Origin: Saururus chinensis
Lineage: Eukaryota; Streptophyta; Magnoliopsida; Piperales; Saururaceae
Direction of reading: 5' to 3'
NCBI GenBank assembly: GCA_035235625.1
Contig: CP141141.1
Location: 372,001-436,000 of the forward strand
Length of the DNA: 64,000 bases
Below are positions 1 to 64,000 of this stretch, piece by piece (within the stretch, counting starts at the first letter, position 1; the number at the start of each line of letters is the position of its first letter). Below the pieces are notes generated by a model. That model saw only the letters and a list, made by a program, of their open reading frames with translations, had not been told where the DNA came from and ran no database searches. Position numbers and translations under genes: made by a program.

Positions 1-150
1 TTTGTCATTTTTGTCTAAATAAATTCTTAAAATTTTAGATGTAGACGAAAGTGCAAATTGTTTTAAGATGATATTTCTTCTTTTTCTGTCACATTGTTGT
101 TTTGAAAGTTTCTCATTAGACTTTATTGAGCTTCTTTGCTGCATTTATAG

Positions 151-2167
151 TCTTAATTGGCAGCACCAACTATGTAAGAACCCTTGCCCCAACCCTGACA
201 TCAAAACACTCTTTACTGATCACACATGTACCCCTACTAATGATGCTCGTGCACCACCTCCTACCAATAGTCCCCTTGTTGGGCGTATTCCTACAGCTGG
301 AGCATTTCCTCCCATTGGTGCTCACAGTGTAAGTCTTTTTGTCTTTGTTTTGTGGTGGGCATATGATTGTTACTTCTCTCGACTATTGTTTTACATCATT
401 ATATTCTGCAGCCTTTTCAACCAGTTGTTTCTCCTTCGGCTAGTGTTATTGCAGGATGGATGTCCAGCACCAATCCTATACCACATGCTGCTGTGGCAGC
501 TGCCCCTCCTGGCCTTGTACAACCTCCTAATGCTGGTTAACCTCTTACTCTGGAACTTGTCCTTGCCACCTTTTTTCTTGATTTTTTTTATATATTTTTT
601 TTATTTGTGCAGCTGCTTTCTTGAAACATCTGAGGGCACCTAATAGTGCTCTTGGGTTGGAGTACCAATCGGTTGATTCTGAACACTTGATGAAACGGAT
701 GCGCCAGTCTGATGGGGTACTATTACAACGACCAATAAATTTAAAGTTTTTACCTTTCTGTTGCTGGTAAAATGTTGGCAGCTACATAATCAAATTGGAT
801 ATGTATTATTAGGTATCTTTTTTGGGCGCCACTCATCCACCTAATATTTACTCACAAGATGACCTTCCAAAGACTATTGTGCGATCTCTTAGCCAAGGTT
901 CAAATGTCATGAGCATGGATTTTCATCCTCAACAGCAGACAATTTTACTTGGTGGACTTTCCCTCCTATGCAGTGCAGTGGTTTCACTAATTATATGATG
1001 AAGTCATTGTTAGTCACTGATGGCATAGGTCCATTAACATTTTCAATATTTTTACTTCAGTTGGGACAAATGTTGGTGACATTGGTATATGGGAAGTTGG
1101 TTCTCAAGAAATACTAGCTCATAAGACTTTCAAAGTTTGGGACATCTCAGTATGCATTCTTCCCAATTTTTAATTTTTCAGAGGTTACACCGTTGAGCTC
1201 ATTCTAATTGTTGGTCCAATGAATTGTATACCAGACAGCATTGATGAAAGATGCCACCATTTCTGTCAATCAGTGCATTTGGGGTCATGACGGGTCAATA
1301 CTGGGTAGAATTTTTTCCCTCATCTTTATCAGTGTTTCTATGTCTTAAAAGATCCTTCTTATAACCATATAACCATAATATGTGCATGTTCATCTTAAAA
1401 GAACCACTGTTCATTCTGCTGCTTGAATATAAGGTGTGGCGTTCTCCAAGCATATAGTTCAGGTGTACACTTACAGTCTAACCAGAGAACTGGGACAACA
1501 TTTGGAAGACAAATCTCATATGCTAAAGGACGATGTGTCATTTTGTACCTCTTGTGTTCTGGTAGCTGACTTGTATGTTTCTGTCGATTGATGCACATGT
1601 AGGTAGGGTCAATGATATAGTATTCTCCCATCCTAACAAGCTACTCTGCATTGTAACATGTGGTGATGACAAGATAATTAAGGTAAATTTTTATGAGAAC
1701 TTTGATGGAGAACAGAGAAATACAAATCAGGAGAAGTAAACACAAATGGACCATTAATTTATACATATTAAACGAATGGTAGGTTTGGGATGCTGTAGCT
1801 GGCCGTCGGCAATATACGTTTGAAGGCCATGAAGCTCCTGTATATTCTGTCTGCCCCCATTATAAAGAGGCTATCCAGGTCAGTTATTTTATAAGTTTTC
1901 CATTTGGAGGCACTCATTTTGAATGATATAAATGTGGTTCTACTTTGAACTGTTTTCCAAATAGCTGACCAATGGTTCACAATTCTCCTTCTCTTGTTAT
2001 CACTTTTATGGATTTAGTTTCACTTGAACTTCTTCTGTCCAGTTCATATTCTCTACGGCCATTGATGGGAAAATTAAAGCTTGGCTGTATGATGCTATGA
2101 GATCCCGAGTTGATTATGATGCTCCTGGGCTTTGGTGCACTACTATGGCATATAGTGCAGATGGCAC
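151..2167 (+). pseudogene. TPR: TOPLESS-related co-repressor gene fragment, middle part, truncated
   Basis: Broken piece of a TOPLESS/TPR transcriptional co-repressor gene, a nuclear protein that links repressors to histone deacetylases. Exon-like blocks with good splice sites lie at 151-328 (LNWQHQLC, NPDIKTLFTDHTC), 412-535 (AGWMSS), 613-716, about 814-950 (SQGSNVMSMDFHP), about 1063-1149 (VGTNVGDIGIWEVGS), 1235-1304, 1434 to about 1530 (HIVQVYTY), about 1590-1680 (AHVGRVNDIVFSHPNK, TCGDDKIIK), about 1780-1880 (YTFEGHEAPVYSVCPHY) and about 2041-2167 (STAIDGKIKAWLYD, MAYSADGTR). They cover the proline-rich linker and first WD40 repeats in the family order. The N-terminal LisH/CTLH part lies before the window or is lost. 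The reading stops inside the WD40 domain at 2167, where a hAT-like end begins, and no later WD40 repeats follow. Identity of the family is secure. Whether it was a full gene before the insertion is unknown. Confidence 0.87.
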
Positions 2168-2319
2168 TAGGGGTGGAAATGGTCTTCGGTCGACCGTGTT
2201 TGAGTCCATGTCGGCAATGTCTGCGCCCAATTGACTGTGACCGAAGTGACCAAATATTTCAGTCTCTGTCATGGTCAAAATAATCGGTTGACTCGGTGAC
2301 CGCGTGACCGGTCAGCAAA
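2168..2319. mobile_element. hAT-like terminal fragment interrupting the TOPLESS piece
   Basis: The TOPLESS exon is cut at ACTAGG and followed by TAGGGGTGGAAATGG, which resembles a hAT transposon end, then about 150 bp rich in short GGTC/GACC inverted motifs (gaccg, gtgacc, ggtca). At 2320 the sequence switches to the segment shared with 23655 onward. In MULE-A the same junction is preceded by the MULE terminal inverted repeat, so here that end appears replaced. I see neither the partner end nor a target-site duplication, so the class is tentative. Confidence 0.4.
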
Positions 2320-3780
2320 AATCCCGCTCCCAGCCCTCTACCCTTTTTTTCTCCCGGTGCTTCTTCTCCCTTCTGCCCTCTTCCCTGCCATCCTCTCATT
2401 GCTCCAGTGAGCCCTAGCCCCAGAGGAGAATGTGGTACATTTTTTTTTCTTCTGAGAATATGATCTTCAGCCAAATTAATTTTCTCTGCACATTTCTAGT
2501 GTTCTGTTTGAAATGATATTCCTGTTATCAAATGTTTTTGCAGCTGAAGACTGTTGCTTTGATTGTTGCGCTCTCTTATGTAGACTCAATCCTTTGTTAT
2601 TTGTTAACATTGTTAGTCAGGAGAAAGTCCTGAGTTACTAGGCTTATAAATAGAGCACTATAGATGTTGGAGCCGCTAGTTGTTACTAGGCTTATAAATC
2701 CTTTGTTTCTGTTTGAAGTTTCTTACTCCATTGGTAGTCTCTTTGTTGTTTGGCAATTAGTGGTGACTCATCTGTTGAATTAAGAGAGATAACCAAATGA
2801 TTGAAATAAAAAGCATAACGATTATGAGTTGAACTGGCTAGTTAGCTAGTTGTAAACTATAACTAAACTTAAATTAATCTAATATTATACTAAAAAATTA
2901 GACAAAAAAAGTGTATAAAATAAATTAATATATTCCACACAAACCAAATACAAGAGTTGGGAGTTGAAAGCCATAGTCCACCTTGTGCTTGGAGGGGCAG
3001 GGGCAGGAGCAGGAGCAGGAGCAGGGTAGAGTAGCTCCATGCTAATCCCTACCCAAGCCCCTGCACAGCACAGGGAAGGGCAGTTTTCCACCTTGGCAAA
3101 GTTCCCTACCCAAGCCCCTGCACAGCACAGGGAATGGCACTTTTTCATGATTATTTGGGAGTTTTCGGATTAAATTCTGTTTTGGTGGATTTTTCTTCCT
3201 ATTGTTTGTTGCTTCTGCTTCTGTTTATGTTTATGTTTCATGATGGTAATATATGTCTAGTTTTTACTCCATTCTAGAGCATTGTTGTACTATTCGCATG
3301 AAAAGTTCTAAATGTAATGGTTTTTATAATCCTTAGTTTTCTAGAGCAATTACATATGTATTTTTTTCTCTGGGCAGTTGAACTCGAGGTTTGTTGGTGC
3401 CTCTTTGCATTTTTGGGAACGGTCGGAATACTTCTGGAAAAAACGATACAAAGGTACTGGATTTAAATCTATTGACTCTCTTTTTGGTTTGCATTTGTTG
3501 TTGCTTTGAGAAATTGTACGAAGCTTGCATATTCATTAGCGTCAGCCATTATCTGTGTTTTATTGTCATTTTTCTCCATCCTAGGATGAAATTTAATTGT
3601 TCTTCTTTGGGATCAGACTACACTATACTATCATGTAAGGGTTTTTTTACTTTTCTCGCTCAGCTTTTGTCTCTTAGGTGCGGATAAATCAATACTCTTA
3701 GGTGAGGATGATTTATTTCATAATGGGATCAATGCCTCTGATATTGATCTGTTGTCCATTTTGAGCTATCTCGATTCTGT
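2320..3780 (+). repeat. Duplicated segment A, copy 1 (matches 23655-25085)
   Basis: Near-identical direct copy of 23655-25085. Both start at ATCCCGCTCCCAGCC and run past a splice-like junction at about 3375. The 5' part looks like a promoter or 5'UTR: a pyrimidine-rich stretch, then AGCCCTAGCCCCAGAGG. Exon-like stretches read FVGASLHF at about 3390 and, at about 3680-3788, an open stretch containing ILLGEDDLFHNG and DIDLLSILSYLDSVL. I do not recognise the source gene. An inverted third copy of 3319-3780 lies in the right arm at about 7720-8186. Confidence 0.75.
2996..3140. repeat. GGAGCA hexamer microsatellite and 55-bp tandem duplication
   Basis: A (GGAGCA)n-type run at about 2998-3027 is followed by two tandem copies of a segment containing CCTGCACAGCACAGGGAA. 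The matching region in copy 2 (24240-24425) has a longer hexamer run and a diverged second unit. Confidence 0.8.
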
Positions 3781-3894
3781 GCTAACGCCCCGAGTCCATT
3801 TTTGTGCAATCTACAGTAATTATTTAGTTTTTTTTATTATATTTGTATATGGTAGTCCAAAGATGTGCTTGTTTGTATTCCTTTTAGTGATTTT

Positions 3895-3992
<98 letters not shown>

Positions 3993-4990
3993 GCATCGAG
4001 AGAGATTAATATTAGCGTTTTTGTTCTATCAATGTAGGTTCTGAGAGCACATTTGTGTGGAGTAGCAAAAATAGTTGAGAAGTGAAATGTAAGGAAGGAG
4101 GTTGTTACCAGAGAATACACAACTTTGGTTGGGAGGCATGCTAGTGAAAAGATGTATTGATATATAAAAATGTTGTCCACCAGAAATGCTTTTGGACCAA
4201 ATCACATGTTCTATTGGGCTAATAGCATTTGCTTGACCATTTTTTGTTGGTGATCTGCTCCAGCGCAAAATTAATATTGTAGTTTGACTAATCAGTGCTA
4301 AAATGAACAGTGTGTATCCTCTCTTTTTGGAGTTCCTGAGCTCGTCTTGTTCACATCCATTAGATGTTGTAAAGAATAGTTTTCAAAGGACCATTAATGT
4401 ATTTATAACTGAAAATGCTCAGATCACGTTTGAAACAATATTGGCCATTGAATTGAGGAAAATTGACAGGGGCAGATATGATCTCTTCCTGTATTTATTT
4501 GTAGAAAGATAAGTCTAGTGAAGGACATTTGACTGTTTGTTGTGGAATGCTTAAAAATGTCTTATCAGCATCTTGTTTGCTTAAGAATATAGCAGAGAAG
4601 GGATATTGTAGATCTGATAGTTGTGTTTGGCTGGAATGATCTCCCAATGATGTTGTTTTAAGGGTAGAGTGACCAACATAATTACTCGAGTTGGAGAATT
4701 AAGTCCTCACTCAGATTCAAAATGTCTACTCTTTCAGACATTTTATTTTCTTAAAAATAAAATTATTACAGATCAACGAGTATTAGAAGAGAAAATAGGT
4801 GACATCATGATCTGCAGAACCATTGTGGGGGGAAGTGTGAGGACAACAAGAGAGGGTTGGGTAGGAAAAAGTATTTTTTTATAGAATCCAAAATAAATAC
4901 TATAAACTAAGTAAAAAAACAAAAAACAAAAACGGTCTGACCATTTTCATGTTTGTGTCTGTGACCATGTCCATGACCATTGTAATCACT
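3319..4990 (+). repeat. Left arm of a 4.9-kb inverted duplication
   Basis: Inverted counterpart of 6230-8186. The outer edge pairs TTTTTATAATCCTTAG at 3319 with its reverse complement ending at 8186. The inner edge runs into the 22-bp array, pairing CCATGACC..AATCACT near 4975-4990 with 6230-6250. Within the arm lie an (AT)n tract (3896-3987) and exon-like pieces, for example one reading YPLFLEFLSSSCSHPL near 4315-4360 that is also present inverted at 6970-7030. Relative to the right arm, about 290 bp (6404-6695) are missing near 4825. Confidence 0.85.
3896..3987. repeat. (AT)n microsatellite
   Basis: About 90 bp of uninterrupted TA dinucleotides in the left arm. The right arm has a similar tract at 7504-7587. 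Confidence 0.97.
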
Positions 4991-6290
4991 GGAAATGTTA
5001 TAGTATTATTGCTTCAATGTTGTAATTGCTACAGCGTTGTAGTGTTATTGGTGCTACAACATTTTAACATTATTGCTACAACTTTGCAGCGTTATTGCTC
5101 CAACGTTGTAGCATTATCGCTACAATGTTGCCGAAATAATGCTCAAACGTTGCAGCGTTATCGCTGCAACGCTGTAGTGTTGTAGCATTATCGCTGCAAT
5201 GTTGTAGCGATAATGCTACAACGTTGCAACATTGTCGCCATAATGTTGCAGCAATATCACTACAACGTTGCAGCGTTATTGCTGCAACGTTGCCGCATTA
5301 TTGCCGCAACGTTGAGCATTGTAGCATTATCGCTGCAACGTTGTAGCAGTATTGCTTCAACGTTGGAGCAGTATAGCTGCAACATTGTACCAATAACGCT
5401 GCAACGTTATAGCAATATCGCAGAAAAGTTGCAGCGTTATTGCCGCAATGTTGCAGCGTTATTACTACAATATTGCTGCGATAATGCTACAACGCTCAAC
5501 GTTGCAGCATTAACGCTGCAACATTGCGGCAATAACGCTGCAACTTTGCCGCGATATTGCTGTAACATTGCTGCGTTATTGGTACAATGTTGTAGCGATA
5601 CTGCTCCAACGTTGAAGCAATACTGCTACAACGTTGCAGCGACAATGCTACAAAGCTCAACATTGCAGTAATAATGTTGCAACATTGCGACAACGTTGTG
5701 GCAATAATGCTGTAACGTTGCTGCGATATTGCTGCAACGTTACGGCGATAATACTACAACATTTCTGCGTTATTGTTACAACGTTGCAGCGATAATGCTA
5801 CGCTATAGTGTTGCAATGATAACGCTACAATATTGCAGTGATAATACTACAACGATGCAGTAATAACGCTCTAACGTTGCAGCGTTATTGCTACAACATT
5901 GCAGCCATAATGCTACTACGCTGCAACGTTGTGGCATTATCGCTGCAACGTTGCACCAATAACACTGCAACATTGCAGTGATATTGCTGCAATGTTGTAG
6001 CGATAATGATACAACATTGCAGCAATAACACTGCAATGTTTGAGCGTTATTGCGGCAACGTTGTAGCATTATCGCTGCAATGTTTGAGCGTTATTACGGC
6101 AATGTTGTAGCGATAATGATACAACGTTGCAGGAATAACGCTGCAACGATACTGCTACAATGTTGTAGCACCAATAATGCTGCAACGTTGTAGCGATTAC
6201 AACATTGCAGCGATAACGCTACAACATTTGTAGTGATTAGAACGGTCATGGACACGGTCACGGTCACAGACATGGAAATGGTCAGACCGT
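4932..6290. mobile_element. Foldback-like unit with about 60-bp terminal inverted repeats enclosing array 1
   Basis: The left end, AACGGTCTGACCATTTTCAT followed by TGTGACC..CCATGACC, pairs with the right end ...GGTCATGG..GGTCACAG..AAATGGTCAGACCGTT. The pairing includes short internal GGTCA/TGACC motifs and runs on into ..AATCACT. The interior is almost wholly the 22-bp array. Sequence outside these ends is also inverted-repeated as part of the larger arms, so this may be an old foldback element inside the duplication or simply its inner edge. No target duplication can be assigned. Confidence 0.55.
4995..6237. repeat. 22-bp self-complementary repeat array 1
   Basis: About 1.24 kb of degenerate repeats with a period near 22 bp. 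The unit is approximately GCTGCAACGTTGCAGC followed by GATAAY or its complement RTTATC. The core TGCAACGTTGCA is a perfect palindrome, and the spacer AGCGNTANCGCT is also nearly symmetric, so both strands read alike. Copies vary mostly at CG to TG/CA positions (AACGTT, AATGTT, AACATT). Open frames on either strand give similar 22-residue-periodic peptides (LQRC, NAATLQRY), which I take as by-products. Two further arrays lie at 31200-32607 and 40385-41195. Confidence 0.93.
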
Positions 6291-7503
6291 TTTTATTTTT
6301 TTATTTTTTTTACTTAGCTTATAGTATTTATTTTGGATTATATGAAAAATAAATATTGTTTCCCACCCAACCCTCTCTTGCCGTCCTCACACTTCCCCCC
6401 ACATTTTTCCCACCCTTCCCTCTCCCTTATACGTGTCCATCTATGGCCGCCGTGCTCGAATTTAGTATAATTGGCCGTCATGCTCAAATCTCACTTGCCT
6501 CTGCAGCCCGCCGTATTGGAATTGCATCACGATCAAGGAGTCTTTCTATATCTAGTACAAATGCAAGTATGATTTTATAATAAATATTATCAAAATTTTG
6601 TTTAATTGTGTCTATAGACGTTACTGTTTATGCAAATTAGGTTTGATTCCTTAGAAAAAAATATACTAAAGTTCCATTTCATAGGTCGCTCTGGTTCTAC
6701 AAATCATGATGTCACCTATTTTCTCTTCTAATACTCATTGTTCTGCAGTAATTTTATTTTTAAGAAAATAAAATGTCTGAAAGAGCATACATAACTGAAT
6801 CTGAGTGAGGAATCAACTTTCCAATTCGAGTAATTATGTCAGTCACTCTACCCTTAAAACAACACCATTGGGAGATCATTCCAGCCAAACATAACTAGTA
6901 GACCTACAATATCCCTTCTCTGCCATGTTCTTAAACAAACAAGACACTCATAAGACATTTTTAAGCATTCCACACCTAATGGATGTGAACAAGACGAGCT
7001 CAGGAACTCCAAAAAGAGAGGATACACATTGTTCATTTTAGCACTGATTAGTCAAACTACAATATTAATTTTGCGATGGAGCAGATCACCAACAAAAAAT
7101 GGTCAAGCAAATGCTATTAGCCAAATAGAACATGTGATTTGGTTCAAAAGCATTTCTGGTGGACAACATTTTTATATATCAATACATCTTTTCACCAGCA
7201 CGCCTCCCAACCAGAGTTGTGTATTCTCTGGTAACAACCTTCTTCCTGCCCTTTCCCTTCTCAACTATTTTTGCTACTCCACACAAATGTGCTCTCAAAA
7301 CGACAGAACCTACATTGATAGAACAAAAACACTAATATTAATCTCTCTATACATATACATAATATATATATATATATAAGAAAATCACTGAAAGGAATAC
7401 AACAAGCACATCTTTGGACTACCATATACAAATATGATTAAAAAAACTAAATTATTACTGTAGATTACACAGAAATGGACCCGAGGCGTTGCTTCACCAA
7501 TTA

Positions 7504-7588
<85 letters not shown>

Positions 7589-8186
7589 AAAATCACTGAA
7601 AGGAATACAACAAGCACATCTTTGGACTACCATATACAAATATGATTAAAAAAACTAAATTATTACTGTAGATTGCACAGAAATGGACCCGAGGCGTTGC
7701 TTCACCAATTAATAGATAGAAGCACAGAATCGAGATAGCTCAAAATGGACAACAGATCAATATCAGAGGCATTGATCCCATTATGAAATAAATTATCCTC
7801 ACCTAAGAGTATTGATTTATCAGCACCTAAGAGACAAAAGTTGAGCGAGAAAAGTAAAAAAACCCTTACATGATAGTATAGTGTAGTCTGATCCCAAAGA
7901 AGAACAATTAAATTTCATCCCAGGATGGAGAAAAATGACAATAAAACACAGATAATGGTTGATGCTAATGAATATGCAAGCTTCCTACAATTTCTCAAAG
8001 CAACAACAAATGCATACCAAAAAGAGAGTTAATAGATTTAAATTTAGTACCTTTTTATCATTTTTTCCATAAGTATTTTGACCGTTCCCAAAATGCAAAG
8101 AGGCACCAACAAACCCCGAGTTCAATTGCCTAGAGAAAAAAAATACATATGTAATTGCTCTAGAATACTAAGGATTATAAAAACTT
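6230..8186 (-). repeat. Right arm of the 4.9-kb inverted duplication
   Basis: Reverse-complement copy of 3319-4990. It is longer because it keeps about 290 bp (6404-6695) absent from the left arm and has a local duplication around an (AT)n tract. Part of it (6485-6900) also matches 32605-33040 in direct orientation, next to array 2. That suggests the right arm is closer to the ancestral arrangement. Confidence 0.85.
7377..7714. repeat. Local direct duplication flanking an (AT)n tract
   Basis: A segment of about 125 bp beginning AAGAAAATCACTGAAAGG and ending CTTCACCAATTAATA occurs at 7377-7508 and again at 7586-7714. The (AT)n tract 7504-7587 lies between them. The left arm has only one copy. 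This looks like replication slippage or unequal exchange at the microsatellite. Confidence 0.9.
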
Positions 8187-8289
8187 TCAATATTTTGACT
8201 TTATGATATTTTGTACAATCTCAACCCCAACATCTGCAATTCCTAGATATAAATTTATATACTTACTTTATCATGTGAAAGAAGTTCAA

Positions 8290-8600
8290 AAGTGGGTCCA
8301 AAGAATCGTGCTCGAAGTCCTTCAATGACCTATTTAATGGCTAACAATACATTAATAACTAAGAACAGAAGACAAATGTCAAAATCTATTTTTGATGCAT
8401 TAAATGTTACACTCACGATATAGACAGAACATCACCTTACACGAAGGACCTTCAAATAGTATATTCAAGACTTTAGAAACCAACTTGGCAGTGTCAACTG
8501 TCCTTGAAAAGGTTGAATAACAAATCCGGACTTTATCAAGATCTATATTGCATTCCTTATGTTCCTAAAAGAAAGAGAATTTGAAATTAATTGTAAAAGT
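8290..8600 (-). pseudogene. Unidentified exon-like fragments
   Basis: On the minus strand a block ending in a GTAAGT donor near 8270 reads GLRARFFGPTFELLSHDK. A second block between CTTTTAG near 8568 and about 8430 reads ECNIDLDKVRICYSTFSR and continues to NILFEGPSCK. Both have splice-like borders and sensible protein composition, so they look like captured exons of one gene. I do not recognise the protein. No longer frame joins them to the UBP6-like pieces upstream. Confidence 0.4.
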
Positions 8601-9142
8601 CAAGATGTATCAAAAAGAGTAGTTACGCCGAAAAGAGTAGTTACGTCAAGATCAAAAAAGACAAGAACTAAGTTATAGAAAGCCCACATCAATGCATCAT
8701 CACACTTAACTCTCGTGGACAATCATGATATCTGACTCATAAGCATAGAGTATGATATTTTTCTTTGAAAAGAGGATACACAAGTTAGAAATTTTTTTTG
8801 TGAAGTCTATCATTTGAGGGATAGCATATCCTCTAGTGACAAGTGAGGTTCCATGTATGCTGGATATGAAGTTTACAAAAAGAATGTCAAGAAGAATCAT
8901 CTATATTGAAGCTGATCAACAGTGTAATCCTTGAAAGCTTACAATGTCTCTTATTAGGGAAATCAAAATGCTGTAGTTACACATTCCTCGTACACTATAC
9001 TTTCCTTACAGCTCAATTTATCCCAAGAAGAGGTTCTAAACAATCAAAAGTATGCATGAAAAATATAAACAATATGAAAGAAAGACGCAAAGAGAAGTAG
9101 TTATGAAACTACCCATGAAAAGAATTTCATATTTATCCTTAC
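8601..9142. other. No recognisable gene
   Basis: AT-rich, intron-like sequence. Short open frames here have no recognisable motifs. Confidence 0.5.
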
Positions 9143-9400
9143 AGAGTAGTAATGTTCCTCCATTGGCCAATGAATTCAGTAATTCTACCAGTAAATGAGT
9201 TGTTCGATGCCCACCTGGAAAAATTAACTGCCTTTGATGCAAGTTTTAATTATGGCAACATAAACACAACATGCCATAATGAGCATCTTGTACACAAAGT
9301 TGTAACTACTTACACAGCTAGTAAGATTCGCAGATTTGAGAATGTTGAAGGAATCTCACCACCAATGTCTGCACTATCTATATACCTGGCAACTATAAAC
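9143..9400 (-). pseudogene. Leucine-rich-repeat receptor kinase fragment (two exons)
   Basis: Exon 9143-9214 on the minus strand is exactly 72 nt between an AG acceptor and GTAAGG donor, the hallmark one-repeat exon of plant LRR receptor kinases. It reads ASNNSFTGRITEFIGQWRN. A preceding exon near 9310-9390 reads DSADIGGEIPSTFSNLRILL before a GTAAGT-like donor. The two match consecutive LRRs of the At1g53430/At1g07650 type (LRR-VIII, cell-surface kinases with a malectin-like domain). No kinase domain, signal peptide or transmembrane segment is present, so this is a captured or relic fragment. Confidence 0.7.
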
Positions 9401-9434
9401 TAGATCAAAAATCACTTCCCAAAAAACTGACAAG

Positions 9435-9640
9435 ATCTTAGTCAGATAAGATCTGATTAAGGTAAACAAACAGACCCTTAGTCACAGCAAACAAAGCAAA
9501 GAGATGCATACTTAGGAGCTAAAAAGAAGCAAAATCAGTTAGCTGGCACCAAGGTTCCATGTGAACAAAAATAAGAGAGACACAAAAGAATTGTATTCAT
9601 TACAGCAAGTGGGAAAAAAATAAGAGAGGAAAATACATTC
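9435..9640. repeat. Segment shared with 34035-34250
   Basis: Starting at GATAAGATCTGATTAAGG, about 200 bp match 34035-34250 in direct orientation with small differences (for example AGGAGCTAAAAAGAAG in both). It sits beside gene fragments in both MULEs, so it is another shared internal segment. Confidence 0.75.
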
Positions 9641-9659
9641 TAAACAACGCCTAAATGAT

Positions 9660-11056
9660 TTACTTACAGAAGCTGGAGTAAGGATAGTCATGGTAGTAAG
9701 TGCAAGTTCTTGTGAGATGTGACATTTGAGTATACAGATTCCGTCTCCAAACTTTCGTCGCCACTTTTAGCACAATGGACCCTGTATATAGAAACCAATT
9801 ATGCAAATATTTAGCTTCTACTTTCAACACAAAAAAGGAAAAAAAGTTGACTCCTCTAGCTATAGCTTTGCTGAAAGGAACATGCAAACAACTTCAAATA
9901 ATTGGTCACTCTAGTCACAGAAAAGTAATTAAGAGGCTTGTCCTAGCAAGATATATGACAAGATATATAAAGCACAACAACACAAGGCAGTACCTGCTCA
10001 AAAGTTCAATTCAAAAAAGACTCTTCACAGTCTCAACATTTCCCCTACACCACATTTAAAAATATGTATGTTATAATATTAATCATCCTATTTGAATTAC
10101 AGGAGCCATCTTTGCTCCTGCAACTTTGTTGTTCTATGAAACCACCACACTTCCTGCATTTAAACTTGATAAAACAAAGGTTGGTATCATTAGGGCCTCA
10201 ATATAAAGCTAAATAATTCCATCATAATGAAATGACACTGGAAATGAAAACTAACCATCCAAAAATGCATTGAAGCAACAGGTTTAACATTCCGATCAAG
10301 CTCATTGAACAGATCACATGTTGCTAGTGCCAAAAACTGTGAGGGCTGATCTAGTTCACTGCTTCTACTTGAGTGAGTATAGCTGATTCACCAGAGCAAA
10401 TCATAAAGTATACTAGAAAAATAAAAGCTTCCAATGATTAATTACATGAATAAGGAACAAAGGACAAGAACAATACTTCAGCAAAGCTGACTTCAATTCA
10501 AGGACCGAATGCAAACATTGCAAGGTGGAGTTCATGTAGCAGGTATTTCCAAGATTAAAACAAACCAGCAGAGTGACCCTTGCAACAGAAAAAACATCAT
10601 ATTTACAATATATCATAATTTAGGCATCTATATTAAATACATTCTGCAAGATTGCAAAGCTATAGCCCTCCAAAACTACACAAACTTGAGCATTAGCTAA
10701 ACACAAATTTCATCAAAGATAATATTAATAACATACCGCTTACAAAATTTGTTTGAGACATAACAAAATAAATAGAAGGTTTACACACAAGATTAAGATT
10801 ACATTTGCAGAATAAGACCAGGCACCTAGTAATTTTCAGTAGTCAAACACAAATTGAGTTGTCTAGCACTGATACTAAAACAATAAATACCATTTTAACA
10901 GAAAACAAAGAGAGATCAGAAGAATAGCCTACTTGTAATTAGTAATAATCACCATTCCACCAACTCGTGCTTCAAACAATGAGTTCTATGTTGTCAAAAT
11001 CTGAGAAAAAGCATAAAAGCACATGACCTTTCTGAATTTCAACAGGTTATTCATGA

Positions 11057-11144
<88 letters not shown>

Positions 11145-11257
11145 CTCACCACATCCACAGATTGCTCCTCCTCTGGAAGGCCTTCCATGAAGGCAGGGCC
11201 TTTCTCTGGTGCATTAACGATCTCATCAGCAGTTCCCATCAACATTAATTTTTGACC
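9660..11257 (-). pseudogene. UBP6: Ubiquitin carboxyl-terminal hydrolase 6/7-like gene fragment
   Basis: Relic of a proteasome-associated deubiquitinase (plant UBP6/7, USP14 family), read right to left. Exon 11150-11257 encodes the end of the ubiquitin-like domain (GQKLMLMGTADEIV, then APEKGPAF, EGLPEEEQ). Around 10470-10570 is the catalytic Cys box (FNLGNTCYMNSTLQCLHSV). Around 10255-10330 is DLFNELDRNVKPVA ending FWM before a GT donor. Around 9665-9770 is a piece matching SxETESVYS..KCHIS with the frame broken inside it. A one-base insertion also separates GHSAGL from FNLGNT just before the catalytic Cys. The His box and C-terminus are absent. Splice sites are partly kept, so this was captured as genomic DNA, not as a retrocopy. 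Confidence 0.82.
11059..11141. repeat. (AT)n microsatellite
   Basis: About 80 bp of TA dinucleotides inside the intron just downstream of the UBP6-like ubiquitin-domain exon. Confidence 0.97.
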
Positions 11258-11529
11258 CTGATCGGCAAAGCTCACAAAGTAACTAAGGCATATATCATAA
11301 CTAATGAAGAAAGGTAAAAGAACACAGAAAAGCTATGTAACAAGGCCAAAGTGTTGTAGATTACCTACGCGTCTTCTTTCTTGGTGAGAGACTGAGAGAT
11401 ATTTGGGCAATGCCAAACGAAGGCAGAGGAGAAACAGAGCACGAAATGCAGGCTCCCCCCACGCCATGCTTTGCCAATATACAGACTAGACAAAGAAAAT
11501 CAATGCGGAAACACAATGATATGAGAGAC

Positions 11530-12424
11530 AGATGAAGAGATATTTAGCATTACTATTTGGGAGCCGCTGCGGCTTCCTCAGTTCCAACAGTGACGGCCAA
11601 TTAGGAGGGAGGAGGTGTGAGAGGCTGGAAAAGGGGAGGCTTTTCCGGCGGCTAAGTGGTCCGGTCGATCAAGAGGGAGGCGCTCCGACTTCTTCGGTTC
11701 CAATGGTGACGGTTGATAGGGAGGGAGGAGGTGTGAGAGGCAAAAAAAAGAGGTTTTTTTTCCGCCGGCAATTTGGTCACTGTCGATCAAGAGGGAGGCG
11801 CTCCGACTCCTCGGTTCCATTGGCGACGGTCAATTAGGAGGGAGGAGGTATGAGAGGTGGGGAAAAAGTCCGGGCTTTTTCTCCCAATGTTCTCTCCCGT
11901 GTTCTTTTGACTAGTTTTCCGGCGGCGATTTGGTCAAGGTCGAAGTTGTGCGATAAGCCCGGTTCCGATGGCTCTTGTTCATGATCAATCAAGAGGGAGG
12001 GGCTGCGGTGGACAGTTTCGGTGGCAACGGTCGACTAGGAGGAAGCCCGGTTCCGGTAGCTCTTGTTCACGATCGATCAAGAGGGAGGCGTTGCAGTGGA
12101 TGGTTCCGGTGGCGAAGGTCGATGAGGAGGGAGGAGGTATGAGAGGCGGGAAAAAAGTCTAGGCTTTTTCTGAACTTGTTCTCTCCCGTCTTTTTAACAC
12201 TCGGTTTTCTCTGTAAGATTCAGGGAGAAGAACCCGGTTCCCTCTCTGTTAGAAGAACCGGGTTCCGGTTAATTTCACTGAAAAGGTCGTAACCCAAGTT
12301 CCGTCTCCGTTACTTCAGTGAGAAGGGAGAAACTTATATGAATTTCGGTTCTTGTGACGTGGAAGCTGCTCATTGGTGGCCAATGGGTGTTGAGCGAGAA
12401 GCCCTCCCCAGCAGATTCGCGTCC
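11530..12424. repeat. Right subterminal and terminal region of MULE-B
   Basis: GC-rich block with several imperfect copies of a unit containing TCAAGAGGGAGGCG and GGTTCC (about 11570-12130), then CCGGGTTCCGG motifs, ending GCAGATTCGCGTCC at 12424. The last about 480 bp are homologous to 42030-42421, the right end of MULE-A, and so to its terminal inverted repeat. Frames across it are side effects of the tandem repeat. Confidence 0.75.
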
Positions 12425-12429
12425 CCTTT

Positions 12430-12992
12430 TGAGAGGTGTACAAGATAGTTGTACAACGTAGAAAATGGATGTGCCAAGAAAAAATATAAGATTTAACGTG
12501 GTCTAGCAATGTACTAACCTCCTTCTGTCACACAAATCTACTATTTTTCAAAATAATTGCAAATGAGAAGATTATAATTCTCAAATCCTCTCAACTCTCA
12601 AAGCATAAAGCTTTTACACTATTGTCAATCATCCATCAACCACACTAGGGTTCTTTAGCAACACTTATATAACTCCATGGACGTACATAAGAGTACAAGC
12701 CTATTTGGAGAAATAAATCTAAGTACAAACAATAAGAAAGAATCCAAATCATAGTAAAATTGAGTGCCAAACGATTCGACTATTGATTGCTAGGAAACTG
12801 TGATCGATCGCATATTGTTTGTCTCTCATATGAGACTTCCAGAACGTTGAATGATCAATTAGTTCAATCGCCCATGCCACTGATTGATTGGTCCATATGA
12901 ACACCAATTCTAGTACTCCTGTCTATCAATTGCATTGCATTGGCCATCAATTGCACCTTCCTTTTGCGCATATTACTCTCTCATACACAACA
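12430..12992 (-). mobile_element. Solo Copia-type LTR
   Basis: Matches the LTR at about 43236-43778, which is attached to Copia pol remnants: both share GAGGTG near the start, GATTTAACGTGGTCTAG-like sequence, TCTACTATTTTTCAA and GTCAATCATCCATCAACC. No internal retrotransposon sequence follows, so it is a solo or isolated LTR. It starts about six bases after the MULE-B end. I see no clear 5-bp target duplication; the right edge (about 12992) is approximate. Confidence 0.6.
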
Positions 12993-13733
12993 TATTGCCC
13001 TATATATGTGACACCCAAAATTTCCCAAAAGAAAGTTCACTTTTTTATAATAAATAAAAAAATTTGGTTCAATTGTCAATGACCATCGACATGTCGATGG
13101 TTCTACTGATGAGAACAAACATGTTCTATCGGCGAGCATCGACACACTAAAAGAATTACCAATGATAATTGCATGCATGTTGTTATCACAATATATGAAA
13201 TGTTTAGGTAGTTTTAGACTTCGGGAGTAGTTATCTTAGTATTTAAGGGCGTAGAAACTGACTCATTGTGGGAAAAGGAGTCCACAAAAAGGCCACGCAC
13301 TAGTAGGGAAGTGTTCGGAGGCTGACAAGAGAAGGAAGATTTGTGCTTTGAGGTTGAATTGCTTTCTAAACTCAAAAATCTTAAATGAAATTCTCTTATT
13401 TGGAATTCCTTCAAATTCTTCGTGATTGTGAACTAGTGTATTTGTCATAAGCAAATGAATCCAAGTGATTGACGTCGTTTTAATGGAGTATTTGGGATTT
13501 TAATATTTTTAGTGAGAATTATGATTCAAGTACCTTAATCCTTCATTATGGAAAAGTTTTTTGTTGGATTTTATGACAAAAATATGTTTTGAAATCAATT
13601 CTTGAGTACTTGGTCTTAATTTTTCAATCGTCGGTATGATCACCAGCGTGTCGGTGGACACACCCCCAAGAGGAAGAGGATGAGCAGTACTCTACAAGTA
13701 TGCATTGAAATGTATGATATTTTAGTCATCAGT
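12993..13733. repeat. Diverged tandem-like region with TGTCGATG motifs, left of LARD-1
   Basis: No gene recognised. Motifs such as CATCGACATGTCGATGG and GTCGGTGGACAC recur here and continue at 20984-21290 on the other side of LARD-1, so LARD-1 inserted into a diverged repeat of this type. Confidence 0.4.
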
Positions 13734-15709
13734 TGTAATGACCCGACCCGAGCTGGGCCCACAAAATCACTAATAGAAAATTTATTCTCTTACTTAAGCC
13801 AGGAATCATCGTCTGTGTGCGAGAGATACAACGTTCGTCTACGCACTACGAGGCTTTAGGGCTTCCTCGTACATAGACTTAGGTTGTAACGAACACATAC
13901 ACACAACGAAGCTTCATAGTTCATTGCATGTAAAACAGAATAAAACATATTATTATAATTAATTTGGATTGGGCCAACGTTGCCTTGTCGTTGGTTGCCT
14001 ACATACGTATTGGATATTATTCCAATACGATCGGATCCGAACATAGTTCTGCCTTATGGCTACTACATACAACAAATATCACAAAATCATATGTATAAAA
14101 TACATATATACTGATTTTCAATCAGAGTTATGCAAAAACCGATAAAACACCGGCAATACACATCTCGCTCTATCACAGTTTGGGATCAATCACATTCACA
14201 TGTCTCGCTCCATCACTGAGCCGAGACTGAACACACACCATACGTCTCGCTCTACCAGAGAACAAGATGAAACATATCTACAGGTCTCGTCTACCACTGA
14301 GCCGAGACTGAAAACACACTACATGTCTCGCTCTATCACTGAGCCGAGACCGAACACACACATCACACGTCTCGCTCTACCTTAGAGCAAGACCACACAC
14401 ATCATGGCATAAAAGCACACCTCATGGCATATAAGCACACATCATGGCATAGCACACATCATTCTATAATTAAAACGGGAGATCTGAAATGCTTACTCCC
14501 CTCATGTCTTGCGAGGTAGTAGTATTCGGAGTTGCTCGTATGAGCATCCTCCCCTTCAGATTCGAAGATAGTAGACGAAGCTTCCTCTAGCCTCCATACG
14601 TTCCTCGTTTTGTATTTAAAGACAACGTATAAATGTTCTCCTTGCTGGAGACTCTTTTCGTTTTCTGCGCCCATGAGCGGTGGACACAACCTCCCTTACT
14701 CTGGATTAGTTCTCTTGATGTAGCCCGACAACTTTGGACAGAACTCCGTCTTGCTCCGGGCCCCTTTTTCTTGTTCGGCGCTCGAGGATAACGGGTAGAG
14801 CCTCTCTTTGTCTCAGGGCATTTCCTCTTTATACGGTTACCAACTTGGAAAACGGAGCCCTCCATTGTGTAGACACACTTGATTTAGTCAAGAACACCTC
14901 TTGAATCGACTAAATCAGAGTTAGGATGGACAGAAACAGAGAAATTGAAGTTGGTTGGTGCTCGAGGACAACGGGCAGAACCACTCCTTGTCTTAGGGTG
15001 TTTCATCCTTATATGGACTCCAACTCGAAGAAGGACCCCTCCATTGCGTAGAGCACACTCGATTTAGTAGGAAACAGGTCTTGAACAGCCTTAATTGGCC
15101 CCAGAACGGTAAAAAATGGGGCCGAAGAAGTTCCGATTCGAAAACAGAATGGAAATGGGGTATATATAGCCCCCGAGCCGCGAAAAGCACTACGTCGCGC
15201 CGCCAAATCCAGTGGCGCCGTGGTTTTAGGGCTGCGGCGCTGCCGTACACGTGGCTCATTCCTACGTGCGCAAATTCACATGCCTGCTGCGTCGTGGATC
15301 CACGGCAGCCTCGATTTCGCTAGCGCGTCTCGCGCCGTGGCGGCCTATTTATTTTTTTATTTTTCTTTTTCTTCTTTCTTCAAACACGATAACTTCTTAC
15401 CCCGGATTCGGATTCGCGTGTTCTTAATACCGCTGGACTCGTATTGACGAGCCCTTCGATACAAACCCACTTAAAGTAGAAAATCACAATATTTCCAAGT
15501 GGGTCTTGCCTATTTTCCATGTTTCCCGAGGTCGTAACTTCTTGTATTGACCTCCATTTTGCGCGTTCTTAGAATCGTTACGCTCGTTTCTTCAAGCTCT
15601 ACTCATATATGGAGGTTTCACCCTCTAAAACCCTCTAAAATTTATCCCAAAATTATCTAATTAGGCCTAACCCTTCAAGTTAGATGTAATCGAAAAATGA
15701 GTCGTTACA
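13734..15709 (-). repeat. LARD-1 LTR (3' LTR in element orientation)
   Basis: Contains a tandem block at about 14160-14400 built on GTCTCGCTCTA..CTGAGCCGAGACTGA, then short CATGGCATATAAGCACAC repeats, and a GC-rich segment near 15180-15350 followed by TATTTATTTTTTTATTTTTC. Ends at GAGTCGTTACA. Confidence 0.88.
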
Positions 15710-15725
15710 TTCTCCCCCCCTTAAT
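15710..15725 (-). other. LARD-1 polypurine tract
   Basis: On the minus strand AAGGGGGGGAGAA directly precedes the LTR start TGTAACGACTC. This is the expected plus-strand priming site and sets the element's orientation. Confidence 0.85.
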
Positions 15726-18700
15726 AGAATTGTGTCCTCACAATTCGCCTAAAATACTTTTCTAAACACAACAAAATTCAGTCATTATTCCGACACAAAT
15801 CACAGATAACATTCCGATAATTTAGAATAGGAGGAAATTTTACAAAGAAAATCTAATAGCTCATAATCGTATAAAATACTTTAAACAAAATCCAATAATT
15901 TAGATCAGATAAAATCGTCACAACATAATCCAATAACTCATGATCAGATAAAACACTCTAAACACAATCTAATGCTTACGTCAAAAGTAGATAAATTGAA
16001 ACTCAAAACACAAACATCAAATCCGGATCAAGAAAATCCCGTCAAACACAATTCAAAACACTCCCGGATTTCATTATCCGTTACTCACAATTCAACAATT
16101 TGGTAGAAAAATCATTTCACAAAATTCAACTTAAAATCACAATTTTCTTTTCAATACACAGTGGATCTTTTCAGCTCAAAACACATACCGTGATACTAAA
16201 CGGTGTTCCTTCCAATACTCATGGGGTAATCGAAGGGCTCACAAGGATAGGAGATTGCCCATGTCTCCACACCTGTGTGCGCGCATCACTAGCCGATTAT
16301 TTTTCTATCAGCGGGCATCTCACTAATCACCGCAATGCCAAACGGCCTTCCCTTGTGCTCATGGGGCAACGAGAGGTCACTAAGAATTGGAGTTTCCTAT
16401 GATCTCCACATATATGCATGCTCAACCAATTTCTTGATCAGTATCTATTAACGATAGTTTTTGGGCTTTATACTAAATTACTATCTATAGAGCTTGAAGA
16501 TCCAACAATTTAAAATCACACTTTTCTTTTCAAAATCATGGGGAAATCGAAAGACTCACAAGGATAGGAAGATTGCCCATGATACTCCACACCTATGTGT
16601 GTGCGTCACTAGCCGGTTATTTTGCTATCGGTAGGCATTTCACTAATCACTTCACACGCCACAATGCCCAACGGCCTTCCCTCGCGCTCATGGGGCAACG
16701 AGAGGTCACTAAGAATAGGAGTTTCTCATGATCTCCACATCTATGCACACACAACTAATTATTTTTCTAGATCAGTATCCACTAACGATAGCTTTTGGGC
16801 TTTATACCAAATAACTATCTATAGAGCTTGGAGATCCAAATCATCGGAAAACCTCATATTCAAATCAATTCCAGGGAAAATAATCCCGATTAAACTAGAC
16901 TCGAAATCAAAATCCATTTCAATACACTGGTGGAATCAACCTTGAAGCTATCCACTAACACCTCATGACCCATACTACAGATGTTTGATGGTTTCTGCTT
17001 AGTAATTCCACAGGCAATTGAGATAAATTTACAAAATTTCAAATCTGTTTTAAAATAACCAAAGATTTGAAATCAAATTTTCATAGCAAACCTACCAACA
17101 GATTCAACCCTAGAGTAATCCACTAACACCTTGTATCTCATATAACAGGTATTTAGTGATTTCTCTTCAAAAATTCCACCGTTTTTCAAAATAAATTCAC
17201 TTCTTAATCAAACACATTTTCTAAAATTAACAATTTAAAATTAAATTTTATTTCAATATTCGAGTAGAATTAACCGTAAAGTTTTCCACTAGCACCTCAT
17301 GTCCCATACCATGAGCGGACGGTGGTTACCCTTTGGCAATTCCACCGTAGTTAAAAACATATTTGAAAGCAAATTTTATTTCAATACCCGAGTAGAATTA
17401 ACTGCAGAATTTTTCCACTAGCGCCTCATGTCCTATACCATAAGCGGTTGGTGGTTACGCTATGGTAATTCTACTGTAGTTTAAAACACATTGAAATCGA
17501 AATCGTTGAAAATATTTGAAAAAGAATCATGTAACAAATTCAAAACAAAATTTTCAATCGAGTCTAATTCAAATCACAATTCATAAAAATCAAGGCTTCC
17601 TATTAAATCCAAAGCCATACGAGAAAACAAAATTTCAATTCATTATTGATTGAAATTCAAAAAAATTTGGAATCCATTTCAAATTTGATATATCACATGC
17701 AGAAAGAAATTCTAATATAAATCTAAATAAACTAATTCAAAAAAGAATTTTTTTAAATAACTTACAGTCAAATTTCAGAATTCATAAAATCAGAATTCAT
17801 ATAAATCCCGATGTCAAATATACACAATGAAAGGTTTAAAAGCAAAGTTCATATTAAATCCAATTAAAAATTAAACATGATGCAACACATTTAGACTTAA
17901 ACTATAAATACTTTTCAAGTAAACAATGAAAATTATCAAATTGATGTTTGCATCAAAACTCATGCAATACATTCAAGGCAGAAATTTCATATCAATTTTA
18001 ATTTAAGATTGACATTTGCAAAGTCTAAATTTGCCATCAATCGGATACACACACGTAGAATAAAAATAAAAATTACTTATAATTAAACAAATCATAATTT
18101 ATCAACATTAGACTTTGATGCTATTTTAATATCACATCAGCATAACAAAAATACAAATGTAATATGACTCATTCATAATGACATTTTTCAATCATCAAAT
18201 TGATGTTCATATCTAATCCCTTACAATAAATGGTGAACGGAGTATCAAATAACATATATAAAATTCTTACCACTTCAGATGCAACACATTCAAAACAAAT
18301 ATTTTAGATCAATCCTAATGTAAGATCAGCATTTGCAAAAATTAGAGTTTATCTAATACCACACATGTAGAATAAAATTCTAAACCACTTTTAATTAAAC
18401 ATATTAGAATTCATGAAATCAAATTCATAGAAATTCCGATGACATACCAGCATTACAAATCAAAATCAATCATAACTTATTCATAACATAAATTTCAAAT
18501 CAAAATCCACTTCAAAATCGGAGTTCTTAAAACCGGAGTCCTTAAATACGATCTCACGCTTATAGAGTGAAAAGTACACAATTGGAGTTCTCACTGATTC
18601 CAATATCACATATGCAGAACAAACGTTCATAATAAAATTTTTTACAAAATCCGATGTCAAATATGCAATAAATATATTTTTTTTAAAAAAAAAATTGAAG

Positions 18701-18935
18701 CTACTCTTAAAGCCGATAACAAACATGCAAAACAAAATTTTCACAATTGGAGTCGGTATTAACTCTAATGTTACTCGAAAAATTTACAATAGGAGTATGT
18801 ACTAAATTAATACAATACTTCCCGAATAAAAGCTTTAGGTCAAATTGACCCTCATAAAACGGAACATCAAATTGAATCAAATTTTTGGATCAAATCAACA
18901 TATATTTTAAAATATTCTTCTCTCGCAGACAGAGC
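15726..18935 (-). other. LARD-1 internal region, non-coding with tandem motifs
   Basis: No gag or pol motif in any frame. Two imperfect repeat families occur. One contains ATGGGG.AA.. and GATCTCCACA..TATG, then AACTATCTATAGAGCTTG (about 16210, 16540 and 16690). The other contains CCACTA.CACCTCATG..CCATAC (about 16945, 17120, 17290 and 17410). The same two families occur in LARD-2. Confidence 0.75.
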
Positions 18936-18938
18936 AAT

Positions 18939-18952
18939 GCTCTGATACCATT
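18939..18952 (-). other. LARD-1 primer binding site (tRNA-iMet type)
   Basis: The plus strand reads GCTCTGATACCA just before the LTR. Its complement TGGTATCAGAGC is the standard plant site pairing with the 3' end of initiator-Met tRNA. Confidence 0.9.
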
Positions 18953-20983
18953 TGTAAAGACCCGACCCAAGCCAGGCCCACAAAATCACTAATAGAAAAT
19001 ATATTCTCTTACTTAAGCCAGGAATCATCGTCTGTGTGCGAGAGATACAACGTTCATCTACGCACTACGGGGCTTTAGGGCTTCCTCGTACATAGACTTA
19101 GGTTGTAACGAACACATACACACAACGAAGCTTCATAGTTCATTGCATGTAAAATAGAATAAAACATATTATTATAATTAATTTGGATTGGGCCAATGTT
19201 GCCTTGCCGTTGGTTACCTACATATGTATTGGATATTATTCCAATACGATCGGATCCGAACATAGTTCTGCCTTATGGCTACTACATACAACAAATATCA
19301 CAAAATCATATGTATAAAATACATATATACTGATTTTCAATCAGAGTTATGCAAAAACCGATAAAACACCGGCAATACACATCTCGCTCTATCACAGTTT
19401 GGGATCAATCACATTCACATGTCTCTCTCCATCACTGAGCCGAGACTGAACACACACCATACGTCTCGCTCTACCAGAGAACAAGATGAAACATATCTAC
19501 AGGTCTCGTCTACCACTGAGCCGAGACTGAAAACACACTACATGTCTCGCTCTATCACTGAGCCGAGACCGAACACACACATCACACGTCTCGCTCTACC
19601 CTAGAGCAAGACCACACACATCAAGGCATATAAGCACACTTCGTGGCATATAAGCACACATCATGCCATAAAAAGCACACCTCATGGCATATAAGTACAC
19701 ATCATGGCATATAAGCACACATCATTCTATAATTAAAACGGGAGATCTGAAATGCTTACTCCCCTCATGTCTTGCGAGGTAGTAGTATTCGGAGTTGCTC
19801 GTACGTGCATCCTCCCCTTCAGATTCGAAGATAGTAGATGAAGCTTCCTCTAGCCTCCATACGTTTCTCGTTTTGTATTTAAAGACTACGTATAAATGTT
19901 CTCCTTGCTGGAGACTCTTCTCGTTTTCTGCGCCCGTGAGCGGTGGACACAACCTCCCTTACTCTGGATTAGTTCTCTTGATGTAGCCCGGCAACTTCGG
20001 ACAGAACTCCATCTTATTCCGAGACCCTTTTTCTTGTTCGGTGCTCGAGGATAACGGGTAGAGCCTCTCTTTGTCTCGGGGCATTTCCTCTTTATACGGT
20101 TACCAACTTGGAAAACGGAGCCCTCCATCGCGTAGAACACACCTGATTTAGTCAAAAACGCCTCTTGAATCGACTAAATCGGAGTTAAGATGGTCAGAAA
20201 TAGAGAAATTGAAGTTGGTCGGTGCTCGAGGACAACAGGCAGAACCACTCCTTGTCTTAGGGCGTTTCATCCTTATACGGACTCCAACTTGAAGAAAGGA
20301 CCCCTCTATCGCATAGAGCACGCTCGATTTAGTAGGAAATAGGTCTTGAACGGCCTTAATCGGCCTCAGAATGATCAGAAATGGGGCAAAAGAAGTTTCG
20401 ATTAGAAAATAGAATGGAAATGGGGTATATATAGCCCCCGAGCTGCCGAAACCACGACGCCGCGCCACCAAATCCTGTGGTGCCGTAGTTTTCAGGCGGT
20501 GGCACATGTCGTAAAGTATGGCTCGCGCCCGTGTGCGCAAATTTGCGGCGCCTGCAATTTCGCGGGCTCGTCTCGCCTTGCCAAGCGCTCCAGTCGCGAG
20601 CCGCGAGCCGCGCCGGCCTATTTATTTTTTTATTTTTATTTTTCTTCTTTTTCAAACACGCGTAACTTCTTACCCAGGATTCGGATTAGGGTGTTCTTAG
20701 TACCCGTTGGACTCATATTGATGAGCCCTTCGATACAAACCCACTTAAAGTAGAAAATCACACTATTTCCAAGTGGGTCTTGCCTATTTTCTACATTTCC
20801 CCAAGTCGTAACTTCCTGTACCAACCTCCATTTTGCGCGTTCTTAGAATCGTTACGCTCGTTTCTTCAAGCTTTACTCATATACGGAGGTTTCACCCTCT
20901 GAAACCCTCTAAAATTTATCCCAAAATTATCTAATTAGGTCTAACCCTTCAAGTGAGACATAATCGAAAAATGAGTCATTACA
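18953..20983 (-). repeat. LARD-1 LTR (5' LTR in element orientation)
   Basis: Direct copy of 13734-15709 with scattered substitutions and a longer GGCATATAAGCACAC block near 19620-19720. Starts TGTAAAGACCCGACCC and ends GAGTCATTACA. Confidence 0.88.
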
Positions 20984-21322
20984 TTAGCAGCGGTGTCGAC
21001 GCTTTGGTGAAGCATCAATGAAGAAGGTAGACTGATAGCCAACCCACTGTCAGTAGAGTTTGACTTGTCAGTGAACTCATCAATGATAATTGATGAGGTA
21101 GTCGACCTGTTGGCAAGGTTGTCGATGACACCTTTAGTTAACTATCGGTGGTGTTTGATATGTCGATGAATTTCCTTATGGTCATAGGTGAGGTGGCCGA
21201 CATGTCGATCATGTCATCAATTGTCATTGGCAGGGTAGCTGACATGTCGGCAAGGTTACTGACAATGATACTAGTTATGGTTTTCCAAGAAATAATATAG
21301 GAATAATTAATGTTAAAATTAA

Positions 21323-21330
<8 letters not shown>
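20984..21330. repeat. Continuation of TGTCGATG-type diverged repeat
   Basis: Recurring motifs such as GTCGACC, TTGTCGATGAC and GACATGTCGGCAAGG mirror those left of LARD-1. No gene seen. Confidence 0.4.
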
Positions 21331-21407
<77 letters not shown>

Positions 21408-21428
21408 CATGTGTGTGTGTGTGTGTGA
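21331..21428. repeat. (AT)n plus (TG)n compound microsatellite
   Basis: About 75 bp of TA dinucleotides followed by ACATGTGTGTGTGTGTGTG. Confidence 0.96.
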
Positions 21429-23375
21429 ATGCATGATTTGAGGTATTTGATTATGCGATTGAAGTGTCAACTATGCACTAGTAAGTAAGGGTTAATAAAC
21501 CCTAAGTCTTGTGTATGAGACCACTAAATGTGATGAATGGGTACCCCAAAACAAAGCATTAGGCATATGAGGTTAAGAGTTCCTTAGTATCTTGACTCAT
21601 CACATGAGTGAGCCACGCATATGAAAAGAGTTTGACATTAAATACGATCAAGGTCTTTCGGCTCTCTAAGGATGAAAGTTATATATAGCCCCTTCCCTGA
21701 TCTAGGAGTCATTTTCAAATGGACTAAAGCATGAAAAGATGTTTAGTCCCTTATAACGTAATAGAAGAGGTTTAAATGATAATGGAAGTCATACTCTTAG
21801 CACTAGGATCCATGAGCCTTTACTTTATGGCGTGGATGTGGTGAGGTAGGCCACAGAAGTACTGAGGTTCTATCGTTATGACCTAGTATTTAGCGGAGTC
21901 CTACATGAGGTCATTGTGTCTATAAAAACTTGAAATGAGATTGCTCTATGGGAATTGATTACTTTCTGAAGTAAGGTATCTTTGATTGTGGCTTATGTTG
22001 ATATTTCTTAAGTTTTACCAATAAGAGATTCTTAGTATGTTGTTTTACTTATATTTTGTTTATATTGTCATCCCACTGAATATTCTTATATATTCAACAT
22101 CCTTCATGGTACAGGTTTCTAGGTCGCTTAAAGAGGTACGAAAAGGTCATAGATGTGGCATAATTCTCCCTCTAGCTCATCGAGACATTTCTTTTGGTTA
22201 AGTTTGTCTAGACATGAGAGTGTGTCATTTGAAATTTTATTAATTTTGATATAGTCAACAGACAATAATATAATTTATGGATCTTGTCTGTATTTTAATC
22301 TATTAGATATGTAGATTTATATTTAAATTATTAGTATCACAAGAATGAATTTGTGAAATGTGTTGGATTCTCATGCCCCTAATTAATTGTTTTAATGTGA
22401 TGGTTAAATGAACGAATTTCGTTGTTTATATGAAGGAGTTAGATTACGATTTTCAAATTATTTCAAAAAAATATAGATTTTTGTTTTCTACAGTTGATAA
22501 GTAATTAGGCGTTTTGTTTATGGGTAAGTTTTTTTCACTTTCTCCTGAATTACAGTGAGCTTGTTCAAACTTGTGTGATTTATTGTGGTTATTTGAGTGG
22601 GCCTTTTTTGGTGGGTCATAGACTACGTACCATTAGTGACTACTAAAAAGTCCAAAAATATTGGGTCTCATCTTTTATCTTTTCTGTTTATAGACTAAGT
22701 TTGGGTGACAACCATCACCATGTTTGTAGCTACATGGCTCACAAAATGTCTAGCATATAAATGACCTATTAATTAACCCTACAATTACCATCCCAAGAGG
22801 TGGAGATTGAACACCAAAACATTGAATTAGATGAACAGAATGTGGCCTCGTTCTACTACTTTTTTTTCTTTGTTAATCACACATTCAACCTGCCCAATTC
22901 CTTTTTATTTTTTTGGCAATATGCCCGACACGTTTTTCTTTGGCAACATGCCCAATTCTTGTTCTATTTTTGAAGTTACCAAAAAAAACATAACTACTGT
23001 ATTTAAGTTAAAAATTAGGATATTACTATTTAGAAGTAGGCAAAACTTGAGCCTCATACAAGGCTTAATTTGTCTTCCCTTTATTTGAATTTTCTGCTCC
23101 TAAAACTTGATGAATGCGAATTTAATTGACTTCATTTGATTGGTCATTTTTCATTTGTTTCCCAACCTAATAAGGCTTGCAGTACATTATTTTTTTTCAG
23201 AGTGGCACAAAATGGGCCCTCATAGATTAACGTCAATAACTCATGAAAGCGTTTCCGCTAATAAAGTTTCACTTGTTGTTGATGGATCCAAGACTCTAGA
23301 TTGCTAATGCATACAGAAGTACACAAAGATCATGCAAAATCACATTTTGTGTATAGATCATGTGCACTTTTGTAT
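21429..23375. other. No recognisable gene
   Basis: Low-GC sequence. Short frames (for example 22831-23088) have no recognisable motif. The part around 21540-21650 (GAGTGAGCCACGCATATGAA) resembles wording I associate with LTR-retrotransposon UTRs, but nothing pins it to an element. Confidence 0.4.
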
Positions 23376-23640
23376 GCGGACGCGAATCTGCTGGGGAGGC
23401 TTTTTCGCTCAGCACCCATTGGCCACCAATGAGTGCCTTCCACGTCACAAGGACCAGCATCAGAACAGAGACGCTCGAATTAACGGACGGAATTTGGGTC
23501 ACGGTTCTCGCTCAAATTAATAGACATGGAACCGGGATTTGGGTCAGGTTCAAATTAATAGACACGAAACCGGAAACTCGGTTTTCTAACAAAGACGGAA
23601 CCAGGTTCTGAAATTCTGAAACAAACAGAGAAGACCCGCC
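23376..23640 (+). repeat. MULE-A left terminal inverted repeat
   Basis: Begins GCGGACGCGAATCTGCTGGG and runs through CCACGTCACAAGGACCAGCA to GACCCGCCTCTCGTAC. The inverted partner ends at 42423, and a third, more diverged copy ends at 12424. Confidence 0.88.
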
Positions 23641-23654
23641 TCTCGTACGACGGG

Positions 23655-24247
23655 AATCCCGCTCCCAGCCCCTCTACCCTATTTTTCTCCTAGTGCTTCT
23701 TCTCCCTTTCGCCCTCTTCCCTGCCAGTCTCTCATTGCTCCGGTGAACCCTAGCCCCAGAGGAGAATGTGGTAGCAATTTTTTTCTTCTAAGAATATGAT
23801 CTTCAGCCAAATTAATTTTCTCTGCACGTTTCTATAGTGTTCTGTTTGAAATGATATTCCTGTTATCAAATGTTTTTGCAGCTGAAGACTGCTGCTTTGA
23901 TTGTTGCGCTCTCTTATGTAGACTCGATCTTTTGTTATCTGTTAACATTGCTAGTCAGGAGAAAGTTTTGAGTTACTAGGCTTATAATATAGCACTATAG
24001 ATGTTGGAGCCGCTAGTTGTTACTGGGCTTATAAATCCTTTGTTTCTGTTTGAAGTTTCTTACTCAGGAGTTAGTCTCTTTGTTGTTTGGCAATTAGCCT
24101 TGACTCACCTGTTGATACAACAGAGATAACCAAATGAGTGAAATAAAAAGCAGAACGATTATGAGTTGAACAAGCTAGTTAGCTAGTTGTAAACCAAATA
24201 CAAGAGTTGGGAGTTGAAAGCCTTAGTCCATCTTGTGCTTGGAGGGC

Positions 24248-24283
<36 letters not shown>

Positions 24284-25085
24284 TAGGAGCAGGGTAGAGT
24301 AGCTCCCTGCTAATCCCTACTGAAGCCCCTGCACAGCACAGGGAAGGGCAGTTTTCCACCTTGGCTCATTCAAGTAGTTTTCCACCTTGGCTTTTTCCCT
24401 ACCCAATCCCTTGCACATCACAGGGAATATGACTATTTCATGATTATTTGGGAGTTTTCGGATTAAATTCTGTTTTGCTGAATTTTTCTTCCTATTGCTG
24501 CTTCTGCTTCTGTTTCTCTTTCATGATGGTAATATATGTCTAGTTTTTACTCCATTCTAGAGCATTGTTGTACTATTCACAATAAAAGTTCTAAATGTAA
24601 TGGTTTTTATAATCCTTAGTATTCTACAGCAATAACATATGTATTTTTTTTTCTCTTGGCAGTTGAACTAGGGGTTTGTTGGTGCCTCTTTGCATTTTGG
24701 GAACGGTCGGCATACTTCTGGAAAAAACGATAAAAAGGTACTGGATTTAAATCTATTGACTCTCTTTTTGGTTTGCATTTGTTGTTGCTTTGAGAAATTG
24801 TAGGAAGCTTGCATATTCATTAGCGTCAGCCATTAACTCTGTTTTATTGTCATTTTTCTCCATCCTGGGATGAAATTTAATTGTTCTTCTTTGGGATCAG
24901 ACTACACTATACTATCATGTAAGGATTTTTTTACTTTTCTCGCTCAGCTTTTGTCTCTTAGGTGCGGATAAATCAATACTCTTAGGTGAGGATAATTTAT
25001 TTCATAATGGGATCAATGCCTCTGATATTGATCTGTTGTCCATTTTGAGCTATCTTGATTCTGTGCTTCTATTTATTAATTGGTG
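23655..25085 (+). repeat. Duplicated segment A, copy 2
   Basis: Direct counterpart of 2320-3780, including the GGAGCA hexamer run, the exon-like FVGASLHF block at about 24670-24740 and the ILLGEDNLFHNG-like block at about 24970-25070. Directly after it (25079-25175) is a short inverted pair around GCAACGCCTCGGGTCCATTT / AAATGGACCCGAGGCGTTGC. Confidence 0.78.
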
Positions 25086-25175
25086 AAGCAACGCCTCGGG
25101 TCCATTTTGAGCCAAGGTGCAAAAACTAAGGTATTACTGTAGATTGCACAGAAATGGACCCGAGGCGTTGCCATT

Positions 25176-26545
25176 TTGAGCCCAGGGGTCGCCTGCATTT
25201 CGTGCTCTATTTCTATCCGATCTCTCATTTGGTTCATTGCATTTGTGTCTAGTTGAGCAGTAATGTGCTTTCATTTGGACGTTGTTTTCTTTTGTTCATT
25301 TGGGACTTGCTCCGTGCTGCCATATTCATTTGTTTTTAATTTTTCTGATCTGGGTCTGTCCAACTTTTTGGTTATTTTTGTCTTATGAATAATAGTCACT
25401 TCGTTCTTGTATGGATTTCTTTCTTTTTTAGTTTGCCACGCTCAATTTCTCGAAAAAAACCTCTTAATGTCTTTTAAAAAATTATATTTCGATGCTCAAT
25501 TGTTGGTCTATGTTGTGAGATATTTTGTCATTTATATCTCTTTCTTAGGACGTGAGACTTTGAAATCCCTCATATGGTCAGATTGTTCATATTTTGATCC
25601 CCATTCACGTCACTTTGAAAGAAATTTGCTTAATGCTACAATCTACATACAGGCATCTCATTTGTGCATTTGTTTGTGAATTTGGCTTACATTCATGATT
25701 ATTGTTTAGCTTGGTCTTAACTCCTTTTGGTGTTGTTTACCCCTGTGTTTCGTCTTTCTCTATGACTTTTACTTAAGCTTGACTGCTCTTGTATTTTTAT
25801 GAAACCTAGAGGAGTTCCGCTTATTTTTTATCACGCAGAGGAAATTGGCTTATATTGATTTCATGTGTACTATTGATATGTTATATGTCTCTAGTTTTAT
25901 GTTATGTGATTGGCTTATTCTAAAATTGAAATGCTCTTCGCAACATTATAACTTTATGAATGCACTTTATGACGTTGCAGGAGTCGTCATTGAACATTTA
26001 GTGTCTTCTCCACAAGTGGCTTCCATATATCAAATCCCTATATCATGAAGAATAAATCAAGTATGTTTTCTTTAATCCCTATGGTTAAATAATGTTAGCA
26101 ATATTGTTGAACTTGTAAGAGTATTGCTGATGTATTATGATTATTGCTAATGATTTAGCATTGTTGTTGATGCTTTAGCATTATCGTAGATGATAATCCT
26201 ATTATCAATAAATTAAGTATGTGCCACATTTTCCAAGCATTATTGCTAAAACCATGTTAGCATTATTAGTAAATTGTTATCGTATAATTGCTAAGACTTT
26301 ATAACATGATTTGTATAATGATTTGGCTTTATTGTTATAACGTTTCAACAAGCTTCTTGATGTATGTTTCACCAACTATTTTAATTTTCTTTATCATTTT
26401 AAAAGATTCATAAGTAAAAATGATTATTGAATTGAGATCTCTATTCATAAGATATTGAATTATATGGCTATGTTATTCATGGGGTATACTGAACACTTTT
26501 GTTAAACATTTATATACCTTTGTACTCATCCATGGATATTTATGC
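25176..26545. other. Leader or intron-like sequence upstream of the Ulp1-type gene
   Basis: No coding motif. 26050-26350 is low-complexity, repeating ATTGCTAATG-, TTAGCATTATTG- and TTGTTATAACG-like words. The stretch may include untranslated exons and a first intron, since 26540-26545 ends in TTTATGCAG. Confidence 0.4.
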
Positions 26546-29500
26546 AGAAGTTTTTGAAATGAAGAAGAGGAGCCCAAACCTTGCAGTAGGGTCAAAAAAA
26601 ATTAGGCGTGAGTCACTAAAAGTCCCTTGCACCCCCATGGGACTAGCAAAGTCAATCAACATTATCAAAACCATCCCGCAGGTGAAGAACTTGGTTGGCC
26701 AGACCCCTTTCATCAGATTGCTTGATGCCATAACCATTATTTGTCAGGCATCACTATTTGAAGTTATTTTGGTTTATTGGTCTGAGGCTCAACCTGGGGT
26801 CACATTCGGGGGACACAGAGTGGACTTTACTGTAGAGGATGTGGCCCTCATCACTGGCCTAAAAATGGGGGGCGATCGGGTGGTATTCGGCCAGAAACGA
26901 GAGAGGGGTGATTTTTGTAAGCGCTATTTTGGGAAGAAGGTTACAAGGTCGGAAATTGAAAGGAAACTGGACTTGTTACAGGGCAAGACCGATTCTAAAT
27001 CAATGGAGGATTGTGCAAGATTGATCGTCTTGCACATTTTTGTATGCCTTCTATTTCCTCAGACCAACCATGTGGTCAAGAATGAGTTAGTTGACCTGGT
27101 GGAAGACATGGGCAACCTCCATCGATATGACTGGCCGCAAGCCATTTATGACTTTTTAGTAAGCTCAGCCTTAGCCCTCCATAGGAAGCTTGTGTTGAAG
27201 GAGGAAGGCAAGTTTGAGGGATACGGATCATTGATTGGAGCCGCATTTATCCTACAGGTATTTTATACTTTGTACATAATTATATTTTCATTTTTATGTG
27301 GGAGCTACAAGATACTAATGTTTATCTATTATATGTCATAGGTGTGGGTGTTTGAGCATTTTCGGATGTTCATATCCCCTATGCCGGAGAAGCTACCCCG
27401 ATTTTGCAAATGGCCAAATTGTGGCCTTGTAAAGGGTGAAAAAGAGGGAACACACCACAGGTCGGTGGGTAGATATGCGCAATTATTCAAATATGTGAGA
27501 CCACAAGAGGTAATTGCAACACGATAATATATATAATGAATTATTTGAGAGTTTTTTAAGAGTTGTTCAACTCTTAATTTTATTGAAAGTTGGATGTTAA
27601 ATCATTGTGCATATGTTGACTGCAGGTTTTATCTGTGTTGGTTCCTGCTGCAAATGAGACATATCTATTTCAAGGGGCAAGAAAAACTTCAAAGAAAAGG
27701 AAGGTAGGAGTCGAGGCTCTGGAGCAGGGGAAGGATAGTGGGGGAGGGCTATTGGTCTTGAAGTCCTCCATAGAGAATATGTCCTCTGCACTTGGAGTTG
27801 TGCAGAGTGCCATGTATATATTGCATGAGGAGGGTTACCATACAGGCCAGCTACATGGTGTAATTGACGCCATTTCAGAAAACTTTTCAAAATTTAAAAG
27901 CATGGCCAATCATTTGGTGAAGAGGCCAAGAGCTGGGAACAAGGAGGAAGGTGGTGAAGCAACTGATGAAGATGACGGAGAGGAGAGTGATGATGTGGGA
28001 GGTGAGGGTGTGGAGGGGGAAGAGGCAGAGGAAGAGGAAGGAGATGAGGAAGAGGGGGAGAGGAAGTAGAGGACAAAGAGGAGGGGGGAAGGGAGGGGGA
28101 GAAGATGGAGGAGATGATGGGGGAGAGGAGGGGGGTGAGGAGGAAGGAGAGGATGGAAGAGTGGTTGGGGGCGAGGAGGGGGGAGAGAAGGAAGGAGAGG
28201 ATGGGGCAGAGGAGGGGGGAGAGGAGCAAGAGGTGGGTAAGAGAGAGGAGGGGCCAAATGGGGATGAGAGAAAGAAGGATGAGGAGGGAGATGGATATAA
28301 GAACAAAGGTGTTGATAATGTGGAATGTCCATCGAAGAGGCCTGTACGGATGAAATATAAAACCAAGAAGTATGGGACTCCATTTACACAAGAGACGAAG
28401 AGAACAAAGAGGGAGAATAAGGCATTGACTGAAGATGTGGAGGCTGCAACAAGTGTAGTTTCTTCCCACGCCTCAACCAAGCAAACAGTCCCTACCATCC
28501 TTCGCCAGCCATTGAAGATAAATTTATGCAGTCCCCTCTCTAATTTGACTAAGTGGGACCAAGAAACTATTGAAAAATTCATTAAAGACGGGAGCCACTC
28601 CGTGGCGGGGGTTGTTGTCGCTGACAATGACTTGATAGATATGTTGAAGGCGGAGTACATATCGTCTAATGTAAGACTACAATTTCTCCCTTTTAAATCT
28701 TAACTAGTCAATATTGCTTATATATTAAATGTATGTTTCGATGCATGTAGGTTATAGATGCATATATGCATATGCTAGAGCAGAGGGCCTCTAGACCAAC
28801 TGGAAATGTCTTTCCCAAATGCCACTTTGGGAGCTTTGTCTTGCAATATTATTTCACCCAGGTATGGTCAACAGTATAATGTGTATTTATTGGATTAAGT
28901 TCGGATATGGACTAAGTCAAATCCACACCAATTGCAACAGAAGGATGTAGCAAAAGACATAATGGATGACCTGGCGACCACTTGTTTTGGAGCTGATAAA
29001 GATTGCCCTGACTTCATCTTCTTACCACTATGTGACAATGCACATTTCCACTTATTGGTGGTAGATGTGATCGAGGGTGAAATGAAATGGTTTGATTCAA
29101 TGCCAGGGTATGGCCATAAGAAAAGGCTACCGAATGTGAGGAAATTGGTGAGTAATTGTATGATTAAGTGAAAATGTCTTCTTTTAGTGATGACTTTTAA
29201 ACTAATTCAGCTAATATGTCTAGGTGACAAACATAAGAGTATTACTTGAGGAGCATCTTAAGGATTCCAATACTAAGAAGTGGAAGATCAATAGTCTGAA
29301 GGGACCATATCAAGGCAACGGGGTTGATTGTGGGTTCTTCCTCATGCGTCTGATCTATTGCATTAGTTCTGGACTGCCGGTTGATTTTACTCAGGTATAT
29401 GGCCCAATTGTAGATATCTGTTTGAGTTTCTTCTTTGTACCTTCATTTAAAGTGAGGGGATGCAATATTAATTGTTTCAAATATTTTAGGAAGATATCTC

Positions 29501-29555
29501 TCAACGCTTGAGACTTGTAATGGCTGCAGAGATCTTGAGAGGCTATGTTGAATGA
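26546..29555 (+). CDS. DUF1985 / Ulp1-like cysteine protease of a MULE (multi-exon, probably frame-disrupted)
   Basis: Transposon-borne protein with an N-terminal DUF1985-like domain and a C-terminal C48 (Ulp1/SUMO-protease-like) domain. Proposed exons: 26546-27257, 27342-27509, 27626-28670, 28751-28861, 28941-29147, 29224-29394 and 29490-29555. All have GT..AG borders and phase-0 joins. The first start could be M at 26562, or 26532 if translation begins before the AG. DUF1985-like sequence (FGGHRVDFTVEDVALITGLK) lies in exon 1. Exon 3 is a long Glu/Asp/Gly-rich linker. The protease part shows His in NAHFHLLVVD, Asp in KWFDSMPG and Gln..Cys in YQGNGVDCGFF, an apparently complete catalytic set. 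Oddity: exon 3 needs a one-base frame change near 28040-28100, so the copy may be broken, or the acidic tract misassembled. Its role in transposition is not established. Confidence 0.75.
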
Positions 29556-29777
29556 GTAGGAACCTCTACGTGATGGTAAGAAACTTAAAGTTTATATATT
29601 TCCGATGAAAACTATATTGATGGTACATTTTAGCATTTATTTTGATAGGTTTCATCTCTCCCCCCTCGGACCATATTAGTTAAAATTGTGACTCATATAG
29701 GTTAATCTTGTTTAGATAGGAACGTTTTTTTGTTATACTCTCTTTTGATATTACTATATAATATAGCATTGTTTCAG

Positions 29778-29877
29778 TATCAGTCCAACAAGACAACTAA
29801 ATTTTTCAACGAGGAGCTGGTATTTCTAATCTTACAGTTTTTGGACGAGGAGAAGTTAAAGGAAAGCTTGATTACAG
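29778..29877 (+). pseudogene. TPR: TOPLESS-related N-terminal (LisH) exon fragment
   Basis: One exon-like block between TTTCAG and GTAACT reads ELVFLILQFLDEEKLKES, the nearly invariant LisH start of TOPLESS/TPR co-repressors. The usual initiator MSSLS part is altered and the following CTLH exons are absent. It is a captured fragment inside MULE-A, from a different part of the gene than the piece at 151-2167. Confidence 0.8.
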
Positions 29878-30017
29878 GTAACTTCTTTACCTACCTCTAG
29901 TTTTTAGCTCATCTTGTTCAGGTTTTCAATGGATGGTTTATTTGTTGCTCAAGTAGATTGAAATGTCACTTTTAGAGGTTTGATTATGCAAATAAGACCA
30001 ACTGCTTTGGCAGATAT

Positions 30018-30150
30018 ATTTGGTCGCAGAATGCGTAGTTTTAAAAATTTTGCCTTCAAGAATAGGGTCACAGTGAACTTGTTGTGGAAGTTTTGTTTGG
30101 TCCAGAAGCAGCTAGGGGAGGCTCTGGCGAAATTGTTGGAATATCCATAA
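30018..30150 (+). pseudogene. Unidentified exon-like fragment
   Basis: After GGCAG an open stretch reads RRMRSFKNFAFKNRVTVNL and continues to LGEALAKLLEYP and a stop. It looks like a last exon. I do not recognise the family. Confidence 0.35.
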
Positions 30151-30490
30151 GCATTTGGAGTTTCTTATTATATATCAGTGTAAAAAATAGGGGACTCTGC
30201 ATATATGCTGCATGGGCATCATCTTTGGAGTGCAGGGCCTGTACTCCATCGGTTCGGCTATAGTTCGGCTATAGCCAAGGCTACAAGGAGAATGTGACCA
30301 ATTGTTATTTCACTTTAGCTCCTGTTATAGATCATTGCCAAGGAAGTCTCCATGTGAGGTCTCATTGAACCTATTTTACATTTCATTCCTCGTTTATCTT
30401 TCTGCTATTACCGTCCATTTCTTTTGATTTTCACCTTCCCCAAAGATTGAATTTGGAATGTTTTTCACCATTCTCATCCTGCTCAAGCAG

Positions 30491-30737
30491 ATGGTAAATA
30501 CTGAAGGGCATCTTTATTCCTTGTCTATTCAGAAGCCTCACTATAACTGGATACAAGATTTTAGTGAAGTAGACAACATTTTTACAGTGGCTCCAGGAAA
30601 CAATGGTCGCCTCTACCTGGCTTTCCCGAGGAGATCTATCATAATGGCACTTGAAGTTTCATCTGGAAATATTATTTGGAAACAAAGTGTTGGCCCCTTT
30701 AATACACAGGAGAGTTCCCCTGTGGTTGATTCCAATG
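30491..30737 (+). pseudogene. GEX3: GAMETE EXPRESSED 3-like exon fragment
   Basis: One exon with AG acceptor (30489-30490) and GTAAAT donor (30738) encodes GHLYSLSIQKPHYNWIQDF, then FTVAPGNNGRLY, ALEVSSGNIIWKQSVGP and SSPVVDSNG. This is the PQQ-type beta-propeller repeat pattern of plant GEX3, a plasma-membrane protein needed in gametophyte function. Only this exon is seen; the rest of the propeller and the C-terminal membrane segment are absent. It is most likely a captured fragment in MULE-A. Confidence 0.72.
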
Positions 30738-30984
30738 GTAAATGTTTTTGACATATTATCTCTGTCACAGATTCTGATGTATGGACGGTAATAGCAGAAA
30801 CAATATATGGACGGTAATTATTTTCTTGCCATACTCATTTCTACCATTGGCATCTTTATCATTTTGAAATGAGGCAGTTTTCATTATTTTCTTATGTTTC
30901 TTCTGCATTGTTGTGAATGCATTGCTGTGGCCATTGTACATATTTGCACAATCCCTTTGGATACTGCAAAAGTCAGATTGCAGC

Positions 30985-31200
30985 TTCAGAAAAACCAAGA
31001 GACCTTTGAACTGGAACTTCATTTTCTTTTCCAAGGAATCAAACCCTAATTTGCATATATGGTGACGTCTATAGACACAATAAAACAATCTTTTGATAAT
31101 ATTTACTATAAAATCACACTTGCACTTTTACTAGATACAGAAGGACTCCTTGATCGTGAGGCAATTCGAATACAGCGGGCTGCAGAGGCAAGTGAAATTT
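30985..31200 (+). repeat. Left arm of the inverted repeat around array 2
   Basis: About 200 bp that pair with 32605-32825 in reverse complement (AACTTCATTTTCTTTTCCAA, GACGTCTATAGACACAA, GGGCTGCAGAGGCAAGTGAA). Contains an exon-like frame reading EGLLDREAIRIQRAAEAS, which I could not assign. Confidence 0.85.
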
Positions 31201-32607
31201 GTCGCAACAACGTTGTAGCAATATCGCTGCAACATTGCAGCATTATCGCTGTAATGTTGAAGCATTATCGCTGCAACATTGCAGCAATAATGCTACAATG
31301 TTGCATCAATATCGCTACAACGTTTCAGCGTTATCGAGGAACGCTACAACGGTGCAGCAATAACACTACAACGTTACAGTGATATTGCTGCAACATTGCT
31401 GCATTTTTCGATAACGCTGCAACGTTGCAGTGATATTACTGCAACGTTGCTGCGTTCTTTGATAACGCTGCAACGTTGTAGCGTTCTTCGATAACGCTGC
31501 AACGTTGTAGCGTTCTTCGATAATGCTGCAATGTTGTAGCGATAACGCTGCAACGTTGCAGCTTTATCGAAGAACGCTACAACGTTGCAGCATTATCAAA
31601 GAACGCAGCAACGTTGCAGTAATATCACTGCAACGCTGCAACGTTGCAACGTTCTTCGATAACGTTGCAACGTTGTAGCGATAACGCTGCAATGTTGCAG
31701 CGATGTTGCAGCGATACTGCTACAACGTTGTAACATTATTACTACAATGTTGCAATCAGCAATAATGCTGCAACGTTATAGCGTTATTGCTACAACGTTG
31801 CAGCGTTCCTCGATAACGCTGCAATGCTGCAGCGATAACGCTGCAACGATGTAGCGATATCGCTGCAACGTAGTAGCGATAACGCTGCAACGTTGTAGCG
31901 ATAATGCTGCAACATTGTAGCGTTATTGCTGCAATGTTGCAGCGTTCCTTGATAACACATTGCAACGTTGCAGCAATAACGCTGCAATGTTATAGCGATA
32001 TCGCTGCAACGTAGTAGCGATAACGCTGCAACGTTGTAGCGATAATGCTGCAACGTTGTAGCGTTATTGCTGCAACGTTGCAGCGTTCCTTGATAACGCT
32101 GCAACGTTGTAGCGATAACGCTGCAACGTTGTAGCGATACTGCTGCAACGTTGCAGCATTATTACTACAATGTTGCAATCAGCAATAATGCTGCAACGTT
32201 GTAGCGTTATTGCTACAACGTTGCAGCGTTCCTCGATAACGCTACAATGCTACAGCGATAACGCTGCAACGCTGTAGCGATTTCGCTGCAACGTAGTAGC
32301 GACAACGCTACAACGTTGTAGCGATAATGCTGCAACATTGTAACGTTATTGCTGCATCGTTGCAGCGTTCCTTTATAACGTTGCAATGTTGCAGCGATAA
32401 CGCTGCAATGTTGTAGCGATATCGCTACAACGTAGTAGCAATAACCCTGCAACGTTATAGCGATAATGCTGCAACGTTGTAGCGTTATTACTGCAACGTT
32501 GCAGCGTTCCTTGATAACGCTGCAACGTTGTAGCGATAACGCTGCAACGTAGTAGCGATATTACTGCAACGTTTTAGTGATAATGTTTAAACGTTGCACA
32601 AATAACA
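31200..32607. repeat. 22-bp self-complementary repeat array 2
   Basis: Same unit as array 1 (GCTGCAACGTTG[C/T]AGCGATAA and complements), about 1.4 kb, period near 22 bp, more homogeneous than array 1. It shows higher-order structure: blocks containing GCGTTCCTYGATAACGC recur at roughly 130-150 and 430 bp spacing (for example 31800, 31945, 32085, 32225, 32365, 32505), so longer units were amplified later. Confidence 0.93.
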
Positions 32608-33040
32608 CTGCAAAAATTTCACTTGCCTCTGCAGCCCGCGATATTCGAATTGCCTCACGTTCAAGGAGTCCTTCTGTATCTAGTACAAGTGCATGTGTGA
32701 TTTTATAGTAAATATTATCAAAAGATTGTTTTCTTGTGTCTATAGACGTCACCATATATGCAAATTAGGGTTTGATTCCTTGGAAAAGAAAATGAAGTTC
32801 CAATTCAAAGGTCGCTGGGTTCTCAGATCATTATGTCACCTATTTTCTCTTCTAATACTCGTTGATTTGCAATAATTTTATTTTTTCTATATATAAATTG
32901 TTTGAAAGAGCAGACACTTTGAATCTAAGTGAGGACTTCATTCTCCAACTCGATTAATTATGTCTGTCATTCTAACCTTGAAACAACACCATTTGGGAGA
33001 TCAGTCCTGCCAACCACAACTATCAGATCACAGTTAAGAA
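32605..33040 (-). repeat. Right arm of array 2 and segment shared with 6485-6900
   Basis: The inner about 220 bp pair with 30985-31200. The whole block matches 6485-6900 in direct orientation (CACTTGCCTCTGCAGCCCGC; ATGTCACCTATTTTCTCTTC; AACAACACCATT.GGGAGATC). It contains the minus-strand exon-like frame EGLLEREAIRISRAAEAS. The source gene is unidentified. Confidence 0.82.
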
Positions 33041-33328
33041 ACAAAAAATTGTCGGAAATGTTATTTGTATTGACTCTGTCCAATTTTTAGATTTTTCACT
33101 TCTCTGTTTACTGCCTTAGACAATTCAAACTGTTCCAACAACAAACTCACTAAGGGACAATCACGAAAATCTTGATCATGGAAAATCAAAGGGGTTCGGC
33201 AAGTGATACAACTATGTCCATCTTTATAATGTGAGCCTGATAAGTCATACTGGAAATATACCAGTTATATCTATTTTGTTGTTGGGAATAGAGATAATAT
33301 AAATTACATTTCTTCTTTCAGTTATTTG

Positions 33329-33523
33329 TCAATAAACATGGGAAGATATCTCAAGATTTCTCGTTCCATATACGATCAAATCATCCTCTAGCTGCAAATT
33401 CTCATTAAGTAGACAAGTTGAGTCCAGAGATCCAACACCTTTTAAATCGTCACATGACAAAAGCAGGTATGATGAACATGGTGAAAAGTTACTTTCTGCT
33501 ACTTTGAAAATCAAAGGATCCAC
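33329..33523 (-). pseudogene. Fragment like plant glycine-rich membrane protein (At5g11700/At5g47020 type)
   Basis: Minus-strand open block with LLLSCDDLKGVGSLDSTC, then LNENLQLEDDLIVYGTRNLEI. This resembles the conserved N-terminal C.DL.GVGSL.TTC motif region of large plant glycine-rich proteins of unknown function. An AG acceptor lies at the start and the frame opens after it. Nothing else of the protein is recognised nearby. Family call is from memory of the motif and moderate. Confidence 0.45.
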
Positions 33524-36500
33524 CTCTCATAAGGACCTCCCAGTATTCACATTTTGGAGAAAATGCTTTCAAACACTATTGCAAGCTCCAAACAAACAGG
33601 CCCTTTTAATGATAAAGGAGTATTTACATAGCGCACTGACATGCAATATAAATAAGATGTTGTTAGCTGATCAGACAATACCTGCAAATGTGACAAGATA
33701 AAAAATGTAAGGTAAGAAATTAATCAATATTACTAGGCACTAGAATTCATAATGGTTAGGGACAATGAATAGCGCATTCTATCAAAGAGAGATAAGGATG
33801 GGAAACACGAGAGTTTTAAACTAAAAAGGTGGGGCAACATAAGGAAATCTAGAATCAAAGTCAAGACAGAACATAGTTCTAGTAAAAATGAGCTATAAAT
33901 AAACAAAGATAGTTACATGAACTCTCACGAAAAAAGGTTTTTATGGATATATCAACGAACAATATTTTTAAATCAAAATACATAGTCTTAAACATAATCA
34001 ACATACATATGACTCAATCCAACTTTTCATTTGACTATAGATAAGATCTGATTAAGGTCAACAAATAGGCCCTTAGTCCCAGCAAACAGAGCAGAGAGAT
34101 ACTATAGGAGCTAAAAAGAAGTAAAACCAGTTAGCTAGCGCAAAGGTCCCATGTGACAAAAGATAAGAGAAAAACAGAAGAATTGTATTCATTACAACAA
34201 AAAAAACCAAACAAGAAAAACAATCTTCCCCATCAACCTGTACAAAAAATAAGAAAACTAGTAATAAGATACTTCTAAGAATCATTTATTCATTTACTGA
34301 TTCACAAACTGCAATTTATGTACTCAGCTGGAGACAATAAAATCCAATACAATTCAAGCTAAGCCTAATGTTCAATAAGTTTCTTTATTATTTTTAAATC
34401 CAACACAATTCACGAAAGACAATAAAATAGAAATAGTTTGTTAAATCAGTAACTACTTTATAAAGTAGTTTGTTTTAACTAATCCAGCAACTACTTTATG
34501 TTGCCATCATAAAGTGTTCATGTTGGTGACGAGGAAGAACTAACATTAAAACTATTACTATGTAAAATTAACACAATTTTTTTTTGTTAACGGGGTGTCC
34601 AGGTGCTCATGACCCAACTAAAAAGGTCAGGGTAACTGGCCTCTGAGAGCATTGTATCCTGCCAGTTCGGGCACATGCAACACCCACACAACACAATATA
34701 AGAATATATGCAGGTGGCTAACAGAATGAGGGTTTGAACTTAGGACCTCCACTTCTTGAGACATGGTCCTGACTTCCCACCAATGCAAAGTCAGTTGTAT
34801 AGCGATAGTTATTAGCTGTGAGAGACTGAATATAGAGATAATTATTAGCTGCAACAGACTGAATATAGTGATAGTTAAAAATTCTTATTTCTCAACATCA
34901 TTCAAAAAAAAAACTACATGATTTACTATAAAAGAAGAGAAGAAGATACTCAGATTATTATGCTCAATGTCTGTTCTCACAATATTTGTACCTTGAATAA
35001 ATATACAGACAAACCCATTCACTTGCTTTCAAACGTAAAACCCTCAGCTGTGTGACCAACCAAGCAGCAAAAATAGAATAATGTATCTAATTAAATGCAA
35101 TTACATGCATAACTGAAAATGTAAGATGAGATTCACATCCAATAGGTGGTTGCAGCAAAAACAAAGATTTTATACATATTTCCAGTCCTTGACATTAATA
35201 TTTTTTGCATAAAATACAATGCATAACACTATGAGAGCTGGATAGATGAAACATTTCACCAATCTCAAAATTTTCCAATTCCAATATTCAGAGTGGAGCT
35301 ATGTTGAAACAACCAAACTACCATCACAATTATTCAACGTTCCTTATTTAACTGCAAATCTAGCTCACCTTTATGTCAGCATGTAAAACTGGGCTTCTGG
35401 TAACATGGAAATGGTTAGCAACATATGGCATACTTATAAAATCAAATATCAACAATATTCAAATGAAAAGTGTGAACCTTATTGATCCAATTTTAATGCA
35501 AGAGCTACCACTAACATCATCACTGTTTCTAATAAACTAATTCAATTTTTTTTGCTGCAGGCAAAAGGTATGCACGGATTCACAGCATCCATCAGCTCTG
35601 AGACACTCCTTTGCAAAGAAATAAGACCGCATCATACATTCCATCTAACTTTTTTACCTAGTAAAAAAGCAAAAGAAAATATTGAGACAGAATTTAATAA
35701 ATATTTTAGATAAAAGATAAGGATTCGTCATATGAAATTATATAACATATGCTTTTATTTGTCCTTTCTGAGATGAAAATAAATTAAGCAGAGCAGGATG
35801 AAAGAACAAATGAATCTGACAACAACAATTTACAATAAAGTATAAATTAATGATGATGATGATGATCTTGAGAACAACAGTTCTATTTTGTGCTTGCTCT
35901 CAAAACCAAGATAGCGGACAAATTGTAGTGATAAATAACACTTGTTTTGAATTCATCATCTGGTTTTTTAATGATTTCCAAACAACATGGAAAAAAACAT
36001 ATTGACATGGTGTTTGTGAGAATGTAGATAACAAAGCCTGCTTTTTTCATGAACTACAAATCCAACATAAGGTGTTATGTTTAAACAAATATTGCAGCCA
36101 AATGATAGGATGCTGAAATGAAATAACCAACAAAATGGCATCCAGTACCTTTAGCTGTGATTTTTCAAACTGTTCCAACAGTAATTGTTCCTGAAACAAG
36201 AAAAGTTTAATTTAAGTAATCACAAAAGGAAAAGTAAAAAAAACAGCCAACAACAACAGTCATTTGGATAAACCATGATAGTGTTTATATTGCAACTAAA
36301 AAAAAAACCTGCACTGGTATATCACAGTACATTCTTATCATTTACGAATAACATCCCATCATGCAATTGATGACTGCACATAACATAGTTAAACAGAGAA
36401 AAACATCAGTGCAACATATGAAAAACATAAACTTGACAGATCAAAAGACAACAAACACATAAAGAATTACCTAGAGAAAGGTTCTTAGAAGCAATAAGAC

Positions 36501-37311
36501 ATCATTTCTCTTAATTATAAGAACTTTCCAAGCCATGTCCTGAAATGGTTTTATTTAAATCCCCCATCACGTCATTACTTCACATATTCCAAATCAACCC
36601 TCTGTGAGACCATGGGAGTTCCAAATATATACACAGATTGCAAGTTAGATACTATAATACGACACACTGAATCAATTGATGGAATATCACCATAAGCATC
36701 CACTGAACCTCATTTACTAGAAAAGAAAAGAAGATAAACAAAAAGGGCCTAAGGTAACAGCTATGGAGTTTCAGAGCAGGTGAAGGCAAGGTGCAGGATA
36801 TAACACTAAAAAGAATAAAAAGTTAATGAGCAAATTAGTCTTCTGTGGTCACTGTTGGGAGAGTAAGTGAAGTGCTGCTTGATATAGGAAAATAATAGAA
36901 TATATTATCAAGTGTTAACTGCTGTGAAGTACCAAACAATAATACAAAAATGGAAAGTACGAGCAATATCTGATTATTAATCTGTATCCTTTTTGCACAA
37001 AAAACTACCAAGTTTCTACTTGCATATGTGCAGTGTTTACAAAAAAATTGATGAGTTGCTAAATACATGACTATCACAAAAAAATCCCTTATCCTCCCCA
37101 AAAAATTCTTCACAAGTATTGTATGTTCAAGCATTCTGCACAATAAGTAGTTGAAACTTCAATGTACGCATAATGAGGATAGCAGTCTTGACAACTCCAT
37201 CCCCTAACAAAAACAAGCTTCCACCTGCATGAACAAAACTATAGTATGCTCAATCTAAGGATTAAGTTTTGATAAACCTATAATATGCAACTTTCAAATA
37301 CAATATCCAAC
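33524..37311. other. Intron-like, AT-rich region with a few exon-like scraps
   Basis: 34035-34250 repeats 9435-9640. On the minus strand a short block bordered by AG and GT at about 36149-36192 reads EQLLLEQFEKSQLK, and one at about 35565-35650 reads VKKLDGMYDAVLFLCKGVS before a stop. They may be captured exons of one gene; I cannot name it. 34590-34900 has a repeat-like GTTTGAACTTAGGACCTCC. No complete gene is seen. Confidence 0.4.
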
Positions 37312-39953
37312 CTAGTTAGGTTGTTGAGAGCTACTTCGGGCTAAGTAGTGATGCGAACTTCCAATGGTATCTATGTTGCTAGTGATCAAATCCCCTTGCA
37401 TAGGTATAGAAACATCTTGCATCTGTAAACATATTCAGCTGCTAAGATTTGAAGTTATACATATGTATATTAATGATGATAACTAAAAGGAAAAGATTAG
37501 GAGTTTTACAAATAATAAATTCATCATGTTGCAACTATGTTGGTCAGTGATCTTTGCGGGCAATTGGCTATGCAAAGAAGTCTCCGGTTGGGAATTTATT
37601 TGACTAAGTTGAGTTTGCATGTAATCACTTGGAAGTCCATCGGTTAATTCCTACACCATAGAAAAGAGTATTTCAAACATATACATTTAGCTAAGGTTAG
37701 TGTACAAGTCAATTACTAAAAACAAAAACATAATACCTCGATACAACAATTGTCCATATTTAATCTGGTGGCCTTCTTTTTGGGTAGTGTTTTATTCTTC
37801 TTAGTCCTCTCAAGACAACTTTTGATCCTAGGACCACCTCGCTTTCCTCCTTGTTTTACTTTGAAGCCCTTAACTAGGGGGGAAGTTGCACTATCATTAA
37901 CATCATCAACTTATGCTTTGCCACTTCCACTACAAGTTATGTCAACTCCAAAAGAATCATGCTGGCTATCACAAACCCTACCATGTGAGATGACATCGGG
38001 TTGTTGTGAAATTACACGATTATTACACTCTCGCACTTCCTTCAAAATTGTATCCACATAGTTTAGGGCAATTAAAGTTGCATCCTCAGTTAGTGTTGCT
38101 TCGTTTGTCAAATTTCTAAAAGCCAGACATAAATCATTATTCCTCCTCATGAGAGCAACATTCGGATCTGCTTCAATTATAGAACCACGGCGATTAATAA
38201 CACTACCAGATTTTGCTTCTTTGGTCCATCTTTTCAGAACATAATGTGGAGGCAACTCAAGTATCTTGAAGTGATCAAGTACCCTAAATGCATGACGGCA
38301 TAAGATACCCACAAAATTAAACATCTTACAACTACAATCAACTACATTGGTTGATGGGTCATAATTGACAATGTGTTTGCGTTGTGTTTGATCCATTTCA
38401 ATTGTACACTCCTTCATCACACCATGCTCAACAACCTCTATGACAACATAGTTTAGGCAACCTAAATATTCCTTTTCGATCATCTTGAATATTACTGGTG
38501 TGTAAACACTTGAAGCATACTTCATGATCCGAGAATGAACAGTCACAATTGGCATGCTATGCTTCATCTTAAATTCAGCATTCCCTTCTTTACGACGTCT
38601 ATCAGCCAATAGCCTCTCATAATGATCAAAAAACCTGCATAAATTATGCTCAGATTTCAAGTATCCTCTTAGAATACCGTTCATGCTTTCACTCCTTTGT
38701 GTGGATTTCATATCACCTGTGAACATATGTCGCCCATAAACCATTGCCCATTTCTTTCTTTCTTTGAATAGCCCTTCTAGCCATTCATTTCCATGAAGTT
38801 CATACTTCTCAAGCATATTATCCCATGCTGTGTAAAATTCTTCTTCATCCTCGTAATCATAAATGCATTTGCTGAAGTCATGGGCAAATGGCTTCTTGCC
38901 ATCAATAACTAAATTAAATGAGTGGTTAAGATGCTTACAGGCATTCCTATACATATGCCACACACAAATACGATGATGGGTATTCGGTAAAACCGAAGCT
39001 ATTGCACTAGCCATTGCCTTATCCTGATCAGTTAAAATTGTCTTCGGATGACTACCCATTGTATCTGTGAATGTCTTGAACAACCACTCAAAACTTTGGA
39101 TGGTTTCATCATATAACAAAACTGCTCCAAAAATAATGGTCATCTTATTATGATTTAAACCCACAAACAGACCAAATGGACGACAATATTTGTTGGTCCT
39201 ATATGTGGTATCAAAGCAAACAACATCTCCAAAATGATGATAATCCATAATCGAAACCGGATCTGCCCAAAAGAAGTTTGTTATTTTATGATCCTCATCA
39301 TATTGCATGCTATACTCAAATGAGGAATTTTGAGTACGCCTCCCTTTCAAATACTTGATTATGGCAAAAGCATCTCCTTGGTCAATTGTTTTTTGGCGCT
39401 TCGTACATAAGTAATTATTGTAGTCCTCCTGAATAAAGCCAAGGTTCTCAAACCCCCCTACTTGCTTAGCCATAAATTCAACTGCTTCTCTTGGGCGTAT
39501 CCCTGAACCATCTGCTATGTCTGCAGCAACAACTTGAATAATACTCATTCTCCTTTGCGACCTTAGCCTATTAACATAGACTTGGTTTGTGACCTCATGA
39601 TTATGTTTTTCTTCAAAAGTCCGAATACGCCATGCACCATCTTGTTGCAAATTGATGACCAGTTGGGCTTCACATCCAACTCTTGTTTCTGGTCGAGGAT
39701 TCTTTGGATTTTCCCGTCTCTTATCAAATAGTCTATGACCTTCTTTGGAGCAACAAAATCTTCTATAACACCTTTGACCTTTCACATTTGTACGGGAGCT
39801 GGCTCGACGAATGCTAAATCCAACATTTCGGGCATACTTATTGTAAAACTCATATGCTTCTTCCTCGGAAGAAAATCTCATACCAACTTCTGGCTCCCAT
39901 ATCTCCCTTCTTTTTTCTTCTTGTAGGATCACTTGATCTACCGAGGTCCACAT
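37312..39953 (-). CDS. FAR1-family MULE transposase (FAR1-related, FRS5-like), with an in-frame stop
   Basis: Nuclear DNA-binding transposase-type protein. Exons on the minus strand: 39953-37737, 37650-37510 and 37422-37312, with phase-0 GT..AG joins, ending TAG. The first 680 codons are open. FAR1 DNA-binding domain about 25-120 (C62, C67/C68, C94, H117, H119). MULE transposase core about 230-430 with acidic residues D248 (VCFDTTY), D309 (ILTDQDKAM) and E422 (TQRSESMN). SWIM zinc finger C540-x-C542..C552-x-H554. A TAA at 37911-37913 replaces codon 681; the frame then stays open for another 57 codons of basic tail (VKGFKVKQGGKRGGPRIKS) and two small exons. This is probably a nonsense mutation, with a truncated but domain-complete product. 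It lies convergent to the Ulp1-type gene inside the same inverted repeats. It could instead be a host FRS gene caught in the element. Confidence 0.85.
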
Positions 39954-40384
39954 CTAATTCTTCCATTTGAAGCCTGCACAATTAAATAAGAATGAATCAC
40001 ATACCATTTCATAAGTATTACTTCTCACAAGGAATAAGGGAAGCCAAAAACCAATCATGAAACAAAATCTTTTAACCAAATACTCATAAGTCTTCACTCC
40101 ATTTTATATGCTATAAGGGCCAATACATGTTTTAAACTCATGGGCACTAACGATTCAGCTCAATATCATACTACACAAAATGGATCGCACTCAAGTGATA
40201 AGAAATTCAGCATGTTATCTCATGTTGAAACCCTAAATTCTTCTTTTTCTCCCCAATGCATTGTAACCACCTACTTTTTTTAATCACATTGCAACGGGTA
40301 AAAGATAAATCAAAATGTGCAACTGAAAACAATTTACCTTGCCCAATCACTCAGTGGCCGGCAGAACCCAAGTGTAACACTGTA
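39954..40384. other. Upstream region of the transposase gene
   Basis: AT-rich; on the minus strand TGTGCAG lies about 25 bases before the first ATG, so an upstream exon is possible. No further coding motif is visible. Confidence 0.35.
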
Positions 40385-41195
40385 TCACCAGCAATAACGT
40401 TGCAATGTTGTAGCATTATCACTGCAATGCTGCAGCATTATTGTTGTAACGTTATCGAAGAACGCAACAACGTTGTAGCAATAACGTTGCAGCATTATTG
40501 CTACAATGTTACTGCGTTCCTCGATAACGTTGCAGCGATAACGCTTCAACGTTATAGCGATATTGCTACAACGTTGAAGCGTTATTGCTGCAATGTTGCA
40601 GCGATAATGCTACAACGTTGCTGTGTTCCTTGACAATGTTGCTGCGTTCCTCGACAACGTTGCAACAATAACGTTGCAAAGTTGCAGTGATAATGCTACA
40701 ACGTTGCAATGTTATTGCTGCAACGTTGCAGCGTTATTGCTGCAACGTTGCATCGTTAATGCTACAATGCTACAACGTTGCAACGTAATTGCTGCAACGT
40801 TGCAGCGTTATTGCTGCAACGTTGCATCGTTAATGCTGCAATGCTACAACGTTGCAACGTTATTGCTGCAACGTTGCAGCGTTATTGCTGCAACGTTGCA
40901 TCGTTAATGCGGCAACGTTGCAACAATAATGCTACAATGTTGCAGCGTTGCCCGATAAAGTTGCAGCATTGCAGCAATAACGCTGCAGTGATAATGCTGC
41001 AATGTTACAACATTAATGCTACAACGTTGCAGCGTTATTGCTGCATCGTTGCAGCGTTCCTTGGTAACGTTGCTGCAATAACGCTGCAACGTTGCAGCGT
41101 TATTGCTGCAACGATGCGGCGTTAATGCTGCACCGTTGCAGCAATAATGCTACAACGTTGCAGTGTTGCCCGATAATGTTGTAACGTTTCACCAA
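40385..41195. repeat. 22-bp self-complementary repeat array 3
   Basis: About 0.8 kb of the same 22-bp unit. A longer unit of about 65 bp containing GCAACGTTGCATCGTTAATG is repeated three times (about 40735-40920). Unlike arrays 1 and 2 it has no inverted flanking arms that I can see. It sits between the transposase gene and the right end of MULE-A. Confidence 0.92.
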
Positions 41196-42181
41196 TAACA
41201 GAGCAACATATACCTGCAGAGATCAAGTCTCCTCAATCTTATCCGTATTAACTATTCTAAAAAAAAAGGGTATGAACATAGCAAGTTACAAGCTTTATCA
41301 TAAAAAAAACACAAATTTCGCATAAGATTATAATCATAGTCAAAGTGTTTACCTTTACCACTAACTGCACTTCAAAAGTGGTAGAGTTGATATGTTGTAA
41401 TATGTAGCAGAACCCCTGAATTGTCTTCCTCAACAACAGCATAAAAGAGCCGCATAATCATATCTATGATTGCAGTAGCCCTCGTAGTCACTGAATTATC
41501 GTCCTCAACTACAACAGATTTTTGCAGCCACTAGGAGCATTTTTTTAATCGAAGGGCATTGTCCCTCCTCTCCTCATTTCATATGGACTCTATTTCCCTT
41601 TCTCCCTGATTGTATTGCGCCTAGCTGTGAGAGGCGGGAAAAGAAGAGTAAGAGGGCGGTCAGTCAGGAGATGACACCGGAAGCTGCTGTTTTTCTGAAA
41701 GGATTTTTACTCCTTGTCTAGCATCCTGAGCTACGATTTTCGGGTACAAGAAGAAGCAGAAGAGGAGAAGGGAGTCGTGAAAGCTGAATGTGCGCTGGGT
41801 GACTCCTTTGACCAGAACAAGTAGTTGAGTGGTGGGTTAGATGGCTTTCATGGTAATTGGGACTCTTCACCTTCTTCTTTTGTACAGAACATCAAAAAAT
41901 GGGACAAAGAGAAGACGAACCAAGAGCTTCAGGAACAAAGAGGAGGTGGACATCCAGAGGATGACTCACATTGAGGTGGAGTGCAATGGGTGCCGAAAAC
42001 AGATGAATGAGTATCTTGCTGGGCTCCCATCTATGCGATAAGTCCGGTTCCGGCGGCTCTTGTTCATGATCGATCAAAAGGGAGGCACTACGGTGGATGG
42101 TTCCGGTGGCGACGGTCGATGAGGAGGAAGTACGAGAGGCGGGAAAAAAGTCCCGGGTTTTTCTTAATTGTTCTGATTTGA
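41196..42181. repeat. Right subterminal region of MULE-A
   Basis: Last part (about 42030-42181) matches 11945-12180 of MULE-B (TGCGATAAG.CCGGTTCCG, GAGGCGGGAAAAAAGTC). Short frames such as one reading MTHIEVECNGCRKQMNEYLA (from 41952) have no recognised family. The rest shows no gene. Confidence 0.6.
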
Positions 42182-42423
42182 GTCTTCAGTACGGGAGGCG
42201 GGTTTTCTCTATTCTGGACCTTCTGGTTTCGTCTTTGTTAGAAAACCGGGTTCCCGGTTGAGTGAGCTTGACCCAAATCCCGGTTCCGTGTCGCCGTGAA
42301 CCCAAATGCCATCCGTTAATTTGAACGTCTCTGTGAGTCTGCTGGTCCTTGTGACGTGGAAGGCACCCATTGGTGGCCAATCAGTGCTAAGCGAAAAAGC
42401 CTCCCCAGCAGATTCGCGTCCGC
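42182..42423 (-). repeat. MULE-A right terminal inverted repeat
   Basis: Reverse complement of 23376-23640, ending AGCAGATTCGCGTCCGC. Closely similar over about 240 bp, with small indels in the middle. Confidence 0.88.
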
Positions 42424-43235
42424 CAATAACCTGGACCCATCAATGGTTGGTGAAATTTCACCAAGGACTATGCTTGTGATGACTCGACAACGGATTTTAA
42501 TTTACAATTCTTAGTAGGACTCAATGGAAAATATGTATGTCTCAAAATGAAATTCCAAGCATGTTTCCTAGTTAATGAGGTCGAATATAGCAAGAAAGGG
42601 TATCAACTTTCAGGTGAAAAGTGGAAAAAAGAGTTCATAGAGGAGGTTTGGATCTACATTACAAGCCTTTTGGTCTTTGGTTTTTTTTATATAACAAAGC
42701 TACAATAATTTTTCTATTAGGAAAGAGAGTGAAATTTCCAATTTGAGTGTATGTTAGATAGTAAATATCGAGGTTTTTTTGTTTACTATTGTTTAGGCTT
42801 TATTTAAAATTTTAAAATAATTTTTTGGCATTATTACTTGGGGAAATAATCTTTACTCCTTTTATTGTTTGCTAAAATAGCAATTAGAATAACTCATAAC
42901 TTGCTAACACGACATATTAGAGTAACTCATAACTTGCTAACACAATATGTCATGTTCGAATATGCCTAATATAAAAAGATTCATTTCATGAATTTAAATT
43001 GTGAAAACGCATGAGAGAAGAATAAGTGACTTGGAGTGCGAAAGAACAAAATTGACTTTAGGTTTGGTTTCCATTGTCTATTAATATAATATGTAGGTCA
43101 TGGGTTTGTACGAAGTAGTGAGTTGGCCTTTTGCTGTTTGTGAGAGGAAAGAAAAAAATAAAAAAAGTGGGTTTTCTTTTCTTTTATTTTTAATAATATT
43201 TTAAGTATTTTTTTTGGGAAGTAATCCCTTTTTTA
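42424..43235. other. No recognisable gene
   Basis: AT-rich spacer between the MULE end and the Copia LTR. No motif or long frame seen. Confidence 0.45.
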
Positions 43236-43778
43236 AGAGGTGCATAGGATCGTTATACAATGTGGAAAATAGATGTGATAAGAGAATTAAAAGATAAGAT
43301 TTACAATGGTTTAGTACTATGTTAACCTCTAACCTTCACACAAGTCTACTATTTTTCAATAGAGTTGCAAAGGAGAAGATTACAACTATCAAATCTTCTC
43401 AACTATCAAAGCACAAAGCATTTGCACGATTGTCAATCATCCATCAACCTATCTAGGGTTCTTCATCATCCCTCTTATAATATCATGGACATATGCCACA
43501 AGAGTACAAGCCTATTTGGAGAAAGAAATCTTTTTACAACCAATTAAAAAGAGTCCAAATCAAAGTGAAATCACATACCCTGATCATCATTCAGTTGTTG
43601 TTTGGCTCTTGTAATAGACTTCCAAAACCCTGAACAATCAATCGCCCATGCCTCCAATCGATTGGTTCATCCAAATCTCGATTCCAATACTCCTAGGTGA
43701 GTGACTGCCTCTTCCTTTTGTGCATATTAGTCTCCTATATACTTGGGAGACTAATCTGACTTCATCATTCTCTAAACA
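43236..43778 (-). repeat. Copia LTR (3' LTR in element orientation)
   Basis: Homologous to 12430-12992. Its boundary with the internal region is set by a minus-strand purine tract AAGTGAGAGAA before TTGTTTAGAGAATG (about 43779-43792). The outer edge near AAGAGGTGCATAGG is approximate. Confidence 0.65.
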
Positions 43779-44640
43779 ATTCTCTCACTTGAAGTGAATA
43801 GTCTTCAAGTCATTCTCGTTCAAAATGGAATAAAATGTGTGACAAACATCAGTCTTCTATAAATGAGGACCAATCAAAGCTAAGCAACCTTTCAGCTTCT
43901 CTATGGTGACAACTTTGGTCAACATATCTGTGAGGTTCTTCTTAGTGTAGATCTTCTCTAATCGAAACTTTCCTCTTTCACAAGAGAACGTATGAAATGA
44001 TACTTGATGTCTATGTTCGTTGTTCTTGAATGAAATGTTGTAATCTTTGTAAGATAAATGACACTCTAGTTGTCTGAATACAATCAATATTCAACATGTC
44101 CTTGCCCATTTCTTTCAAGAAAGCCCTGAACTATACTATAACCTTGTATGCCTTAGTGGCTACAATATACTTTGCCTGTGTAAAAGATAAAGTCATCATC
44201 TTCTACAATTGTGATTGTCAATTGACAACAACACCTACCAATGTAAACACGCATCTAGTAGTGCTCTTCCAACTATCTATATCACCTGTAAGATCTGAAT
44301 TGAAATAACCCTGCAACTTAATCTCTGTTCCACTAAAACCTTGAGTCATCCCAGAAATACCCTTAAGATGCCTCATTATCTACTTCACTACATCACAATA
44401 CTCTTTACCAAAGATCACTCATGTGTCTAGCAGCCAGTCCCACTACATAAGCAATGTTTTGCCTTTTTCATGTTGTAGCATACATTAGGTTAGCTACAGC
44501 TGAGGCATAAGGCATACTGCCAAGTGCTTTTATTCTTCAGGGTTAGATGAAGCCTGATTCTTAAAAAGTTTGAAATGTCTGGCCAATGAAGCACCTACAA
44601 ACAATTATACTCTCTATCCTTAATGCCTTAAAATCAAATA
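43779..44640 (-). pseudogene. Ty1/copia polyprotein 3' remnant (RT end and RNase H)
   Basis: On the minus strand, with stops and frame breaks, successive pieces match the end of copia pol: SMPYASAVANLMYATT and IAYVVGLAARHMS (end of reverse transcriptase), IMRHLKGISGMTQGF, GYFNSDLTGDIDSWKSTT and AKYIVATKAYK (RNase H), and finally EKIYTKKNLTDMLTKVVT with a stop at about 43858. Upstream domains (gag, protease, integrase) and the other LTR are missing. It is a dead 5'-truncated element. Confidence 0.85.
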
Positions 44641-45036
44641 ACCTGGATTAATAGTGAAATAGGCAAATTATGAAGGAACAATCATCAATTTTATATTTAT
44701 GTTTTTTCAAAGCCGAGGCAAACACATGGAAACTACTGGTTGATTTTAGACGTTACTATTTAAAATTTCCTTTCGTAAGATAGACTAAGTTATTTTTTAG
44801 AGAGATAGAGAGAATCCACTTTATTTAATATAAAGGATGTAACAGGTTTTTTCATTGGGGGACCATGGATGATACTCATGAACATTTTGTAGATTGCAAT
44901 CCACTGTTGTAACTTGTAATGCTTCATCGATGATCGCAAAATGTTTGGAGGTGTCAAAGCCATAAAAACATACACTGAATTGCTAAAAATGAGTTCAACA
45001 CAGAAAATGGAATATATATTCGAGGAGGTGAGAATA

Positions 45037-45073
<37 letters not shown>

Positions 45074-45659
45074 TATATATAAGCAAAATCAAATTGAACA
45101 TAAATAGGGAGGTGAAGTTTTTTTTCAAGTAAGTAAGTGAGGCTTAAGCCTCAATTTCATTTAACTAAAGAGGGAAAAACATGTACTAGAGTCGCCTAAC
45201 AAAGAAAGCAAGAAAAAGGGGAAAACACACCTTATCTAATTCTCAACAAGTCAAAAAAAAAAATTTTATATATATTGTAAAAGTTTTGAAGTATGCGATA
45301 TTAGAAAAAAGCTTGTAAATATATGCCATTTCACCACCTTAGAAGATTCTCATTCTATGGTTAGTCTCCCTACAAAGAAGAGGCATGCCTCGTCTCTGCG
45401 TAGAAGAATGTTTTCAAAAAGAGGTAATAAATGTGGATGAGTGGTTCGCTAATTGCGTATGACATAAAGCCCAGCTTAAGGAATGGATGAGAGTGGTACA
45501 TTCAAAAAATTGACAGTGTATAAGCTAGTTTACGTTAATATCATGGTATTGATGCTAATGTGTACTAGCATGTGCATCATCAATTTCAAATATCAATGGC
45601 TCCCACTAAGGATAGAGCCAAGAAGAAATGGGTAAAGGGGTACTAAACTTGTGAGAATC
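44641..45659. other. No recognisable gene; compound microsatellite at 45039-45076
   Basis: (GT)n followed by (AT)n at 45039-45076. The surrounding open frames (44790-45132) have no family motif. Confidence 0.5.
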
Positions 45660-46432
45660 ATAGAGGTCTGTTTGGATTGGTAGAAAGTGGGGGAAGGGAA
45701 AGAAGTCTTTTAAAAATCCTCAAGTTTCCACTATTTGGTGCAATGGGGAAAGAGATACTAAACGAAAAACTAGAAGAAAAAAGAAGGGCAAAAATTTGTC
45801 TACAAAACTTTTTACCCCTCAACCTATAGATTTTGGGTGAAAATAAGCATACCAAAGAGTTATGCCTTTTCACCGACACCACTGTCATTGCCACCACTAC
45901 TATTGCAACCGCCACCACTACTACTACTACTACCACTACCACCACTGATGCCACCACCACTACTACTGCTGCTACCACCACTACTACTAGTACTGCCAAC
46001 ACCGCCACTACTACTACTCACACTCTCACCACTATGTTCGTCACCACTACCGCTACCACTGCCACAACCACCACCCCTGCCACCACTATCGCCGCTACCA
46101 CTGGAACCACTACCACTACTGCCACTATCATCAACACCACTATTGCCACTGCCACCCTTACTACTGCTATCGCCGCCACTACTACCGCTGCTACCACTAT
46201 CACCACCACTACTATCACTATCACCGCCGCCACTACCACCTCCAGTACCATGGCTAACTTCACCACCACTACCACCATTGGTAGATTCAACTTTCAAATT
46301 TCTATGGCATCATTAGCGCAACCAAACAGTAAAATTTTTTTAGGAATCTACTACTTTCTCTTTCACCTTGATTTACTTACTCTTTCTCTTTCCCTTTTTT
46401 CCAGTTTCCACCAATCCAAACAAACCCTAAGG
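45660..46432. mobile_element. MITE-like element with an expanded ACC/ACT trinucleotide core
   Basis: Left end GAGGTCTGTTTGGATTGGTA pairs with right end CCAATCCAAACAAACCCT. Weaker inverted pairing continues inward (ACTATTTGGTGCAATGG / CATTAGCGCAACCAAACAGT), giving about 100-bp inverted repeats. The core (about 45885-46260) is an ACC/ACT-type triplet repeat with GCC/GCT interruptions that opens frames on both strands (Thr-, Pro/Leu-, Gly/Ser- and Val-rich). No transposase. GGTYTGTTTGG-type ends fit PIF/Harbinger- or hAT-derived MITEs; no target duplication is clear. Confidence 0.65.
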
Positions 46433-48654
46433 GGGCCATGTGGTCACACCTGAATGAAAAATATATGGGACCACATAGTGCCAAATGTTTAAATTCCATT
46501 GGTCGGGGGGCCATGGCCACCCCTAACCCCTCCTTGGCTTCTTTTCTAGCTCTTATGCGTTCCTTATACTAGGCTCTCCAAAACATAGAATATGCTTCTT
46601 AGTCATAGGCCAAGTGCCAGTTTGAGTTAATAGGATGCTTGACATTCCTACTTCACTTTTTCTATACCAATATTAAGAAAAGTGGGTCTCGTCTCACCAT
46701 AGAGCTATTCACTTCTTATAATCCAATCAAAAGCTAAATTAAAGTAGATTAAAGTTATAATACAGAGAAAGTAATATATGAATATTATTTTTCGGTATAA
46801 TAGTCAAATTTGGCAAAATTCCAGTCATAACTACAGAAGGCCTTTCTTAGTGCCCTAGGCTTAGTTAGGGTGGGAGAGAGTCGTATACTGAGGTACCTCC
46901 TCGTACAGACAGCGTACATCTTTTGCATGCCGCTAATCCTGCATCGCGCATGAGCTAGCCATACTCATACCTCTCCTAACAAACTAGATTTTTGGAAAGA
47001 CGAGATGCTCTCCGTATACTTGCATGCATGCCATCAATGTCTCTCCCTCTCTACACTCTTTTTCTTGGTTTTGGCCTTTGGTCTTTGGACCAAGCCGCTC
47101 GCGTTTGCATGGCCATTTCCTAATTTGATGGATGAAAAACAAGAAAGTTTTCTCTTTTTATTGGTTTCTTTTTCAGTAACATTACTGCTCAATATTCTTT
47201 GTACCTAGTTTAATTACAAAAACATTGGAGATTAATTTACCAACACCAACAGGAACATTTTCCAATTGATCGAGTTCAACCAAACAGAAGAGGATATTGT
47301 TAGGCTGAACACATCCCTCATCACTATCTTCTGAATCATGCTTAAATTTCTCAAATTGAAAATTTTTATACAAAAATAGTCATGTTTCATTTCTTTGAGC
47401 AGCCTAGTCAACTCTTTCCGCATGTGAACGCCAGCAGAAAACTTCATAGTGAAAGGAAAAGGCCACAGGTTGCCCAGGTCCATGATTCGTCTTAAAAACA
47501 ACATATATTATCAGCCAGCAAATGAATATTCAAGTACGGTTTTGAAGTTCGCCATGTTCCCTGGAATGCCAGCAAATGTATTTCCATGGGGGACAGTAGA
47601 CAATAGTTCACTCTCGGATGCATGCGGCTCCCCACAATTTGAAGTATAGACAAGAGTTTTTTGGGTTCTCAAAATTCCCCACGAGGTCTTATGGATGATA
47701 TATATATATACACTTACTGGATGATGGATCCAACTAAAATTCGATAGTACCACTATCACCATTGCCTACCTTTATACAGGATTGAATCCGGAAAGACTAT
47801 GTCTCATATATATTTTAATGTCCCTAACGGGGTAGGCTTCGTTCGATATTACCATACAAAGACTCGTATTTTACTTTGTTAGTACTCTCCAAAAAGCTTT
47901 TTTTTTTAACAATTACACCCTCTATCCAATATTAATAATTATATTTGAAAAAATAATGATTTTTATTGAATGGTTAAAACCCACATTTAAATTTAAATAA
48001 ATGAAAAATAACCCACATTTAAATAAAAGAAAAATAAGCTTACGATACTTTTTCAAATATCCAACTACTTAAATTTAATAAAATAAAAAAATTACTAAAT
48101 GGAGCTATTAATTTAGGAAGGAGGAAGTATTTTAAAGACCCCTGGTCTATCGGATGGAGCACAAGTTCCTGCTATACTGGTCCTGACCTTATCGAGAGGC
48201 ATCGTTTGAGCATTGAATAATAGATGAAATAGTGAATTCAGAGAAAATTGACATGTTACCCATCTTATTCGATCCACAAAACTCCTCAGACATGCAACGT
48301 AGTTCATGCCCATCTTTAGCCTCCAACTTCCACAATCTCGAAAGTTTGTGGTCAAAATGACTCTAATGCATAACCCCTGAAGTGGAGCTTTCTCTCTTCC
48401 ACTGTCCTATGAGAGGATATGAAGATATTTGGGGGTTGTGTGTATTATGAAAGTATTGCGCAAATTAATGTCAATTGGAGGAGATTTGCCGGTGAGGAAT
48501 TTGAATCGAGATGATTAAATTGGAGAATTGAAAATGGCATTCACCCAGCGTTGTCGAAGGAGAAAATTATGTATTTGTTGCTGAGTAACTAAAGCAACAT
48601 ATACAGATAATTAGGAGTGAAATGAGGAGATATGTTGTAACTTACCTTGTATGT

Positions 48655-48692
<38 letters not shown>

Positions 48693-49384
48693 CACCTTGC
48701 CTTGTAGTTATATACAGTTAACGAAAACAACCCATATAATTGTGAAAAAAATCTCTTTACAGTGTGTCTGAGAGAGAGGAACTCAACGAGATTGTGAAAT
48801 TTATTTACTAAGCTCTCATTAATTTATCTCATCCTGTGATTTTCATCTATTATGTGTTAGAATATAAAATAAATAAATAGAATTTTCTCCTTACGTAATG
48901 GCTAGAACCTTTGTTAATGTCTTGTTTCCCATCTACAATTGTTATAAACATTCATAGACACTGAAGGGAGGCTCCTTCCGGGAATTGGTCTGAATTCTAA
49001 TAAAACCACCATATCCATATGCTCCTACCTCAAACACCCTAACAGAGGTTTAGTCAATTAGGATTTGAAAATAAAATGCTAGTATTTTAAAATTTCCGAT
49101 TAGTCATTTAGAATTGTCTATGTCATATTTACAATCTAGTGTTATTACATTAAGATTTAAAATATAATATTTTAAATATCGTGTTAGTGGTTAAACAATT
49201 GATTCTTATATTTGAAATATAGCATTAGTTAAAAATCTTAGGATTATGATTTGAAAGGATTTTGTTGGAAACTTATAACATAAAAGTGAGATTTTACAAC
49301 ACCACATCTAGAGGTGGTATTGTAAAATGACAGAAGCACTAGAAAAGGGAGGTCGGCATGCACTAGAAAATGAAGGCTTAGACA
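46433..49384. other. No confident gene; possible scrap near 47180-47650
   Basis: Minus-strand pieces such as DSEDSDEGCVQPNNILFCLV and NTFAGIPGNMANFKTV look protein-like and faintly LRR-like, but frames are broken and no NB-ARC or kinase motif is present. An (AT)n microsatellite lies at 48659-48690. The rest is AT-rich. Confidence 0.35.
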
Positions 49385-50330
49385 CACTAGAGGTTGATAC
49401 CAATACGGTACAAGGGGCGATATGCCCCCCACACGTATCCATGATACGTACCGGCCGTATTGGGCATATGATATCGATATGGCCGATACATATTGATATT
49501 CTAATATTTTAATATTTTTTTTTATTTTAAAAAAAAATTAAAATTTTTTCCTTAAAAACAAAAAAATATAATTCAAATCCAACCTCTTCTAATGACTATG
49601 TTTTTATTATATTAAAAATATTTTTAAAAAAATTATATGATATCAATATAAGTGGGTATATATAGTTTACATAATTTTTTTAAAAATATAGTGCTCCACA
49701 ATTATGCATTTACTTAAACATCTACCATATGAGTTTCTCAATAATATTCATATAATTTATTAAATATCTTATTTAATTTTAAAACACTTAATATGGGGCG
49801 GAGGAAATAATAGTTTGTAGAGGACAGAGGGAGTAAAGTGTATGGTTCTAAAATGAAATAATTTTAGAGCACTCATATCAATTTATACGACCTTCTAAAA
49901 TAAAATATTATAATGATATATTATTAGTTATAATATTTTTTTATGTATATCAAAGGGTTTACTACCGTTTTGGCACGTACCAAGCATATCATCGACGTGT
50001 ACCTATATTTGTGATTATTATACTATCATCTGTATCAATACCATGGAAGGCTATATCGATACGAATGAGAGTATCGATGACTATTAAAAAAAATTAAATT
50101 AAAAAATAGTTTTTTAAATAAAAAAATATTTTTAAATTACGATATCAATACGTATCGACCGTATCGATATGGTATGGCTGATACAGCCGTTACGTATCGA
50201 TAATTACAATGGGGGCGTATCGCCCCCCATACTGTACCAATATCGGCCAATACTGGTACATATCGGCCGATATGCACCCGTATCGGCCGATACAGCCTTC
50301 CATGATTGATATTGCCTTCCATGGCTTAGA
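49385..50330. mobile_element. Inverted-repeat element with TATCGGCCGATA-type ends
   Basis: 49390-49510 pairs in inverted orientation with about 50140-50250: GGTACA..GGGGCGATA.GCCCCCC and GATATCGATA..GGCCGATAC.TATTGATAT on both sides. The right side extends further with repeated TATCGGCCGATA palindromes up to CCTTCCATG. The interior is AT-rich and non-coding. Probably a non-autonomous DNA transposon; the superfamily is not determined. Confidence 0.6.
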
Positions 50331-51524
50331 GGAGGTTGTCATTTTCATGTGGCAACTGGAGCTTGGCAGAGGCCACCATCCTTGCCAGAGAAACCATCAT
50401 GGCCAGATAACGTCTCATCTCACCTTCTAATTATCACTATCTTCTATTCTCTATTTTAATTTTTTTCCTCCACATACCCTATTGCCTACTCCGCTTATGA
50501 CCACCTCTCGCATTTTTTCAAATTATGGATTAGTCAAATTTTAAAATTGTAAATAAAAAAAATTTAGGAGTTAATTATTTTAAAATCAACAATGCAAATC
50601 CCGAGATTCTAGTAATACAAGGTTTGGGTATCCAAATATTTTAAAATTTGGCAATTTAAATCTTAGAATTTGGATTATATTCTAAAATCACATATTTTAA
50701 ATTCAGTATTTAAAATTTTAATTAACTAACCCCTTGTAAGTAAAGAAGCTCCCCATGCTGCCGGAGAAACTTGTCACACAAGTTCAGTAGTTTAAAGTTG
50801 GAGGATCAATGTAAGTCAAGACAAGTAAAACCTTGCCGCCCACAAGTTCAAATAGGCAAAGAGCTTTGTTAACAAAACAAGTACTAATGGTACAGTAATC
50901 CAATAAAGTGTAAGCAAAAACAGCTAAGGAAGAACTACCAGTAAATAACAAGCATCACATATAAAACATCAAATTTATGTGGTTCAGACTATTACTATTC
51001 AAGACAAATTCCATTCATAATAAAACAAGAATGAGAAATAGTTAATAAGCATTTACCCATAAACAAAGCCCTCAAATAGCTTGCTCACATCCTCTCCAAA
51101 GTTCTTAAAAGGAGTACAATCAACACCGAGAACGCTATAAATAGAACCATAATCCTTAGCACAAAAGAGCATATAAAGATACCCATACTAGAGAGCTTTT
51201 TATAGGTTTTACAACACCGGAATAGACCTATTAGAATCCTCCTATACGATTAGAATCTTACTGGGGAAGATCACAAATATAGAACCAAATTTAAGTAAGT
51301 TCCAAACTAAAAATTGAGCCACACAATAAAACAACAAGACAATTGATCTCAATCCATCACAACCAAAGTGACAGAGTGCTTGCGATCTTCCCAAAAGCTC
51401 AATCTCAACTAAGTGACAAAGATAATTAAACTTAGTGAACATGCGCTAACGTGAATGATGTGGTGTAAACAAAACCGAACGGTCCAATGATCAACACAAC
51501 ATACCGTTAGATGTAGGGGGTGTT
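50331..51524. other. No recognisable gene
   Basis: AT-rich intergenic sequence. Frames are short and without motifs. Confidence 0.5.
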
Positions 51525-52232
51525 TGGAAAATGCTTTTCCCATTTAGGAAAGCGGGTTCTGTTTTGAATGCCTTTGTGGAGAGATGAGCATTAATTGCTT
51601 CTTGAAATACTTCGTCTGTCCTATATTTGTAGTTATATTTGTAAAATTGTAGTTTTTGTTAAACGGTGAAACCCACTTCTAAGAGAACGAAAAATAAGTT
51701 TGTAATATTCTTTTTTCAATACTTAACTACTTAAATTTAACAAAATGGAACTATTAATATAAAATAATTTTTTTCCCAAATAAAGTTATTAATTAAGGAT
51801 GGAAGGAGTACATAGAGGCCATCACAACAATTTGTAAGCCAGTAACAAGGAAAGGTCATCCCACAAATCATGCCTGGGGCAAATTATACTTGACTAGTTA
51901 AACACTTTAATCCCCTATGACCAATGGCTGATCTACTTTGGAAAGTGGTTTTGAGTTTCTTCTTAACCCCTTTATATTCAACCATCTGTCAGGCCTAAAA
52001 CAAACCATGGACCATGAGACCCATTTGTTGGGTGATACATTGGGGTAATTGTTGTTGTTGCACGGCTTGTTGTGGGTAGTCTACCCATTTAGTTTTTAAA
52101 GGGAGATAATTTCCGTCACATCACTCTAAAATGACCTTGAAACTCAACATTCCTCCCAAGGAGTTAACATTCCTCCTAAGTACTTGTAGAAAGGCCATTT
52201 AAGCCTTTATCCTTTTCCATCAAACAGGCCCT
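51525..52232. mobile_element. Candidate MITE
   Basis: Left GGGGTGTTTGGAAAATG and right CATCAAACAGGCCCTTTA form short imperfect inverted ends of the GGGCCTGTTTGG type often seen in plant MITEs. The interior has no coding potential. No target duplication recognised. Confidence 0.35.
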
Positions 52233-52726
52233 TTAAGAATTATCTCCCAAATAATGAGGATAAAGGATATGCCTCAAGGTGCAGTCCTAGAGGCGCGTGA
52301 AGGAGGGGGAACAACTGGAAGACAGTGGAGGAGGAAGAGTTGGGGAAGACGTGGGTTATTCCATAAATATCTTCTAGAATGATGGTCATTATATATTATA
52401 CCCTAGCTAAACAAAAGATGATCCTAACTATTTATTTAGTCCAACCCTCGGCAATTGAAGTCCCAAAACAACAATTAAACCAGTCTATGCATGGCCTCAA
52501 GGGCAACTGAAATAAAATAGTACTAAATGAAATCTAATCACTATTAGTTGACATTGAAACATGACATTGTGCCTATTTTCACAAGTCATAACGGTTATGT
52601 GCAATATGGTCATAGTTCATACGAGTAATGTGCATATGGTCATAGTTCAAATGAATAATGTGCAGTTATCATTTTACTATAAATAGGGATATGATTCATG
52701 AAAGTAGCCAAAGAAACATGATTTAC

Positions 52727-55640
52727 ACTACAACAAAAAGTGCTATTAGTGACACTTTTTATTAGCAACGCAAAGCAAAATGTCACTAATAATTACTATT
52801 TGTGACACATAAAAACATCACAAAAAATTTAACCATTAATGATGTTTTTTATAATTTTTAAAAACATTACTAATAATGTTATTATTAGCGATGTTGTTTA
52901 AAATGTGTCGCTAATAGTTGTACTATTAGCGATGCTTCTAAAAAGCATCGCAAATAAAATAATTTTTTTAAAAATTAAGTTTATTAGCGACACTTTGTTA
53001 AAACCAGCGCTAATAAATAGTCGCTAATAGCTTTATTAATTTACTTATTAATATATATTACTTAAATATATAATAAATAAATATTAAAAAATTTAAAAAT
53101 AAAATTCTCAAATATAATATATTTTATTTAATATTTTTATATATAATAAATAAAATTCTCCTACTTTATCCTCATTCCTCCTCAAAGCTGAGGCTCACGT
53201 TCACGCTTGTAAGTGTGTGAGAGAGAGAAAGAGGAGAAAGAGAGAGGAGTGAAGAGAGAAGGGAAAGGGGTTACAGGACTAAAAAGAGTGAAAGACAAGA
53301 AAGAGAGTGAAGAGAGAGATCTAGAGAAGAGACAGTGGAAAGAGAAGAGAAAGTGAGAGTCGAGAGAGAGTGAGACAAGAGAGAGAGAAAAATAGGGTAG
53401 AGAGAGGAGAGAAGAGAAAAAGAAGAGAGGAGAGGAGTTAGAGAGAGGAGAGAGAGAAGAAAGGAAGAGAGAGGGGTGAGAGAGAAGAGAGAGAGAGAGG
53501 GTAGAGAGAAAAGAGCAGAAGAGAGAGGAGGGAGAGTGCATAGAGAGAGAGAGGAGAGAAGTGAGAGAGAGAATAGAGAGGAAGAGAGAGGAGAGAAAGA
53601 CACTAAAGAGAGAGAGGAGAGGAGCTAGAGAGAGAAGAGAGAGGGAAGAGAGAGTGAGAGAGGAGAGAGAAAGAGAAAGAGAAAGAGGGGAGGGAGAGAG
53701 AAAGAAAGAAAGGAGAGAGAGAAGAAATTAATTTATATTTTTTAAAATTTTTTATTATATTATTATAGTTTAAAATAATAAAAAATTTAAAAATAAAATA
53801 TATTAGCGACATTGTGTCGCTAATATATTTTATTTAACTTTTTTTATTGATTTTAAAATATAATTTATAATAAATGAGAGAGAATGAAGAGCGAGAGAGG
53901 GTAGAAGAGAAGAAGAGAGAGGAGAGAGTGCATAGAGAGAGAGACGAAAGGAGAGAGGACATAGAGAGTGAAGAGCGAGAGAAGAGAGAGGGTAGAGAGA
54001 GAGTAAAGAGAAAGGAGAGAGTATAGAGGGAGGAATTTAATTTTGATTTTTTAGATTTTTTATTAAATATTATATTTTAAAAATAATAAAATAAAATATA
54101 TTAGCAACATATAGAAATTGGCGTCGCTAATACCCTAGGTATTAGCAATATGTACACTTATGCATCACTAATACCTAGGGTATTAGTGACTTTTTTGCTA
54201 TGCGTCACGAATATATTTATTTTATATTTATTATTTTTTAACATTTAATATATAATTAAAAAATCCCAAAAAAATAAATTTCCCTACTCTCTCCCCTCTT
54301 GTCCTTAGAGCTCGGCTCACATTGACGCACATGGGAGAGGGAGAGATCAGAAAGAGAGGAGAGGGAAGAGAGAGGAGAGAGAGAGAGAACGGAGATAGAG
54401 AAGAATTAGAGAAGTGAGAGAGGGAGAGAGAAAAGATAGAGAGAGTGAAGAGAGAGAGACAAGATAGAGGAAGTGAAGAGAGAGAGAGAGAGGAGATAGA
54501 GGGTAGACAGAGAGAGTAGACAAAGGGATGAATTTAATTTTGGTTTTTTTAGATTTTTTTACTAAATATTATATTTTAAAAATAATAAAAAAGAAATAAA
54601 ATAAAATGTATTAGCAATGCATAGGCATATGCGTTACTAATTCGTAGGGTATTAGTGATGCAAATTCCTATGCATTCGCTAATAGTTTTTTTTCTATGCA
54701 TCGTTAATATATTTATTTTATTTTATATTTATTATTTTTAAGATATAATATATAATTAAACTCTAAAAAATTAAATTAAATTCCCCCACTCTCTCCCCTA
54801 TTGTTCTCAAAGCTGGGGCTCACATTGGCACGCATGGGAGAGAGATCAAAAAGAGGAGAGAGGGAAAGAGAGGAGAGAGAGGGGAGGGAGAGGAGATAGA
54901 GAAAGAGAGAAGTGAGAGAGGGAGAGAGAGAAGAGAGAGAGTAGAGAGAGAAAATAGAGATAGAGACTGAGCACAGAGAGAGAGGGTAGAGAGAGGGAGG
55001 AATTCAATTTTATTTTTTTAGATTTTTTTATTAAATATTATATTTAAAAAAAATGTATTAGCGATGCATAGGAATTTGCGTCTCTAATCCGTAGGGTATT
55101 AGAGACGCATACGCCTATGCGTCGCTAATACCTAGTGTATTAGCAATGTTTTTTCCTATGCTTCACTAATATAGTTATTTTATATTTATTATTTTTAAAA
55201 TATAATATATAATGAAAAATCCCCAAAAAATAAAATTAAATTCCTCTACTCTCTCCCCTCTTGTCCTCAAGGTTGGGGCTCACTTTGTTGCGCGTGGAAG
55301 AGAGTTCAGAAATAGGAGAGAGGGAAGAGAGAAGAGAGGGGGGAGGTAAAGAGAGAGGAAATAGAGAAGAGAGAGAGAGTGGGAGTGGGAGAGAGAGAAG
55401 GGATAGAGGATAGAGAGAGAGGAGAGAGGGTATAGAGAGAGAAGAGATAGAGTGAGGAGAGAGAGAGAGATGAGAGATTAGAGAGAATGGGTAGAGAGAG
55501 AAGAGAGAAAGAATTTTAGTAATAATAGTAGTATTTGTGATGCTTATGGATAAGTGTCGTGTCGCAAATGCAAAAAGAAATTTTTTGCGGCGCTTAGCCA
55601 AAAGCATAGAAAATACGTACTTTTTGCAACGCTTCTGATG
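52727..55640. mobile_element. CACTA (En/Spm)-derived element, right end missing
   Basis: Starts CACTACAACAAAAAGTGC, a canonical CACTA terminus, followed by dense subterminal motifs TATTAGCGACA / TCGCTAATA in both orientations, as expected for transposase-binding repeats. Instead of genes, the body is a series of about 450-480-bp units, each with a GA-rich block, a TTTTTAGATTTTTTTA stretch, and a pair of GCGTCGCTAATAC-type motifs. No CACTA transposase. The right-hand TTGTAGTG end is not found before LARD-2 at 55735, so the right limit is set by the last TCGCTAA-like motif. Confidence 0.75.
53220..55510. repeat. Tandem units with (GA)-rich blocks inside the CACTA element
   Basis: GA-rich (GAGAGA, GAAGAG) blocks at about 53220-53725, 53875-54035, 54330-54530, 54840-55005 and 55300-55515. 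Three later blocks are preceded by CTCTCCCCTCTTGTCCT..AAG-type sequence and GGCTCAC..TG.CGC. Frames of Ser/Leu composition on the minus strand are by-products. Confidence 0.85.
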
Positions 55641-55734
55641 AAGCATCGCTAAAAGAATGGGTGGTGTGCAAAATTTCATGCACAACATGCGATTTCATAC
55701 GCGTGAATGAAATTTTTCCCACGTGGTATATATA

Positions 55735-57787
55735 TGTAACATCCCAACTAGGAAACCGATCCAAACTGGGAGTGTTCGAAACACAAAATCGGAGTAAATT
55801 ATATTTTCATAAAAATTAAAATATATCAACCAACCAAGAGTGACGAACTCTGAGTGCAAGAGTCATAAAGTTCCTCTACGCACTACGGAGCTCTAATACT
55901 TCATTGCGCGTAGACTAGAACAAACCTAATATTATAACTAATTTGGATCAGGTGAACGTTGTCTTACTATTGGTTGCCTACATATGTATTGGATAACATT
56001 ACGATATTATTTGAATACGATCAGATCCGAACGTAGTTTTTCCTAATTTCCATTCCATACATCAAGCATCACGAAATCGTATATGTTAATGTACATATAT
56101 TCTTATACCCGAATAAAACATCCGGAATCAGACAGAAACCTCATAAACCATCGGAATTGAACAGAAACCAATAAATCAGCGGAACACACATCTCAGTCTA
56201 TCACAGAAGTGAGCACAACACACAACAAAGCAGATTAGCTCATATTAGATCCTATTAGATTATATTATATCATAATAGATTAGATCGGAACATATCATAT
56301 TAAACAGAGTATTTCAAAGCTTATCAGATCATATTAGATTATACCATATCAAAACATTCATATAATCGGATATCTTAATTAATATTACTAATTAAGATAC
56401 ATATGCATATAAATAAATAAAAATCAAAAAGTCAGAAATGCTTACTCCCTTGTAGTTCTGGAAGTTGCAATGTTCGATATTGCTCGTTTCCTCATAGTGT
56501 CCTCCCTTTTAGGTCCAGAGATAGCCGACAGAATCTCCTCTAGTTCCATAACATTTCTCAGGCGGCAGACATCACCTCTTATTCACCCGGGACATTTCTC
56601 TCTTTGTCGCTTGAAAGCGGTGAACATGACTTTCCCTTAACCCGGGATGTTTCGTACTTCCCACACCCGCAATTGGCAGACAAAACCTCCCTTACCCTGA
56701 TACACTTTTCTACCTCTGTGAGCTTATAGGCGATGGATAGACATTTCCCTCACTCAGAGACTTTCTTTTTTTTGTGCCCCTAGGCTACAGATAAAACCTC
56801 CCCTTAACCCGAGGATGTTTCTCTCACTCCGTAGCACTTCGGTGGAGGACAGAGCCTCCCCTACTCTGGGCCACAACCCTCGTTGTGGCTTAAAGATAGA
56901 GCATGAAGCCCCCTCTTGCTCCGGGCCACTTCTCTCTCCTTGGGGATTGAGAGTGACAGACATAGTCTCCTCTTGCCCCAGGGCTTTTCCCCCTCATAAA
57001 GTTGTCAACTCGAGGAATAGATGCTACCTTCGCGTAGAACACCATCGAATTAGCGAAGAGCGTCTTTTGAACGAACAAAAACGGACTCAAAATGAAGCAG
57101 AAAACACTCGTGAAAGTTTGGATGGAAATCGGAATTTATAGGAGAAGGCATGCAAGTGTATGGCAGAAAAGGGGTACGCGCACAGAGATGTGTGCCATTT
57201 GACCACCCACATGGATAATGTGCGCATGACGCGTGAGTCAGCTTGCAAAGCGTGCGGCGTCACCTTGCATACGCCACGCAACTTATGCGCTGCGTGATCG
57301 ATGGTGTGATCACGTAAGCCCTGCATCGCGCAAATAACCACGATCGCACGGGCCCACCTCTTGCAGTGCGGCTAGGCTCGGCTAACGCCGCTGACATTAT
57401 CTATTCCATCTTTTTCTTAATATTTTATTATTATTCACTCAAATACGATTCCAACTTCAAAACGCGATAACCTCTTATCCCGAGCCAGAATCACACATTC
57501 TTGGTATCGATGGACTCGTATTGTCGAGCCCTTCAAAACTAGACCCCATATGGATAGGTTATCCCACACTTTTCTAATAGGTCCTGCCCATATTGCACGC
57601 TTATCGAGGTCATAACTTTCTCTCCTGATCTCTATTTCATATGTTCTTTGATTTGTTACACACATTACTTCGAGCTCTACACATATACTAATATTCCATT
57701 CCTTGAAACCCCTCAAAGCTTAACTAATTTTTACTTAATTACCCTTAACCCCACGGTTTAGGTTTAATTGAAACACGATGTGTTACA
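55735..57787 (-). repeat. LARD-2 LTR (3' LTR in element orientation)
   Basis: Contains a tandem block at about 56570-57000 based on CTCCCCTTAACCCGGGATG / CACTTCTCTC units. Ends CACGATGTGTTACA. Frames here reflect the tandem block. Confidence 0.85.
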
Positions 57788-57803
57788 TTCTTCCCCCCTT
57801 AAA
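57788..57803 (-). other. LARD-2 polypurine tract
   Basis: Minus strand TTTAAGGGGGGAAGAA directly before the LTR start TGTAACACATC. Confidence 0.82.
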
Positions 57804-60800
57804 CGAATTGCGTCATTGCAAATCACCCAATAACATGCTTTAAAACATACCAATATGCTCTTTAATTGAATAGCAATCACAAACAATATTCCAATAACTT
57901 ACCATTGGGCACAACATATAGAAGCACAATCCAATAAGCCATAATCGGAGAAGATAATCCGATAACTATTGAGATAAAACATTATGAATATAATTTGATA
58001 ACTATGCAGATAAAACATTCAAATATTTGTATCTGATGGTAAAAATCAGATAACACTTTCAAAAAACTAAACCGATATTAATAATCGGTTAAACACTTAT
58101 AAATAGAATGTGATGAAGACAACTTTGAATTCACATTCATAGTAAGAATCTGATAATTTAAAATCGGATAGAACCTTCATAATCGTAATCCCATAGTTTA
58201 TAATCTAATAAAATATTTTAAACAAAATTGATTATTACATTAAAATCATATAAGTCATTATTCGGAGTTCAAAACACAACATAGTAAATCAAGGCTAATC
58301 CAATCCATTTAGACACAAATCCGATAACTCATAGATAATGTTTCACAAATTCCAATATCCAATCATAATCTGATAAATGATGATCGGATAAAATAAAATC
58401 TGATTATTAATTTAAAATTTGATAATTCATATCATATAGAATCTAATTATGAATTTTAAAATTAAATAAATCATTTTTTAGAATCAAAATAGAGCAGATC
58501 AATTCATAGCAAAGCAGACAAAGCAGTCCAAAAACAAATCTTGAAATTTCTGAAATTAAATCATCCAATAGATCATATAATCAAAATATGATATTTTAAG
58601 ATCGGTTAACCGAATCTGATTATTATTTTAAAATCAAACAAATTTTCAGAATCAGAAATCATCAATTTGTCCGATGACAATAAATCCTGAAATCATGATA
58701 CCGAATGACATTCCCCCATACTCATGGGGCATTGTGACGCTCAAAAGGCGAGGAGCTTTCCCATGATGCACCACACCCATGCACGCATTATACCGATTAT
58801 TTTTCTCGGTGGGTATCAATGAGTCATGCTCCAATAGTTTTTGGACTTTATACTAAATAACTTTTTGATAATTTTTGGACTTTATATCAAATAACTACCC
58901 TCAAATCTAGAAGTTGTGATTCCGAACGGTGTTCTCCTTGACATTCATGGGGTAGCAAGAGGCTCAAAAAGTCAGGAGTTTTCGCATTATACTCCACACA
59001 TATGTGTACGCCATACCAATTATTTTTCTCAGCAAGTATCAAGGAGTCATATTCCGATAGTTTTTGGACTTTATACCAAATAACTATCTGATAGTTTTTT
59101 CACTTTATATAAAATAACTACCCTTCAAAATCCGATGGTTTTTGGACTTATACCAAATAATTATCCTTCAAAATTGGATCAGAATTTCAAAGAGAATATC
59201 TTTAACAAAAACATATGTCAATCATAATCTTTTTATAGTCATTCAAAAATTAAATAATCCAACAGAAAACAAACTTTCTATAATCTTTCGAAAACTAAAT
59301 CAATTGATACAAATCATATTCAAACATTTAAAACCAAACCAAACTTTAAATAGAAATTCATCTCATTGCACTAGCAGAATCAACATTAGAGCTATCCACT
59401 AACCCCCATGTCCCATATCATGGGCGTTTGATGGTTTCTCCGCAGTAATTATAATAGCAATTGAGACAACTTTACAATTTCAAATCCCTTTTCAAAACAC
59501 AGGGTGTTTGAAATTTATTTTTATGGCAAATCTATTTTTATGGCAAATCTACCAGTAGACTCGACCTTAGAGCAATCCACTAATACCACATGTCCCATAT
59601 CATGAGTATTTAGCAGTTTCTATTAGGGATGCCGCTATCTTTGAAACAATTGAATTTAATTTTAACATACCAGAAGAATTAACCCATGAGCGATCCACTA
59701 ATACCACGTGTCCCATACCACAGCCATTTAGTAGTTCCTCCTATATAATTCTACTATTTTCCTAAAATGAACTTACAAAATATAGGCATTTCGAAATTGA
59801 ATCTTATATCAATATATGAGTAGAATTTACCGTAGAGCTTTCCCCTAAAGTGGTGTTTAGTGGTTTCTCCTTGGCAACTCTACTGCATTTTAAAATATAT
59901 TCATTTTATAAGCAAATAATTTTTTTTTCAAAACAAACAATTTGAAATCAAATTTTAGTTTCAACATACCGGTAGAACTAGCCCAAGAGATAGCCACTAA
60001 CACCTCATGTCCCATACCATGGGTGTTTCGTGGTTTCTCTTAGGTAGTTCCACCGTCTTTCAAAATAGGTCTTTTTAACTTTTTCAAAATGAAGTTGAAT
60101 TCCTATTGCAATATACCCACAGAACTAAGTCTAGAGTTTTCCCCTAACACTCACGTCCCATACCATGGTGTTTGGTGGTTACTCTTAGGTAGTTCTACTA
60201 TCTTTTAAAACATATTTATTTCTTAATCAAATGTATTTTCTGTAACAGACAATTTGAAATCAAATTTTATTTCAATACCCTAGTAGAATTAATCATAGTC
60301 TTCCACAAGCGCCTCATGTCCCATACCATGAGCTTTTGGCAGTTACTCCTTGGTAATTCTACCATCGTTTAAAATAAATTTAACAGACTAGTTGAAATCA
60401 AACTTACTAAAATCATTGAAAAAAATCATCTAGCACATTTAGAAGAGAAACTTCCTCTTGATTCAAAATCGGAATTCGTAAAATTAGGGTTCAGATCAAA
60501 TCCACTGCCACACATACAAAACAAAATTTCAAATCATTCCTGATCAAAATTCAATAAATAGAAGTTCATCTTGAATCCGATGTAAGACATGCAAAACGAA
60601 ACCTCAAATCAAATTTCATACTTTCATATCATGTCAATTAAAATTAGAATTCGTAAAATTTAGAGTTCATATTAAATCGGATGTCACATACATAGAAAAG
60701 AAAGTTCAAATTCAGAATTCATATTAAATCCATTATCATAGTTGAAACAAAAATACAAATTAATTCATATTCAAAATCAAAATTCGTATCAAATCAAGAT

Positions 60801-61222
60801 TTAGAACAATTTTTTAAAATAATAACAGTTTCAAAAGCGAAATTAATAAAATCAGAGTTTATATCAATTCTATACATCACAAGTAGTGTAGAAATTCCAA
60901 ATCACTTGTAACTAAACTAATCAAAATTCATAAATATAAGAGTTAAGAGCAATTTTGATGCCATACTAGCAAAACAGAATTACAAAGCAAAATCTGATAC
61001 AACTTTTTCATAACAAAACTTCCGAATCATTTTAGATTCAAGATCAAAATTCATAGAGCTGATGTTGCATCAAATCCATTGTAACATTCACAAAACAAAA
61101 TGTATCAATCTTAAATTCAATGTAACACAATTAGAACAAGATTTGAGATTCAATCCAATTTAAATAGTGATTCAAATCAAATCGCAATATTTTTAAAGCA
61201 TTTTTATCTTGCAGACAGAGAA
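57804..61222 (-). other. LARD-2 internal region, non-coding with tandem motifs
   Basis: Repeated units containing CTCATGGGG..GTGACGCTCAAAA and TTTTTGGACTTTATACCAAA occur at about 58700-59160. A second family containing TCCACTAA..CATGTCCCATA..ATG and GGTTTCTC occurs at about 59395, 59575, 59690, 59840, 59995, 60140 and 60300. No retrotransposon protein motif was seen in any frame. Confidence 0.75.
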
Positions 61223-61224
61223 AA

Positions 61225-61238
61225 GCTTCAATACCACT
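61225..61238 (-). other. LARD-2 degenerate primer binding site
   Basis: Plus strand GCTTCAATACCA before the LTR. The complement TGGTATTGAAGC differs from the iMet site TGGTATCAGAGC at a few bases, consistent with age. Confidence 0.7.
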
Positions 61239-63266
61239 TGTAACATCCCCCGACCAGGACTGGGACTATTCGGAACACAAAATCGGAGTCAATTACATTT
61301 TCATAAAAATGAAAACATACCAACCAACCTAGAGCGATGGACTCTAAGTGCAAGAGTCGTAACATTCCTTTACGCACTACGGAGCTCTAGTACTTTGTTG
61401 TGCGTAGACTAGAACAAACCTAATGTTATAACTAATTTGGATTGGGCCAACGTTGTCTTGCCATCGTTTGCCTACATACGTATTGGATAACATTACGATA
61501 TTGTTCCAATATGATTGGATCCAAACGTAGTTTTGCCTAATTGTTATTCCTTGCATCAAGCATCACGGAATCGTATATGTTAATGTATGTATATTCTTAT
61601 ACCCGAATAAAACATCTAGGATTAGACAGAAACCTCATAAACCATCGAAACTGAACAAAAACCAATAAATTAGCTAAACAAACATCTCAGTCTATTACAG
61701 AAGTGAGCATAACACACAACAAAATAGATTAGCTCATATCAGATTCCATTAGATTATATTATATCAAAGAAGATGAGATCGGAACATATCATATTACACA
61801 GAGCATTTCAGAGCTTATCAAATCATTTTAGATCATAGCATATCAAAACAAATCGGATCCAAGCATACCATATATCTTAAGTAACACATACATTTAAATA
61901 ATCATATATCTTAATCAATATTACTAATTAAGATATGTATGCATATAAATCAAATAAAATCATAAAGTCAGAAATGCTTACTCCCTTTAGTTCTAGAAGT
62001 CATGACGAACAGTGTTGCTTATTTCCTCATAGTGTCCTCCCTTTTAGGTCCAGAGATGGCAGGCTGAATCTCCTCTAGTTTCATAGCATTTCTTAAGCAA
62101 CGGACATCACCTCTTATTCACCTAGAGCATTTCTCTCTTTGTCGCCTAAAAGTGGTGAACATAACTTCCCCTTAACCCGGGATGTTTCACTCTTCCCATG
62201 CCCATAGTCGGCAAACAGAGCCTCCCCTACACGGAGACACTTTTCTCTCTCTATGCGCTTGTAGGCAACAGACAAACATTTCCCTCACCCAGAGACTTTT
62301 TTTTTATGTGCCCTAGGCTACAGATAAAACCTCCCCTTAACCCGGGGATGTTTCTCTCACTCCGTAGTGCTTCGGTGGAGGACAGAGCCCCCCCCCTACT
62401 CAGGGCCACTTCCCTCGTTGTGGCTTAACGATAGAGGATGAAGCCCCCTCTTGCTCTAGGCCACTTCTCTCTCCTTGGGGATTGAGAGCGACGGGTAGAG
62501 TCTCCTCTTGCCCCAGGGCTTTTCCCCCTTATAAAGTTGTCAACTTGAAGAATAGAAGCTACCTTCGCGTAGAACACCATCAAATTAGCTAAAAGCGTCT
62601 TTTGAACGAACAAAAACAAACTCAAAATGCACCAGAAAACTCTTCCGAAAGTTTGGATGAAAATCGGAATTTATATGAGAAGGCACGCGAGCAAACGACA
62701 GAAAAGGGGGATGCGCGCATAGACGGGTGCCACATGTCGCGCCCCCATTAGACTGTGCATAGGAAAGCTGCACGCTTGAAGCATGTATTAGCTTCCAGCA
62801 GCGACAACCGCAATTGCGTGGCTCTTGCACCACATTTCCCTTTGGCAACGAGGCTTGGCTCGGGCCGCTGATGTCACATATTCTATCTTTTTCTCAATAT
62901 TTTATGACCATTTCACTCAAATATAATTCCAACTTCAAAATGCAATAACTTCTTATCCCAAAGTGAGAATCACGTATTCTTAGTATTGATGGACTCGTAT
63001 CATCGATCCCTTCAAAACTAGACCCTACATAGATATGTTATCCCACACTTTTTAAGGGGGTCCCACCCATGTGGCACACTTCTCGATGTCATAACTTTTG
63101 CTCCCAACCTCTGTTTCATGTGTTCTTTGATTCATTACGCTCGTCACTTCTACCTCTACATATATACTAGGATTCTATCCCTTGAAATTCCTTAAAGCTT
63201 AACTAAATTTTATGTAATTACCCTTAACCCCTCGGTTTCGGTGTAATTGGAACACGAGGTGTTACA
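61239..63266 (-). repeat. LARD-2 LTR (5' LTR in element orientation)
   Basis: Direct copy of 55735-57787 starting TGTAACATCCCCCGACC and ending CACGAGGTGTTACA. Confidence 0.85.
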
Positions 63267-63269
63267 ATA

Positions 63270-63955
63270 TCACCCCTCAACTTTCATTTCCCACTGTTGT
63301 CAACTGCCAACCACATACCACCCTGGTTTCTGCCAGCCTCGCCGCCTCCTCTATTTATGCTCTAGCGCCTCCCCGCTGCAACACTCCGGCTTCCCACTCC
63401 CCGGCCAGGCTGCCCCTTTCCCATGCTCCCCATTCTATTGCGCCACCGCGAGCCAATCAAGCTCTATCTTGGCTCCGCTTTCCTATCCAGAATCCACAAG
63501 CCAGCACCTTCTCTCCGCCTACTGCCTTAGAAGCCAATTTCCCTCCCCATTACTTCTCTGTAATCCCCCTCCCCATTTTTTCTATGATTCCCCCCTCCCT
63601 CCAACCACCGCCAGCCTCCGTCGCTAGAGGAAGAGGACCCCCACTACCCCCATCCTTCCCCTAATTTTTGCCCCGGTGCCCCCCTGCTCTGGCTCCCCAC
63701 CCCCGGCCCAGCTGCCCCTTTCCCTCCCTCCCCATTTTTTCTATGATTCCCGACCCCCGGGCCATACCCAACCTCTGTCACCGGAGGAAGAGGACCCTTG
63801 TCCTTCGCCACGATTTCTGCCTTGGCGCTATCACGCTCTACCTCCCCACCCCTCGCCCCCCTGCCCCTTCCCCTCCCCCTTGTTTCTATGTGATCCCCCT
63901 CCCAAATTTTTCTGTGATCCCCCCCAAACCACTATCGGCCTCCATCTAGGGCTGC
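63270..63955. repeat. Pyrimidine-rich tandem repeat
   Basis: Three imperfect units of roughly 170 bp, each with CCCCATTTTTTCTATGATTC-like sequence (about 63560, 63735 and 63900) and GGAGGAAGAGGACCC-like sequence. Pro/Ser-rich frames here are compositional. The tail at 63953 (TAGGGCTGCAAATTTAAGGG) has a faint hAT-end look but runs off the window. Confidence 0.6.
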
Positions 63956-64000
63956 AAATTTAAGGGTTTGGGCCAAAAATTATTTGTAATAGATCAGGCC

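Follow-up and report, generated by a model that had tools for sequence, protein, structure and literature searches.

Three arrays of a self-complementary 22-bp repeat, all within a 64,000-nucleotide stretch of the Saururus chinensis genome (C2:372001-436000, hereafter the window), are borne by members of a Mutator-like transposon family whose copies elsewhere in the genome carry the same repeat. We consider it probable, at roughly three chances in five, that the repeat is a transposon-borne minisatellite, inherited as cargo, whose self-pairing sometimes turns its carrier into a foldback element. The arrays would then be the non-coding cargo of one Mutator-like family, with a unit that pairs with its own complement, and would be copied along with the element at each transposition. 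Array length would shift mainly through direct duplication or deletion of blocks of units, inverted duplications would sometimes be gained through the capacity of each stretch to pair with nearly all others, and exchange or foldback within an array would leave the carrier palindromic, with the array at or near the apex. No host or transposition function of the array would be needed.

The repeat unit and its carriers in the window

A first-pass annotation of the window had noted three arrays of a 22-bp repeat, and these proved to be real (A1, A2 and A3; Table 1): lag 22 is the autocorrelation peak in each (0.634, 0.605 and 0.617; shuffled sequences average about 0.25 and reach maxima of 0.30-0.32). 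Wraparound alignment gave the consensus CAACGTTGCAGCG(W)TA(W)YGCTG, with a per-array identity of 81-83%. The 22-bp phase is interrupted by steps of 7-8 or 14 bp, and higher-order repeats are superimposed on it in A2 and A3. The unit is made up of a 16-bp palindrome, GCTGCAACGTTGCAGC, and a non-palindromic 6-bp core present in both orientations. With up to 3 mismatches allowed, the palindrome occurs at 133 sites in the window, 132 within the arrays and one elsewhere, where dinucleotide shuffles give a mean of 0.65. The self-complementarity of the unit was equalled by just 58 of 200,000 shuffles of it; an AT-rich short repeat at 50094 is almost as self-complementary (0.889 versus 0.909 for the array unit).

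The unit had been described as palindromic at two centres. The 16-bp palindrome supplies the first of these, whereas strict palindromy of the second is ruled out, since the ATAA/TTAT core pairs with its own mirror in 23 of 147 cases where shuffling expects 60.8. This core appears as ATAA or TTAT and more rarely as ATAT or TTAA, and because it pairs with its mirror less often than the shuffled expectation, the units possess an orientation (n = 131: 66 F, 32 R, 22 palindromic and 11 other). No array shows clustering of F and R units, with 16, 17 and 11 runs against 18.2, 13.9 and 11.5 expected. Selection for pairing through compensatory change was rejected, as no mirror pair was paired significantly above the shuffled level (lowest p 0.12). 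An exact 34-mer pattern had 0 matches in IMG/VR contigs and 0 in GTDB contigs, which says little because neither is a plant collection, and in the literature the motif strings matched solely papers with titles on other subjects.

The annotation had also placed all three arrays in two related MULEs, which proved correct. Element 2, with outer ends at 23376 and 42423, has a TIR pair of 90% identity (23379-23648 versus 42189-42422) and encodes a transposase with FAR1 and MULE domains; in its DUF1985 frame a plant mobile domain match falls below its cut-off. Element 1 is a large inverted structure with arms of about 1.7 kb flanking A1, in which segment 6405-6692 of the right arm has no counterpart in the left, and no TIR match was seen at its left end (~2320). 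The features expected of a MULE, namely a MULE-domain transposase, TIRs and a TSD of 9-11 bp, were all found, with element 1 showing the right TIR only. Flank B and the sequence left of element 1 are marginally similar (23 versus a shuffle maximum of 22).

Several other features of the window were recorded. A TOPLESS-like exon at 2052-2166 (zf_topless match, frame 23-643) runs to ...SADGTR and gives way to unrelated sequence directly left of element 1, and the expected TOPLESS continuation past SADGTR was not found in the window. Microsatellites of (TA)n lie at mirrored places in the element 1 arms (3897-3992 and 7504-7586). Direct repeats of about 2 kb at 13730-15711 and 18949-20985 are 90% identical and 5.2 kb apart, a comparable direct pair at 55765-57197 and 61259-62732 is 84% identical, and the stretch 53220-55513 holds several long AG-rich microsatellite tracts.

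Table 1. Arrays, inverted arms, TIRs and open frames of the window, in positions of the window
Feature	Position	Strand	Basis or detail
Array A1, 22-bp self-complementary repeat, ~56 units	4995..6237		autocorrelation, consensus alignment, unit orientation
Array A2, ~62 units, 139-bp higher-order repeat	31200..32607		autocorrelation, consensus alignment
Array A3, ~36 units, 74-bp higher-order repeat	40385..41195		consensus alignment; ~430 bp upstream of transposase frame
Element 1 left inverted arm	3320..4985	+	matching pieces 3320-3979, 3967-4367, 4541-4822, 4825-4985
Element 1 right inverted arm	6247..8184	-	90-96% identity to left arm, gaps excluded
Inverted duplication within A1	5296..5676 (arms 5296-5461 and 5511-5676)		92.8% over 166 bp, 49-nt loop
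Inverted duplication within A2	31413..31645 (arms 31413-31514 and 31544-31645)		95.1% over 102 bp
Left inverted arm (segment A) adjoining A2	30993..31200	-	95.7% over 208 bp versus 32614-32821
Segments A+X, recurrent flank of A2-type array	32614..33030	+	genome matches; 83.6% to 6486-6897
Element 2 left TIR (GGACGCGAATCTGCTGGGGAGG...)	23376..23650	+	TIR alignment
Element 2 right TIR	42189..42423	-	TIR alignment
Element 1 right TIR and subterminal sequence	12043..12424	-	TIR alignment
FAR1 and MULE transposase open frame, 680 aa, element 2	37911..39953	-	PF10551 6.3e-28, PF03101 9.6e-25, SWIM 2.3e-5
DUF1985 open frame within element 2	26493..27341	+	PF09331 8.4e-10

Family copies with and without arrays

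The genome searched comprises 516,460,831 bases in 11 contigs. With 40 of 254 candidates scored, the A3 end and its flank have at least 34 near-full-length copies besides that of the window (86-98%, on all 11 contigs), and with 40 of 97 candidates scored, segments A+X have at least 40 matches, the window's own included. Ten of the 34 A3-flank copies were read with 14.5 kb each, a choice that fixes the presence of the A3 end and leaves that of the A2-type array free, and all ten contain both an A2-type and an A3-type array. The transposase is present in seven of them at 95.9-99.7% DNA identity, open over 754 codons in three, and the remaining three, 5.0-5.3 kb long, have TIRs and both arrays without a transposase match. 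TIR pairs are also present in other family copies, and one member (L001) is a 1.6-kb mini-copy with an array. At a copy on C1 (C1:39641812-39643320) the flank of about 490 bp to the right of A3 is repeated three further times in tandem. Among seven array-bearing copies checked for TSDs, 9-bp duplications were found at C4_43, C3_50, C10_3.93 and C7_39.39 and none at element 2, C6_17.36 and C1_50.61; the arrays thus move with the element. Eight further TIR loci are on neither of the array-flank lists, of which three carry an array (C2_20.9, C7_31.2 and C11_11.50), three are array-less, and two (C8_21.69 and C10_23.38), whose stretches are too short to reach the array position, count neither way. 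Recurrence of the arrays inside elements with the same ends, which the first-pass annotation had proposed as a check, is seen elsewhere in the genome, and no wide occurrence of the repeat outside such elements was seen in the part of the genome examined.

An independent satellite that invaded MULEs from elsewhere is disfavoured and seems to us very improbable. It would account for a second subfamily, found through the repeat itself by way of a list of palindromic 12-mer places, that comprises three loci on C1 (C1_19.28, C1_33.5 and C1_20.09) with 86-92% mutual identity over hundreds of bases; these match elements 1 and 2 only in some 50-75 bp of the TIR end, in two of the three loci, and carry the same 22-bp repeat despite an unrelated interior. 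The array at C1_19.28 moreover has no family TIR within the 6.5 kb examined, although its likeness to the two loci that bear the TIR end links it to the family. Array size also argues against a satellite: in a sample of 41 arrays the blocks reach at most 2.1 kb and all adjoin family sequence, save that at C1_19.28, which is tied to the family through its relatives. Of the selfish satellite DNA suggested in the annotation, a large satellite finds no support so far. At one locus (L033) two neighbouring blocks span 2.4 kb, beginning 18 bp inside the stretch read, so that the left side is cut within the array. The palindromic 12-mer has 573 places in the genome against 165 for its reversed control (the places listed are the first ones, all on C1, and the loci read for arrays are a sample), counts that fit the 7-18 per copy examined in a few dozen copies.

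A more tenable alternative, though in our view still an unlikely one, is that the array is an accessory cis-acting sequence whose units serve as binding sites for the family transposase or a host factor and thereby aid transposition or transposase expression. The A2-type array is present in all ten long copies, including the three that lack a transposase match, and A3 lies some 430 bp upstream of the transposase frame; arrays also occur in the mini-copy and in the subfamily that shares only the TIR end, and their presence in long copies of two subfamilies would fit a cis-acting role. These samples are biased, because the A3 flank was the query that yielded the ten copies, and the repeat itself led to both the mini-copy and subfamily II. 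Against such a role, none of the three TIR stretches in the window contains the 16-bp motif (the closest matches have 6-7 mismatches of 16), no array was found in 2.6 kb at L036 despite its flanks X, A and B, and short array-less elements of 0.9-1.15 kb occur at C2_32.19, C1_54.74 and C5_25.50. The two of these copies with checkable flanks, each of about 1.1 kb, have perfect 9-bp TSDs (the flanks of the third could not be checked), so that the array, at least in short copies, is not required in cis for transposition. An essential cis array should be present in every transposed copy, and these two lack it; the earlier idea of a transposase-binding array, taken as one needed for transposition, is supported by neither the TIRs nor the array-less copies. 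Since short members without an array also transposed, the repeat is apparently passive cargo. Head-to-head TIR matches at C9:29114162-29114629, 468 bp overall, are perhaps a still shorter array-less member.

Array growth, inverted arms and sequence decay

The changes that arrays undergo can be followed in element 2, C4_43, C6_17 and C3_50, whose transposase DNA is more than 99% identical to that of element 2 and whose arrays differ in length. In the ten pairwise comparisons made, of 12 possible, these arrays align collinearly as direct blocks of about 95-99% identity interrupted by indels, and an inverted block appears in none of the ten. Only direct indels are thus seen among recent copies, and inversions are therefore old or rare. 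Both kinds of duplication are found in the sample of 41 arrays, in which a strong direct duplication (score of at least 50) occurs in 32 and a strong inverted one in 14, many of them inherited and so not independent events.

The arrays of the window differ in their symmetry. In 88-bp windows of A1, the inverted match within A1 is better than the direct one in 88 of 106, and against A2 and A3 it is better in 53 and 49 of 106, respectively. Within A2 and A3 direct similarity prevails, with the inverted match ahead in 26 of 121 windows of A2 and 7 of 66 of A3. Best segment scores between the three arrays are 32-46. The mirror symmetry about the centre of the element 1 arms extends into A1, where it holds in 25 of 108 windows (each expected by chance at about 2%; the windows overlap and include both sides), and a second, inner symmetry centre of A1 is seen in 32 of 85. 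Array A1 is itself part of the element 1 palindrome. The symmetry of the A2 arms continues into A2 in 1 of 123 windows, and A2 grew mainly by direct blocks despite its inverted duplication. The duplications in A3 are direct only, and no inverted flanks were found around this array (local score 24 versus a shuffle maximum of 25).

Inverted arms recur beyond the window. Segments A+X lie inverted on both sides of the array at eight loci (C4_43, C6_17, C3_50 and L025-L029), and a ninth pair is among the matches listed (C2:30128416/30132362). Shorter or partial arms are found in element 2, C7_40.20 and L034, and A+X is one-sided at C4_19.72, C3_3.64, C4_25.78 and L035, where 1.0-2.2 kb of the opposite flank was read. 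At C2_20.9 inverted arms of about 2.8 kb, reaching from the TIR to segment A, enclose the array together with other DNA, so an arm can equally be an ordinary long TIR. Family members differ in foldback shape, some of which may go back to a small number of events, and the A+X arms, recurrent at many loci, may have arisen once. At C1_19.28 the right flank is copied inverted to the left of the array (91% over 334 bp), an arrangement not seen in C1_33.5 and C1_20.09, and comparison of the three loci reads as a before-and-after case.

We infer that self-pairing drives inversions and helped to make the foldback derivatives, for which foldback synthesis at a break, template switching during replication and recombination between inverted units are candidate routes. 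Counted against this are the direct-only changes of recent copies, the dominance of direct similarity in A2 and A3, the lack of arm symmetry in A2 and the unclustered F and R units. The lack of clustering is more readily explained by amplification of mixed blocks than by a small number of large inversions. Transversions at the other A and T positions of the unit amount to about 5.5%, which makes a double A-T swap in a quarter of the units unlikely to have come about by point mutation; the two unit orientations would instead stem from old inversions followed by amplification of mixed blocks. A stronger proposal, which we hold to be rather unlikely, is that the array is a strand-switching module, kept by the MULE family because pairing and exchange within it repeatedly turn linear elements into foldback ones and swap interiors between TIR ends. 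If true, this would explain subfamilies that have only TIR ends and array in common.

It is also conceivable, if improbable, that the arrays act as a hairpin or siRNA source, transcripts of the palindromes forming dsRNA that would silence the family, as proposed for Mu killer. The arms of element 1 would provide a long palindrome around an array, and single strands of 489 nt fold far better than shuffles (z of -26, -22 and -14, the first for 5242-5730, which contains the inner duplication of A1). Sequence decay points in the same direction: with the three arrays pooled, transitions relative to the consensus reach 25% at CG and 32% at CAG against 7% at CTG, 7% at CAA and 2% at A/T sites, a pattern that fits methylated plant TE DNA. 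A similar CG/CHG bias in the non-array arms of element 1, however, means that this is not specific to the array, and methylation alone does not explain why CAG decays more than CTG overall, an imbalance that A1 and A2 show strongly and A3 only weakly (21% versus 16%). At unit positions 9 and 22, chiefly in A1 and A2, pooled CAG decay is about 4.5 times CTG decay, though both are CHG.

Comparison with known systems

To our knowledge, the origin of the long inverted arms of foldback transposons is unsettled. One family in one genome here offers copies with and without arms around the same self-complementary array, recent copies that show array change, and transposed array-less copies; with these side by side, it is directly testable whether self-pairing repeats help to make transposons palindromic.

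Repeats within transposon ends are described in several papers. Tm1 of Meloidogyne, a Mutator/Foldback element, has 9-bp TSDs and repeats of about 14 bp inside its TIRs (PMC3169594, which also cites the mariner-like Mcmar1 with 355-bp TIRs containing direct repeats and palindromes), Galileo (PMC3573991) and Tetris (PMC4079207) carry repeats of about 210-220 bp inside their TIRs, and FARE of Arabidopsis is of foldback type with tandem repeats in its TIRs (as cited in PMC4486113). The tandem repeats of the Galileo TIRs have been proposed to help transposition or transposase expression (PMC3573991). Tm1, Galileo, Tetris and FARE are, like the present family, DNA transposons with inverted arms and short tandem repeats that change in size, and Tm1 further shares Mutator type and 9-bp TSDs. 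The family described here differs from Tm1, Galileo and Tetris in that its repeats are internal, the unit is self-complementary and present in both orientations, and the TIR ends lack the unit. Foldback elements are recognised by long TIRs with tandem repeats inside, whereas the TIRs of the window are without the unit and the arrays are internal. Searches of open-licence papers turned up these relatives but no MULE-borne self-complementary minisatellite, and no internal array of this kind shared by two MULE subfamilies.

The inverted duplication of a MULE has a parallel in Mu killer, a duplication of TIRA and mudrA that silences MuDR in crosses (PMC3440606); element 1 differs in duplicating non-transposase sequence and in having no known activity. 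For the formation of such structures, work in yeast describes nearby short inverted repeats that seed inverted duplications by foldback priming (PMC10622511). There the breaks were induced, mostly in repair-deficient strains, whereas here end products are what is seen.

As internal cargo of plant TEs, the arrays resemble the central tandem repeats reviewed for Tnat2 of Arabidopsis (repeats of 60 or 240 bp) and the 3' UTR repeats of the Tat lineage (PMC10794571), for which no self-complementary unit is mentioned in the text consulted. For annotators, the present case is one in which a puzzling repeat is TE cargo and not a new satellite.
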